DNA of 64,000 bases from Eutreptiella sp. 'Long Island Sound 2002' (taxonomy: Eukaryota > Euglenozoa > Euglenophyceae > Eutreptiales > Eutreptiaceae), in assembly GCA_964036045.1 (NCBI GenBank), contig OZ038392.1, positions 33,865,330 to 33,929,329 on the forward strand, read 5' to 3'. A model generated the notes under the pieces. It worked only from the letters and a program-made list of their open reading frames with translations, was not told the origin of the DNA and searched no databases. Below, piece after piece: positions 1-64,000 of the stretch; within the stretch, counting starts at the first letter, position 1; each line of letters begins with the position of its first letter. A program made the translations under genes and the position numbers.

Positions 1-2605
1 AGTCCGCCGCTGGTACCCAGTACCACGGGTTTCCCAGGTGGGGGCAGAGGCGCAGCTGCAGGCCCGGGACCCCCTCCGTGGTGGCCATGGCGCACTTGCG
101 GGAGTTGAGCTCCATGCCCATCATCCCCAGGTACGCGGCCACCGCCTCCACGCCCTCGACGAAGTGCTGCAGCGTGTGGGCCACCACCAGCAGGTCGTCG
201 ATATAGGCCTGGATGAGGCCGTGCTCGGCCCCTCCCGGCGGGCGCAGGCGGTGCCCCTGTGCCCTGAGCAGGGGCTCCAGGAGGAGCGCGTACAGCAGGG
301 GGCTCTCGGGGTTGCCCTGCCGGACGCCGCGTAGCATGTAGACGGGCTGCGTTAGCCCGTGTGCTGTGACGATGCGCAGCCTGGCGCATGTGTGGAGGAA
401 GAGCAGGAGGTCGATGACGTCCAGCGGCACGGAGAGGTGGCGCAGGATGAGGTGGGGGGCGCCGTGTGGGGCGGTGTTGAAGGCCTTGCGGGCGTCAAAG
501 GAGAAGACGTAGTTGGGCCTTCCCCGCTGGAGCTGCCGCTGCGCCATGAACAGCGGGGGGCCTGTGTTGGAGCCAGGGGGGGCCCCCTGCTGCCAGTCGC
601 TGACCACTCCGTGCCGTGTGAGCACTTCCGTGATGCGCTGGGTGAGGGGGCCCGTGAGCAGCTTCATGTCCAGCTGGCCCAGGGCTATGGGCCTGTAGTC
701 GTCCAGTCTGGCAGAGCCCGGTACCTTGGGGCTGAGCCAGATGTGCGCGTCCCTCCAGTGCATCGGCGGCGGGGCGCCGCGGAGGATGGCCCGGTAGGAA
801 TGGACCAGGAGCCACTGGACGGGTGCCGGGAGGGCCTTGATGAAACGGGCCTCCACGTGGTTAGGACCTGGGGCCTTGCCATCGGCCTTGTCCAGGGCGG
901 ACTTCAGGTCCTGCATGGAGTACTGCTGGACCTGTGTCCAGGCCCCCTCAGGGACCCGGGGGACGTGGAGGCCGAGGATCGCCTGGAAACCCGGGAGGTC
1001 CACCGGGCGTTTGTCATACAGTTCTCGCCAGAAGGCGCGAACTGCGAACATCACGTCGTGGGGCTCCGTGAGGAGCGTTTGGGTGTTGGGAACCCGCACG
1101 TTCCAGAGGCCTGACGGGCCCGGGGCCTCTACCTTTATGGCTCCCCGCACGGCTTTCCATAGCTGGGCGACGTCGGGGGCGTGGCGGCGCCAGAAGTCCT
1201 TGATGGCGCGCTTGCGGTCTGCCGCCAGGAGGGCGCGGAGCTGGCGAATGTCCTCCTCGAGGGCGGCTGCTTGCCTCTCCAGCTCCTCCTGTAGCTGGCC
1301 CTGCGTGGTTGGGCGGAACCCGGGCAACACACCCTGCAGCTCCTCCGTGAGCCGGAGCGCCGCCTCGGACCAGATGCCATGCCTGGCCGCGTCCGCCTGG
1401 TACGCTGCTGGCGCGCGCGCTGCCAGGGTGTCATAGCGGAGGACCGCTGCCTGGAGCTGCTTTCCGCTCTCCGGGAGGTCCCCCTCCGCCTGGTCCGTTC
1501 CCGCCGGAGACGGCTGCCGGCGTCCCACCACGCGCGCCAGGGCGTCATGCGTCGCGTGGAGGTGTTCGAACACCTTGTCCACCGCGGCCGCGGGCATGGA
1601 CCCGTAGTCGTGCTGCTCTGCGGGACCCAGCCAGGGCGCCAGGGAGGGTTCATCCTGCGCGGCGGTGACCGCCGCCCACAGGCAGTGTTGGACGTGCGCG
1701 GCCGCGGCGTCGTACGGGAGCAGGCGGCCCTCCGTGTGGCTGTAGAGGGTGGGCATCGCCGCGTGCCCCGCTGTGCTGAGGAGACCCGGCAGGGCCAGGC
1801 GGACCGGGAGGTGATCCGAGCCGATCACCTGGGGGTGTGCCATGCCGTGAGCCCAGACGCTTTCCCGCAGGGACCACGGCAGGAGGGGCTCGTTGACCAG
1901 GAAGGTGTCCACCCTGTGCTGGGACGGGTGGAGCGTGGGGGTCATGTCCTCCTCGCCGCCTGCCGCGGCCCTTCGGAAGCCGCAGGCCTCCCAGCCCGCT
2001 CGGAAATGCTCCGTGGCCGGGTTGGCGGGGACATCCATGTAGATGTTGGTGTCGCCGGCGATGACCACCGGGTGCCTCCCGCCGAGGCTGCGTGCCGTGG
2101 CATACATTTGTATGTCGGCCCAGAACACCGCCCGTCCCGCCCACGGAGAGCAGCCTGCTTGCGGCCCGTGGACGTTGATGAGGGTGAGGCCTCCCCCGTC
2201 CGTGCGGATCTCCAGGGCCGCGGCCTTCCCGGGGACAATTTCCGTGAAGCTGAGCACCTCGTGCTCCGCCACGTACTTGCTGCTGACCGTGGTGAGGAGG
2301 CCCCCCCCTCTCGAGGCGGAGGTGGCTCCCGTCTCCGCCAGCCGGCTGCTGAAGAAGGCGGTGTACCCCTTGTCCCGGAGCGCCGCGGCCACGTGCATCT
2401 CCTGCGCCCTGGTGGCGATCCCAGTTTCCTGGAGCATGATGGCAAAGCCCCCCTCCTGGGGCAGCATGCCGGTGATGAGGTGCTCCTTGTCGGTGCAGGC
2501 CGCCGGCCCCCGGCGCCGTCGGAGTGTGTCCCGGAGGGACCGGTCTGGCGGGACGAGGCCGTTGCGCAGGTTCCATGAGAGGAGCCACAGGGCGTCGCCC
2601 GTCAT
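1..2605 (-). CDS. LINE copy 1 ORF2: AP endonuclease plus reverse transcriptase (partial)
   Basis: The open frame runs from ATG (complement of 2603-2605) to the window edge, 868 codons with no stop. It starts MTGDALWLLSWNLRNG, the usual opening of an APE-type endonuclease, and carries the RT palm with YIDD near 205-215. Motif A (near 485-505) reads FSFDARKAFNTAPH, so the second conserved Asp of the KAFD signature is Asn here; copy 2 has Asp. The first, metal-binding Asp is kept. ORF1 ends four codons upstream in the same frame (TGA at 2620-2618). Copy 2 has ACG where this copy has ATG, so the start used in the active element is uncertain. The protein would nick target DNA and reverse-transcribe element RNA. 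Whether this copy is active cannot be judged because its C-terminal half is missing. Confidence 0.9.
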   Translation of the reverse strand, partial: MTGDALWLLSWNLRNGLVPPDRSLRDTLRRRRGPAACTDKEHLITGMLPQEGGFAIMLQETGIATRAQEMHVAAALRDKGYTAFFSSRLAETGATSASRGGGLLTTVSSKYVAEHEVLSFTEIVPGKAAALEIRTDGGGLTLINVHGPQAGCSPWAGRAVFWADIQMYATARSLGGRHPVVIAGDTNIYMDVPANPATEHFRAGWEACGFRRAAAGGEEDMTPTLHPSQHRVDTFLVNEPLLPWSLRESVWAHGMAHPQVIGSDHLPVRLALPGLLSTAGHAAMPTLYSHTEGRLLPYDAAAAHVQHCLWAAVTAAQDEPSLAPWLGPAEQHDYGSMPAAAVDKVFEHLHATHDALARVVGRRQPSPAGTDQAEGDLPESGKQLQAAVLRYDTLAARAPAAYQADAARHGIWSEAALRLTEELQGVLPGFRPTTQGQLQEELERQAAALEEDIRQLRALLAADRKRAIKDFWRRHAPDVAQLWKAVRGAIKVEAPGPSGLWNVRVPNTQTLLTEPHDVMFAVRAFWRELYDKRPVDLPGFQAILGLHVPRVPEGAWTQVQQYSMQDLKSALDKADGKAPGPNHVEARFIKALPAPVQWLLVHSYRAILRGAPPPMHWRDAHIWLSPKVPGSARLDDYRPIALGQLDMKLLTGPLTQRITEVLTRHGVVSDWQQGAPPGSNTGPPLFMAQRQLQRGRPNYVFSFDARKAFNTAPHGAPHLILRHLSVPLDVIDLLLFLHTCARLRIVTAHGLTQPVYMLRGVRQGNPESPLLYALLLEPLLRAQGHRLRPPGGAEHGLIQAYIDDLLVVAHTLQHFVEGVEAVAAYLGMMGMELNSRKCAMATTEGVPGLQLRLCPHLGNPWYWVPAAD

Positions 2606-2617
2606 GTCCTCCTGGAG

Positions 2618-5600
2618 TCAGCTATCCCGCATCGGCATCGCCGCCGGGTTCGCCGGCGCAGCCAGGGCATCTGGGTGCGCCGCATCCGCTGAGCCCGTTC
2701 CCAGCGGGGCCCACAGGGGGGCCCGGGGGACCGGGGGAGCCAGGGGGGCCAGGGGGGCCAGCCCCGCGGGGATGGACATGGACCCTGGTGGGGCCGCACC
2801 GCCGGCCCCCGGGGCCGCTCCGGGTGCCTCCTCATCTCCATCTGCGTGGTCGGCTGCCTGGGGCGGGGGGCGCCGGGTGTACGGGGCGTGCCATGGGGAC
2901 CTCCGTGCTCTCCCCTGCAGGATGTTGGTGGCCGCCTCCTTGTCGTCCGCCGGGGCCGCAGCGTGCACCGCGTGCCACGCCAGGTGTTCCAGCATTGCCC
3001 CGCTGGTGTAGTACTTGTCTGCACACAGGGGGCATTTCGTCGGCTCCGTGGCCCCTCGCGCCGGGTGGAGCGGCACCGACTTCTGAATGGCGCCCTCCGC
3101 CGCTGGTTCGAAGGGCAGGTTGGCCAGCGGCACCGTGTGTGGTGCCAGCGTGCGGCCCGGGGCCGCCGCATCGAGGGCTTGCGTCGCGGGCGCGGGCCCG
3201 AGACCTCGGATGGCATCGCGCTGCGCGTCTGCTTGCAGGCACGTTTGCCAGTGCGTGGAGCCGATTTGGCAGTCGGGCTTGCCCCTCCATCGCAGGTCGT
3301 CGAAGGCCTGTAGCCAGTGGTACACCGCGGTCGGGACCGCCAGCTGGAGCTCCAGGTCGGCGGGGTGCGCCGCTGCCGGCCACACTCCCGGCCTCGCCGC
3401 CCGGGCGTTGTCCTTCAGCCTGACCTGGAGCAGGAGGGCGTGGTGTTCGCCCTCCCGCAGCGCCTTGATGATCATGCGGGTGCAGTCTGCCACGCGGATC
3501 ACGGCTTCGGGCCCCGGCAGGCGTTCGGGGTCGCAGACGACGATGTGCGCGTCCGCCGGGCTGAACATGCAGACCACCCACTGTGGGTTCTGCTGTCCCC
3601 GTTGGGCCACCGCCAGGGTAGCCGCTGGGCGGGCGTGCGTGATTGGCCCCGCGTGGAGGTCCGGGACGTCCGTGGCCCTGATGGCGTCTCCCTGCCACGC
3701 GGCCCGTAGATGCTCCTCCTGGTCGGGGCTCCACACCAGTGTGGGGGGGTTGACCCACCCCGGTTCCGGCCTCTTGTTGGGGGCGCTGACAGTGTGTAGC
3801 AGGACCGCCAGCAGCCAGGGGTCCGCCGACATATAGTAGGCCTGGGTGGGCCCCTGTCGCCAGTCGATATGGGGCAGGGGCGGGAAAGCCCCTTGCCTGG
3901 CGGTGCTGTGCCAGACCGTCCATCGGCCTCCAGCCAGGACGTGCAACCGGTACCCTCCGGCGTGGCCGTGTATGATGGCCTGGTAGCCTGCCGTCTGCAG
4001 TACCAGTGCCTCCCCCTGCTTAGGCCCGGGCGGGGGTGTGCCATCGCCCGCACCCCAGACGCGGGTGCGCCCGCGGAGTGTGGCATGCCACGGGTCTGGT
4101 GCATCGCGCTGAGGCCCTTGTATGCATCCCGCAATCTGCGCCGGGCCGTGGTGGTGGACGAAGCTCTCCCCGCCGTCTGCAAGCAACGCCGCCGCGACGA
4201 CGTATAGTTGCTCCGCCGTGAGGGGTGCCGTCAGCGCGTGCGTCGCGGCCGGCCGTCGGGGCCGCGTGTCGCGGCAGGGGACGTGCGGCAGCAGTTGCGC
4301 CGGCCACGCCGCCACGGGACCCATGGTGACGGCCGCGACCGCGGACACCAGCGCCGTGCGGTCCGTGGGTCTGTACTGCCTGAGCCCCGTGGTATCTCGG
4401 GCGAGGTGCCTGCAGGCTGCCATCAAGGCCACCGCTCCGCAGTTCGTGCAGTCCGGTTCGGCACCACTCGCGTCGTCGCTTCCCCTTTGCTGTACCGTGG
4501 TGGCGGTGTCGAGCGGGGGGCTCCGCTGTAGCGCCTCCGGGCCCTGCCCCGGCGGGAGGGCGGGCGGGACTGGCTGCGGGTAGTTTTGCGCGCCTCGGCG
4601 CTCCGGGTGCGTGTGGTACGGGTTTTGCCGGCGGTGTTTCGGGGCTGCCCGTGGTTTGGAAGAGGAGTTGGTGCAGGTACCAGTGGCCCTCCGCGGTGGA
4701 CGGGTTGCGGAGCGTTAGCCACTGTTCCACCACGCCTCCTGGGTGCGCGGCCTCGACGCGGCGCTGCAACCCCAGGCGGCCTAGGCGGTTGGACGTGCCC
4801 GCGGGTGGGATGTGGGCTTGCGGGTAGAGCACCCGCAGCGGCTCCAGCGCCAGGTCCAGCACTTCGTCGTTGAGCTGCTTCGTGAGGGCCGGCGCCCTGT
4901 GTAGGGCGTGGAGGACCCCGGGTGTGGGGGCCGTGAGCTGTTCGAGTACCGGTCCCGGCGGGTACCGTGCACCCGGGTTCGTTAGCCACTCCCTGGTGTG
5001 GCTCAGTACGGCCTTCCACACGTCCCTTGTAAAGGCGTGCTGGGGGGCCAAAGAGGGGACCATCCGTAGGAGGCGGTGGCACGCCGGCGGCGATCGCATG
5101 GGCTGTGGGGCGGCCGCCGTGATCCACCTGCACGCCGTGCCGGGCACGATCGCCCCCCATTCCACGGTCCCCATGCCCTCGGCGTGGATCAGCGCCTGGC
5201 CCTGGACCATGGGGAAATAGGGGCTCGAGCGCCCCTTTCCTTCCTTCCACCGTACCCAGGCGGCCCCCGCCTGCAGGCTGCGGAGTAGGGCCACGCCGGG
5301 GAGGAGCGGCTGCGGCAAAGCCCCCTTGACGGCCTGGGTGGCGTGGGCCAAGGTGCCCATGGGCAAGTACCACAACGGGAGGGTCCAGGGGCCCGGCAGC
5401 GGTTGCGCCTCCCCTGCGTCCCATCGCCACTCGGAGTCTGGCGGGGTGGCCGGGACCGTGCCCGTCTGCAGGAAGTGGCGTGCCTGCTTGTCGGGGTGCC
5501 GTTGGAGGGTTGCCGCGAGGCTGAGCCCCTCTGCCGCTGGTGCCACCGGGAGGCCGCCCCGGGGCCTGCGCCAGGGGTAATCCTGGTCGGCCGGCCAGGT

Positions 5601-6419
5601 GTGGAGGTCCCGGGCGATGTCCTCCGCGGTCCCTGTGGGGGCGTCCTCTGGTGCCAGGTGCCACATGACGGCGAGCACCGCCCATGTGGAAAAGGGCCAC
5701 GCCCGCGGGGGGGTGTACACCTGGATGGTCCACTGTGGGCACGCCCGCCGCACGCGGGACGCTCGGAGCACCCCTCGGACCATGTCCGCCGCCAGGACCA
5801 GCACCATTCCCGAGGGTTCGGCAATGATCCCCTCTGCGGGTCCGCCGTGGCGGCCCCGGGTGTGCAAGGCCACTGCCGCCTGTCCCGCGTTGATGACTCG
5901 GTTGACGGCCTCCTGGATGTTCACGCTGCCGCGCGCGGTCTCATCCAGGATCCAGCCCTGCGCCACCCTGTAGCGTAGGGCGGCGCGTGCGGCCGCGGCT
6001 TTCACCTCGGGCAACGCTCCGTCATCCGGGCCGGGCTGGGGGTGCTGTTTGGGGCACCAGCCTTCGCCGGTGCAGTGGCCCCGTTTCCACGCGGGGCAGA
6101 TCGCGGGTACGCTGCCCGCCGGCGGCGCAGGTTCTGCGGGCGCGCTTCCCGTGGGGGGCTCCGGCAATGCCTCCAGGTCGGAGTCCGTGCCCGCGTCCCC
6201 TTGTGGGGGGTCTCCTTCGCCGTCTCTGAGTCCCAGCGCCCTGATGACCTCGTGTGCTTCGTCCAGCGTCGGAGATCGGGGGCGTGTCTTGCGTGGTGCC
6301 GCGGGTTCCGCCATTGCTGTGTCGCTGTGTCTAAGAGCAGGGGGTGGGGTGCGGATGTCCCGTGGCTGGTGCGTTGGTGCGCTGGTGCGTTGCTCGGTGT
6401 GGGGGTGGTGGATGAGCAT
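2618..6419 (-). pseudogene. LINE copy 1 ORF1, broken by a 1-nt insertion
   Basis: Homologous to the intact 1266-codon ORF1 of copy 2, but split into two overlapping frames (6419-4020 and 4432-2618). Comparison with copy 2 places one extra base in the complement of 4651-4659, where copy 1 reads CCTTCCAAACCACG-like sequence with three A's against AG in copy 2; the total lengths differ by exactly 1 nt. The CCCH finger (CPAWKRGHCTGEGWCPKQH) is in the first frame and the C2H2 finger (CPLC...HLAWH) in the second. The likely start is the second Met (complement of 6312-6314, MAEPAAPRK), because the first ATG lies in monomer-derived sequence. The product was probably an RNA-binding nucleocapsid-like protein; the fingers are seen, the role is inferred. 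Confidence 0.88.
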
Positions 6420-6455
6420 CCCCGGGTTGGCGCTTTCCAGCGTTCCGAGGGGCGT

Positions 6456-9400
6456 CTGGTGTTAGGCGCTGTCCCTCTCCCGGTCGCCCGTCCTCCGGAG
6501 CGGGCAGCCAGGGTTCCGCGACCCGTGTGTCCCGGGTGCGGTCGATGCGGGCTTGTGGGCCCAGCACCGGCCCCACAGCGTGCTCCCTTGCGGGCCGGCG
6601 TTGCTCGCTGTGGGGGTGGCGAAAGGGCGTCCCCGGGGGGGGTGCCTTCCACCATTGTGAGGGGCGCCTGGTGTCAGGCGCTGTCCCTCCCGCGACCCGT
6701 GTGTCCCGGGTGCGGTCGATGCGGGCGTGTGGACCCAGCACCGGCCCCACAGCGTGCGCCCTTGCGGGCCGGCGTTGCTCGCTGTGGGGGTGGCGGAAGG
6801 GCGTCCCCTGGGGGGGTGCCTTCCACCGTTGTGAGGGGCGCCTGGTGTCAGGCGCTGTCCCTCCCCCGGCCGTCCGTCCTCTGGAGCGGGCAGCCAGGGT
6901 TCCCCGTCCCGTGTGTCCCGGGTGCGGTCGGTGCGGGCGTGGGGACCCAGCACCGGCCTCACGGCGTGCGCCCTTGCGGGCTGGCGTCGCTCGCCGTGGG
7001 GGTGGTGGAAGGGCGTCCCCGGGGGGTGCCTTCCACCGTTGTGAGGGGCGCCTGGTGTCAGGCGCTGTCCCTCCCCCGGCCGCCCGTCCTCTGGAGCGGG
7101 CAGCCGGGGTTCCGCGTCCCGTGTGTCCCGGGTGCGGTCGATGCGTGCGTTGGGACCCAGCACCGGCCCCACAGCGTGCGCCCATGCGGGCCGGCGTTGC
7201 CCGCTGTGGGGGTGGCGGAAGAACGTCCCCGGGGGGGTCGCCTTCCACCATTGTGAGGGGCGCCTGGTGTCAGGCGCTGTCCCTCCCCCGGCCGCCCGTC
7301 CTCTGGAGCGGGCAGCCAGGGTTCCGCGTCCCGTGTGTCCCGGGTGCGGTCGGTGCAGGCGTGGGGACCCAGCACCGGTCTCACAGCGTGCGCCCTTGTG
7401 GGCCGGCGTTGCTCGCTGTTGGAGCCGCAGAAGGGCGTCCCCGGGGGGGGTGCTTTCCACCGTTGTGAGGGGCGCCCGGTGTCAGGCGCTGTCCCTCCCC
7501 CGGCCATCCGTCCTCTGGAGCGGGCAGCCAGGGTTCCGCGTCCCGGGTGTCCCGGGTGCGGTCGGTGCGGGCGTGGGGACCCAGCACCGGCCCCACAGCG
7601 CGCGCCCTTGCGGGCCGGCGTTGCCCGCTATGGGGGTGGCGGAAGAACGTCCCCGGGGGGTTCGCCTTCCATCATTGTGAGGGGCGTCTGGTGTCAGGCG
7701 CTGTCCCTCCCCCGGCCATCCGTTCTCTGGAGCGGGCAGCCAGGGTTCCGCGTCCCGGGTGTCCCGGGTGCGGTCGGTGCGGGCGTGGGGACCCAGCACC
7801 GGTCCCACAGCGCGTGCGCCCTTGCGGGCCGGCGTTGCTCGCCGTGGGGGTGGCGGAAGGGCGTCCCCGGGGGGGGGTGCTTTCCACCGTTGTGAGGGCC
7901 GCCCGGTGTCAGGCGCTGTCCCTCCCCTGGCCGCCCGTCCTCTGGAGCGGGCAGCCAGGGTTCCGCGTCGTGTGTGTCCCGGGTGCGGTCGGTGCGGGCC
8001 TGGGGACCCAGCACCGGCTCCACAACGTGCGCCCTTGCGGGCCGGCGTTGCTCGCTGTGGGGGTGGCGGAAGGGCGTCCCCAGGGGGGGTGCTTTCCACC
8101 GTTGCGAGGGGCGCCTGGTGTCAGGCGCTGTCCCTCCCCCGGCCGCCCGTCCTCTGGAGCGGGCAGCCAGGGTTCCGCGTCCCGCGTGTCCCGGGTGCGG
8201 TCGGTGCTGGTGTGGGGATCCAGCACCGGCCCCGCAGCGTGCGCCCTTGCGGGCCGGCGTTGCTCGCTGCGGGGGTGGCGGAGGGGCGTCCCCGGGGGGG
8301 GGTGCTTTCCAACGTTGTGAGGGGCGCATGGTGTCAGGCGCTGTCCCTCCCCTGGCCGCCAGTCCTCTGGAGCGGGCAGCCAGGGTTCCGCGTCCCGCGT
8401 GTCCCGGGTGCGGTCGGTGCGGGCGTGGGGACTCAGCACCGGCCCCACAGCGTGCGCCCTTGCGGGCCGGCGTTGCTCGCTGTGGGTGTGGCGGAAGGGC
8501 GTCCCCGGGGGGGGTGCCTTCCACCGTTGTGAGGGGCGCCTGGTGTCAGGTGCTGTCCCTCCCTCGGCCGCCCGTCCTCTGGAGCGGGCAGCCAGGGTTC
8601 CGCGACCCGTGTGTCCCGGCTGCGGTTGGTGCGGGCGTGGGGACCCATCACCGGCCCCACAGCGTGCGCCCTTGCGGGCTGGCGTTGCTCGCTGTGAGGG
8701 TGGCGGAAGGGCGTCCCCGGGGGGGGTGCTTTCCATCGTTGTGAGGGGCGCCTGGTGTCAGGCGCTGTCCCCCCCCCGGCCGCCCGTCCTCTGGAGCGGG
8801 CAGCCAGGGTTCCGCGACCCGTGTGTCCCGGGTGCGGTCGATACGGGCGTGTGAACCCAGCACCGGCCCCCCAGCGTGCGCCCTTGCGGGCCGGCGTTGC
8901 TCGCTGTGGGGGTGGCGGAAGGGCGTCCCCGGGGTGGTGCCTTCCACCGTTGTGAGGGGCGCCTGGTGTCAGGCGCTGTCCCTCCCCCGGCCGCCCGTCC
9001 TCTGGAGCGGGCAGCCAGGGTTCCGCGACCCGTGTGTCCCGGGTGCGGTCGATACGGGCGTGTGAACCCAGCACCGGCCCCCCAGCATGCGCCCTTGCGG
9101 GCCGGCGTTGCTCGCTGTGGGGGTGGCGGAAGGGCGTCCCCGGGGGGTCCTTTCCACCGTTGTGAGGGGCGCCTGGTGTCAGGCGCTGTCCCTCCCCGGA
9201 CCGCCCGTCCTCTGGAGCGGGCAGCCAGGGTTCCGCGACCCGTGTGTCCCGGGTGCGGTCGATGCGGGCGTGTGGACCCAGCACCGGCCTCACGGCGTGC
9301 GCCCTTGCGGGCTGGCGTCGCTCGCCGTGGGGGTGGCGGAAGGGCGTCCCCGGGGGGTGCCTTCCACCGTTGTGAGGGGCGCCTGGTGTCAGGCGCTGTC

Positions 9401-12400
9401 CCTCCCCCGGCCGCCCGTCCTCTGGAGCGGGCAGCCGGGGTTCCGCGTCCCGTGTGTCCCGGGTGCGGTCGGTGCAGGCGTGGGGACCCAGCACCGGTCT
9501 CACAGCGTGCGCCCTTGTGGGCCGGCGTTGCTCGCTGTGGGGGTGGCGGAAGAACTTCCCCGGGGGGGCCGCCTTCCACCATTGTGAGGGGCGCCTGGTG
9601 TCAGGCGCTGTCCCTCCCCCGGCCGCCCGTCCTCTGGAGCGGGCAGCCAGGGTTCCGCGTCCCGTGTGTCCCGGGTGCGGTCGGTGCAGGCGTGGGGACC
9701 CAGCAGCGGTCTCACAGCGTGCGCCCTTGTGGGCCGGCGTTGCTCGCTGTGGGAGTGGCAGAAGGGCGTCCCCGGGGGGGGTGCTTTCCACTGTTGTGAG
9801 GGGCGCCCGGTGTCAGGCGCTGTCCATCCCCCGGCCATCCGTCCTCTGGAGCGGGCAGCCAGGGTTCCGCGTCCCGGGTGTCCCAGGTGCGGTCGGTGCG
9901 GGCGTGGGGACCCAGCACCGGCCCCACAGCGCGCGCCCTTGCGGGCCGGCGTTGCCCGCTGTGGGGGTGGCGGAAGAACGTCCCCGGGAGGGTCGCCTTC
10001 CATCATTGTGAGGGGCGTCTGGTGTCAGGCGCTGTCCCTCCCCCGGCCATCCGTCCTCTGGAGCGGGCAGCCAGGGTTCCGCGTCCCGGGTGTCCCGGGT
10101 GCGGTCGGTGCGGGCGTGGGGACCCAGCAACGGTCCCACAGCGCGTGCGCCCTTACGGGCCGGCGTTGCTCGCTGTGGGGGTGGCGGAAGGGCGTCCCCG
10201 GGGGGGCTGCTTTCCACCGTTGTGAGGGGTGCCCGGTGTCAGGCGCTGTCCCTCCCCTGGCCGCCCGTTCTCTGGAGCGGGCAGCCAGGGTTCCGCGTCC
10301 CTTGTGTACCAGGTGCGGTCGGTGCGGGCGTGGGGACCCAGCACCGGCCCCACAACGTGCGCCCTTGCGGGCTGGCGTTGCTCGCTGTGGGGGTGGCGGA
10401 AGGGCGTCCCCGGGGGGGTGCCTTCCACCGTTGTGAGGGGCGCCTGGTGTCAGGTGCTGTCCCTCCCCCGGCCGCCCGTCCTCTGGAGCGGGCAGCCAGG
10501 GTTCCGCGTCCCGTGTGTCCCGGGTGCGGTCGGTGCGGGCGTGGGGACCCATCACCGGCCCCACAGTGTGCGCCCTTGCGGGCTGGCGTTGCTCGCTGTG
10601 AGGGTGGCGGAAGGGCGTCCCCGGGGGGAGTGCTTTCCACCGTTGTGAGGGGCGCCTGTTGTCAGGCGCTGTCCCTCCCCCGGCCGCCCGTCCTCTGGAG
10701 CGGGCAGCCAGGGTTCCGCGACCCGTGTGTCCCGGGTGCGGTCGATACGGGCGTGTGAACCCAGCACCGGCCCCCCAGGCGTGCGCCCTTGCGGGCCGGC
10801 GTTGCTCGCTGTGGGGGTGGCGGAAGGGCGTCCCCGGGGGGGTGCCTTCCACCGTTGTGAGGGGCGCCTGGTGTCAGGTGCTGTCCCTCCCCCGGCCGCC
10901 CGTCCTCTGGAGCGGGCAGCCAGGGTTCCGCGACCCGTGTGTCCCGGCTGCGGTCGATGCAGGCGTGTGGACCCAGCACCGGCCCCACAGCGTGCGCCCT
11001 TGCGGGCCGGCGTTGCTCGCTGGTGGGGGTGGCGGAAGGGCGTCCCCGGGGGGGTTGCGTTCCACCGTTGTGAGGGGCGCCTGGTGTCAGGCGCTGTCCC
11101 TCCCCCGGCCATCCGTCCTCTGGAGCGGGCAGCCAGGGTTCCGCGTCCCGGGTGTCCCGGGTGCGGTCGGTGCGGGCGTGGGGACCCAGCAACGGTCCCA
11201 CAGCGCGTGCGCCCTTACGGGCCGGCGTTGCTCGCTGTGGGGGTGGCGGAAGGGCGTCCCCGGGGGGGGTGCTTTCCACCGTTGTGAGGGCCGCCCGGTG
11301 TCAGGCGCTGTCCCTCCCCTGGCCGCCCGTCCTCTGGAGTGGGCAGCCAGGGTTCCGCGTCCCTTGTGTACCAGGTGCGGTCGATGCGGGCGTGGGGACC
11401 CAGCACCGGCCCCACAACGTGCGCCCTTGCGGGCTGGCGTTGCTCGCTGTGGGGGTGGCGGAAGGGCGTCCCCGGGGGGGGTGCTTTCCACCGTTGCGAG
11501 GGGCGCCTGGTGTCAGGCGCTGTCCCTCCCCCGGCCGCCCGTCCTCTGGAGCGGGCAGCCAGGGTTCCGCGTCCCGCGTGTCCCGGGTGCGGTCGGTGCT
11601 GGTGTCGGGATCCAGCACCGGCCCCGCAGCGTGCGCCCTTGCGGGCCGGCGTTGCTCGCTGCGGGGGTGGCGGAGGGGCGTCCCCGGGGGGGGGTGCTTT
11701 CCACCGTTGTGAGGGGCGCATGGTGTCAGGCGCTGTCCCTCCCCTGGCCGCCCGTCCTCTGGAGCGGGCAGCCAGGGTTCCGCGTCCCGCGTGTCCCGGG
11801 TGCGGTCGGTGCGGGCGTGGGGACTCAGCACCGGCCCCACAGCGTGCGCCCTTGCGGGCCGGCGTTGCTCGCTGTGGGTGTGGCGGAAGGGCCTCCCCGG
11901 GGGGGGTGCCTTCCACCGTTGTGAGGGGCGCCTGGTGTCAGGTGCTGTCCCTCCCTCGGCCGCCCGTCCTCTGGAGCGGGCAGCCAGGGTTCCGCGTCCC
12001 GTGTGTCCCGGGTGCGGTCGGTGCGGGCGTGGGGACCCATCACCGGCCCAACAGTGTGCGCCCTTGCGGGCTGGCGTTGCTCGCTGTGAGGGCGGCGGAA
12101 GGGCGTCTTCGGGGGGGGTGCTTTCCACCGTTGTGAGGGGCGCCTGTTGTCAGGCGCTGTCCCTCCCCCGGCCGCCCGTCCTCTGGAGCGGGCAGCCAGG
12201 GTTCCGCGACCCGTGTGTCCCGGGTGCGGTCGATACGGGCGTGTGAACCCAGCACCGGCCCCCCAGCGTGCGCCCTTGCGGGCCGGCGTTGCTCGCTGTG
12301 GGGGTGGCGGAAGGGCGTCCCCGGGGGGGTGCCTTCCACCGTTGTGAGGGGCGCCTGGTGTCAGGTGCTGTCCCTCCCCCGGCCGCCCGTCCTCTGGAGC

Positions 12401-13660
12401 GGGCAGCCAGGGTTCCGCGACCCGTATGTCCCGGCTGCGGTCGATGCAGGCGTGTGGACCCAGCACCGGCCCCACAGCGTGCGCCCTTGCGGGCCGGCGT
12501 TGCTCGCTGTGGGGGTGGCGGAAGGGCGTCCCCGGGGGAGTTGCCTTCCACCGTTGTGAGGGGCGCCTGGTGTCAGGCGCTGTCCCTCCCCCGAGCGCCC
12601 GTCCTCTGGAGCGGGCAGCCAGGGTTCCGCGACCCGTGTGTCCCGGGTGCGGTCGATGCGGGCGTGTGGACCCAGCACCGGCCCCACAGTGTGCGCTCTT
12701 GCGGGCCGGCGTTGCTCGCTGTGGGAGTGGCGGAAGGGCGTCCCCGAGGGGGGTGCCTTCCACCGCTGTGAGGGGCGCCTGGTGTCAGGCGCTGTCCCTC
12801 CCCCGGCCGCCCGTCCTCTGGAGCGGGCAGCCAGGGTTCCGCGACCCGTGTGTCCCGGGTGCGGTCGATGCGGGCGTGTGAACCCAGCACCGGCCCCCCA
12901 GCGTGCGCCCTTGCGGGCCGGCGTTGCTCGCTGTGGGTGTGGCGGAAGGGCGTCCCCGGGGGGGGGTGCCTTCCACCGTTGTGAGGGGCGCCTGGTGTCA
13001 GGTGCTGTCCCTCCCCCGGCCGCCCGTCCTCTGGAGCGGGCAGCCAGGGTTCCGCGACCCGTGTGTCCCGGGTGCGGTCGATGCGGGCGTGTGGACCCAG
13101 CACCGGCCCCACAGCGTGCGCCCTTGCGGGCCGGCGTTGCTCGCTGTGGGGGTGGCGGAAGGGCGTCCCCGGGGGGGGTGCCTTCCACCGTTGTGAGGGG
13201 CGCCTGGTGTCAGGCGCTGTCCTTCCCCCGACTGCCCGTCCTCTGGAGCGGGCAGCCAGGGTTCCGCGACCCGTGTGTCCCGGGTGCGGTCGATGCAGGC
13301 GTGTGGACCCAGCACCGGCCCCACAGCGTGCGCCCTTGCGGGCCGGCGTTGCTCGCTGTGGGGGTGGCGGAAGGGCGTCCCCGGGGGGGGGTGCTTTCCA
13401 CCGTTGTGAGGGGCGCCTGGTGTCAGGCGCTGTCCCTCCCCCGGCCGCCCGTCCTCTGGAGCGGGCAGCCAGGGTTCCGCGTCCCGTGTGTCCCGGGCGC
13501 GGTCGGTGCGGGCGTGGGGACCCAGCACCGGCCCCACAGCGTGCGCCCTTGCGGGCCGGCGTTGCTCGCTGCGGGGGTGGCGGAAGGGCCTCCCCGGGGT
13601 GGTGCCTTCCACCATTGTGAGGGGCGCCTGGGGTCAGGCGCTGTCCCTCTCCCGACTGCC
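6456..13660 (-). repeat. 5' monomer array of LINE copy 1 (~34 x ~212 bp)
   Basis: The landmark GTGTCAGGCGCTGTCCCTCC (plus strand) recurs about every 212 bp: near 6459, 6671, 6846, 7057, 7269, 7481 and on to 13634, giving roughly 34 units. The unit at 6671-6846 is short by about 37 bp. Units differ by scattered substitutions and by length changes in the G-run. The array sits directly upstream (in element orientation) of ORF1, the place of promoter monomers in mouse L1. Long open frames on both strands are a by-product of very high GC and few stop codons; I do not regard them as genes. Confidence 0.95.
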
Positions 13661-13953
13661 CGCCCACTGCTGGGCGGGTTGCCGGGGTTCGTTGGGTGTG
13701 TTCGGTGTGTGTGGTGTCTGTGCCGTGCGTGTCGTGGTGCGTGGTGCCGCTCTTCCCTTGGTCCTCCGGTGCTCCTTTCTCCGGTGTCTCTGTGCGGTGT
13801 TGTGCTCGCCGTGTGCCCGCCGTGTCCCGTCCCCTGTGCGCGCCCCTTGCTCGTCCGCTGGCTACCCCTTGTTCCTTTCGCGGCCTCGTTGCTCTTTACC
13901 CTTTCCTCTACCCTTCTCCCTGGCATGCACTTTTTCCCTGCCTCCGCTTTGTT
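13661..13953 (-). other. LINE copy 1 leader, proximal part
   Basis: Non-coding 5' leader between the monomer array and the insert. It matches the reverse complement of about 24230-24535 in copy 2. It ends with one copy of the 15-bp target duplication TGCCTCCGCTTTGTT (13939-13953). Confidence 0.85.
13939..13953. repeat. Left 15-bp target-site duplication of the insert
   Basis: TGCCTCCGCTTTGTT, identical to 15936-15950. Copy 2 of the LINE has the site once, which gives the empty-site state. Confidence 0.93.
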
Positions 13954-14399
13954 TTTGCTCTCATTGTTCACTTTAAGGTCCGTACTGGACCGCAGAAAGG
14001 CAGTTCGGGAGAAGAAAATACACAGAGTACTCTACACATGGCGATTGGGCCTTATAGGATACTATATGTGCTGCCTGCGCTGCTTGGGGTGTGTGTGGTG
14101 TGACAGGGGAAAAAGGGGGTGTCGTGGTGGGTAGGAGGAAGGTGGTGTCTATGATGGGCGGTGGCTGGTGGGGCGAGCCCCGTGGTCTTGTGTTGCGGGC
14201 GGGCCCCTGAGTGATAACACTGGGTGAGACAGGGAGGACACTCGCATGTGTGGGAGGGGCCTGAGCTGTACCTGGGGATCTTGGGGGCTGTACCCTGGGA
14301 GGCACACAGTGTGTGTCACTGTTTCGGAAAGAATCCTAGCCCTTTAGAGAGTGGCTATCTCTGCAGTGAACCGTGGGTGTGTTCATTATTTCAGGGTAG

Positions 14400-14573
14400 G
14401 ATTGGGACCTGAAAAATGTGAGAACTAGGACTTACTGGGTCTTGCTTAATGAAAACCCAGCGTCTGGAGTACCTCAGGAAAAATTAGCTGAAGTGGAAGA
14501 GCTCAACGTTGGAGACCTCAGTAAAGAACTCTGGGAAATTGAATGGCATACTTTGGACGTGACAGAATATTGA
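14400..14573 (+). CDS. Possible 57-aa coding fragment or exon
   Basis: An open frame on the opposite strand of the same insert, ending at TGA 14571-14573, with a balanced acidic composition (KLAEVEELNVGDLSKELWEIE) unlike the GC-driven shadow frames around it. It is preceded by ATTATTTCAG at about 14385-14394, which looks like a 3' splice site. No start codon is seen and the product is not recognised. It could be an exon carried by the insert, or chance. Confidence 0.25.
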   Translation, partial: DWDLKNVRTRTYWVLLNENPASGVPQEKLAEVEELNVGDLSKELWEIEWHTLDVTEY

Positions 14574-15217
14574 GATATGACAGTGATGTTGACGACTTTG
14601 AAGTAAGCTTTTGACTGACAGTAGCGTGGGTCCCTGGCCCGTGCCACGAGCCAGAGAAGGTCGCCGTAGTGGGAATGCGTTGTGGAGAGTATGTGTCATG
14701 ATCTGTGGGCGGTGTGTTTAGTAAATTGTGTGCCTAAAAAGCGGCTGTGTGTGTTGTGTGTCAGTGTGTTTGGCGTGACCGTGCTGGTGTCAGATGCATG
14801 TGGAGGTTGGCTGGACAGTTTGCTGCCTACGGCACTGTTTAGAAAACCTTGCTGTTTGACCCCTAGGGGAAAAGACAACAGGCTTCAAGCAGTGGAGCGA
14901 GCTGCAAATGCGTTGAGGTATCGTGACCGTTGCCTTTGTCAGTGCAGTTCAACAGCGTCGCCAAAGCGTCGCCAAGAAGCCAGAGGCAGGCACACAGGCC
15001 ATGATAAGTGCTGTGAGCATAGCTCAGAACAGTGGAAAGGGAGGCAAGGGCGAAGACGAACACGGCGAAAAAACGCCGAAGGGACGTTGGTCCGGCACCT
15101 TGTGGTCACTGGCGTGCGACCTGTTTTGCACATTCATGCAAATGCTCATTTGCATTGATGGCATAAGTAGAGGCGATATCAATAGCGCAATATGTTAAGC
15201 GATAGGCAGAATATAAG

Positions 15218-15883
15218 TCACTGGATTAGGCATGTTGCTCCTGCGTTGTCGTGCGCAAAGCCTGCAGCTCGAAGCTTCGGTTTAGTGCATTGAAGGCATT
15301 CGAGTCTTCGTTCGAAGTTGATGAACCCACAGCTGCACTGCCAGTCGGTCCAAGTGTTCGGCTGTCCCCACAGTTCTTTGACGCCGTCATTGAGGCCGTA
15401 GGATAGGCGTAGGAAGGTCACCGACGAGCCGTTGACAGCTGCTGACGCTGTGAACTGTTCGGAAGCGCTGGGCATTGCACGGCCGTGCGGAAGTTTTTCA
15501 TGTTCGACAACAAGAGGAGGAAAGTGTGCTGGGCTTGCGAGTTGTTCTGGGTGCAGCAACTGACTTACTTCTGCAAACGAGGCGCTCAGGTTGTCTAGCG
15601 CGTAGCGCGGTGCCGAATCTGTTGAGGGCTGCCGAGTTTGTGTTTTGCGGCAGGCTCGTAAGAAAGCCGGCAAGGAGTAGATCTTTCGCTGTGTCAGTCC
15701 TTTTCGTCGTACGCGGCAGTTGCGACGGGAGCGGCCCTGCTTAGGCATACGCCGTAGCGGCGCTGTAGGGCGGAGCGACTGGTGCATTGCTCGGTGGAGA
15801 CGCGAGATGAGCGTACAGAAACACACAACCAAAAAGAGAATGTTGGCGCTGGGGTCGCTTTCAGTAACTGCCTTCGAGGACAT
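15218..15883 (-). CDS. RanBP2-type zinc-finger protein, 221 aa, function unknown
   Basis: The longest plausible reading frame in the 1982-bp insert. Near the C-terminus it has WQCSCGFINFERRLECLQC, which fits the RanBP2 (NZF-like) pattern W-x-C-x2-C-x3-N-x6-C-x2-C, a finger that binds ubiquitin or single-stranded RNA in known families. The rest is basic at the N-terminus (MPKQGRSRRNC-type stretch after about residue 46) and otherwise unrecognised. No membrane segment is convincing; the hydrophobic run at residues 14-24 is short. It lies 52 nt from the insert's 5' end, as expected for an mRNA-derived copy. It could be a host gene retrocopy or a transposon-encoded protein. The start codon is uncertain, since several in-frame Met occur before residue 50. 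Confidence 0.5.
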   Translation of the reverse strand: MSSKAVTESDPSANILFLVVCFCTLISRLHRAMHQSLRPTAPLRRMPKQGRSRRNCRVRRKGLTQRKIYSLPAFLRACRKTQTRQPSTDSAPRYALDNLSASFAEVSQLLHPEQLASPAHFPPLVVEHEKLPHGRAMPSASEQFTASAAVNGSSVTFLRLSYGLNDGVKELWGQPNTWTDWQCSCGFINFERRLECLQCTKPKLRAAGFAHDNAGATCLIQ

Positions 15884-15935
15884 CCAAATTCTTTCACATA
15901 CTTAGACAACTTACGATTCCGCGCAGGCGACAGAT

Positions 15936-15950
15936 TGCCTCCGCTTTGTT
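15936..15950. repeat. Right 15-bp target-site duplication of the insert
   Basis: TGCCTCCGCTTTGTT, identical to 13939-13953. Confidence 0.93.
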
Positions 15951-16481
15951 GTGTGTCTCTGTCTTTTTCCTTGTCGGCCCGGGCTTCCTCCTTTGAACCT
16001 GCGTAGAGAGAGGAGAGGGCGTAAACAAGCGTGCGGCGGCGGCGGTTTTGTCGCGACACGGCACCTCGAGCTGGCTGGTACGTCATGCGACATGCGTGTG
16101 CGACCGGCGTGTGCGTAGGTTTATCGTCCCACTTGCTCCCGTCTTGTCTCCACACCCCTTTGGCCGCTACCTTTGCTCGTTGCCCGTTCCGCGCGCGCGG
16201 CGTGACATGCAACATACCTGTTTCTTTCCCCACTACCTTAACGTGTCCTAGTCCTCCCGTCTTGCCGGGCGTTCGCTAATGTGAGACCGGCACGACGCAA
16301 TACTTGCCTAAGCGTCTAAGACAACCCTACTTTAACGCCCGGAAGACGCAAACACGAGCATACGCTTCTCCTTGGGACCTGTGAGGGGAAGAGAACGTGG
16401 GTGCATGCACGTGTGTTTGTCGGGACCCGGCACACGTCGGCGCTATGCTATTCGTGTGTATGCTCCCCGTGTCCCCCTCCC
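15951..16481 (-). other. LINE copy 1 leader, distal part and 5' end
   Basis: Matches the reverse complement of 23714-24235 in copy 2 almost base for base. It resumes at the right-hand target duplication and ends at 16481, where copy 2 begins. It is non-coding. The sequence to the right (TGGCTTTTTGTG...) differs from the flank of copy 2, which defines the element end. Confidence 0.85.
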
Positions 16482-17942
16482 TGGCTTTTTGTGTGTTCTA
16501 ATCGCGCATCAAAAAGGGTGGTTTTGCTGTAAGAGCAGTTGTCACGGTTGCCCCGCATTGCACCGCAGGGCAGGACCGTTAGCCCCCCGTGACAACCACT
16601 CCCTGGCCGAAGGCCATTTCTTTTTTCCCCCTCTCGGTTGGTGGCGCGGGCCGGGCGGTTGGCGACGTGGCACGACATGGTAACATACTTGCGTTCTTGG
16701 TGGCGGTGTGTGGCTTGCCTACTATTTGTTTGCATGCGGCGGCATACCTTTTGTCCCCTTTGGCTCCCTTTCGCCTCCTACATAAGCGGGCGTGCGGGTG
16801 GGCGGTGGGCACGTCTCGGTTACGCCTCGTGGTCACCTTTTACTCTTGTTGGCGTGGTTGCCGCTCTCGTCTCGTGTTCATAGCGTAGCATAGCGTGGCA
16901 TTCAACATACTTGGACCCGACTAGCCACGTGTGTATGTTTAGTTTTTGTTTGTCTGTTTTTTTTTTTTTTTGTGTGTTGTGCTTCACCTCGGTGGCACGT
17001 GGCCTCCTTCACGCGTTCTCCTCTCCCTTGTTGGTTTTTTGTTCCCCCTTGTTTGTCCCTTCATACCATTTTGCTCGTCCGTGGCGGTGATGGCCTTGCG
17101 GCGTTCCGGGCACGCACGTGCGGGCATACCTTTCTTTCCCTATGTGAGCGGGGGTGAGCATAGGCATTCATTCGGTGCCACCTCTTGTTGGTTTTCCTTG
17201 CCGGTGCGGTTTTCGTTGCGTTTTTCGTGGCGGCGCACTTTGGCGTTGCTTGACACGTTACTTCCTTGTATTGCGTTTGTTACGGCGTTATGCATACAAT
17301 ATATGGCATATAACATACTTGCTTTTCGGCGGCCGGTGGCGTTGTTGTTGCTTGTGTGTATTTTTTATGCATGACATGCAACATACTTGTGTACTTGTGC
17401 GGCTTCTTTTTTCTTTTGTTGTGATCCCCTTCGCGTGTTACGGCGTCATCGTATTCCCTACGAGAGCGGGCTTGCATTGCTTGGTCGTGTACTTGTGGTA
17501 TATCTCCACCGTGGTGCTGTTCGTTACATACTTGTTCTCTCCTTGTCTACCTCTTACCGCGTTGTGCTTGTTTCGTTGGTTTCTAGCGTTGCGCGGCATA
17601 TAACATACTTGCTTGTCGGCGGCCGGTGGCGTTGTTGTTGTCTATGTGTGGTTTGTTTTGGGGCGCGCACAAGTCCCTAGCGCCTAGGGCACGCACTTTG
17701 CTAGGTGGTTTGGGGCAAGCAACGCTCAGCTCCTTCGCCGTCGCCGCTCTATTGTTCGTCCTTTTTGGTGAGTGTCCTAAATTTTGCGACCTCGCCAAAC
17801 AGCGGCGTAAAATTGTTGGGGGGGTTTCTGAGGTCGGAAAAGACGATTTTTCGCTTTATTTCTTCTGGCGGTGCGTCATTTTCTTGGTATTTTATTTTTC
17901 TTCTGCTGCGATCGCGCGACGTTCTTCGAAGGGTCACAGGCT
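16482..17942. other. Unassigned T-rich sequence with recurring ACATACTTG motif
   Basis: No credible gene. The 9-mer ACATACTTG recurs near 16684, 16905, 17306, 17384, 17525 and 17600. The longer phrase CGGCGGCCGGTGGCGTTGTT is present twice (about 17327 and 17616), each after GGCATATAACATACTTGCTT, about 290 bp apart. A related phrase, GACATGCAACATACCTG, is in the LINE leader (16203-16219). The stretch may be a diverged repeat related to the LINE leader, or an older repeat into which both elements inserted. It includes a T-run at about 16958-16972. Confidence 0.5.
16490..16620. repeat. Small structured repeat, copy 1
   Basis: Shares about 110 bp with 22090-22215, including CCCCGCATTG and GACCGTTAGCC. 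It has the perfect 10-bp inverted pair GTTGTCACGG (16538-16547) and CCGTGACAAC (16587-16596). The family is unknown; a small non-autonomous element is the simplest reading. Confidence 0.6.
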
Positions 17943-20900
17943 GATACAAGAATGTATCGGCGCTGGCCTAGTCCTGGAGTACAAGGACGGGGACTACCCC
18001 CAACACTGCAGCCGCTGTTTCCTGGTGGCTAAACCTGGGTCTCCAGCCAAACGGCTGGTAGTGGACTACGGAGAGCTGAACAAGAAAACGTTGAACCACT
18101 CAGGGTCAATTCCTAATATGGAGTCTACCCTTGAGAAGATAGCCTCCTGTCGCTACAAGACCAAGATGGACAAGAGGAGCGGATTCTGGCAAGTGGACCT
18201 GACGCCCAAAGCTCAGGAGCTACTGGCCTTCATCACCCCTCAGGGGAGGGTGTTCAAGTGGAAGGTCATGCCATTTGGCGTGGCCAACACACCCGCTCTA
18301 TTCCAAGAGCTGATGAACAAGATCTTGTCCATCCTACGAAGGAGACCTAAGGTGCAGGAACTAATATCCCGTGGGGCCCAGATGGAAGCACACATCGACG
18401 ATGTATGTCTCGGGACCAATACCCAGGAGGACCACCTAATCCTCTTGGGTGAGTTCTTTGCGGTCTGCCAGGAGAACCACACACGACTCAAGCTGGAGAA
18501 ATGTGAGTTCATGCAGGAGACCATGCAGTACCTGGGGATTGACGTTGCCTATAGGTGGTGGACCCCAGCGGCCTCTAAGGCCAAACCCCTGATGGATGCT
18601 AAGGTACGACACGAAGACCCCAAGAAAGGACTGCATGATGTACGCAGTTTCATCGGGGCGTGCAACTTCTATCGCCGCCATATCAAAAACTTCACCTACA
18701 CCAGCGCCATTCTGACGGACTGGATCAAGAAGAGTACTACTTGGCGCTGGGGCCCACAAGAGCAACAAGCGTTTGACAAGCTCAAAGACAAGTTGGCCAA
18801 CGCTAAGTGCTTCGGCGTGCCTAGGGCACAAGGGGACATTATCCTGGTGACCGACGCCAGCAATGTGGGCGGTGGTGGAACGTTGTTCCAATGGCAAGCA
18901 CTAGAGAAGGAGGAGTTCGACTCGGCCATTTCCCAATGGGGGACGGAAGGTCTCAACCGAGATGGAACCCTCAAGCACAGCTACCCTGACGACAAGTGGG
19001 TCCTAGTACCTCTGGGCCACTGCAACTGGAAGTGGAACCAGGCCAGGGGGAACTACTCCACCTATGAGCAGGAATTGCTGGCGGGTATGCTAGTGCTATC
19101 CTCACAATCACGACTGTTGGGGAGTAACCCTGTGGTCTGGCTGTGCGACCAAGAGCCAGTCCGCACTTTCCAGAAGGGCCCCCCACCTGAGAAGGCCAAG
19201 CTACGGCGCTGGTGGACCTACCTCAGTCAACTACGGCTGACGGTACACCATATCCAGGGAGTGAAGAGCGAGTGTGCAGACTACATCAGCCGCAACAACT
19301 TCGACGCCCTGATTGGTGCCCGGTCTGAAGCGCTGGCTAAGGAGGCGTTCAGCCGTATGGACGTTCACTTGGACCTCAACATGATTATAATACGCCCCCT
19401 GGATGGACTCCAACAATCAGAGTACCTGAAGGAGTTTGGGGATATCTACAAGCGCCTGGAGAAACGCCTTGAACCCCTCCTGGTCAACCAAGATCAGTGG
19501 AAGAGGGACAAGAGCTACCTCTGGCACGAGGACCGCATCGTGGTTCCTAGTGACAGAGTCTCAGCGCTGCTGAATTGGACCCATGAGTCCAGTGGTCATG
19601 TGGGGGCTGACCGTACCCTAAGGCTATTCAAGCAGTGGTTCCACACTACGTGGACCGACGACCAACTGCGGAAAACCCTCCAGCCTATCGTGGACAAGTG
19701 CCCGTGAAGGTCCTGCAAACCAGGGGATATCAGGGACAGAGGTCTCTACTCGACCCTGCCCATCCCTCACTGTGCTAACAGTGTACTATACGTGGACTAC
19801 ACGGAGATGCCGAAGTTCGGGCGCTATGACTTCGCGCTCGTTGTAACCTGTGGGTTGACCAGGTTTACCAGGGTGTTCCCATGTATCAAGCACATTACCA
19901 GGGAGGAGACTATCAAGATACTCCTGGAGGAGTGGTTTTGTGTCTATGGGGCGCCCAAGGAGATCAACTCCAATGAGGACGTACGAGTACGCTCAGATAC
20001 CGGTTTGTACAAGAGGGTCCTGAGATCCCTCAATGTCCAGGTGTCTACGGGGATCCCCTACTCGCACACGAGCAAGCCCCTATGTGAGCGACAGAACCGT
20101 GTCCTCAAGGAGAATGTAAGGATATGGTGCAAAGCTGAACGCACCAGAGACTGCGTGAGACTACTCCCCGTCATATCCTTGATGATGAACTCCCAAGAGA
20201 GTTCAGCTACTGGCAACTCGCCCCATGAGCTATTCCTAGGGCGCCCGGCATGGTTCCTACATGCCCCCTATCAAGAGGACACCCATTCTTCTGTGGGTGA
20301 ATGGGTGCAAGAGCAACAAGCAAAGGTGCACAAGGCCAAGGCTATGCTCCAGAGAGTGAGGGAGCGTCAGTGGAACAAGAAGAACAAGCACCGAGTACCG
20401 GCCACCTACCAAGAGGGGGACTGGGTGCTGGTGCACCACAGTCGGCTACCCGCCTGGCCACGCTCTACCAGCAATGACCCATACTTCGGGCCGTACAAGA
20501 TTCTATCAGTGGATGGACACCGTATCACCGTGCGGTGTTCTCCCCGTCTAGGGCGGACCCTGGTGTGCGCTGCTCAACATCTGAAGCGCTACTATGATCC
20601 TGAAGACCTCTGTGGGGAAGAATGGGAGCTTAACGACGAGGAGATCGCCGCCCTAGACCTACAAGGGGCTGCCAGCCCTATGGAAGTTGAAGGGGAACTC
20701 CCCGACATGAACGCCGAGGAGATGGCTAAGGAGGGCTTCTACCTGGTGAAGTCTGTCCTACGCCACCGCTTTTGCCAGGGTTGGCGCTTCCTCACCCTCT
20801 CCGAAGGGTTTGGAGTCAAAGAGGCCACCTGGGAGCCCTTCTCTGCGTTTGTACTACCTGAGGGACGCCTAAACTCAGTTCTGGTGGACTACTTGTCCCA

Positions 20901-20967
20901 GAACAACCTTGGTGAGTTGCTGAGGCTCGCTGAGACGCTTGCCTCCAAGACTAAAGCTAGGGACTGA
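17943..20967 (+). pseudogene. pol: Gypsy A pol remnant: RT, RNase H, integrase, chromodomain, one nonsense codon
   Basis: The frame is open except for TGA at 19705-19707. Copy B reads TGC there, a Cys of the integrase zinc-binding cluster (CPCRSC in B, CP-stop in A), so this is a one-base nonsense change. Domains in order: RT with AHIDDV (about 18391-18408), RNase H with LVTDAS (about 18844-18861), HHCC zinc region (about 19585-19720), integrase core with DYTEM, NED and LCERQN as the acidic residues, and a C-terminal chromodomain (about 20730-20910) with ATWEPFSAFVL. The frame extends upstream to 17626 through unrelated sequence, so its apparent N-terminal 100 residues are not Pol. The truncation removes the primer site, gag and protease, so this copy cannot be autonomous. 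Confidence 0.92.
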
Positions 20968-23252
20968 ACCTTACCCCTAAGTGTGCTACGTATGTCTGTG
21001 TGTGTCTCACTTCTCTCCCGGGCGTGGCTCCCGACTCAACGGGCTTCGCTGATGTCGTACCGAAGGTCCTAGTCAGTTACTAGTACCACTCGTATGGCGC
21101 CCAATTTCTGTGCTGGCGCCTATCCATGGGGGAAGACGGCAAAAGCCCTACCTACCAGAGGGGAGGGGTGGCCAAGTGTGCTAAGGGCACACAAAACGCC
21201 CATTTTTGCTAAAGGCCAAAAGCTAACGCACTGCCCTGCCCACGAGGAAAAGCACGCGGGACAGGAGACACCACTACACTACACAGCCTACCTACAGTGG
21301 CACCATCCTGGTGGGCGAGCACTTCTGCAACTGGCTCAAGCCCCCACTCAGGATTACCACTCCTGCACTCAGACTCTACTGGGTGTTGTTGAAGAACAAA
21401 GTCGTGGGTCCTAATGACCCTCCTGTGAAGAAGACAAGAGAACACAGCGCTGCTAAGCAACTGTGGCCTAACAGGGACGCCACAACGCGTTTCCCTGCTA
21501 GGGCTTGGAGGGAAGGGGTGCTCTTGTTGCGTGCACAGCGTGGATGTCGATGGAGTCGAACTGCCCTCGCCACTCCTTGCTGAGCCGCAGTTAATTGTTT
21601 GTGTGATCAGCGCCGTATGTTTTAGCACGGCTCAAGGGACTGCACCAATCACCCTTTCTGCCCACCTGTAAAGCAAAGGGCAATGAAGGGGTGTTTGCGG
21701 CTGAGGAACCAAGCCACACTCCACGTATTATACGCTTCTCAGTGTGACCTATAATACGCTGTCCTCAAACACCCCTGTCAAGCAAGCAAGCGTTAAGAGA
21801 CTCCTCAGGTTCTCTTAAAGAACGTACCGAGGAGCCCCTGGGTAACCTAAACAAGGTTTACCGTGCGCATTTTCGCGCGCCCTACCCTTTAATGCGTGTG
21901 TGAATGCACGAGCATGCACGAGGGTACTGTCGATCTCTCTCTTTTCCCACAATCCATACCACGATCACGAACTCCACCAGGGGGTGGCCCCTCCTGGGCT
22001 TATTCACCTTACTTACCACTGGAGAGCGAAGCAAGGGAGAGCAGAAACGAGACACAAGCGAAGCAAGCGTTTATGTACGCGTGTGTATGTTCTAATCAGT
22101 GCTACAAAAAAGGGAGGTTGGTGTGTACGAGCAGTTGTCATGGTTGCCCCGCATTGGACCGCAGGACAGGACCGTTAGCCTCCCATGACAACCACTCGCT
22201 GGCCGGAGCCCATCGTTTTTGCCCTGATCTTACCTCTAATCATCTGCAATCTTTCTAATCTAGCCCTCTATCGTTTGTTAGCCTGCTACAAGACTCGTTC
22301 ATGGAGACACGAGACGAGCAATGTGCATGCTGCATACGAGACGAGCACACCTGAGGTTTATACCTGATTCATCGAAGTCATATTCTTATTTTTGGAATTC
22401 TTGGATTTTGGATTCTTTCTGTCAGTGTGGGTGGAATCTGTATGTTTATTTACTTATGTGTGTCTCGTCATTTTCCTGTCTACGTGAGACATACGTTTAT
22501 AATCTCATTATTTCTGTATTTTCCGGCGCTTCGCTAGGAGCCGCTCCTGCGCGCCGCCTTTTTCTGCGTAGGAATTTCTTGATTTAAGAAATCGAGAGAT
22601 GACTACAATTTTTATAAAAATGTGCATCTCATGCACAATTGGATTCTGCTCAGGTGTGTTGTCTTAGAAAAATTCTAGGCCGTCATTTGACGGATTTAGG
22701 TGTTGTCGCTTCGCGCTTGCGTGGATTCGTCCATAATTATCCCATTCCTGTCTGTACAGATACCCACGCGCAGCCTCGCTGAGTAGACGGTGTTGGGGCC
22801 GAAAGGCAGCAGCCTGGAGAGACTGAGCAGAACCCAAGACCCCACCAAGGGGCAATTTAATTTTTTTTACGACTCCCTTCGCCCTAAGACAGGTCACAGG
22901 GCGCCTGCAGGTTTACGAGAACCCATGCAAATGTGTATATTGCGCCTTGCGTTGGGTTTATGTCGTGCTGCGTCTTGGAGGGAGGGATGCACATGCACAT
23001 GTTTTTGGCATGCTCCCAACCTAACCCAACCAAGCCACAGGAACCCCGGCAGCGCCATGAGCGCTGAGCTTTCTGTAGGAAATGTCACGAACACAGCAGC
23101 AAAAAAGCGCCAGCCATGGTGAGCGCCCATTTTTCCAGTGTGAGGGAGGCCATAGGTATTTTAAAGTAGATGTGGAAACCAAGGAAAGGCCAAGAAAAAA
23201 TCCCTTTTTCCTGAAAGTGCGACAGTGGTGGCCACCAGAGCACAAGGGGGGA
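20968..23252 (+). other. Gypsy A 3' non-coding region and polypurine tract
   Basis: About 2.3 kb between the integrase stop and the 3' LTR, colinear with 59095-61280 of copy B apart from small indels and the extra ~125 bp at about 22097-22225. It ends in the purine tract ACAAGGGGGGA (about 23242-23252), the plus-strand primer position. No convincing gene is present, and the short frames are not conserved between the copies. Confidence 0.8.
22090..22220. repeat. Small structured repeat, copy 2 (absent from gypsy B)
   Basis: Related to 16490-16620. The inverted pair is GTTGTCATGG (22134-22143) and CCATGACAAC (22183-22192). Gypsy B lacks it at the matching site (about 60240-60255), so it is either an insertion in A or a deletion in B. 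Confidence 0.6.
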
Positions 23253-23524
23253 GTAAGAAAAAGTGCTTTTCCAATGCCTTGAGGCATACTCTAGTTGTAT
23301 TAGAGATGCATTAAGCACTCTAGCATTTTTATCTTAGTATTGGCCTAACCAAAATGGGTGAAAACACATTTTGACTTATGGACCCAAACACTAAATCAGG
23401 ATATGGAGTGGACCCCTTAATCCCCTATTAATGTGAGGCTATTCATCGTTTCCAGAGTTGACTGAGAACTGACATATCCAGGGCAGAGCCTATGAACTTA
23501 TGTATATTTTCTCATGAATTCTTA

Positions 23525-23600
23525 GCTATCCTAGTGGTATGCACCCTAGGGGGCTGGGGCACCTCTTTTTGAGAGGTCCTGGGTTCAATTCCCGGTCAGC
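23525..23600 (+). other. tRNA-like module inside the gypsy A LTR
   Basis: It has a T-arm-like hairpin CTGGGTTCAATTCCCGG, which also matches a Pol III B-box, and an anticodon-arm-like hairpin ACCTC-TTTTTGA-GAGGT. It is conserved in all three LTRs. The D-arm side is degenerate, so a functional tRNA gene is unlikely. Confidence 0.6.
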
Positions 23601-23699
23601 CTAGCTAAGTAGGAAAATCCCATGTGACATGGCAGTGACCTCATCGCCACATGCCATACCACCTCAGCATATATGGGACCCAAAACAAAGAGTGCACAT

Positions 23700-23713
23700 C
23701 TCCTGAGTTGGCA
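23700..23713. repeat. Left 14-bp target-site duplication of LINE copy 2
   Basis: CTCCTGAGTTGGCA, repeated at 46375-46388. Gypsy B LTRs carry the uninterrupted site (CTCCTGAGATGGCACTATGG). Confidence 0.93.
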
Positions 23714-24539
23714 GGGAGGGGGACAAGAGGAGCAAACACACAAATGGCATAGCGCCGGCGAGTGCCGGGTCCCAACAAACACACGTGCACGCACCCATGT
23801 TCTATCCTCACAGGTCCCGAAGAGAAGCGTATGCTCGTATCTGCGTCGTCCGGGCGTTAAAGTAGGGTTGTCCTAGACGCTTAGGCAAGTATTGCGTCGT
23901 GCCGTCGTCACATATAAGCGAACGCCCGACAAGGCGGGAGGACTAGGACACGTTAAGGTAGTGGGGAAAGAGGCAGGTATGTTGCATGTCACGCCGCGCG
24001 CGCGGAACGGGCGACGAGAAAAGGTAGCGACCAAAGGGGGGTGGAGACAAGCCGGGAGCAAGTGGGGCGATAAACCTACACGCAAGCCACACGAATGTCG
24101 TACCAGCCAGCTCGAGGTGCCGTGTCGCGACAAAACCGCCGCCGCCGCACGCTTGTTTACGCACCTTTCTCTCCCTACGCAGGTTCAAAAGAGGAAGCCC
24201 GGGCCGACAAGGAAAAAGACAGAGACACGCAACAAAGCGGAGGCAGGGAAAAAGTGCATGCCAGGGAGAGGAGTAGAGGAAAGGGTAAAGAGCAACGAAG
24301 CCGCGAAAGGAACAAGGGGTAGCCAGCGAACGAGCAAGGGGCGCACACAGAGGAGGGGACACGGCGGGCACACGGCGAGCACAACACCGCACCGAGACAC
24401 CGGAGAGGGGAGCACCGGAGGACCAAGGAAAGAGCAGCACCACGCACCACGACACGCACGGCACAGACACCACACACACCGCACACACCCAACGAACCCC
24501 GGCAACCCACCCGGCAGTGGGCGGGCAGACGGGAGAGGG
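23714..24539 (+). promoter_or_regulatory. LINE copy 2 5' leader
   Basis: About 826 bp upstream of the monomers, matching the interrupted leader of copy 1 (reverse complement of 13661-13953 plus 15951-16481). It is non-coding. It holds the site TGCCTCCGCTTTGTT (reverse complement) uninterrupted, i.e. the empty site of the copy 1 insert. Confidence 0.8.
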
Positions 24540-27500
24540 ACAGCGCCTGACCCCAAGCGCCCCTCACCATGGTGGAAGGCGGCCCCCCCGGGGACGCCCT
24601 TCCGCCACCCCCACAGCGAGCAACGCCGGCCCGCAAGGGCGCACGCTGTGGGGCCGGTGCCGGGCCCCCACGCCCACACCGACCGCACCCGGGACACGCG
24701 GGTCGCGGAACCCTGGCTGCACGCTCCGGAGGACGGGCAGCCGGGGGAGGGACAGCGCCTGGCATCAAGCGCCCCTCACAACGGTGGAAGGCAGCCCCCC
24801 CCGGGGACGCCCTTCCGCCACCCCCACAGCGAGCAACGCCGGCCCGCAAGGGCGCACGCTGTGGGGCCGGTGCTGGGTCCACACGCCCGCATCGACCGCA
24901 CCCGGGACACACGGGTCGCGGAACCCTGGCTGCACGCTCCGGAGGACGAGCGGCCGGGGGAGGGACAGCGCCTGGCACCAAGCGCCCCTCACAACGGTGG
25001 AAGGCAGCCCCCCCCGGGGACGCCCTTCCGCCACCCCCACAGCGAGCAACGCCGGCCCGCAAGGGCGCACGCTGTGGGGCCGGTGCTGGGTCCACACGCC
25101 CGCATCGACCGCACCCGGGACACACGGGTCGCGGAACCCTGGCTGCACGCTCCGGAGGACGAGCGGCCGGGGGAGGGGCAGCGCCTGACACCAGGCGCCC
25201 CTCGCAACGGTGGAAGGCACCCCCCCCGGGGACGCCCTTCCGCCACCCCCACAGCGAGCAACGCCGGCCCGCAAGGGCGCACGCTGTGGGGCCGGTGCTG
25301 GGTCCACACGCCCGCATCGACCGCGCCCGGGACACACGGGTCGCGGAACCCTAGCTGCGCGCTCCGGAGGACGAGCTGCCGGGGGAGGGACAGCGCCTGA
25401 CACCAGGCGCCCCTCACAACGGTGGAAGGCACCCCCCCCGGGGACGCCCTTCTGCCGCCCCCACAGCGAGCAACGCCGACCCGCAAGGGCGCACGCTGTG
25501 GGGCCGGTGCTGGGTCCACACGCCCGCATCGACCGCACCCGGGACACACGGGTCGCGGAACCCTGGCTGCACGCTCCGGAGGACGGGCAGCTGGGGGAGG
25601 GACAGCGCCTGACACCAGGCGCCCCTCACAACGGTGAGGGCACCCCCCCCCGGGGACGCCCTTCCGCCACCCCCATAGCAAGCAACGCCAGCCTGCAAGG
25701 GCGCACGCTGTGGGGCCGGTGCTGGGTCCACACGCCCGCATCGACTGCACCCGGGACACGCGGGTCGCGGAACCCTAGCTGCACGCTCCGGAGGACGAGC
25801 GGCCGGGGGAGGGACAGCGCCTGACACCAGGCGCCCCTCACAACGGCGGAAGGCAGCCCCCCCGGGGACGCCCTTCCGCCACCCCCACAGCGAGCAACGC
25901 CGGCCCGCAAGGGCGCACGCTGTGGGGCTGGTGCTGGGTCCACACGCCCACATCAACCGCGCCCGGGACACGCGGGTCGCGGAGCCCTGGCTGCACGCTC
26001 CAGAGGACGAGCGGCCGGGGGAGGGACAGCGCCTGACACCAGGCGCCCCTCACAACGGTGGAAGGCACCCCCCCCGGGGACGCCCTTCCGCCACCCCCAC
26101 AGCGAGCAACGCCAGCCCGCAAGGGCGCACGCTGTGGGGCCGATGCTGGGTCCACACGCCCGCATCGACCGCACCCGGGACACACGGGTCGCGGAACCCT
26201 GGCTGCACGCTCCGGAGGACGGGCGGCCGGGGGAGGGACAGCGCCTGACACCAGGCGCCCCTCACAACGGTAGAAGGCACCCCCCCCCGGGGACGCCCTT
26301 CCACCACCCCCACAGCGAGCAACGCCGGCCCGCAAGGGCGCACGCTGTGGGGCCGGTGCTGGGTCCACACGCCCGCACCGACCGCACCCGGGACACACGG
26401 GTCGCGGAACCCTGGCTGCACGCTCCGGAGGACGAGCGGCCGGGGAAGGGACAGCGCCTGACACCAGGCGCCCCTCACAACGGTGGAAGGCACCCCCCCC
26501 GGGGACGCCCTTCCGCCACCCCCACAGCGAGGAACGCCGGCCCGCAAGGGCGCACGCTGCGGGGCCGGTGCTGGGTCCACACGCCCGCATCGACCGCACC
26601 CGGGACACACGGGTCGCAGAACCCCGGCTGCACGCTCCAAAGGACGAGCGGCCGGGGGAGGGACAGCGCCTGACGCCAGGCGCCCCTCACAACGGTGGTA
26701 GGCACCCCCCCCGGGGGCGCCCCTCCGCCACCCCCACAGCGAGCAACGCCGGCCCGCAAGGGCGCACGCTGTGGGGCCGGTGCTGGGTCCACACGCCCGC
26801 ACCGACCGCGCCCGGGACACGCGGGTCGCGGAACCCTGGCTGCACGCTCCGGAGGACGAGCGGCCGGGGGAGGGACAGCGCCTAACACCAGGCGCCCCTC
26901 ACAACGGTGGAAGGCACCCCCCCCGGGGACGCCCTTCCGCCACCCCCACAGCGAGCAACGCCGGCCCGCAAGGGCGCACGCTGTGAAGCCGGTGCTGGGT
27001 CCACACGCCCGCATCGACCGCACCCGGGACACGCGGGTCACGGAACCCTGGCTGCACGCTCCGGAGGACGAGCGGCCGGGGGAGGGACAGCGCCTGACAC
27101 CAGGCGCCCCTCACAACGGTAGAAGGCACCCCCCCCGGGGACGCCCTTCCGCCACCCCCACAGCGAGCAACACCGGCCCGCAAGGGCGCACGCTGTGGGG
27201 CCGGTGCTGGGTCCACACGCCCGCATCGACCGCACCCGGGACACGCGGGTCGCGGAACCCTGGCTGCACGCTCCGGAAGACGAGTGGCCGGGGGAGGGAC
27301 AGCGCCTGACACCAGGCGCCCCTCACGACGGTGGAAGGCACCCCCCCCGGGGACGCCCTTCCGCCACCCCCACAGCGAGCAGCGTCGGCCCGCAAGGGCG
27401 CACGCTGTGGGGCCGGTGCTGGGTCCACTGCCCGCATCGACCGCGCCCGGGACACGCGGGTCGCGGAACCTGGCTGCACGCTCCGGAGGACGAGCGGCCG

Positions 27501-28395
27501 AGGGAGGGACAGTGCCTGACACCAGGCGCCCCTCACAACGGTGGAAGGCAGCCCCCCCCGGGGACGCCCTTCCGCCACCCCCACAGCGAACAACGCCGGC
27601 CCGCAAGGGCGCACGCCGTGGGGCCGGTACTGGGTCCACACGCCCACATCGACCGCACCCGGGACACACGGGTCGCGGAACCCTGGCTGCGCGCTCCGGA
27701 GGACGAGCGGCCAGGGAAGGGACAGCGCCTGACACCAGGCGCCCCTCACAACGGTGGAAAGCACCCCCCCCGGGGACGCCATTCCGCCAGCCCCACAGCG
27801 AGCAGCGTCGGCCCGCAAGGGCGCACGCTGTGGGACCGGTGCTGGGTCCACACGCCCGCATGGACCGCGCCCGGGACACACGGGTCGCGGAACCCTGGCT
27901 GCACGCTACGAAGGGCGAGCGCGGCCGGGGGAGGGACAGCGCCTGACACCAGGCGCCCCTCACAACGGTGGAAGGCACCCCCCCGGGGACGCCCTTCCGC
28001 CACCCCCACAGCGAGCAACGCCGGCCCGCAAGGGCGCACGCCGTGAGGCCGGTGCTGGGTCCACATGCCCGCATCGACCGCACCCGGGACACACGGGTCG
28101 CGGAACCCTGGCTGCACGCTCCGGAGGACGAGCGGCCGGGGAAGGGACAGCGCCTGACACCAGGCGCCCCTCACAACGGTGGAAGGCATCCCCCCCCCGG
28201 GGACGCCCTCCCGCCACCCCCACAGCGAGCAACGCCGGCCCGCAAGGGCACACGCTGTGGGGCCGGTGCAGGGTCCACTGCCCGCATCGACCGCGCCCGG
28301 GACACGCGGGTCGCGGAACCCTGGCTGCACGCTCCGGAGGACGAGCGGCCGGGGGAGGGACAGCGCCTAACACCGGACGCCCCTCGCAACACTGG
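24540..28395 (+). repeat. 5' monomer array of LINE copy 2 (~18 x ~212 bp)
   Basis: The landmark CAGCGCCTGACACCAGGCGC (or a close variant) recurs near 24541, 24753, 24966, 25180, 25392, 25603, 25817 and on to 28361, giving 18 units of ~212 bp. It is the same unit as the copy 1 array in the opposite orientation. By position it is a candidate tandem promoter array. The last unit passes directly into the ORF1 start region. Confidence 0.95.
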
Positions 28396-28412
28396 AAGGC
28401 GCCCCCCCGGGG

Positions 28413-31400
28413 ATGCCCATCCACCGCCCCCACACCGAGCAACGCACCAACGCACCAACGCACCAGCCACGGGACATCCGCACCCCGCCCCCTGCTCTTA
28501 GACACAGCGACATAGCAATGGCGGAACCCGCGGCACCACGCAAGACACGCCCCCGATCTCCGACGCTGGACGAAGCACACGAGGTCATCAGGGCGCTGGG
28601 ACTCCGAGACGGCGAAGGAGACCCCCCACAAGAGGACACGGGCACAGACTCCGACCTGGAGGCATTGCCGGAGCCCCCCACGGGGGGCGCGCCCGCGGAA
28701 CCTGCGCCGCCGGCGGGCAGCGTATCCGCGATCTGCCCCGCGTGGAAACGGGGCCATTGCACCGGCGAAGGCTGGTGCCCCAAACAGCACCCCCAGCCCG
28801 ATGCCGACGACGGAGCGTTGCCCGAGGTGAAACCCGCGGCCGCACGCGCTGCCCTACGCTACGGGGTGACGCAGGGCTGGATCCTGGATGAGACCGCGCG
28901 CGGCAGCGTGAACATCCAGGAGGCCGTCGACCGCGTCACCCACGCGGGACAGGCGGCGGTGGCCCTGCACACCCGGGGCCGCCACGGTGGACCCGCAGAG
29001 GGGATCATTGTGGATCCCTCGGGAATGGTGCTGGTCCTGGGAGCGGACATGGTCCGAGGGGTGCTCCACGTGTCCCGCGTGCGGCGGGCGTGCCCACAGT
29101 GGACCATCCAGGTGTACACCCCCCCGCGGGCGTGGCCCTTTTCCACATGGGCGGTGCTCGCCGTCATGTGGCACCTGGCACCAGAGGACGCCCCGACAGG
29201 GACCGCGGAGGACATCGCCCGCGACCTCCACACCTGGCCGGCCGACCAGGAATACCCCTGGCGCAGGCCCCGGGGCGGCCTCCCGGTGGCACCAGCGGCG
29301 GAGGGGCTCAGCCTCGCGGCAACCCTCCAACGGCACCCCGACAAGTATGCCCGCCACTTCCTGCAGACGGGCACGGTCCCGGCCGCCCCGCCAGACTCCG
29401 AGTGGCGATGGGACGCAGGGGTGGCGCAACCACTGCCGGGCCCCTGGACCCTCCCGTTGTGGTACTTACCAATGGGCACCTTGGCCCACGCCACCCAGGC
29501 CGTCAAGGGGGCTTTCCCGCAGCCGCCCCTCCCCGGCGTGGCCCTGCTCCGCAGCCTGCAGGCGGGGGCCGCCTGGGTACGGTGGAGGGAAGGGAAGGGG
29601 CGCTCGAGCCCCTATTTCCCCATGGTCCAAGGCCAGGCGCTGATTCATGCCGAGGGCATGGGGACCGTGAAATGGGGGGCGATCGTGCCCGGCACGGCGT
29701 GCAGGTGGATCACGGCGGCCGCCCCACAGCCCATGCGGTCGCCGCCGGCGTGCCACCGCCTCCTACGGATGGTCCCCTCATTGGCCCCCCGGCACGCCTT
29801 TACAAGGGACGTGTGGAAAGCCGTACTGAGCCACACCAGGGAGTGGCTGACGAACCCGGGTACGCGGTACCCGCCGGGACCGGTGCTCGAACAGCTCACG
29901 GCCCCCACACCCGGGGTCCTCCACGCCCTACACAGGGCGTCGGCCCTCACGAAGCAGCTCAACGAAGAAGTGCTGGACCTGGCGCTGGAGCCGCTGCGGG
30001 TGCTCTACCCGCAGGCACACATCCCACCCGCGGGCACGTCCAACCGCCTAGGCCGCCTGGGGTTGCAGCGCCGCGTCGAGGCCGCGCACCCAGGAGGCGT
30101 GGTGGAACAGTGGCTAACGCTCCGCAATCCGTCCGCCGCGGAGGGCCACTGGTACCTGCACCAGCTCCTCTTCCAGCCACGGGCAGCCCCGGAACACCGC
30201 CGGCAGAACCCGTACCACACGCACCCGGAGCGCCGGGGCGCGCAAAACTACCCGCAGCCAATCCCGCCCGCCCTCCCGCCGGGGCAGGGCCCGGAGGCGC
30301 TACAGCGGGGCCCCCCGCTCGACACCGCCACCACGGTACAGCAGTGGGGAGGCGACGATGCGAGCGGTGCCGAACCGGACTGCACGAACTGCGGAGCGGT
30401 GGCCTGGATGGCAGCCTGCAGGCACCTCACCCGAGATACCACGGGACTCCGGCAGTACAGACCCACGGACCGCACGGCGCTGGCGTCCGCGGTCGCGGCC
30501 GTCACCATGGGTCCAGTGGCGGCGTGGCCGGCGCAGCTGCTGCCCCACGTCCCCTGCCGCGACACGCGGCCCCGACGGCCGGCCGCGACGCACGAGCCGA
30601 CGGCGCCCCTCACGGCGGAGCAACTATACGTCGTCGCGGCGGCTTTGCTAGCAGACGGCGGGGAGAGCTTCGTCCACCACCACGGCCCGGCGCAAATTGC
30701 GGGATGCATACAAGGGCCCCAGCGCGATGCACCAGACCCGTGGCATACCACACTCCGCGGGCGCACCCGCGTCTGGGGTGCGGGCGATGGCGCACCCCCG
30801 CCCGGGCCTAAGCAGGGGGAGGCGCTGGTACTGCAGACGGCAGGCTACCAAGCCATCGTACACGGCCACGCCGGAGGGTACCGGTCGCACATCCTGGCTG
30901 GAGGCCGATGGGCGGTCTGGCACAGCATCGCCAGGCAAGGGGCATTCCCGCCCCTGTCCCACGTCGACTGGCGACAGGGGCCCACCCAGGCCTACTACAT
31001 GTCGGCGGACCCCTGGCCGCTGGCGGTCCTGCTGCACACTGTCAGCGCCCCCAACAAGAGGCAGGAACCGGGGTGGGTCAACCCCCCCACACTGGTGTGG
31101 AGCCCCGACCAGGAGGAGCATCTACGGGCCGCGTGGCAGGGAGACGCCATCAGGGCCACGGACGTCCCGGACCTCCACGCGGGGCCCATCACGCACGCCC
31201 GCCCAGCGGCTACCCTGGCGGTGGCCCAACGGGGGCAGCAGAACCCACAGTGGGTGGTCTGCATGTTCAGCCCGGCGGACGCGCACGTCGTCGTCTGCGA
31301 CCCTGAACGCCTGCCGGGGCCCGAAGCCGTGATCCGCGTGGCAGACTGCACCCGCATGATCATCAAGGCGCTGCGGGAGGGCGAACACCACGCCCTCCTG

Positions 31401-32213
31401 CTCCAGGTCAGGCTGAAGGACAACGCCCGGGCGGCGAGGCCGGGAGTGTGGCCGGCAGCGGCGCACCCCGCCGACCTGGAACTCCAGCTGGCGGTCCCGA
31501 CCACGGTGTACCACTGGCTACAGGCCTTCCACGACCTGCGGTGGAGGAGCAAACCCGACCGCCAAATCGGCTCCACGCACTGGCAAACGTGGCTGCAAGC
31601 GGACGCGCAGCGCGATGCCGCCCGAGGCCTCGGGCCCGCGCCCGCGACGCGAGCCCTCGATGCGGCGGCCCCGGGCCGCACGCTGGCACCACACACGGTG
31701 CCGCTGGCCAACCTGCCCTTCGAACCAGCAGCGGAGGGCGCCATTCGGAAGTCAGTGCAGCTCCCCCCGGCGCGAGGGGCCACGGAGCCGACGAAATGCC
31801 CCCTGTGTGCGGACAAGTACTACACCAGCGGGGCGATGCTGGAACACCTGGCGTGGCACGCGGTGCACGCTGCGGCCCCGGCGGATGACAAGGAGGCGGC
31901 GGCCAACATCCTGCAGGGGAGGGCACGGAGGTCCCCGTGGCACGCCCCGTACACCCGGCGCCCCCCGCCCCAGGCAGCCGACCACGCAGATGGAGGTGAG
32001 GAGGCACCCGGAGCGGCCCCGGGGGCCGGCGGTGCGGCCCCACCAGGGTCCATGTCCATCCCCGCGGGGCTGGCCCCCCTGGCCCCCCTGACTCCCCCGG
32101 TCCCCCGGGCCCCTTTGTGGGCCCCGCTGGGAACGGGCTCAGCGGATGCGGCGCACCCAGATGCCCTGGCGGCACCAGCGAACCCGGCGGCGATGCCGAC
32201 GCGGGATAGCTGA
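28413..32213 (+). CDS. LINE ORF1 protein, CCCH and C2H2 zinc fingers (1266 codons)
   Basis: An intact frame. The first ATG (28413) lies in monomer-like sequence; the second, at 28518 (GCAATGG, protein MAEPAAPRK), has the better context and is conserved in copy 1, so I favour it. Residues 108-126 (from the first ATG) form a CCCH finger, C-x7-C-x5-C-x3-H. Near the C-terminus (about 31797-31865) is a C2H2 finger, CPLC...HLAWH. The middle is unrecognised, with a faintly ubiquitin-protease-like pair of segments (see findings). The tail is rich in Ala, Pro and Gly. LINE ORF1 proteins bind element RNA and escort it to the target, and the fingers fit that role. The length is about double or more that of usual ORF1 proteins. 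The frame ends at TGA 32211-32213, with ORF2 in the same frame downstream. Confidence 0.9.
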   Translation: MPIHRPHTEQRTNAPTHQPRDIRTPPPALRHSDIAMAEPAAPRKTRPRSPTLDEAHEVIRALGLRDGEGDPPQEDTGTDSDLEALPEPPTGGAPAEPAPPAGSVSAICPAWKRGHCTGEGWCPKQHPQPDADDGALPEVKPAAARAALRYGVTQGWILDETARGSVNIQEAVDRVTHAGQAAVALHTRGRHGGPAEGIIVDPSGMVLVLGADMVRGVLHVSRVRRACPQWTIQVYTPPRAWPFSTWAVLAVMWHLAPEDAPTGTAEDIARDLHTWPADQEYPWRRPRGGLPVAPAAEGLSLAATLQRHPDKYARHFLQTGTVPAAPPDSEWRWDAGVAQPLPGPWTLPLWYLPMGTLAHATQAVKGAFPQPPLPGVALLRSLQAGAAWVRWREGKGRSSPYFPMVQGQALIHAEGMGTVKWGAIVPGTACRWITAAAPQPMRSPPACHRLLRMVPSLAPRHAFTRDVWKAVLSHTREWLTNPGTRYPPGPVLEQLTAPTPGVLHALHRASALTKQLNEEVLDLALEPLRVLYPQAHIPPAGTSNRLGRLGLQRRVEAAHPGGVVEQWLTLRNPSAAEGHWYLHQLLFQPRAAPEHRRQNPYHTHPERRGAQNYPQPIPPALPPGQGPEALQRGPPLDTATTVQQWGGDDASGAEPDCTNCGAVAWMAACRHLTRDTTGLRQYRPTDRTALASAVAAVTMGPVAAWPAQLLPHVPCRDTRPRRPAATHEPTAPLTAEQLYVVAAALLADGGESFVHHHGPAQIAGCIQGPQRDAPDPWHTTLRGRTRVWGAGDGAPPPGPKQGEALVLQTAGYQAIVHGHAGGYRSHILAGGRWAVWHSIARQGAFPPLSHVDWRQGPTQAYYMSADPWPLAVLLHTVSAPNKRQEPGWVNPPTLVWSPDQEEHLRAAWQGDAIRATDVPDLHAGPITHARPAATLAVAQRGQQNPQWVVCMFSPADAHVVVCDPERLPGPEAVIRVADCTRMIIKALREGEHHALLLQVRLKDNARAARPGVWPAAAHPADLELQLAVPTTVYHWLQAFHDLRWRSKPDRQIGSTHWQTWLQADAQRDAARGLGPAPATRALDAAAPGRTLAPHTVPLANLPFEPAAEGAIRKSVQLPPARGATEPTKCPLCADKYYTSGAMLEHLAWHAVHAAAPADDKEAAANILQGRARRSPWHAPYTRRPPPQAADHADGGEEAPGAAPGAGGAAPPGSMSIPAGLAPLAPLTPPVPRAPLWAPLGTGSADAAHPDALAAPANPAAMPTRDS

Positions 32214-32228
32214 CTCCAGGAGGACACG
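32211..32228 (+). other. ORF1 stop / ORF2 start junction (same frame)
   Basis: TGA CTC CAG GAG GAC ACG here, against TGA CTC CAG GAG GAC ATG in copy 1. The endonuclease frame is already open directly after the TGA, and the first ATG-like codon is ACG in this copy. UGA followed by C is a leaky stop context in eukaryotes, so readthrough or termination-reinitiation are both possible. Confidence 0.7.
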
Positions 32229-35200
32229 ACGGGCGACGCCCTGTGGCTCCTCTCGTGGAACCTGCGCAACGGCCTCGTGCCGCCAGACCGGTCCCTCCGG
32301 GACACACTCCGGCGGCGCAGGGGGCCGGCGGCCTGCACCGACAAGGAGCACCTCATCACCGGCATGCTGCCCCAGGAGGGGGGCTTTGCCATCATGCTCC
32401 AGGAAACGGGGATCGCCACCAGGGCGCAGGAGATGCACGTGGCCGCGGCGCTCCGGGACAAGGGGTACACCGCCTACTTCAGCAGCCGGCTGGCGGAGAC
32501 GGGGGCCACCTCCACCTCGAGAGGGGGGGGCCTCCTCACCGCGGTCAGCAGCAAATACGTGGCGGAGCACGAGGCGCTCAGCTTCACGGAAATTGTCCCC
32601 GGGAAAGCCGCGGCCCTGGAGATCCGCACGGACGGGGGAGGCCTCACCCTCATCAACGTCCACGGGCCGCAAGCAGGTTGCTCCCCGTGGGCGGGACGGG
32701 CGGCGTTCTGGGCCGACATACAAATGTATGCCACGGCACGCAGCCTCGGCGGGAGGCACCCGGTGGTCATCGCCGGTGACACCAACATCTACATGGATGT
32801 CCCCGCCAACCCGGCCACGGAGCACTTCCGAGCGGGCTGGGAGGCCTGCGGCTTCCGAAGGGCCGCGGCGGGCGGAGAGGAGGACATGACCCCCACGCTC
32901 CACCCGTCCCAGCACAGGGTGGACACTTTCCTGGTCAACGAGCCCCTCCTGCCGTGGTCCCTGCGGGAGAGCGTCTGGGCTCGCGGCATGGCACACCCCC
33001 AGGTGGTCCGCTCGGACCACCTCCCGGTCCGCCTGGCCCTGCCGGGCCTCCTCAGCGCAGCGGGACGCGCGGCGATGCCCACCCCCTACAGCCACACGGA
33101 AGGCCGCCTCCTCCCGTACGACGCCGAGGCTGCGCCCGTCCAACACTGCCTGTGGGCGGCGGTCACCGCCGCGCAGGATGAACCCTCCCTTGCGCCCTGG
33201 CCGGGTCCCGCAGAGCAGCACGACTACGGGTCCATGCCCGCGGCTGCGGTGGACAAGGTGTTCGAACACCTCCACGCGACGCATGACGCCCTGGCGCGCG
33301 TGGTGGGACGCCGGCAGCCGTCTCCGGCGGGAACGGACCCGGCGGAGGGGGACCCCCCGGAGAGCGGAAAGCAGCTCCAGGCAGCGGTCCTCCGCTATGA
33401 CACCCTGGCAGCGCGCGCCCCGGCAGCGTACCAGGCGGACGCGGCCAGGCATGGCATCCGGTCCGAGGCGGCGCTCCGGCTCACGGAGGAACTGCAGAGT
33501 GTGTCGCCCGGGTTCCGCCCGACCACGCAGGGCCAGCTGCAGGAGGAGCTGGAGAGGCAAGCAGCCGCCCTCGAGGAGGACATTTGCCAGCTCCGCGCCC
33601 TCCTGGCGGCAGACCGCAAGCGCGCCATCAAGGAATTCTGGCGCCGCCACGCCCCCGACATCGCCCAGCGATGGAAAGCCGTGCGGGGAGCCATAGAGGT
33701 AGAGGCCCCAGGCCAGTCAGGCCTCTGGAACGTGCGGGTTCCCAACACCCAAACGCTCCTCACGGAGGCCCACGACGTGATGTTCGCAGTTCGCGCCTTC
33801 TGGCGAGAACTGTATGACAAACGCCCGGTGGACCTCCCGGGTTTCCAGGCGGTCCTCGGCCGCCACGTCCCCCGGGTCCCTGAGGGAGCCTGGACACAGG
33901 TCCAGCAGTACTCCATGCAGGACCTGAAGTCCGCCCTGGACAAGGCCGATGGCAAGGCCCCGGGTCCTAACCACGTGGAGGCCCGCTTCATCAAGGCCCT
34001 CCCGGCACCCGTCCAGTGGCTCCTGGTCCACTCCTACCGGGCCATCCTCCGCGGCGCCCCGCCACCGATGCACTGGAGGGACGCGCACATCTGGCTCAGC
34101 CCCAAGGTACCGGGCTCTGCCAGACTGGACGACTACAGGCCCATAGCCCTGGGCCAGCTGGACATGAAGCTGCTCACGGGCCCCCTCACCCAGCGCATCA
34201 CGGAGGTGCTCACACGGCACGGGGTGGTCAGCGACTGGCAGCAGGGGGCCCTCCCTGGCTCCAACACAGGCCCCCCACTGTTCATGGCGCAGCGGCAGCT
34301 CCAGCGGGGAAGGCCCAACTACGTCTTCTCCTTCGACACCCGCAAGGCCTTCGACACCGCCCCACACGGCGCCCTCCACCTCATCCTGCGCCACCTCTCC
34401 GTGCCGCCGGACGTCATTGACCTCCTGCTCTTCCTCCACACGTGCGCCAGGCTGCGCATCGTCACAGCACACGGGCTAACGCAGCCCGTCTACATGCTAC
34501 GCGGCGTCCGGCAGGGCAACCCCGAGAGCCCCCTGCTGTACGCGCTCCTCCTGGAGCCTCTGCTCAGGGCACAGGGGCACCGCCTGCGCCCGCCGGGAGG
34601 AGCCGAGCACGGCCTCATCCAGGCCTATATCGACGACCTGCTGGTGGTGGCCCACACGCTGCAGCACTTCGTCGAGGGCGTGGAGGCGGTGGCCGCGTAC
34701 CTGGGGATGATGGGCATGGAGCTCAACCCCCGCAAGTGCGCCATGGCCACCACGGAGGGGGTCCCGGGCCTGCAGCTGCGCCTCTGCCCCCACCTGGAAA
34801 ACCCGTGGTACTGGGTACCAGCGGCGGACTCCGTCCCCTACCTGGGACTCCAGCTGCAGCCGGACGGGGAGTTCTCCCTGCAGCGCAAGCACCGGCTACG
34901 CCTGGCGGCAGTGCACCACTGGTGCCTTAACACCCTCGCGCCACCGAAAGTGGTGCAGGACGTCATCCTAGCGATCCTCGGAGGGGTGACGCAGTACGTC
35001 GCCCCTTTCATCGCCGACGACTCCGACACTGCACGCCACCTGGACCACATCACGGTCCAGGTCGCGAAGGACAGGGCACGATACGCCTTCGACGCCTCGC
35101 GGGACAGCCTGCAGGATGACCGGACCCTGGGGCTCACACGGGTGCCCACGCGGTGCCAGCAGGCAGCGGTGGCCCTCGTGGGTACACTCGTCCACCACCG

Positions 35201-36032
35201 CGCAACCTCCGTGCGCGCGGAGGTCACCAAGATGTTCTGGGAGATAGCCGGCGCGCACGGAATATGCCCTGAGGTGCACTACCCCGTCCCGAAGTTCGCA
35301 ACTCTGGCGGGAGGCGACTGGGTCCAGCGCATACCCCGGGCCCTGGCCGCCCTGGGAGTGGGGATGTACAACCCCATCGCCTGCCCCAGGGCGGCTCATG
35401 TCCAACTACAGTCCCGGTCGGGCAAAATCGTCACGCTGCGCACCGCCAAGCTGCGACACCGCGACACGTGCCGCCTGACGCCGCCACACGCAACGCCGTG
35501 GCATGGGCACCACGGGCCACGCCACCCCTTCCCCGACAACGACGATCCGTGGCCGACGGCGGTGCGGGAGTGCCTCGACCAATGCGCCGATGAACACCTC
35601 CATTATTGCCGCCATGAGCAAGGGCCCACCAACCACCCCGGGTGGCGCGATGCCCTGGCCCACCTCTTCCACACCACCGGCACGCGGGACCCCCGCCTGA
35701 GACTCGTCCACCCCACGAGGGCTAAGCAGGACGCCCACACCGGCCCACGGGTGACCCCAGACGGCCTGCACCTCCACGTCGGGGGCTACCGCCGCCGGGA
35801 CGGCCTGTCCCCCCCCACGCGGGGGGCGGCGTACCACCCGCCAGCGGCCCTCATGTACATCCTCCGCGACGTACTCGCGGAAAGCGAGCACCAAGAGCCC
35901 AACGCGGACGTGGCGTGGCCAGAGCCCTTACGCCCCCGGCCCCACGCGCCGATGCCGTTGTGGCTGGTGACCACAGACGACCAATGCACCCAGGGGCGGC
36001 GGGACAAGCGCAGCTCCGGGCCGAGTGGGTGA
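32214..36032 (+). CDS. LINE ORF2: AP endonuclease and reverse transcriptase
   Basis: Open from directly after the ORF1 stop for 1272 codons. Endonuclease landmarks: SWN (32253-32261), LQETG (about 32398), GDTN (32774-32785), RVDTFLVN and SDH (33012-33020), so all the catalytic positions of the APE/exonuclease III family are present. A coiled-coil-like charged linker follows (about 33240-33640). RT: motif A FSFDTRKAFD (about 34327-34356), motif B GVRQGNPESPLLYA (about 34504), motif C YIDD (about 34626-34637). The protein would cut the target and prime reverse transcription there. No in-frame ATG lies upstream of the endonuclease start. It ends at TGA 36030-36032, just where the downstream domains continue in another frame. 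Confidence 0.92.
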   Translation, partial: LQEDTTGDALWLLSWNLRNGLVPPDRSLRDTLRRRRGPAACTDKEHLITGMLPQEGGFAIMLQETGIATRAQEMHVAAALRDKGYTAYFSSRLAETGATSTSRGGGLLTAVSSKYVAEHEALSFTEIVPGKAAALEIRTDGGGLTLINVHGPQAGCSPWAGRAAFWADIQMYATARSLGGRHPVVIAGDTNIYMDVPANPATEHFRAGWEACGFRRAAAGGEEDMTPTLHPSQHRVDTFLVNEPLLPWSLRESVWARGMAHPQVVRSDHLPVRLALPGLLSAAGRAAMPTPYSHTEGRLLPYDAEAAPVQHCLWAAVTAAQDEPSLAPWPGPAEQHDYGSMPAAAVDKVFEHLHATHDALARVVGRRQPSPAGTDPAEGDPPESGKQLQAAVLRYDTLAARAPAAYQADAARHGIRSEAALRLTEELQSVSPGFRPTTQGQLQEELERQAAALEEDICQLRALLAADRKRAIKEFWRRHAPDIAQRWKAVRGAIEVEAPGQSGLWNVRVPNTQTLLTEAHDVMFAVRAFWRELYDKRPVDLPGFQAVLGRHVPRVPEGAWTQVQQYSMQDLKSALDKADGKAPGPNHVEARFIKALPAPVQWLLVHSYRAILRGAPPPMHWRDAHIWLSPKVPGSARLDDYRPIALGQLDMKLLTGPLTQRITEVLTRHGVVSDWQQGALPGSNTGPPLFMAQRQLQRGRPNYVFSFDTRKAFDTAPHGALHLILRHLSVPPDVIDLLLFLHTCARLRIVTAHGLTQPVYMLRGVRQGNPESPLLYALLLEPLLRAQGHRLRPPGGAEHGLIQAYIDDLLVVAHTLQHFVEGVEAVAAYLGMMGMELNPRKCAMATTEGVPGLQLRLCPHLENPWYWVPAADSVPYLGLQLQPDGEFSLQRKHRLRLAAVHHWCLNTLAPPKVVQDVILAILGGVTQYVAPFIADDSDTARHLDHITVQVAKDRARYAFDASRDSLQDDRTLGLTRVPTRCQQAAVALVGTLVHHRATSVRAEVTKMFWEIAGAHGICPEVHYPVPKFATLAGGDWVQRIPRALAALGVGMYNPIACPRAAHVQLQSRSGKIVTLRTAKLRHRDTCRLTPPHATPWHGHHGPRHPFPDNDDPWPTAVRECLDQCADEHLHYCRHEQGPTNHPGWRDALAHLFHTTGTRDPRLRLVHPTRAKQDAHTGPRVTPDGLHLHVGGYRRRDGLSPPTRGAAYHPPAALMYILRDVLAESEHQEPNADVAWPEPLRPRPHAPMPLWLVTTDDQCTQGRRDKRSSGPSG

Positions 36033-38638
36033 TAGTGCAAGTGGGGGCAGGCCAGCCCGAACCCCGTGGGCTCCCCCGTGGCACCGCCCTACTGGTGGCT
36101 ACGGGGGTGCCGCACGACCCACACATGGCGGTGCACGCGCTGGAGGACCGTCCGGAGGACACAGGACACTTGGTGGTACACCAGCGCGGGGGCCCGGCGT
36201 GGCTCAAGGAACATGTGACGGCGCTACGGTCCTGGGCAAGCACGGTCGCCGGAGCGGAGATCCGGCTGCACGACCACCCGGCGATCAGCCCAGGCGACAC
36301 CAGGGCGCTGAGCGTGGACCAACTGACCCACAGCCACCCCGACGTCCGGTGGCACTTCACCGACCTCAACGCGGGGTGGCTCAGCCCCACCGGATACTAC
36401 TGGATCCCGGAGGCCTGGGGACACACCTCCTCTGACGCGTCCGGGGGCGGACCCTGCAAACACGCCACCAGCGTCGCTCTCGCCGCCGACCTCACCCGCA
36501 CGTGGGCGGTGGCCATCTCGGGCACGGTGCCTGACGGAGAGGGGGTGGCCGCCTCCCTCCCCCTACATTACGGTGCACACAGACCATGGGTCCACACGGT
36601 GGACGCCGAAGTCATCCTCCACCTCCTGCGGCACGCAGATCGCGAGCGAACCACGGGGGTCCCCGCGGGCGCAGCGAAGGTGGTCAACCAGATGCCCCTG
36701 AGGTGGCTCCGGGACGGCCTGTGCGCGCGGGGGCAACACGCCGGGCACCCGTTCTGGTACGTCCCAGCCACCTCGCACCACAGTGACGCCCTACTGCACA
36801 AGGCGGACTGGGCGGCGTCCCAGGACACCGTCTTGCAGAACACGCCCCCGGACCCTGGCCACGCCCAACTCATCGTCGCCGGCCGTGACGGCCATCTCGA
36901 TCTACGGCCCCCCACGATGCGGGTGCTCGGCGAGGTCGCGCAACGGGCGCAGACGGACCATGCGCTGACGCACCGGGGACACACACCTCTGGGCGCGGCC
37001 CACGCCACGGCCTACGTCCACGCCCGGGACCTCAGCGCGGCGGCCACCAACCGCCGGGCGCTGCGGGCCCGAGACGGCCACACGCCGGTGCAGCGCAGGC
37101 TCCGCGTCCGGAAGGAGCGGCTCTCCGGCGTCGCCATCGTCCCGCAACCGTGCCTTTTCTGCGGCGGCCCGGAAGAGACCCCGGTGCACATGCACGTGGG
37201 CTGCACCCACTCGCGGCTCCTCTGGCCCCACTACCGCCAGGCGGTGCACGAGGCGGCCCGTCACCTCCCACCTGGGGACAAGGCCCTGTGGGTGGCCTCG
37301 TGGCGCTCCGCAGGCGCCACGTGGACGGAGGTGTTCTGCTCCGGACTGGTGCCCGAGGACGCGGAGGCGCAGCTCCGCGCCATAACCCGATACGACCCGC
37401 CGGGAGGGACCTCGGTGGACGACTTCCTCCACCACATGCTCCGGCTGGGGGACTTCGCGTGGGAGCTTCGCAACCACCGGCTGGAGCAACTCCTCCACAA
37501 CCCCCTAAGCGCGGCGGCCCGGGCGCACCGGTGGCTCACTGCGGCGGAGGGCGACCACCCTCCCCCTCCCCCGCGCCCTGACAAGGACTTCGTAGCCTCC
37601 CTCCGTGTTGTGAATGGCACTCTGGAGTGCCCACTCCAAGAGGGCCCCCACCCGTATCAGGACCTGCCGGGGGGGTTCTCGAGGCACCTGCAAGACGCCC
37701 TTTTCCCACCGTGGATCATCGGGCGCGGCTCCATGACCGCATGGGAGGCGCGCATCGTGGGGGAGGAGTGGGCGCGGGAGTGGGGCCGGTGGTGCGCCGC
37801 CACGCGCGCCCCGGAGACCCCTGCGCAACGATACGCCGCCATCCCGCTCCGGGGGTGGGGGCCGGACACCCGGCCGAGACCCACCATGGTCCGCGGGGCG
37901 GGACCTGACCACCCGTGGGACGCGGCGACGGGGGAATGGCTGCAGGCGGCCCCGGGGCCGCAAACGGGATGGACTGGGGACGTATCCTCACTCGTCAGGA
38001 CGCCCGTCCCGCCCCGCATCGTCCTTCACACCGCCAACGTGCTCCGGGCCACGGAGATACGCACGTGGGGACACGCTGCGGCCACCGTCTGGTGGCAACC
38101 CCCAGAGGACGGGGCCACCCAACTCACCGTGGCGCACTTCAAAGCGGGGGGGCCGGTATACGACGACGCCCTGTCCCGGCTGGGCGACACCCAGGGGCCC
38201 TTACTCCTCATGCTCCCCACCGGTATCGCAGCCGCGCTGCGCCAGGAGCTGGACGGCTGCGAAGGGCTGCGAGTGGGGTGGGAGGCGGTCACGGACGGCA
38301 CCCTACTGGCCCTCCTCCACAGGGACACCGCGAACGGGTGCCAATGGGACGCGATGACGCCCCACCTCACCGGGCGCCACGTGTACATGGCGAGCCCCCC
38401 CCAGGGGCACCCCCGCCCGGCGTGGGACGACCTCATCGCCGCCTTCCACGACCACGGGATCCTCCCCGACGACACGTGGCAGGAGGTCGAGCGGAAGACG
38501 CTTGGCAAGGACTACCGGCGCCTCGTCCGCGCCCGCTTGCTGGAGATCCGGGACCCCCTTCGACAGAGGTGGGACGACCTCTGGCTCCGCCATCTCGACC
38601 CTTGGTCGCCGCCCTCCCACCTCCCACACACCTGCTGA
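35915..38638 (+). CDS. LINE ORF3 / ORF2 C-terminal part: RNase H-like region and CCHC zinc knuckle
   Basis: 907 codons in the -1 frame relative to ORF2, overlapping it by at least 118 bp; the frame is open upstream to at least 35800. The first start-like codon is GTG, so independent initiation is doubtful. Residues about 170-302 resemble RNase H: SDASGGG (D174), HTVDAEVILHLL (D230) and SHHSDALLHKADWAAS (D298); the Glu partner is not certain. Residues 413-430 are C-x2-C-x8-H-x4-C (CLFCGGPEETPVHMHVGC), the knuckle common at LINE ORF2 C-termini. In other LINEs these belong to the RT polypeptide, so either a -1 frameshift joins them or an indel has split ORF2. The C-terminal ~450 residues are unrecognised. 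Confidence 0.8.
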   Translation: MARALTPPAPRADAVVAGDHRRPMHPGAAGQAQLRAEWVIVQVGAGQPEPRGLPRGTALLVATGVPHDPHMAVHALEDRPEDTGHLVVHQRGGPAWLKEHVTALRSWASTVAGAEIRLHDHPAISPGDTRALSVDQLTHSHPDVRWHFTDLNAGWLSPTGYYWIPEAWGHTSSDASGGGPCKHATSVALAADLTRTWAVAISGTVPDGEGVAASLPLHYGAHRPWVHTVDAEVILHLLRHADRERTTGVPAGAAKVVNQMPLRWLRDGLCARGQHAGHPFWYVPATSHHSDALLHKADWAASQDTVLQNTPPDPGHAQLIVAGRDGHLDLRPPTMRVLGEVAQRAQTDHALTHRGHTPLGAAHATAYVHARDLSAAATNRRALRARDGHTPVQRRLRVRKERLSGVAIVPQPCLFCGGPEETPVHMHVGCTHSRLLWPHYRQAVHEAARHLPPGDKALWVASWRSAGATWTEVFCSGLVPEDAEAQLRAITRYDPPGGTSVDDFLHHMLRLGDFAWELRNHRLEQLLHNPLSAAARAHRWLTAAEGDHPPPPPRPDKDFVASLRVVNGTLECPLQEGPHPYQDLPGGFSRHLQDALFPPWIIGRGSMTAWEARIVGEEWAREWGRWCAATRAPETPAQRYAAIPLRGWGPDTRPRPTMVRGAGPDHPWDAATGEWLQAAPGPQTGWTGDVSSLVRTPVPPRIVLHTANVLRATEIRTWGHAAATVWWQPPEDGATQLTVAHFKAGGPVYDDALSRLGDTQGPLLLMLPTGIAAALRQELDGCEGLRVGWEAVTDGTLLALLHRDTANGCQWDAMTPHLTGRHVYMASPPQGHPRPAWDDLIAAFHDHGILPDDTWQEVERKTLGKDYRRLVRARLLEIRDPLRQRWDDLWLRHLDPWSPPSHLPHTC

Positions 38639-38950
38639 CTCTGCGGAGAGTGTGACACGGTGTCCTCCGCAGCAGCGACAGGCGCCAACAGGTGCGAGCG
38701 GTGCACCCAGGTAGCCGCGTGCCCCTGGCCCGAACCTCCCGCAGGTCCGCACAGGCGCACAGAGGAGGAGGCCTTGCGCCGGCGCATCGAGGGGGCACAC
38801 ACCCCCTCACACGAACAGGCGGGCCCCGCGGGCGCTGCCCTTCTGTGGATCCACGTGCACCTACGGGACCCCACATCCATTGCGCACCTGTCGCACGTGT
38901 TCGCCCCCTAACCCCCACCCGCCGCCGCCCTTTGCAGAGCCCGCAGCGCC
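38639..38950 (+). other. Spacer between ORF3 and the downstream ORF
   Basis: 312 bp, GC-rich. It contains CACACGGTGTCC and several short frames, none convincing. No hairpin or repeat stands out. Confidence 0.5.
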
Positions 38951-40115
38951 ATGCCACGCCGACGGGGGGATGGGCCGGGACACACCAGGGCCCGCCGCAG
39001 AGCGCAGGAGGCGGCCGTCCGGGGCCTGGTGGCGGACGCGGTGGCGGAGGCACACGGAGCGCACGCTGCCGCACGGTGCGACCTGGAGGGCAGTGCGAGG
39101 GCCTTCCTCAACGAGACCGCCCTCCCGGCCGTCCGCGCCCTGAACGGAGCGGGGGCCCCTACGCTGCTCCCGGCAATGCACCGGATCGTGAACGCCGTCC
39201 GGCCGGGGCTCATCAGCCCGGAAGCGGCCCTCTACGGGCACTGGATGGAGTGGCGCGAGTCCAATCGGTCGGGCCGGCCCCTGTCCATGGGGGACGCCCT
39301 CCGGCTGACGGGAGCGGGGTCTGCCATGTCCCTCCGCAGTAGCGCCCCAGCCCTGCTGCACGCCCTCAGGACGCGCTACCCCGGGGACGCGGCCCCGTAC
39401 CTGAACCAGGCGCGGGCCACGTACCCGGGGGGAGTGTCCGAGCTGGATGCGGCGCTCCACCTTCTACACCCGCCGGACGAGGACCTGGAGGTGGGCGAGG
39501 TCACGGTGTTCGTGGAAGGCGCGGACGAGGCGTCCGCCCGCCCCCGGCCGACCAACCCGGTGTATGACGGCACCGGGCCTACCCCCCCGTACGCCGTCGT
39601 CTACGAGGCGTTCCCCAGGGAGCCCACTTGGTGCCCCGCCCTCCCACCGGCGACGCACGCGCCCCGCGTCTGGGCTAACCCAGACCTGTCCCCCCCCCTC
39701 TCCAGGACCAGGGGTGCCCACCACAGGGGGCAGGTCCTCTGGCAAGAGTGCCCTGGCACCCCCCTCCTCCTCCTCGTCGTCGCGTCCCGCGGGGGCCCGG
39801 GGCGGATCCTGGGGATCACCCCCACCCACCTCTATGGGGCCACACCCGTACCCCGCCCCCCCCTCCCGGCGCCCGAGGCGCGGGACGGAGTACACACCTT
39901 CCTGCGCACACAGGAGGTCACCGCCGCTACGGGGGTCCATCTGGTGCGGCTGCCCCCGGCACCGCTCGACGACCCCCGGGGGCCCAGGGCCCTGAGCCCC
40001 GCCCCAGACTGGGAGCTGTGGCGCGACGCGTGGGCCGCGTGGCTCCCCCGCCTCCCCTCCCAATGCCGGTGGATGGCCGCGGACCCCCGGCCGTGCGGGG
40101 CTGACGCCACAGCCG

Positions 40116-40146
<31 letters not shown>

Positions 40147-41575
40147 CAGAGCACCACACGGCACTGCCCACGGCACGGCACTGATGCACCAGGAGGTAGT
40201 GGGAAGGGCGCGCCTGCCACCACGCATGCCTACCAGAGTAACAGTGATGGCAGACTCCGATGGGTCCCTCGGGCGGGACGACCGCCACCACCGCCGGTCC
40301 CGCTCCCGCTCCCCCGTCTCCTCCCCAGAGTGGACGGGGGAGACCCTCGCGGAGCGCGAGGAGCGGAGGCTGGCGGAGGCGGCGGTGGTCGGGCCGCCGC
40401 CGCCGGCCCGGGAACCTGGGCCAGCCGAGACGGCCGCCCCCGCCGCCCAAGCGGCCAGCCCCGCCGCCCCGCCCCGCCCTGACGCGCAGGAGGGCGGAGA
40501 CCGCGGCGAGCCACGCCGCGGCCCCGGCCGCGGCCCCCGGCACGCCGCCGGCAAGGGGGGCAGCCCCGGCGCAGGAGCCGGACGCGTCGCCGAGGGCTGC
40601 CGCAGCCGCGCAGGAGAGCAAGCAGGGCGCAAGAGGGGTTGCGACGGACCCCGCACGGGCCGTGGGCGCCTCGCCGGCGGCCGCCGCGGCAGCAGAGAAG
40701 ACCGAGGAGGATGTGCGAGGGTCTGCGACCGCGGCCACGGGCGCCTCGTCGGCGGCCGCCGCGGCAGCGAAGGAGAGTGCGGAGGGCGCGAGAGGGGCTG
40801 CGGCCCCTGGCACGCCGCGCAAGCGGGGGAAGAACCCCGCACGGGCCGCGGACGCCTCGCCGGCGGCCGCCGCAGCAGCAGTAGTGGGCAGGGAGAGCGC
40901 GAAGTACCGCGCCCACGCCAACCCCGCCCACACCCACACCAGCCCCCCCAAGCCGTACCCCCCCCAAGCCCTTCCCCCCGGGGCGGGAGCGGCACGTCCG
41001 CCCCCCGACTCGCGAGCGCTCGCCGCCGGGCGTCACGCTGCCGCAACTGCAAAGGCAGCGGGACGCCCGGCGAGTGGTCCAGGAAGGGCGCAGCGGCGAG
41101 GGGGAGGGGAGCGGCAGACGGCGTGACAGGCAGGGGGCAGGGGAGGGGTCGGGGCACGGGAAGGGCGCGCAGGAGCGCGGGCAGGGGGCCCAGGTGCAGG
41201 GGGCGGAGCGAGGGGAGGTGGGAGAGCGAGCGGGCCGGGGCGTGGTGGACGAGAGGCGGGGCCCGCGACTCGGGCAGGGGGTCGGGGAGGGGCCAGGGCA
41301 CGGGAAGGGTGTTCAGGGGCGCGGGGAGGGTACCCAGGCGCAGGGGGCAGGACACGGAGGGATGGGAGAGCGAGCGGGCCAGGGCGTGGGGGACCAGAGG
41401 CGGGACCCGCGACACGGGCACGGGACCGGAAAGGGGCCCAAGGGCAGGGGCAAGGGCAAGGGCAAGGGCCCCAAGGGGCAGGAGGGACGGGGCACGGGAG
41501 CCCAGGGGGGAGGGCGGGGCGAGGGGAGGGGGGCAGAGGGCGGAGCACCCCCGCAGCCGGACGTGCTGCCGGTGA
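38951..41575 (+). CDS. LINE downstream ORF, unknown function
   Basis: An ATG-initiated frame (MPRRRGDGPGHTRARRRAQE) of 874 codons. The first ~390 residues look like ordinary folded protein, with mixed hydrophobic and charged residues (LLPAMHRIVNAV, LHLLHPPDEDLEVGEV). A C30 run (40116-40145) then encodes Pro10. After it comes an Arg/Ser segment (HHRRSRSRSPVSSPEW). Beyond about 40490 the more protein-like frame appears to be 40260-41126 (Ala-rich repeats with Lys/Glu, such as AAAEKTEEDVRGS), and after about 41000 the frame of 41074-42435. So a single longer ORF may have been cut by two indels in low-complexity DNA. I do not recognise the protein. An ORF downstream of RT is unusual for a LINE. 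Confidence 0.55.
40116..40145 (+). repeat. C30 homopolymer
   Basis: Thirty consecutive C within the downstream ORF. It is prone to slippage and to read errors, so the frame after it is uncertain. The G-rich strand could form a quadruplex. Confidence 0.95.
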
Positions 41576-42435
41576 GGTGCATCCCCCCCGGCATCCAACA
41601 GATGCCGGCACACCACACCTACCACCACCACCACCACCACCACCACCACCTCTACAACATCGACCCTGACGCCGGCGAGCTCATCCCCCCCCAACCCCCA
41701 CGACACCAGCACCAGCAAGCCCCCCCCGCGCCGAGGGCGGAGCCGGCGTGGATGGCCTCGGCGGAGGGGGGACGGGGCGTGGCATCGGCGCCGCAGGTGC
41801 AGGAGCAGCGAGGGGGGCCGGCACGGGGGGCGGAGGAGAGCCGGCCGTGGAACGTGGACTGGGGCGCAGTCCCGGACCCGCTGGGGGGGGAGACCCTCCC
41901 CCTGGTGGGGGAAGTGTACGGGTGGTTGTGCTGGGCCAACCAGGGGACCTCCAGGAGGTCGCGGAACCGGCCCTTCGATGCCGTGCTCCTCCGGAGGGAC
42001 GGAGGAAACCGAGAGGCACCCCCGGGGGGGTGGGCGGCCCCAGAGGACCACGAGAGGGTCCTCAGGTCAGTGATCCGGGCAGCGTGGCCCGACAGGGAGC
42101 CGACGTGGCCGGCCTTCCTGGAGGGGGGAGCGGTGCTCCGCATCACGGATGCGGACGCCAACAACTGGCTCCCCCGGGCTTTGCGTAGCGCCCTCGCCCA
42201 CTGGCGCTACCGCCGGCACAACCCGCCGCCGCCGCAGCCCCAGCCCCCCACACAAGCGGCGGCGCAAGTGAAGGCCCAGACGGTGGGTACGGGAGGGTTG
42301 GGGGGGGGGGATGGGCCCCCTGACCCACGCCCCCCCCACGGTATGGCACGACGTGCGGGGACGCGCCGCCTCCCGCGGGAGGGAGTGCGGGGGCGACAAG
42401 CGCGGGGAGGAACCGGCTGCCCCGCAACCTGCTAA
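41074..42435 (+). CDS. LINE downstream ORF, third frame: Gly/Lys-rich repeats, His tract, folded C-terminus
   Basis: 453 codons starting at GTG, overlapping the previous frame. The N-terminal half is Gly/Arg/Glu/Lys-rich low complexity (KGRGKGKGKGPKG). A His tract from a CAC repeat (41622-41650) follows. The last ~150 residues look like a compact domain (VYGWLCWANQGTSRRSRNR, HERVLRSVIRAAWPDREP). No family is recognised. It is probably the C-terminal part of the same downstream protein as the 38951 frame; separate translation is less likely because no ATG is available. It stops at 42435, after which the 3' region begins. Confidence 0.45.
   Translation: MVQEGRSGEGEGSGRRRDRQGAGEGSGHGKGAQERGQGAQVQGAERGEVGERAGRGVVDERRGPRLGQGVGEGPGHGKGVQGRGEGTQAQGAGHGGMGERAGQGVGDQRRDPRHGHGTGKGPKGRGKGKGKGPKGQEGRGTGAQGGGRGEGRGAEGGAPPQPDVLPVRCIPPGIQQMPAHHTYHHHHHHHHHLYNIDPDAGELIPPQPPRHQHQQAPPAPRAEPAWMASAEGGRGVASAPQVQEQRGGPARGAEESRPWNVDWGAVPDPLGGETLPLVGEVYGWLCWANQGTSRRSRNRPFDAVLLRRDGGNREAPPGGWAAPEDHERVLRSVIRAAWPDREPTWPAFLEGGAVLRITDADANNWLPRALRSALAHWRYRRHNPPPPQPQPPTQAAAQVKAQTVGTGGLGGGDGPPDPRPPHGMARRAGTRRLPREGVRGRQARGGTGCPATC
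41622..41650 (+). repeat. CAC microsatellite
   Basis: About nine CAC units, read as poly-His in the overlapping frame. Confidence 0.9.
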
Positions 42436-43487
42436 CCACTGACCGCTAACCTCCACGGCCACCCCCGGCCGGCCGGCGCCGCGCGGCAACGGCCGGGGAG
42501 GTGAGGGCCCCGGCGAGGGCCTGCGCGGGCATCCAGCTCTCGATAGGGGGGGCGGGTGAAGGGCGCGACCCCCTGGCCGATGGCTGGCCCCCGGGACCAG
42601 GGCCGCCATGCCGCCCCCGCCCCCCCCCCCCCACGGCCGACGAGAGGCATCACCAGGGGGCCAAAGGGCCCCCCCCAACCCACCCCCCCCCCCCGCACAG
42701 ACCCGGGGGCGGGCGAGGGGGCGGCCCCCCCATCCCCCCCCCCCCCCCGCACCCACCGCAGCAGGGGAGCCACAGGCGCGGCCCTCCGCCCCCCCAGGGC
42801 CGGGGGGGCGCCCCCCCCTCAGGGGGAATGGCGGCGCAATGCGGGCAACGGCGGCTGGGCCTGCTCCCGCGAACCCACACCGGCGTGCCGGGGCAACGCG
42901 CACGACGGAGCAGGAAGGAGGCCGCGCCCCACATGACCCTCCCGTAACCACAGCCCGCTCCGAGGTGACAGAGGGAGGGTGTCAAGTCAGATGGGGCCCC
43001 CAGGGGGGCGGTCCACGGGCCGCCCCTCACCCCCCCCCACCCCGGGGCGGCACTTGAGCCCCGACCACAAGCGCGCGCCGGAGGGGAGCGCACCGGCGAC
43101 GCGGAGAGAGCCAGGAAGGAGTACCACAGGCCGCCGCCTGGAACGAGAGCAGGGAGGCCGCGGCGCGACACCCCCCCCCCCCCCCCCCGCCCCCCCACCG
43201 GCCCGCCAGCCGCAGGGGCCCCGGCCCCCACCCCCCGAGGCTGAAGGGACGGACCCCCCCCGCCCGAGAGGGGAGCCGGAGTGTGACCCGCCCCGACGCC
43301 CCACCCGCCGGCTCCAATGGGGGCCGCGAAGAGCAAGTGGGCCCACGCCTGCGCACCGGGACGCCGCGCAGATCGTGCCCAGAGAAGCCGGGTGGGCGCG
43401 AACCGGAATGGTATGGGTGGCCACGCCCCCCATGGACAGCACGACGCCAAGGGACGCCCGCTTTGTTGCCTACCCGGGGAAAGCGGC
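42419..43487 (+). repeat. LINE 3' region tandem duplication, unit 1
   Basis: About 1069 bp starting CCCCGCAACCTGCTAACCACTG, matched by the unit starting near 43488. It contains several C-runs, including C18 at 43171-43188. It is non-coding; the open frames are due to composition. Confidence 0.85.
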
Positions 43488-43792
43488 CCCGCAACCCGCT
43501 AACCACTGACCGCTGACCCTCACGGCCACCCCCGGCCGGCTAGCGCCGCGCGGCAACGGCCGGGAGATGAGGGGCCCCAGGGAGGGACTGCGTGAGGATC
43601 CGGCACTCGGTAGAGGGGGGCGGGGGAAGGGCGCGACCCCCCTGGCCGATGGCTGGCCCCCGGGGCTGGGACCGCCAAGCCGCCCTCCCCCCCCCCCCCC
43701 TTTTTGGCCGACAGGGGGCATCGCCAGGGAACCGAAGGACCCCCCCCACTCCCCCCCCCCCCCTCCCACACAGGCCCGAGAGCGAGCGGGGT

Positions 43793-43828
<36 letters not shown>

Positions 43829-44480
43829 CACCCACCCCAGCTGGGGAGCCACAGGCGCGGCCCTCCGCCCCCCCAGGGCCGGGGGGGCGCCCCCACCCAC
43901 AGGAGGAACGGCGACACGGTAAGGGCAACGGCGGCTGGACCTGCCCCCACGAACCCACACCGGCGTGCCGGAGCAACGCGCACAACGGAACACGAAGGAG
44001 GCCGCGCCCCACATGACCCTCCCGTGACCACAGCCCACTCCGAGGGGACAGAGGGGGGGTTTGCAGGTCAGCCGGGGCCCCCAGGGGAGCGGTCCACGGG
44101 CCGCCCCTCACCCCCCCTCGCCCCGGGGCGGCACTTCAGCCCCGACCGCACGCGCGCGCCGGAGGGGAGGGCCAGAAAGGGGTACCGCAGGCCGCCGCCC
44201 GGAGCGAGAGCGGGGAGGCCGCAGCGCGACACCCCCCCCGAGGCAAGGGGAATGGACCCCCCCCACCCGAGAGGGGGGCCGGAGTGTGACCCGCCCCCCC
44301 GCTCCGGCCGCCGGCCCACAAGGGGGCCGCAAAGAACAAGCGGGCCCACGCCTGCGCACCGGGACGCCGCACAGATCGTACCCGGAGAGGCTGGGTGAAC
44401 ACGAACCGGAGTGGTATGGGGGGCCACGCCCCCCATGGACAGCGCAACGCCAGAGACGCCCGCTTTGTTGCCTGCCCAGG
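43488..44480 (+). repeat. LINE 3' region tandem duplication, unit 2
   Basis: Restarts CCCCGCAACCCGCTAACC and follows unit 1 in order, including ACCCACACCGGCGTGCC and TTTGTTGCC near its end. It carries C33 at 43795-43827. The units differ by scattered changes and by C-run length. Confidence 0.85.
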
Positions 44481-44739
44481 GAAGGCAGAGGGATGGAAAG
44501 AGGCAGAGCGGCCCCCCGCCCTACAGTCAGTTGGCGACCCGGTGGTGCTACTGCCCGCCTCTTACCCCTGTGCACGTCAGTCGGCGATCCAACGCACCCC
44601 ACCCAGCCCCCTCCCCTGTCCCGACCCCGTGCGCGTGGACTGAGGCCTCCCGGCACGCGCAACACGCTTCACAGCGCACAGCCCCACCCTCAGGACTGGA
44701 TTCATAGCCGACGACACCCCTCAGTGGCGTAAGAGACTC

Positions 44740-44815
44740 CCGCGGCCCAGTAGTGAGAGCGTCGGTCTTCAATCGTCCAGTGCGGGGGTTCGATCCCGGG
44801 CGTTGGTGCTCCTGG
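44740..44815 (+). other. tRNA-like segment in the LINE 3' region
   Basis: CCCAGTAGTGAGAGCGTC (A-box-like) followed by CGGGGGTTCGATCCCGGG (T-arm-like; B-box GGTTCGATCCC at about 44786-44796). A clean cloverleaf is not obtained, so this is a degenerate tRNA-derived segment, possibly an old SINE captured in the 3' region. Confidence 0.45.
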
Positions 44816-46270
44816 GATCCCTGCACGTAGAGCTCTCTAGTTGGCGACGTGGGAACCACCCCCCCCTCCAGCAACTCGCGCCACCACCGATACCGGTGGA
44901 TCGGGTGGAGGTCTCGTTCGTTTTACCCCCCACCCAAGAAAAACAAAAGACATGGGAACCACCCACCCCTGCAGCAGTGCGCACGGTCACCTGTACTCAA
45001 ACAGGTCGATGGGAGGCCTCGCCCGGTATTCGAAGGGATCGGTGGGAGACCACCGATCCCGGGGTTCGAACCAGCTCCTTCGCGGCGCGCGCCTGGTGCG
45101 CTACCTCCGGGGCGGCTGCCTTCGGAGATACACCGGCACCCGGGTCACAGAACAAACGCGCCCGCAACCCCCTCCCCCTGTACTAAGAGTAAGCCCGCGG
45201 TAGGGCTGCTCTGCTGGGCCATGAACCGGGACATTGGAGCACCACTCCAGCCACGGTCACCCCAACCCCCCCACGCATCCCGCAGGGCGAAGCTCCGTGC
45301 GCATCAAGCTCGTCATGAGAATCCGGCGGGCCGGCGCCTGGACACCAAGACGACACCTCTCTCCCCCCCCGCAAGAACAGAGCGGGGCCCCCACAACCGC
45401 ACGCCCGCAACGCGGACCCCGACAGCCCACCTAGTGGAGGGGCAGATGAGGGAAGAGGAACGCCCCACGCCCCACGCAACGGACGAAGGCACCCCCCCGG
45501 GGACGCCCAGCCGCCGCCCCCGCAACCCCAAGCCAAGTAGGGGGGAACCGGGACCGGACCGCCCCCCCCCAAGCACGCCAGACGGAGCACGGGACCGGGG
45601 CAGGACACGCGGAGGGGCACGGACCACATGGAACGGCCCTACCGGCGCCCAGTGCCGGGACCACGCGAGATGCGCGCGCCACACCACCCAGCGGGGAGCG
45701 GACACCGCGAGAGCGCGAGCGCACACACACGAAAAGGACACGCGGGGACCGCCAGAAGGGCAACCGGACCGAGCGCGCGGAACGCACAGACCACATGGAA
45801 TGGCGTACCAGCGAGCGAGGATAAGGGACACCCGGACGGGACGGCCCGCCACACGCAACGCGGGATACGCGGGGCGGGAAGGGGGAAGAAGGGGAGACAC
45901 AACACCAGGTACCGGCCCGAACCCCCCCGAACCGGCCGCGAGCGCCGCGCACACACAGACGGGACACTGCACCCGCCAAGGCAGTAGTGGCGCACAGCGC
46001 CACGCCCCAACCCCTAGGCTAGGCAGCCACCGCGCCAGCCCAAGGGGGTCCCACTGGCGACAAGCCAGTAGCACGGGCCCGGCGGCGCCGGTGCCCCGGG
46101 CGACCACGCATTAGGGGGGCGACGCAGTGGGTAAGCGCCCGCGGCCACGGCTGCGAATTGATGCACTGACCGGGGAGTGGCGAAACGGGGAAGCCGGGGA
46201 AGGACGGGGCTCCGAGCTCTGTGAACCCGGGGGACTCCGCCACCAGGCAGGAGGTGCGTCTTGGAGGGCC
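44816..46270 (+). other. LINE 3' region, remaining part
   Basis: GC-rich sequence without a credible gene. A piece close to the 5' monomer (GGCACCCCCCCGGGGACGCC) reappears at about 45488-45507. An A-box-like stretch, GACGCAGTGGGTAAGCGCCC, lies at 46121-46140. The long frames here have no protein-like composition. Confidence 0.5.
45035..45060 (+). other. Perfect 11-bp hairpin with GAGA loop, followed by B-box-like motif
   Basis: GGGATCGGTGG (45035-45045), loop GAGA, CCACCGATCCC (45050-45060). GGTTCGAACC follows directly at 45063-45072. GAGA is a GNRA-type tetraloop. It is a candidate structured RNA element in the LINE 3' region. Confidence 0.7.
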
Positions 46271-46317
46271 CCCCACTAGGACCCGGTGGGGAGCATATCA
46301 CCTGGCCCGACCAGGTG
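46271..46317 (+). other. Two hairpins near the LINE 3' end
   Basis: CCCCAC (46271-46276) pairs with GTGGGG (46286-46291), and CACCTGG (46299-46305) pairs with CCAGGTG (46311-46317) across loop CCCGA. Stem-loops close to the 3' end are what many LINE RTs recognise; that role is inferred. Confidence 0.6.
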
Positions 46318-46350
46318 GCCCCCCGGGGCCGAAAAGCGTCTAGTACCCGC

Positions 46351-46374
46351 AAAACCAAACCTCAAACCTCAAAC
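46351..46374 (+). repeat. LINE 3' tail of CTCAAAC repeats
   Basis: AAAACCAAAC followed by CTCAAAC units up to the target duplication. A short tandem-repeat tail instead of poly(A) is known from several LINE clades. The last CTC overlaps the first bases of the target duplication, so the junction is ambiguous by up to 3 bp. Confidence 0.8.
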
Positions 46375-46388
46375 CTCCTGAGTTGGCA
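46375..46388. repeat. Right 14-bp target-site duplication of LINE copy 2
   Basis: CTCCTGAGTTGGCA, identical to 23700-23713. Confidence 0.93.
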
Positions 46389-46718
46389 CTATGGAGATTG
46401 AGTGACTATGGGGCAGTTTTCCAACTCTTTTCCCAAAACACTTCAACTATCTTTGTGAATATGCGATCCGATTTGCCTTGAGTTGCAGTTTCTGTGAATA
46501 TTCTCACATCTTTCACTGTTTACACTGCAGCCCTTCATGCTTTGATCCTGATTGTCTTCTACTTGCTTATCTCTGGCTTGGGTTATCCTGGATTGGTTGT
46601 ATTTCAGCAAATAAAATATTTTCCTCATCAAAAAAAAGCAGCAGGAAACCCTACACCAGCAGCAAGCAGCAGGAGAGGCACAACAAACACACAGTGTTGA
46701 AATCACTATAAACCTTTC
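46389..46718 (+). repeat. Gypsy A 3' LTR, right part
   Basis: Continues the LTR cut at 23713 (CTATGGAGATTGAGTGAC...), matching 48987-49308 in copy B. It has AATAAA at 46610-46615 and ends near AAACCTTTC (46718). Confidence 0.92.
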
Positions 46719-46974
46719 TCATGCTTGTGCCGTGCATAGTCTGCTCCTATGAGAAGATGGTACTAACAGTTTTTGGCAACACCACGAAAGGGATGGGGAG
46801 AAATTGGTGAAGCATCATACAAAGAAAATTTCCACATGTGTGTGTATACTAAAGCATGTGTGTAGACATTAATGCAATGAATGCAGTGCATGCACCCTAT
46901 TTCAGACCCTGGGATGTTCAATTGATTTTGGCTGAGGAGTTGGTGCTTGTTTGCCTGTTGGAGTAGTTGTGAGG

Positions 46975-47815
46975 GTGAGTTACGAGTGTGATAGTGTTAC
47001 GAATCTGCCTGTGGGTGAGTTACCAGTGTGTGGGTGCCAGCATTGTGCCTGTGGGTGAGTGACGAGTGTGTGGGCGTTACGATTGTGCCTGTGGGTGAGT
47101 TATGAGTGTGCTTGTGTTACGAATGTGCCTGTGGGTGAGTTACGAGTGTGTGGGCGTTACGAGTGTGCCTTTTTGCACTGAACGGCGCCTTTTGTGGCTG
47201 GCCAGGCCGACGTTACGAGTGTGCCTGTGGGTGAGTTACACATGTGCTTGTGTCACGAATGTTCTTGTGGGTGAGTTCCGAGTGTGTTTGTGTACTATGG
47301 TGCCTGTGGGTGAGTTACGAGCGTGCTTGTGTTACGAGTGTGCCTGTGGGTGAGTTACGCGTGTGCTTGTGTTACGAATGTGCGTGTGGGTGAGTTCCGA
47401 GTGTGTTTGTGTTACGAATGTGCCTGTGGGTGAGTTACGAGTGTGCTTGTGTTACGAGTGTGCCTGTTGGCGAGTTACGAGCGCGCTTGTGTTACCAATG
47501 TGCCTCTGGGTGAGTTACGAGGGTGCTTGTGTTACGAATGTGCCTGTGGGTGAGTTACGAGTGTGCCTGTGTTATGATTGTGCCTGTGGGCGAGTTAAGA
47601 GTGTATTGGTGCTACGAATGTGCCTGTGGGTGAATGACGAGTGTGTTGGTGCTACGAATGTTCCTGTGGATGTGTTACGAGTGTGGTTGTGTTACCAATT
47701 TGCCTCTGGGTCAGACACGAGCGTGCTTGTGTTAGGAATGTGCCTGTGAGTCAGTTCGAGTGTGTTTGTGCTACGAATCTGCCTGTGGGTGAGTTACGAG
47801 TGCATAGGTGTTTGT
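46975..47815 (+). repeat. 39-bp minisatellite
   Basis: Degenerate units built on TGTGCCTGTGGGTGAGTTAC followed by GAGTGTGCTTGTGTTACGAA, about 20 copies. A period of 39 keeps one frame open and yields 13-residue repeats (NVPVGELRVCLCY), which explains the long frames here. One unit is interrupted near 47170-47205. Confidence 0.9.
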
Positions 47816-47840
47816 CTAGTGCGATCGTTCTCATGTGTCT

Positions 47841-47990
47841 GTGTCATTTGTGTCTGCCATTTTGCCATCTGTGTGTCATTTGTGTCTGCCATTTTGCCAT
47901 CTCTGTGTCATTTGTGTGTCTGCCATTTTGCCATCTGTGTGTCATTTGTGTGTCTGCCTTTTGCCATCTGTGTGTCATTTGTGTATTGTG
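47841..47990 (+). repeat. Short tandem repeat, ~34 bp
   Basis: Four to five copies of TGCCATTTTGCCATCTGTGT plus GTCATTTGTGTC. Confidence 0.85.
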
Positions 47991-48523
47991 TGATGTGTTT
48001 TGTTTTTGCTCCACTGAAAGCAGAGATGGTTTTTTTTCGAAACAAAAGGCTTCTTGTCAATGTTCATGAGAGAAAGCAGTAAAATTTGGTGACAGGGGGA
48101 GCATTGTACATTTGCATTTACAAACAACAACGTTGGATGGCAGGGAATAAGTGAAAGGGGCGAAATGATCAAATACACTGATGGCAAGTGCAATGTCACA
48201 GAAACATTGTTTCTACAAACAACGCTGTAAAACAGATCAAGTGCATGAATTTGATTCCCATCGGGCAGTTGGTGAAGAAACTGGTGTTGCACCCCCAAGC
48301 TTAGTAGTGGCGTGCACGTTGCTGGTGTTGTTTTGCATAACCTCATGAAGATTTTTAGCCATTTTGACCATCTTTTTAGGGCATGTTTAGTTGTACTTCA
48401 CGTTCCGGCAACTTTTGCCCCAGCTAGGGGAAAACTAACTAGTCCACAAATTCCCCCCCCCCCAAGCCTTCGCCGGGAGGGGGAACACAAAAAGAGGAGG
48501 GGGGGTGGATGCGATGGTGCCTA

Positions 48524-49308
48524 GTAAGAAAAAGTGCTTTTCCAATGCTTTAGGGTATACTTTAGTTGTATTAGAGGTGCTCTAAGCACACAGGCATTTC
48601 TATCTTAGTATTGGCCCAACCAAAAGTGGTGATGACACATTTTGACCTATGGAACCAAACACTAAATCAGGATATGGAGTGGACCCCTTAATCCCCTATC
48701 AATGTGAGGCTATTCATCTTTTCCTGAGTCGACTGAGAACTGACATATCCAGGGCAGAGCCTATGAATCTATCTATGTTGTCTCTTGAATTCTTAGCTGT
48801 CCTAGTGGTATGCACCCTAGGGGGCTGGGCACCTCTTTTTGAGAGGTCCTGGGTTCAATTCCCGGTCAGCTCAGCTAAGTAGGAAGATCCCATGTGACAT
48901 GGCAGTGACCTCATCGCCACATGCCCTGTCACCTCAGCACATATGGGACCCCAAACAAAGAGTGCACATCTCCTGAGATGGCACTATGGAGATTGAGTGA
49001 CCATGGGGCAGTTTTCCAACTCTTTTCCCAAAACATTTCAGCTATCTTTGTGAATATGCAATCCGATGTGCCCTGAGTTGCAGTTTCTGTGAATATTCTA
49101 ACGTCTTTCACTGTTTACACTGTAGCCCTTCATGCTTTGATCCTGATTGTCTTCTACTTGCTTATCTCTGGCTTGGGCTATCCTGGATCGGTTGTATTTC
49201 AGCAAATAAAGCATTTTACTCATCAAAAACAAGCAGCAGGAAACCCTACACCAGCAGCAAGCAGCAGGAGAGGCACAAACAAAGTGTTGAAATCACTATA
49301 AAACCTTC
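48524..49308 (+). repeat. Gypsy B 5' LTR
   Basis: About 785 bp, GTAAGAAAAAGTGC to ACCTTC, matching 61281-62065. It contains the tRNA-like module (48796-48870) and AATAAA at 49205-49210. It should drive transcription of the element; no clear TATA box can be assigned. Confidence 0.93.
48796..48870 (+). other. tRNA-like module in the gypsy B 5' LTR
   Basis: The ends GCTG and CAGC can pair as an acceptor-like stem. ACCTC-TTTTTGA-GAGGT is a 5-bp stem with 7-nt loop (anticodon position TTT), and CTGGGTTCAATTCCCGG is a T-arm. Only 1 nt separates the last two arms and the D side is abnormal, so this is tRNA-derived but not a standard tRNA gene. Confidence 0.6.
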
Positions 49309-49324
49309 TGGTAGCAAGAGGCAG
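49309..49324 (+). other. Primer binding site (initiator-Met-like)
   Basis: TGGTAGCAAGAGGCAG directly follows the LTR. Apart from one extra A it matches the complement of an animal-type initiator tRNA-Met 3' end (TGGTAGCAGAGG...). Confidence 0.65.
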
Positions 49325-49409
49325 ACTGTCTCTGCGTAGCGGCAGCAACCCCGTGCCGTACAACCAGTGCGCCGAGATCAGTCATATATAAGCAGAAGGG
49401 CGAACGAAG

Positions 49410-51905
49410 ATGGACACAAAGAAAGAGGACACCGACGTGAAGACAGCCCCTGATGCACCAGCAATGCCAGCACCTGGTGAACCTGGACCTGGACCTAGCG
49501 CTGTACCTTCGGAGCCCTTACATGGGCCAGTGGACGTGGCGGAGGATCTGTTGAAAGGACTCCAGTCGGCCCTCCGGGGCCTCTCAGTCGAGGAGGTGGT
49601 CAGTCATCCTGTGAAGAGGAAGAGAGAGAGCGAGAAGGATGCTGGAGAAAGCATAGCAGATGAAGGAGAAGACCAAGGGCAAGACCTGACAAATGATCCT
49701 ACCTTCGAAGGCCCACCAAGCGCTTCTGGCCTCCACGCATCACCCTCTCCTATAACCACCACACTCCCAATTCCAGACCCAGCCGCTGCAACATCCACAC
49801 CCATAACCAACCCGCCTATGGCAGAGCCCACAGGCTTTACTGGTATGCCTACCTACCCTGCCTATGGTTTGGGCCCACCTACCACTGCGTTTCCTGAGGC
49901 AACTACTGACAGTGAGCCGGTGACCTCCAGTTCTGCGCCGCGATGGTATGCGGCTGACGTTCACAATCCTCTACCCGCTACGGGAACCTATGTGGATGTT
50001 CCTGGGTATGCAACCTTGAGTGGGTTAAGGAGAGGACCTGAGTCTCTTGGAGGCAGGAGTAGAGGATCGGGGAGATCCTCCAACAGGTCCCTGACGCGGT
50101 CGGAGATCAACGAGGTGCTCCAAGGAGCCATCTCTAAAATTGTTGGCGACCTCACTCAAGAGATTCGAGAGAAACTGGAGCACCTGATACCGCCCCAAGC
50201 GTCACCTACCACGGTGGGAATGTCACCCCATCGAGTACAGGCCGACCACCTGGTGGCAGGGCTGACAAACACCCTGGGGAGCCTGAGGAGCCGACCGATG
50301 CGAACCCCTGCAGCGATACCGAGAAGCCCTTTCGTACCGAGAACGGCCCAGCCGCCCTACAGCCACGTGACAAATTCTACGAGAGCCGAGCTGGACCGGC
50401 TGGGGCTGACAGCCTTGAGGGCAATGGTTGACGTGGAGCTCTATGGCTCTAGTGATCTAGGCGGAGACCCCTCCGATGATGAGCCGCCGTCGATGACTTC
50501 TGCTACGCCCTCGGAGGTCGACGACCCGGAGGACCCCGAGAACCCAAGTGGGAAGAAGAAGAAGAAGAAGAGGAAGACCCGATGCCCTGAGGGATGCAGG
50601 TCTCAGGAGGCTAAAGCTATTGCCACCTCCAAGATAGTGGTGAACCTGCCTGAGTTCACAGGCAAGGACCTCAGCCAGTTCGCTGAGAATTTTGGCCGGT
50701 TTCTCAGATTGACCGGCCAAACCGACGCTAGTGGACGGGTCAAGTGCGATCTGCTCCTGCAGTGTTGCAAGACCAAGTACCTGGAGAAGCAGGTCAGACA
50801 GATCGTGACTAAGTCCGCCACCTTTGCCAATGTGTTGGTTGCCTTCCAGAGGCAGTACCCGACCTATGAAACCGACCTCTCCATCAGGGCCGAGATCCAG
50901 AACCTGGCCGTGCTGCCCAACAACCCCAAACCTGGCAGGGTCTCTGAGCTATTGGCTGACCTGGATCACTGGGCTGGACGATTGACGCCCGGTCCCTACA
51001 GCAGCAATGACCTGCTTTTCTGGTTGGTGGCTAAGCTCCCCCGAGAGCTGTGGGACGACTCCCGTTGAACGGCAGAGCGCAAGGCTAGATCCCTCCGCTA
51101 CGAGGATCTATGTGTACTACTCCTGGACCGGGTGCTGGAGAAAGAAAGCGACCAGCACCTGAACAACTACCGTCCAGGAGGTGGAGGCTCTGGAGGCCAT
51201 GGCAAAGGGTACCAAGGATCCAGACCTGGGCAGGGGACTACCCCCAAACACGCCCACGCCCGTATCATGGAAAACGTCAAGGAGCTCTTCTGGTGTGATG
51301 CCAGAGACGAGCAGGGCCACCTGCAGCACGCTCCTGACTGCGAGCAGCGAGACTTCTTTGTAGTCCAAGGGAAGCAGCAGGAGAAGAACACCGGCGCCAA
51401 AGGGAAGCTGCCGGATCTTTACAGGTGCACCATCACGTGTGCCTTCTGTGGGAAGAGGAAGCACCACGAGGATGAGTGCTACCACAAGCAACGCCTATCG
51501 GCGAAGCTTAAGGGTGAGGATCCTGGCAAAGGCTCAGGCAAAAGTGGAGGCAAAGGCAAAGGCAACGACTCCAGCAAGGGCAAGTCGAAAGGACGTGGAC
51601 AAGGACAAGACAAGACTCAAGGTGGACGAGGAGGAGGCGCTAACCGCCAGCCAGACAAGGACAACAAGAACTCGGACAAGAACGGAGGCAACCCCAACCC
51701 TAATACAGGGGGGAACTCGGAGCCCTCTGGAGGGCAGTCTGGTCCTACCACACGCTCACAGACGCAGGCCCAGAAAGAACAAGGGGCCAAGCGGGAGCAC
51801 AAAGGTGGTGATGATGGCAACGCTAAGAAGAGAAGCCGTTTCATGAGGATGGCCCGCAAGCTGCGGAACAAGGGGTTCGAGGTGACCTGTCCCGCGGAGT
51901 TCTGA
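49410..51905 (+). pseudogene. gag: Gypsy B gag with one in-frame TGA
   Basis: ATG at 49410 (MDTKKEDTDVKTAPDAPAMP). An acidic, Pro-rich N-terminus is followed by a basic run (GKKKKKKRKTR, about 50550-50580; a possible nuclear signal), then the capsid-like Gag domain (LPEFTGKDLSQFAENFGRFL, VLVAFQRQYPTYE). TGA at 51066-51068 interrupts it, but the same frame continues with clear Gag sequence (TAERKARSLRYEDLCVLLL) to 51905. The zinc knuckle CAFCGKRKHHEDEC (C-x2-C-x4-H-x4-C, about 51436-51477) and a Lys/Gly-rich tail bind nucleic acid. The TGA is either a nonsense change (for example from CGA) or a programmed stop; copy A lacks this part, so they cannot be told apart here. Confidence 0.88.
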
Positions 51906-51970
51906 CGGGGACGCTCCAGTGGCACCCAGGACCTGGTATTTTGGGTACGTATCCGACGAGGGGGACGTGA

Positions 51971-54900
51971 ATACCTGGGGTATTGGATTCTGGCGCCACC
52001 ATATCTATAGTGGCCAAGAAAATTTTACCTTGTGGGAGCCTGAAGAACACCATGACCGCCGCGGCTATACGAATGGGGGATGAACATGTGGTGCACAGCT
52101 GCGGGGACTGTGAAGTGGAGGTACCTATGGGCTCCCAGACTATCGCCCATCAGTTCTATGTGATGGACACTGAGGCCTTCGACTTTGTATTGGGGACTGA
52201 CTTCTTCGTGCAGCATTCCCAGATACAATCCCTGACGCTGCAAGCGCCCTACCTCCTCTACGTGGACCATGGCAGTGGCAGAGAGTCTGTGCCACTGGAG
52301 CAGTCGGAACATACCTCAAGCTACCTGAGGATATCGAAGGAGGAGCCTTTGAACATGATGGCGGCCTCCAAAACTGAGGACTATCAACTATTGGGGGAAG
52401 TCCTAGACCAAGGTCTGAAGGAGTTGGGTTACTCTAGAGAAGACCTGAATGTGGAGTTGTTGGCCAGCGACAAGCAGCATGTACTGGACCTTTACTGCAG
52501 CAAGGGGAAGAACTGCACCTACAAATTTTACTGGCCCTCTTTCGGGATGGCCTACGGGAACCCCAGGTTCAGTGAACTGGGGAAGGTCCTGACCAAGGAG
52601 GCTTTGGAACGTTCCCGTATGGTCGTTTGTTCCCCCGATTGGGGAGCCCATGGGGGCAACCACTACTGGCGAAACCTCCTGGACAGGCTGACTATCAGCT
52701 CTGTTCAGTTACCTGACGAGGCCATCTACGTGCCTCTGGGGCGTAAGACGCCCATTGGGAAACCCCGATTGGGGAGTATGCTCAGGGTGGTGGACGGAGG
52801 TCTTACCTCCGTCCCCTGGGAGGATCTGGACCCGACTCTGGTCCAGGCTATAAAACAAGAAAGCGATGGACTCGCCTTGGGTGACTTGAAGGATTGCCTA
52901 CGACCTCAAGATGCTATTGAGACTACACCCGGAGGAGATGAGTACGTCGTGACTGACACCAACGCCCCCAACTCTCCCTGCCATGTACCTGTTGGAGCCT
53001 CTGAGTGTGGACTATCCGAGCTACCTAGCTCTATCCACTCAGATGATGAAACTGAGCACGACGCCTTCTTCGTGCAGACCTGTGTGGAGGAAGTGGAGAA
53101 CGCCGAGTACGTCGCCCCACTGAAACCCCTACTCTCCATGAGGGTGGAAGACCCCGTGGACGAGGAGCTGGACCCTCGATCCAGACTAAGGGAGTACGTG
53201 GACTCCAAGAGGAAGTTGGTGGCAAAAAAGCTATGCTACGCTAAGCCTACCCGCAGCTCATGGCCACTGAAGCAAGGACGTATGGGAGATCTATCCCAAT
53301 TGAAGGAGGACCTCGAACAGAAGATCACCACCTGGCAAAGGGAGGTAGATCTTAAGCTCATGAGGAGCGTGTGGGGCGCCCATGTGAGGACCCCAGAGGA
53401 GGAGGACCTCTCGGAGGAATGTGTATGTGAACCCCCTCGAGCGTGCCTATGTTGCCATTGTCCACCGGAGATGGTTGAACAAGACCTTCTATATGCCTAC
53501 CAAGGGTTGAAGGACACTACCAAGGGCGAAGAGTCGGTGGAGGATCACCTCCCGACGTCTATTACTCAGGGGGCAAGCAACTTACACTCTGACGAGGACA
53601 TGGAGGACAAGATCAAGCTATTGGACCCGCGGGTGCAGAAGCTTAGAAGGACCTATCTGGAGGTGTTCGGAGAACTACCCCCTCCAGCCTCATGTGACAA
53701 GCTGGTACAGATGGACCTCAAGCTGAAACCCGAGTTCGTGGGTCACAAGATCCGGAGGAGACCCTATCCAGCTCCTAAAGAGCAGGCCGACGAGGTCGAG
53801 CGACAGATACCAGAATGTATCGACGCTGGCCTAGTCCTGGAGTACAAGGATGGGGACTACCCCCTACACTGCAGCCCCTGTTTCCTGGTGGCTAAACCTG
53901 GGTCTACAGCCAAACGGCTGGTAGTGGACTACGGAGAGCTGAACAAGAAAACGCTGAACCACTCAGGGTCCATTCCTAATATGGAGTCTACCCTTGACAA
54001 GATAGCCTCCTGTCGCTACAAGACCAAGATGGACAAGAGGAGCGGATTCTGGCAAGTGGACCTGACGCCCAACGCTCAGGAGCTACTGGCCTTCATCACC
54101 CCTCAGGGGAGGGTGTTCAAGTGGAAGGTCATGCCATTTGGCGTGGCCAACACACCCGCTCTATTCCAAGAGCTGATGAACAAGATCTTGTCCATCCTAC
54201 GAAGGAGACCTAAGGTGCAGGAGCTTATATCCCGTGGGGCCAAGATGGAAGCTCACATCGACGATGTATGCCTCGGGACCAATACCCAGGAGGACCACCT
54301 AATCCTCTTGGGTGAGTTCTTTGCGGTCTGCCAGGAGAACCACACACGACTCAAGCTGGAGAAGTGTGAGTTCATGCAGGAGACCATGCAGTACCTGGGG
54401 ATTGACGTTGGCTATGGGTGGTGGACCCCAGCGGCCTCTAAGGCAGAACCCCTGATGGATGCTAAGGTACGACACGAAGACCCCAAGAAAGGACTTCATG
54501 ATGTACGCAGTTTCATTGGGGCGTGCAACTTCTATCGCCGCCATATCAAAAACTTCACCTACACCAGCGCTATTCTGACGGACTTGATCAAGAAGAGTAC
54601 TACTTGGCGCTGGGGCCCACAAGAGCAACAAGCGTTTGACAAGCTCAAAGACAAGGTGGCCAACGCTAAGTGCTTCGGCGTGCCTAGGGCACAAGGGGAC
54701 ATTATCCTGGTGACCGACGCCAGCAATGTGGGCGGTGGTGGAACGTTGTTCCAATGGCAAGCATTAGAGAAGGAGGAGTTCGACTCGGCCATTTTCAAAT
54801 GGGGGACGGAAGCTCTCAACCGAGATGGAACCCTCAAGCACAGCTACCCTGACGACAAGTGGGTCCTAGTACCTCTGGGCCACTGGAACTGGAAGTGGAA

Positions 54901-55054
54901 CCAGGCCAGGGGGAACTACTCCACCTATGAGCAGGAACTACTGGCGGGTATGCTAGTGCTATCCTCACAATCACGACTGTTGGGGAGAAACCCTGTGGTC
55001 TGGCTGTGCGACCAAGAACCGGTCCGCACTTTCCAGAAGGGCCCCCAACCCTGA
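51971..55054 (+). pseudogene. pol: Gypsy B pol, part 1: protease, RT, RNase H
   Basis: Open from 51971 (the preceding in-frame stop is TGA 51968-51970) in a frame different from gag. The protease has LDSGATISIV (about 51983) and VLGTDFF (about 52190). A long spacer region follows. RT begins near 53740 (VGHKIRRRPYPAPKEQ) and has AHIDDV at 54251-54268. RNase H has LVTDAS (about 54708-54725), YEQELLA and WLCDQEP. The frame ends prematurely at 55052-55054: compared with copy A (GGGCCCCCCACCTGAG) this copy has GGGCCCCCAACCCTGAG, one extra base at about 55041-55051. The rest of pol continues in the next frame. Confidence 0.92.
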
Positions 55055-55428
55055 GAAGGCCAGGCTACGGCGCTGTCGGACCTACCTCAGTCAGCTACGG
55101 CTGACGGTACACCATATCCAGGGAGTGAAGAACGAGTGTGCAGACTACATCAGCCGCAACAACTTCGACGCCCTGATTGGTGCCCGGTCTGAAGCGCTGG
55201 CTAAGGAGGCGTTCAGCCGTATGGACGTCCACTTGGACCTCAACATGACGATGATACACGCCCTGGATGGACTCCAACAACCAGAGTACCTGAAGGAGTT
55301 TGGGGATATCTACAAGCGCCTGGAGAAACGCCTTGAACCCCTCCTGGTCAACCAAGATCAGTGGAAGAGGGACAAGAGCTACCTCTGGCACGAGGACCGC
55401 ATCGTGGTGCCAAGTGACAGAGTCCCAG
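55055..55428 (+). pseudogene. pol: Gypsy B pol, part 2: RNase H to integrase linker
   Basis: Continuation of pol after the 1-nt insertion, in the +1 frame (NECADYISRNNFDALIGARS, YKRLEKRLEPLLVNQDQWKR). It ends where the nested element inserts after GTCCCAG. Copy A has the uninterrupted sequence TCTCAGCGCTGCTGAATTGG. Confidence 0.9.
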
Positions 55429-55779
55429 TGAAGCGTTTTCGTGACCCTCCTGCAAAGCACCGCAATTTCTGCAAGAATCGAACATTTCGTGAGTCGGTTT
55501 AAGTTGCTTAAACTGTTCTAAGGCGTTAGCCACAGGCCTTCGAATCTACATAGATGCCTGTGAAAACACGGAAAAACAGTGAAATCTCACGTATAATTAC
55601 AAAATGGGGCACAACAGCATAAATTTATTATAAAAACTGCTATTTTAATATAAAAATCGGCAATTCTAGCTATTGCTCTGTCGCTTTCGTAATCCCATTT
55701 TACGTCATAAATTGCGCTGTTCAGCGCACGTGCGAGCCACAGCGGGTAGCGGTAGGGAGACCCTGCCGCTACCGCTTCA
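55429..55779 (-). repeat. Nested element 3' LTR
   Basis: 351 bp, nearly identical to 57337-57687. The TGAAGCG/CGCTTCA ends form a 7-bp terminal inverted repeat. The adjacent purine tract is at 55780-55790 on the minus strand. Confidence 0.93.
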
Positions 55780-56265
55780 CCCCCCTTCTTAAAGGTTTGT
55801 TTATCCTCCAGGAGGAAAAACAAACCCCAGAGGTAGCCCTTTCCTAGGTGTCCGGTGGGGAGCACCAATACTACCCTCAGGCAAAAAGCTGCTTTGCCAC
55901 TCTAGGAAAATAAAAAGAAAAAGGCCTTGGGCGGCCGGCCCCGTTTGTTTCGAAAACCTGAAAACGTTTTCGGTTTCCCGAAAACCTCCATGCTTTCAAA
56001 AACCAAACAACAGGACAGGCATGCACACAGCACTACAACTCAGCATCAAATCAACGTTGCTGTGTCAGTTCGTGCCTTACCGAGGCACCGTGCACTGTAC
56101 TGTACAAGTGCGGGTGCGTGTGCCAGGGGCTGGTCCGCCCCATATATACATGGGTTTTAAGACCCACATATATACCCGGTTGGTGGAGCCTGACAAGACT
56201 GGGCTCTCACCACGGCAAGTCTGACCAGACTGGACCTGCCCACGGGTGTCCCAACAAACGGAATT

Positions 56266-57090
56266 TCAAATTATTACCGTCTCCCAACGACGGCTGCCAC
56301 TGCCGGGCGTCTGCGTCCCACTCTCTTGGTTGGTCGCTCCGCTGGTCGTGGTGGTCTTTTTCGGCGTCTGGAAGGCGACTTCCACCTTCTTCTTCGCTTC
56401 GCCCGTAGCGGACTTCGTCTTGGACGTCTTCTCCAGGCGACGGACTCGCTCTTGCAGACTCTCCTGCTCCGACTTCAGGGTCCGGAACGCCGCTGCACTC
56501 CTCGCCCACGCTGCCATCTCCACGGCCCAGGCCTTCAACTCCACCGTCTCGGTTGGTAGGATGGCGATCTCCGAGCTTAACCGGCTGGGACTGGGGTTGC
56601 GTGGATGTCCGGCGAACGCTCCTCCACGTTGGGGTACTGGTCGGTACTCCGGCGCTTTCTGGGGCGCTGTTTGGCGCTCCCTTGACGCTTGGCCACGGTC
56701 TGCGTGACCACGGCTTGGACCTTGTCTTCGGTGGTGCGCTGATTGGCGCTCCGGCGTTCTCCAGGACGCTGGTTGGCGATCCCACGCTGCTTGACGATGG
56801 TCCGGCTTGCGGAAGAGCTCTCTTTGGACGGCTGGTTGGCCGTCACGGTATTTCGGATCGCGGCTGGTACTGCCGCTCTTGGGACGGCCGACGCTGTCGC
56901 TGTGCTGGTTCCCCCGGCCATACGGTTGACGGCTGGAAGGGCCATACCTCGGTTGCTCGAACGCGGGACTGCGGCTCGAACTTGGCCTTGGACTGGGACT
57001 CCAGTCTGACGCGTCGCTCATGCTGTCCAGGTTGTAGCCGCCATTTTGCGGTCCCCACGTCCTGATGCCGCTGCTGTCGCTGCTGCTCAT
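56266..57090 (-). CDS. Gag-like protein of the nested element (274 aa)
   Basis: Starts MSSSDSSGIRTWGPQNGGYN. The N-terminal two thirds are Ser/Pro/Arg/Gln-rich and disordered. A helical, coiled-coil-like part follows (about residues 175-225, TVELKAWAVEMAAWARSAAA, SLQERVRRLEKT), then a basic tail. No RT, integrase or zinc knuckle is seen. It is the only sizeable minus-strand frame between the LTRs with protein-like content. Identification as Gag rests on position and general character, not on a recognised domain. Confidence 0.5.
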   Translation of the reverse strand: MSSSDSSGIRTWGPQNGGYNLDSMSDASDWSPSPRPSSSRSPAFEQPRYGPSSRQPYGRGNQHSDSVGRPKSGSTSRDPKYRDGQPAVQRELFRKPDHRQAAWDRQPASWRTPERQSAHHRRQGPSRGHADRGQASRERQTAPQKAPEYRPVPQRGGAFAGHPRNPSPSRLSSEIAILPTETVELKAWAVEMAAWARSAAAFRTLKSEQESLQERVRRLEKTSKTKSATGEAKKKVEVAFQTPKKTTTTSGATNQESGTQTPGSGSRRWETVII

Positions 57091-57097
57091 CCGGGAC

Positions 57098-57217
57098 GCT
57101 GCGGAGGCACTTGCTGCCTCTCTTCTGGCGGCGTGCTGCGGCTGACGGCCACGTTGCGCTGCGGAGGCACTTGCTGCCTCTCCTCTGGCGGCGTGCTGCG
57201 GCTGACGGCCACGTTGC
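57098..57217. repeat. 60-bp tandem duplication in the nested element
   Basis: Two units starting GCTGCGGAGGCACTTGCTGC (57098 and 57158), nearly identical. They lie upstream of the gag-like ORF in element orientation. Confidence 0.9.
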
Positions 57218-57336
57218 GGTGCTGCTTGGCGCTGCGCCCAGCGCCTTCTGGTTCCAGCGCGTGTTAGCGCCGCTCCTCGGCGCTGCGATGCGCTGCGGCC
57301 GGCGGCTGTCCCTGTTCAGGGTTGTTAGAACAGTTT

Positions 57337-57687
57337 TGAAGCGTTTTCGTGACCCTCCTGCAAAGCACCGCAATTTCTGCAAGAATCGAACATTTCGTGA
57401 GTCGGTTTAAGTTGCTTAAACTGTTCTAAGGCGCTAGCCACAGGCCTTCGAATCTACATAGATGCCTGTGAAAACACGGAAAAACAGTGAAATCTCACGT
57501 ATAATTACAAAATGGGGCACGACAGCATAAATTCATTATAAAAACTGCTATTTCAATATAAAAATCGGCAATTCTAGCTATTGCTCTGTCGCTTTCGTAA
57601 TCCCATTTTACGTCATAAATTGCGCTGTTCAGCGCACGTGCGAGCCACAGCGGGTAGCGGTAGGGAGACCCTGCCGCTACCGCTTCA
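57337..57687 (-). repeat. Nested element 5' LTR
   Basis: 351 bp. It differs from the other LTR at only a few positions, so the insertion is relatively young. Confidence 0.93.
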
Positions 57688-59094
57688 CCAGCGCTGCTGA
57701 AGTGGACCCATGAGTCCAGCGGTCATGTGGGTGCTGACCGTACCCTGAGGTTATTCAAGCAGTGGTTCCACACTACGTGGACTGACGACCAACTGCGGAA
57801 AACCCTCCAACCCATCGCGGACAAGTGCCCCTGCAGGTCCTGCAAACCAGGGGATATCAGGGACAGAGGTCTCTACTCGACCCTGCCCATCCCTCACTGT
57901 GCTAACAGTGTTCTATACGTGGACTACACGGAGATGCCGAAGTTCGGGGGCTATGACTTCGCCCTCGTGGTAACCTGTGGGTTGACCAGTTTTACCAGGG
58001 TGTTCCCATGTACCAAGCACATTACCGGGGAGGAGACTATCAAGATACTCCTGGAGGAGTGGTTCTGTGTCTATGGGGCGCCCAAGGAGATCAACTCCAA
58101 TGAGGACGTACGAGTACGCTCAGATACCGGTTTGTACAAGAGGGTCCTGAGATCCCTCAATGTCCAGGTGTCTACGGGGATCCCCTACTCGCACACGAGC
58201 CGGCCCCTATGTGAGCAACAGATCCGTGTCCTCCAGGAGAATGTAAGGATATGGTGCAAAACTGAATGCACCAGAGACTGGGTGAGACTACTCCCCGTCA
58301 TATCCTTGATGATGAACTCCCAAGAGAGTTCAGCTACTGGCTACTCGCCCCATGAGCTATTCCTAGGGCGCCCGGCGCGGTTCCTACATGCCCCCTATCC
58401 AGAGGATGCCCATTCTTCTGTGGGTGAATGGGTCCAAGAGCAACAAGCGAAGGTGGACAAGGCCAAGGCAATGCTCCAGAGAGTGAGGGAGCGTCAGTGG
58501 AACAAGAAGAACAAGCACCGAGTACTGGCCACCTACCAAGAGGGGGACTGGGTGCTGGTGCACCACAGTCGACTACCCGCCTGGCCACGCTCTACCAGCG
58601 ATGACCCATACTTCGGGCCGTACAAGATTCTATCAGTGGATGGACACCGTATCACCGTGCGGTGTTCTCCCCGTCTAGGGCAGACCCTGGTGTGCGCTGC
58701 TCAACACCTGAAGCACTACTATGATCCTGAAGACCTCTGTGGGGAGGAGTGGGAGCTGAACGACGAGGAAATCGCCGCCCTAGACCTACAAGGGGCTGCC
58801 AGCCCTATGGAAGTTGAAGGGGAACTCCCCGACATGAACGCCGAGGAGATGGCTAAGGAGGGCTTCTACGTGGTGAAGTCTGTCCTACGCCACCGCTTTT
58901 GCCAGGGTTGGCGCTTCCTCACCCTCTGGGAAGGGTCTGGAGTCGAAGAAGCCACCTGGGAGCCCTTCTCTGCGTTTGTACTACCTGAGGGACGCCTAAA
59001 CTCAGTTCTGGTTGACTACTTGTCCCAGAACAACCTTGGTGAGTTGCTGAGGCTCGCTGAGACGCTTGCCTCCAAGACCAAAGCTAGGGACTGA
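57688..59094 (+). pseudogene. pol: Gypsy B pol, part 3: integrase and chromodomain
   Basis: Resumes with CCAGCGCTGCTGAAGTGG directly after the nested element, so pol would read through once that element is taken out. The zinc region is H-x4-H (HESSGH) ... CPCRSC (about 57709-57843), intact here where copy A has a stop. The catalytic core carries DYTEM (about 57922), NED (about 58098) and LCEQQI (about 58210). The DNA-binding tail GPYKILSVDGHRITVRCSP is near 58617. The chromodomain (about 58863-59040) has VVKSVLRHRF and EATWEPFSAFVL, which in chromoviruses steers integration to marked chromatin. It stops at 59092-59094. Confidence 0.92.
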
Positions 59095-61270
59095 ACCTTA
59101 CCCCTAAGTGTGCTACGTATGTCTGTGTGTGTCTCACTTCTCTCCCGGGCGTGGCTCCCGGAGACCGGGCTTCGCTGATGTCGTACCGAAGGTCCTAGTC
59201 AGTTACTAGTACCACTCCTATGGCGCCGAATTTCTGTGCTGGCGCCTATCCATGGGGGAAGACGGCAAAAGCCCTACCTACTAGAGGGGAGGGGTGGCCA
59301 AGTGTGCTAAGGGCATACAAAACGCCCATTTTTGCTAAAGGCCAAAAGCTAACGCACTCCCCTGCCCACGAGGAAAAGCACGCGGGACAGGAGACGGCAC
59401 TACACTATACACGCTACCTACAGTGGCACCATCCTTGAGGGCGAGCACTTCTGCAACTGGCTCAAGCCCCCACTCAGGATTACCACTCCTACACTCACGC
59501 TCTACTGGGTGTTGTTGGAGGTCAAGTCGTGAGTCCTAATGACCCTCCTGTGAAGAAGACAAGAGACCACAGCGCTGCTAAGCAACTGTGGCCTAACAGG
59601 GGACGCCACAACGCGTTTCCCCTGCTAGGGCCTGGAGGGAAGAGGTGCTCTTGACGCGTGCAAAGCGTGGATGTTGATGGAGTCGAACTGCCCTCGCCAC
59701 TCCTGGCGGAGGTGCAGTCAATTGTTTGTGTGATCAGCGCCCTTGTTTAGCAGGGCTAGAAAAAAAAGGTATTCTGCTGCACGAATCACGCTACCTGCCC
59801 ACCTGTAAAGCAAAGGCCAAGGAAGGGGTGTTTGCGGCTGAGGAACCAACCCACACTCCACGTATTATTAGCTTCTCGGTGTGACCTATAATACACTGTC
59901 CTCAAACACGCCCTGTCAAGCAAGCAAGCGTTAAGAGACTCCTCAGGTTCTCTTAAAGAACGTACCGAGGAGCCCCTGGGTAACCTAAACAACGTTTACC
60001 GTGCGCATTTCGCGCGGCCTACCCTTTAATGCGTGTATGAATGCACGAGCATGCACGAGTTTGCGAACAACCTGTTCCAATCACTGTTTTTCCTACACAT
60101 CTAACCCACGATCACGAACTCCACCAGGGGGTGGCCCCACCTGGGCTTACCTACGTTACCTACCGCTGGAGAGAGAGAGAGCAAGTGGGAACGTGAAACG
60201 AGGCGCAAGCCAAAAACGTCGCTAGGCACTTGTGTGTATGTCTAATCACCCTGATCTGACCTCTAATCATCTGCAATCTTTCTAATCTAGCCCTCTATCG
60301 TTTGTTAGCGCTGCTACAAGACTCGTTCACGGAGACACGAGACGAGCAATGTGCATGCTGCATACGAGACGAGCACACCTGTGGTTTATACCTGATTCAT
60401 TGAAGTCTTTTCGTTGATTTTGGAATTCTTGGATATTTGATTCTTCCTGTCAGTGTGGGTGGAATCTGTATGTTTATTTATTAATGTGTGTCTCGTCATT
60501 TTCCAGTCTGCGTGAGACATACGTTTATAATCTCATTATTTCTGTATTTTCCGGCGCTTCGCTAGGAGCCGCTCCTGTGCGCCGCCTTTTTATGCGTAGG
60601 AATTTCTTGATTTAAAAACTCAAGAGATGACTACAATTTTTATAAAAATGTGCTTCTGATGCACAATTGGATTCTGCTCAGGTATGTTGTCTTAGAAAAA
60701 TTCTAGGCCGTCATTTGACGGATTTAGGCGTTGTCGCTTCGCGTTTGCGTGGATTCGTCCATAATTCTCCCATTCCTGCCTCTGCAGGTATCCTCGCGAA
60801 AGCGTCGCTGAGTAGGCCGCTTTCTTGGCCAAGAAGCAGCAGCCAGGAGACTGAGCAGAACCCAAGACGCCACCAAGGGGCAATTGAATTTCTTGACGAC
60901 TCCCTTCGCCCTAAGATCAGCACAGCAGGTCGCCAGCAGGTCTTAACAACCAGAGCGGATGTCCATACAGAGTCTGGCGTTGGGGTAGTGTCGCGCTGCG
61001 TCTTGCAGGGAGGGATGCACATGCATATGTTTTTGGCATGCTCCCAAACTAACCCAATCAAGCCACAGGAACCCCGGCAGAGCCATGAGCGCTGAGCTTT
61101 CTGTAGGAAATGTCACGAACAAAGCAGCAAAAAGGCGCCAGCCATGGTGGGCGCCCATTTTTCTGTGTGAGGGAAACTATAGGTATTTTAAAGTAGATGT
61201 GGAAACCAAGGAAAGGCCAAGAAAAAAATCCCTTTTTCCTGAACGTGCGACAGTGGTGGCCACCAGAGCA
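59095..61270 (+). other. Gypsy B 3' non-coding region
   Basis: About 2.2 kb, colinear with 20968-23240 of copy A. No conserved reading frame longer than chance. It lacks the small structured repeat present in copy A. It contains AT-rich and CTAATC-rich stretches near 60240-60310. Confidence 0.8.
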
Positions 61271-61280
61271 CAAGGGGGGA
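61270..61280 (+). other. Polypurine tract of gypsy B
   Basis: ACAAGGGGGGA directly before the 3' LTR; the same tract occurs in copy A. It is the plus-strand priming site. Confidence 0.85.
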
Positions 61281-62065
61281 GTAAGAAAAAGTGCTTTTCC
61301 AATGCTTTAGGGTATACTTTAGTTGTATTAGAGGTGCTCTAATCACACAGGCATTTCTATCTTAGTATTGGCCCAACCAAAAGTGGTGATAACACATTTT
61401 GACCTATGGAACAAAACACTAAATCAGGATATGGAGTGGACCCCTAAATCCCCTATCATTGTGAGGCTATTCATCTTTTCCTGAGTCGACTGAGAACTGA
61501 CATATCCAGGGCAGAGCCTATGAATTCATCTATGTTTTCTCATGAATTCTTAGCTGTCATATTGGTATGCACCCTAGGGGGCTGGGCACCTCTTTTTGAG
61601 AGGTCCTGGGTTCAATTCCCGGTCAGCCTAGCTAAGTAGGAAGATCCCATGTGACATGGCAGTGACCTCATCGCCACATGCCCTGTCACCTCAGCACATA
61701 TGGGACCCAAAACAAAGAGTGCACATCTCCTGAGATGGCACTATGGAGATTGAGTGACCATGGGGCAGTTTTCCAACTCTTTTCCCAAAACATTTCAGCT
61801 ATCTTTGTGAACATGCAATCCGATGTGCCTTGAGTTGCAGTTTCTGTGAATATTCTTACATCTTTCACTGTTTATACTGCAGCCCTTCATGCTTTGATCC
61901 TGATTCTCTTCTACTTGCTTATCTCTGGCTTGGGCTATCCTGACTTGGTTGTATTTCAGCAAATAAAACATTTTCCTCATCAAAAACAAGCAGCAGGAAA
62001 CCCTACACCAGCAGCAAGCAGCAGGAGAGGCACAAACACAGTGTTGAAATCGCTATAAAAATTTC
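61281..62065 (+). repeat. Gypsy B 3' LTR
   Basis: Starts GTAAGAAAAAGTGC and ends AAAATTTC. It includes the tRNA-like module (61553-61626) and AATAAA at 61962-61967, the likely poly(A) signal. Confidence 0.93.
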
Positions 62066-64000
62066 TTGCATGGCACCATCGCATCCACTCAAGTATCAGT
62101 CACTCATCGCATCCACTCAGCTATCCATTCACTTAACTCAGGAAATTGCGTGACTGGGGGGGGGGGGGCTGCATGCTTTGAGGGGGGTGCCTGGGGTAGC
62201 TACCATAGGTGGATAAAAGCCATGCTGTTTGTTGTCAAGTGGGGTACGTGGTGGTAAGGGTTCGGCTGAACGGCAAGGTGCACAAGTTGTGGGGCAGCGT
62301 TGGTTGGAAGAGAAAGAGCATGCCACATTTGTGTGCCAATTTTCCAATTTGTTGACTCTCAATTGAATAATTATTCAATTGGCCTTTTGGTGCAGGTATG
62401 CGGTGAACAACATGCATGCATATGTATTGCCAACATTTTTCAATGGGCAAACAATGAGGGCCAACATGTTTGCCGGGGAATTTGTGTTGTTTTGCGGCAC
62501 CAAACAACCGTTGTTTTTCGGGCAAAAGGCAAAGGCACCCCCCCCCCCCCGGGTGGCTTACCCAAAGGGGCATCGAGTGCGAAGCGCCCCACAAGTACTT
62601 TGCTACGCAAAGGTTTCAACATTCATGGCACCTATCTGTTTGCCATACAGCCATCACTTGCCACAAGGTGGTCCCTACATTGCTCTCACCATCTTTGGCC
62701 CTAATGTTAGGCTCAACAACATATCCCGAACATTGCTCTGAATATATTTCCCCCAAATGTACAAGGAAACAAAGGGCTGTCCGTGGTATATATCACCTCC
62801 AAAAACAACCCCCCCTATGCAGATTGCCCACCCTCTAGACCACCGCCTTCATCCCCTTGTTCAGCTCCCCCCCCATGGGGGGCTTTTATTTTGGGGGGCC
62901 GGGGAATGGGGCCCCGCCCCCCTCTAAAAGCAGTCCTTATGCCACTATATACGACTCGCGCGCTGAAACGAAACATACCTCAAAAGTGTACGATGCAGCC
63001 CCTCTAAATGACCGCCTCGGAGAGCTGATTCGCGCCGTCATATTTGTTTTGATGAATCATGGCTGTTTTGCAAAGTTAGGACCTTTACAAGGTTTTAACT
63101 TCTTTAGCAGCATCCACTAATGCCATATAAGCTAGGGATGCAATTTAAAGGTGCACACAAAGAAAAACACCATGTGGCTCCGTTTTCAGGGTGTTGTTTC
63201 ATTATAAAAATTGCGAAAAGATTCATAAAAACTTTCAAGTCTAAAGCCTTTAGCTAAACAAAGACGCGAAGCATAGTGTCAATGGATCACATAAATGCCG
63301 AACCAATATCATGTGTGACTCGTAGTCCGTTGTTCACCATCGTAGCTTGCACAAGATACTATGTACATCTCATGTGGCACAAGCTTCTTACTACTCGTCT
63401 CCCACAAGCTTCACATCGTACCTTCTACACACAAAGTCCTAGTCCTAATCCCCATGCACCTTAACACCTCATGGCTGCAAAGAGAAAGGTAGGATGTGGT
63501 GTGATAAACTACACTCATGTATGCAAATGTGATATGCACTGAGGTACGTGAAAGAAAACATATTCACGGGGAAAGACGGCGAGTATGTACAGACACATGC
63601 GAGACGTCCCTTGAATCGGCCAACAGTAATACTGACAATCCTTCTCTTAACATCAGCTCAGGGACAAATCCGTCAGAACTATTTACGGGGATACGACAAC
63701 TTGTCTCTTCATCAAATCTTTTAATGAAAAATGATGACACACGTCCATTCTCCCAGATCGCGGTCTTCAGCCCGGTGATCTGCAGTACGCACTCCTCCTC
63801 ACAGAGTTATGGATAAGCTACAATCGGTAATCAATCGGCATCTGAAGTAGGCGCACCCTTAAGGAAAATCTGTTTTTTCTTACTCCCCCCCAGACCTCAC
63901 ATCGAAACTGTGGGTGTCTTAGGGGGGCGCCTTCCCCATCAGGACTCACAAAATGCACTCTATCAGGTGGGCGGCGGAGGACCCCCCCCCCCGAATCGTA
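62066..64000. other. Unassigned spacer right of gypsy B
   Basis: No credible gene. It begins with GGCACCATCGCATCCAC (62072-62088), the inverse of the left flank of gypsy B; CATCGCATCCACTCA recurs about 35 bp further on. It contains G-runs and C-runs (about 62157, 62539) and a perfect 22-bp palindrome (62360-62381). Near 63874-63892 the minus strand reads GGGGGGGAGTAAGAAAAAA, which resembles the purine-tract/LTR-start junction of the gypsy family but does not continue. Confidence 0.6.
62360..62381. repeat. Perfect 22-bp AT-rich palindrome
   Basis: CAATTGAATAA followed by its exact complement. Its function is unknown. Confidence 0.9.

Follow-up and report, generated by a model that had tools for sequence, protein, structure and literature searches.

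A LINE of unusual size and its copies in a euglenid genome

The window, a 64-kb stretch of DNA, contains a LINE insertion in the LTR of a gypsy element and part of a second copy of the same family, family A (Table 1). The insertion is flanked by the 14-bp word CTCCTGAGTTGGCA; the window has no exact occurrence of it beyond the two positions listed, and none on its opposite strand. When the LTR halves on both sides (22222-23713 and 46389-46719) are joined by script, all 1,823 bases align at 91.3% identity to the uninterrupted LTR further on, in which the word is present once, with one mismatch. The claim of the earlier note that a LINE of 22.66 kb lies in a gypsy LTR is borne out by this duplication and by the rejoined site, which matches an intact LTR from end to end. 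Its statement that the full extent is known holds for the insertion but not for the element: the window copy is slightly 5'-truncated, because the 5' start common to seven of ten sampled copies lies 1.17 kb further upstream.

Table 1. Features of the window, with positions in the 64-kb stretch
Feature	Position	Strand	Remarks
Family A copy 2, partial, runs off the window	1..17920	-	common 5' start at 17920
Target-site duplication, left copy, 14 bp, CTCCTGAGTTGGCA	23700..23713	.	exact match
LINE insertion, family A copy 1	23714..46374	+	22,661 bp; 5'-truncated by ~1.17 kb
Leader, remaining part	23714..24529	+	preceded by another 1.17 kb in full-length copies, from GTCGCGCGATCGCAGCAG
212-bp tandem repeat (monomers), 18.5 copies	24530..28445	+	14-45 in the seven full-length copies
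ORF1, 1231 aa, ends in TGA	28518..32213	+	zinc fingers near both ends: CCCH (C-x7-C-x5-C-x3-H) on the N-terminal side, C2H2 on the C-terminal side
ORF2 5' part: APE-type endonuclease and RT	32214..36032	+	RVT_1, YIDD at ~34626; in ORF1 frame, one TGA between
ORF2 3' part	35726..38638	+	other frame in window copy; RNase H-like D-E-D-H-D region 36365-36829; CCHC knuckle at 37151
ORF3 candidate, conserved N-terminal part	38951..40114	+	dN/dS 0.47 vs copy 2, 0.79 vs C11
Further open frame, without good evidence of coding	40885..42435	+	–
Tandem duplication in 3' region, ~1.03 kb, 79% identical	42416..44486	+	–
3' tail, (TCAAACC)n type	46355..46374	+	–
Target-site duplication, right copy	46375..46388	.	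exact match; single, with one mismatch, in LTR 60249-62066
Uninterrupted gypsy LTR = empty target site	60249..62066	+	alignment of rejoined halves

ORF2, about 2,200 aa at full length, is one frame in other copies, for example in P0008 (2181 aa), which falls in a cluster of 438 members. Pfam recognizes RVT_1 (1.1e-22) and Exo_endo_phos (1.3e-8, above its cut-off), APE endonuclease motifs can be read at 32250-33012, and the best matches among solved RTs are R2 (8gh6, 6e-17) and L1 ORF2p (8c8j, 7e-13). An alignment search for named LINE relatives is dominated by copies of the family itself (best 120 of 139). ORF1 has no match in Pfam or the PDB; a protein search with it yields 95 proteins, all from ENA sources and presumably from the same or a closely related organism. 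The dN/dS values are 0.36 and 0.31 for ORF1, 0.29 for the endonuclease-RT part and 0.37 and 0.40 for the C-terminal part of ORF2, compared to 0.88-2.36 for control frames, and they show that ORF1 and ORF2, with its APE endonuclease and RT, are under purifying selection.

A second family (B), with 38% ORF2 identity to family A, has the core layout in common with it. In both families, ORF2 continues the ORF1 frame behind a single UGA, and readthrough of this codon is a likely way in which ORF2 would be made. An ATG shortly downstream of the ORF1 stop in copy 2, in P0007 and in one B copy counts against this, and RNA structure near the UGA lends readthrough no support (z-scores 0.55, -0.79 and 0.28).

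It is likely that ORF2 also carries an RNase H. Both families have the D-E-D-H-D pattern without variation and at close to the canonical spacing, but 84 of 2000 shuffles match it too. In hhalign comparisons with four known LINE RNase H domains the catalytic positions line up, at a probability of 0.3%, and sliding windows taken as controls from other parts of ORF2 score equally high; the pLDDT of two AlphaFold models made for the region is 31, and the Pfam profile search of ORF2 gives no RNase H match. The parts listed in the earlier note, namely leader, 212-bp monomers, ORF1, endonuclease and RT, are all present; for the RNase H, also listed there, the conserved D-E-D-H-D pattern speaks, with no profile or fold support. 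As to the extra ORFs that were also mentioned, there is some coding support for the N-terminal part of ORF3 (frame 38930-40114) and none of this kind for the others. Judged by its dN/dS, ORF3 can be regarded as a modest coding candidate; in the comparison with C11, one control frame lies below its value of 0.79.

Ten other family A copies from the same 2.28-Gb genome were sampled. The 3' end could be located in nine of them, 16.1-16.9 kb from the ORF1 probe (16.87 kb in the window copy), and the common 5' start together with the 3' end in seven; the same start was seen in five of five further 5' ends read. At the tenth locus (L017/L018) the 3' end is absent from the fetched stretch, as it is from the short stretches fetched for four further copies and for copy 2. 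Full-length copies measure 22.9-24.1 kb, apart from one of 29.5 kb (C5). Truncated 5' ends are seen in C20, C24 and the window copy, and L017 probably has one too. Places of ~99% identity occur on many chromosomes (40/40 scored, the window itself included), and a first look at the genome gave 1,863 candidate sites. The earlier interpretation as one LINE insertion is strengthened by these copies, with both ends 22.9-29.5 kb apart. Of the nine sampled copies with both ends, eight have a target duplication. Copy 2 is ~92-94% identical to copy 1 in two main blocks, has 33 monomers and resides in a gypsy element.

It could be imagined that a shorter LINE was inserted and then grew, its array by unequal exchange and its other pieces by addition in place. 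The number of monomers indeed varies from 14 to 45 among the seven full-length copies, and the extra length of the 29.5-kb copy is accounted for by its 45 monomers. However, after subtraction of 212 bp per monomer, 19,909-20,038 bp remain in all seven. Because the unit without the array is constant at 19.9-20.0 kb, only the array can have grown, and the ~99% identity of the copies would allow each of them hardly any time to grow, which makes this scenario unlikely. A single pair of ends and a single target duplication are most simply explained if more than 22 kb was copied in one event, although the number of monomers could also change after insertion.

Target duplications are readable in nine of the ten copies with both ends (the window copy included) and measure 12, 14, 15, 17, 17, 17, 438, ~1,885 and 3,117 bp; in the L011/L012 copy, which sits in a satellite, the duplication is unreadable. 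Six of these are short (12-17 bp) and three long (438 bp or more). Long direct repeats (~2,590 bp) also flank a copy of family B. These four copies with long repeats might have been moved in larger DNA duplications instead of by target-primed reverse transcription. This seems improbable, since the repeats adjoin the 3' end and the 5' start or truncation point of the element, which is unexpected from DNA duplication, save for a filler of 10-14 nt between repeat and element in the two of these copies that are full-length; filler at 5' junctions in general measures 10-35 nt. Kilobase-long target duplications are described for L1 in repair-deficient human cells (PMC5223499). There, in mutant cell lines, long duplications are frequent, whereas here they are found in a natural genome beside ordinary ones of 12-17 bp.

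An assembly artefact or a nested composite of several elements, which the very GC-rich and repeat-rich DNA and the absence of the expected 3' end at one of the ten loci might suggest, was rejected as very improbable, since the same order and distances recur on several chromosomes at loci with their own flanks and, where readable, their own duplication, and since the reading frames are continuous and evolve under purifying selection.

Family A is a LINE of unusual size. It combines a LINE-type RT and an APE endonuclease with the absence of LTRs, duplications of variable length, a constant 3' end with a tail, and 5' truncation of some copies. An LTR element was rejected for want of long terminal repeats: no repeat longer than 120 bp links the ends of the window copy, and comparison of the first 1.9 kb with the last 3.7-3.9 kb gave no match in six of six full-length copies. 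A Terminon or other Penelope-like element was rejected as well, as the Pfam matches comprise RVT_1 and an endonuclease of the APE type but no GIY-YIG. In an RT tree, in which 31 of 33 proteins were placed, reference RTs of named LINE clades not being among them, families A and B share a long branch, which is weakly grouped with two unnamed RTs, one of which has a Pfam RNase H.

The sequence of the Euglena spliced leader is matched exactly 3,283 times in the genome and the control 0 times; a common 18S pattern has 0 matches. On the basis of the spliced-leader matches, the host is a euglenid.

With a probability of roughly 0.9, the family is an autonomous non-LTR retrotransposon of this euglenid, consisting of a 2-kb leader, the 212-bp array, ORF1, ORF2, a possible ORF3 and a long 3' region, and copied by target priming. 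An RNA of 23-30 kb would be made, starting at GTCGCGCGATCGCAG, and ORF2 would probably be translated from it by readthrough of the single UGA after ORF1. The protein types, the tail, the 5' truncation and the variable target duplications suggest target-primed reverse transcription, in which the protein encoded by ORF2 makes a nick in the target and the RNA is copied by it, beginning at the tail. Copying would often reach the very 5' end, as it did in seven of the ten sampled copies. The second strand would then be cut at a distance of either ~15 bp or several hundred to several thousand bases, which may be the cause of the short and kilobase-long duplications observed.

In certain aspects, the element is reminiscent of the APE/RNase H LINEs (I, ingi/L1Tc and R1), with an APE endonuclease, an RT followed by a probable RNase H and then a CCHC knuckle, and a simple-repeat 3' tail. 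The hosts of ingi/L1Tc are trypanosomes, which are kin of euglenids. These LINEs measure 4-6 kb, in contrast to 23-30 kb here, and the present element differs further in an ORF1 for which no named relative was found and in its leader, repeat array and possible ORF3. Mouse L1 also has tandem units of ~200 bp, variable in number, upstream of ORF1. There, these monomers form the 5' end; here, the array is preceded by 0.8 kb of the element in copy 1 and by ~2 kb in full-length copies, and a monomer-type L1 was rejected for this reason. Other very large retroelements are the giant Terminons of rotifers and the Ogre/Burro LTR elements, with extra ORFs in Terminons and Burro; these are Penelope-like or LTR elements, and the available part of that source names no LINE among elements above 20 kb (PMC6431247). 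Likewise, titles and abstract openings of the matches listed in a literature search contain no LINE above 20 kb and no Euglena LINE.

A wider interpretation, for which we consider the chances about even, is that of a euglenid LINE clade with at least two families, in which it is routine for RNAs of 20-30 kb to be copied as far as the 5' end in one insertion, ORF2 is made by UGA readthrough, and the second strand is often cut far away, so that kilobases of target are duplicated. No larger LINEs would then be known, and segmental duplications would have a natural source in them. As far as the sequences can tell, a LINE that measures 23-30 kb, exists in many nearly identical copies and reaches the 5' end in most of those sampled (7/10) would point to a very processive RT, which may be of interest as an enzyme. 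That target duplications of kilobase length are present in a natural genome is relevant to the mechanism of second-strand synthesis. Finally, in the published repeat annotation of E. gracilis, 1.5% is assigned to LINEs and 32.7% is unknown; giant LINEs may be hidden in the latter part (PMC11252322).

The word CTCCTGAGTTGGCA occurs at 23700-23713 and at 46375-46388 and, by exact search of the whole window, nowhere else in it. When the two LTR halves are rejoined with a single CTCCTGAGTTGGCA, they align in one piece with the LTR at 60249-62066 (1,823 bases, 91.3% identity). This alignment, together with the two-copy word, delimits the insertion to 23714-46374, or 22,661 bp. In 1-kb steps its G+C content is 69-79%, against about 45-61% in the window outside both element copies. 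Directly downstream of the interrupted LTR, at 46973-47802, a 40-bp unit is repeated in tandem about 20 times.

The assembly searched (2.28 Gb, chromosome-scale) contains the window. A 1-kb ORF1 probe gave 1,863 unverified first-look candidates before scoring, and all 40 scored places, the window itself included, match at 99-100%. Of the copies elsewhere in the assembly, the ten best were sampled by fetching both sides (20 stretches); as they were picked by ORF1 identity, the sample is biased towards young, complete copies. Nine of them include the 3' end, its distance to the probe being 16.14-16.90 kb (window copy, 16.87 kb), and seven reach a common start, GTCGCGCGATCGCAGCAG, 1.17 kb beyond the equivalent of 23714; the copy located in satellite DNA (L011) lacks its first two bases. 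The same start is found in copy 2, on the reverse strand of the window, and in four further copies, matched by both ORF1 and leader probes; the 3' ends of these five were not found within the short stretches fetched. Two of the four (C7 and C749) have flank in common and may represent one insertion. Measured from this shared start up to where the tail begins, the seven copies are 23,994, 23,800, 23,572, 23,311, 22,877, 24,066 and 29,505 bp long. If 212 bp is deducted for each monomer, all seven come to 19,909-20,038 bp, so the length variation is nearly all monomer number. The genome search proposed in the earlier note has thus yielded other full-length copies, six of the seven with a readable target duplication of their own. 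The same note described a single 22.66-kb LINE insertion with both ends fixed. The single insertion is borne out, and the fixed ends hold for its extent but not for a complete element. The window copy is a genuine LINE insertion, slightly truncated, of a family (family A) whose complete copies are 23-30 kb long. Furthermore, a separate 1-kb piece of the element 3' end, 90% identical, lies inverted near another copy (L013, oriented copy, 2202-3226), and is probably a 5'-truncated copy.

Features of the two family A copies in the window
Feature	Position	Strand	Description
Leader	first 0.8 kb of copy 1	+	5'-most part
212-bp repeat, 18.5 copies	24530-28445	+	tandem repeat (monomers)
ORF1, 1231 aa	28518-32213	+	CCCH finger and C2H2 finger
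ORF2	downstream of ORF1	+	APE endonuclease and RT, then RNase H-like stretch, CCHC knuckle
Possible ORF3	from 38951	+	candidate
3' region	downstream of possible ORF3	+	contains 1-kb tandem duplication
Tail	3' end	+	(TCAAACC)n
Copy 2	1-17920	-	92-94% identical to copy 1 in two main blocks; 33 monomers; continues beyond window

The leader, monomers, ORF1, endonuclease and RT claimed for the insertion were all recovered. The spacing of both ORF1 fingers is canonical. In copy 1 the ORF2 reading frame is broken around 35.7-36.0 kb and continues in a second one; other copies have a single frame, as in protein P0008 (2181 aa, cluster of 438 members), whose record starts at a Met within the endonuclease. 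In the RNase H-like stretch, D, E, D, H and D at stretch positions 24, 59, 80, 138 and 148 are invariant between family A and family B, a second LINE family of this genome, and their spacing (35, 21, 58, 10) comes close to the 38, 22, 54, 10 of E. coli RNase HI. This pattern occurs once in ORF2, and at least once in 84 of 2000 shuffles; profile and structure tests gave no RNase H signal in this stretch. Judging from sequence, the claimed RNase H is likely.

As for the claimed extra ORFs, ORF3 is possible; the case that the frame at 40885-42435 codes is unconvincing. Between copies 1 and 2, dN/dS is 0.36 and 0.31 for two parts of ORF1, and 0.29 for EN-RT (0.19 for EN by itself). The ORF2 C-part, taken in two sections, has 0.37 and 0.40, and the ORF3 N-part 0.47; other frames of this DNA, used as controls, give 1.03-1.62 (n=4; second ORF1 part not included) and 0.88-2.36 (n=6). 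Compared with copy C11, ORF3 has a ratio of 0.79, from 12 changes only, and one of two control frames is lower (0.43). Copy 2 is interrupted by about 2 kb at 13953-15936, flanked on both sides by the 15-bp word TGCCTCCGCTTTGTT; no sequence related to this insert was found elsewhere in the window.

Family B is represented by protein P0053, 42% identical to family A ORF2 over 96% of the searched part. In the same genome all 28 scored places match P0053 at 96-100%, and 21 are stop-free. The ORF2 products of the two families are 37.8% identical over 2,051 aligned positions. In the B copy on assembly sequence C1, GC-rich DNA extends for at least 10 kb upstream of ORF2; a long ORF1 frame, again with a CCCH finger, and tandem repeats of 189 bp are also present, all candidate element DNA. 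One family A copy (L025/L026 flank) appears to be set in DNA resembling these repeats upstream of family B ORF1 (L053 reverse strand 3397-4157). A single TGA stands between the ORF1 end and ORF2, in the same frame, in both A copies and all five distinct B copies examined (window 32211-32213; L047-L051, L053). Ahead of it, the frame of the B copies is open over 144 to 1,078 codons; in the C1 copy the long ORF1 frame is a different one, so this copy changes frame near the ORF1 end. From the TGA to the first endonuclease motif, five of the seven copies are ATG-free; an ATG is present in A copy 2 and B copy L049, and also in protein P0007.

Target duplications were compared in the ten family A copies that have both their ends, namely the window copy and nine of those sampled. 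The duplications measure 14 bp in the window copy, 15 bp in C17a, 17 bp in C11, C17b and C5 (the 29.5-kb copy), 12 bp in the 5'-truncated C20, 438 bp (100% identical) in C6b (L019/L020), about 1,885 bp (99.3%) in the 5'-truncated C24 (L013/L014) and 3,117 bp (99.6%) in C17c (L027/L028); that of C6a is undecidable because the copy sits in satellite. In one family B copy (L051/L052) the duplication spans about 2,590 bp (97.9%), and none was found between the fetched stretches of a second. All four long duplications, that of family B included, are direct repeats that adjoin the element ends, with 10-14 nt of filler in the two full-length copies among them. In all six decidable full-length copies (L009, L015, L019, L025, L027, L029), 10-35 nt, differing per copy, separate the duplication from the 5' start. 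The kb-long duplications are similar to those of L1 in nucleotide-excision-repair-deficient human cells, for which PMC5223499 reports a median of 1,495 bp. The mechanism behind family A insertions is one that we infer. What is unusual is the size of the LINE, how many of the sampled copies are complete, and duplications that run to kilobases; among the matches listed from the open-access PMC literature, no published LINE above 20 kb and no Euglena LINE was found.

The PDB matches of the RT are R2 and L1. The RT phylogeny suggested earlier, a tree of 31 RTs, joins families A and B (100/100) as a group with a long branch and places it weakly beside P0094 and P0101, the latter a protein with endonuclease, RT and Pfam RNase H. 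The search for ORF1 homologues gave no match beyond proteins from ENA sources. Telomeric (TTAGGG)n was seen at four of the five contig ends read. Finally, a 24-base piece of the Euglena spliced leader is matched exactly 3,283 times in the whole genome, and its reversed control not at all, which marks the host as a euglenid. The matches listed lie dispersed along C1; the full set may include retrocopies of trans-spliced mRNAs.
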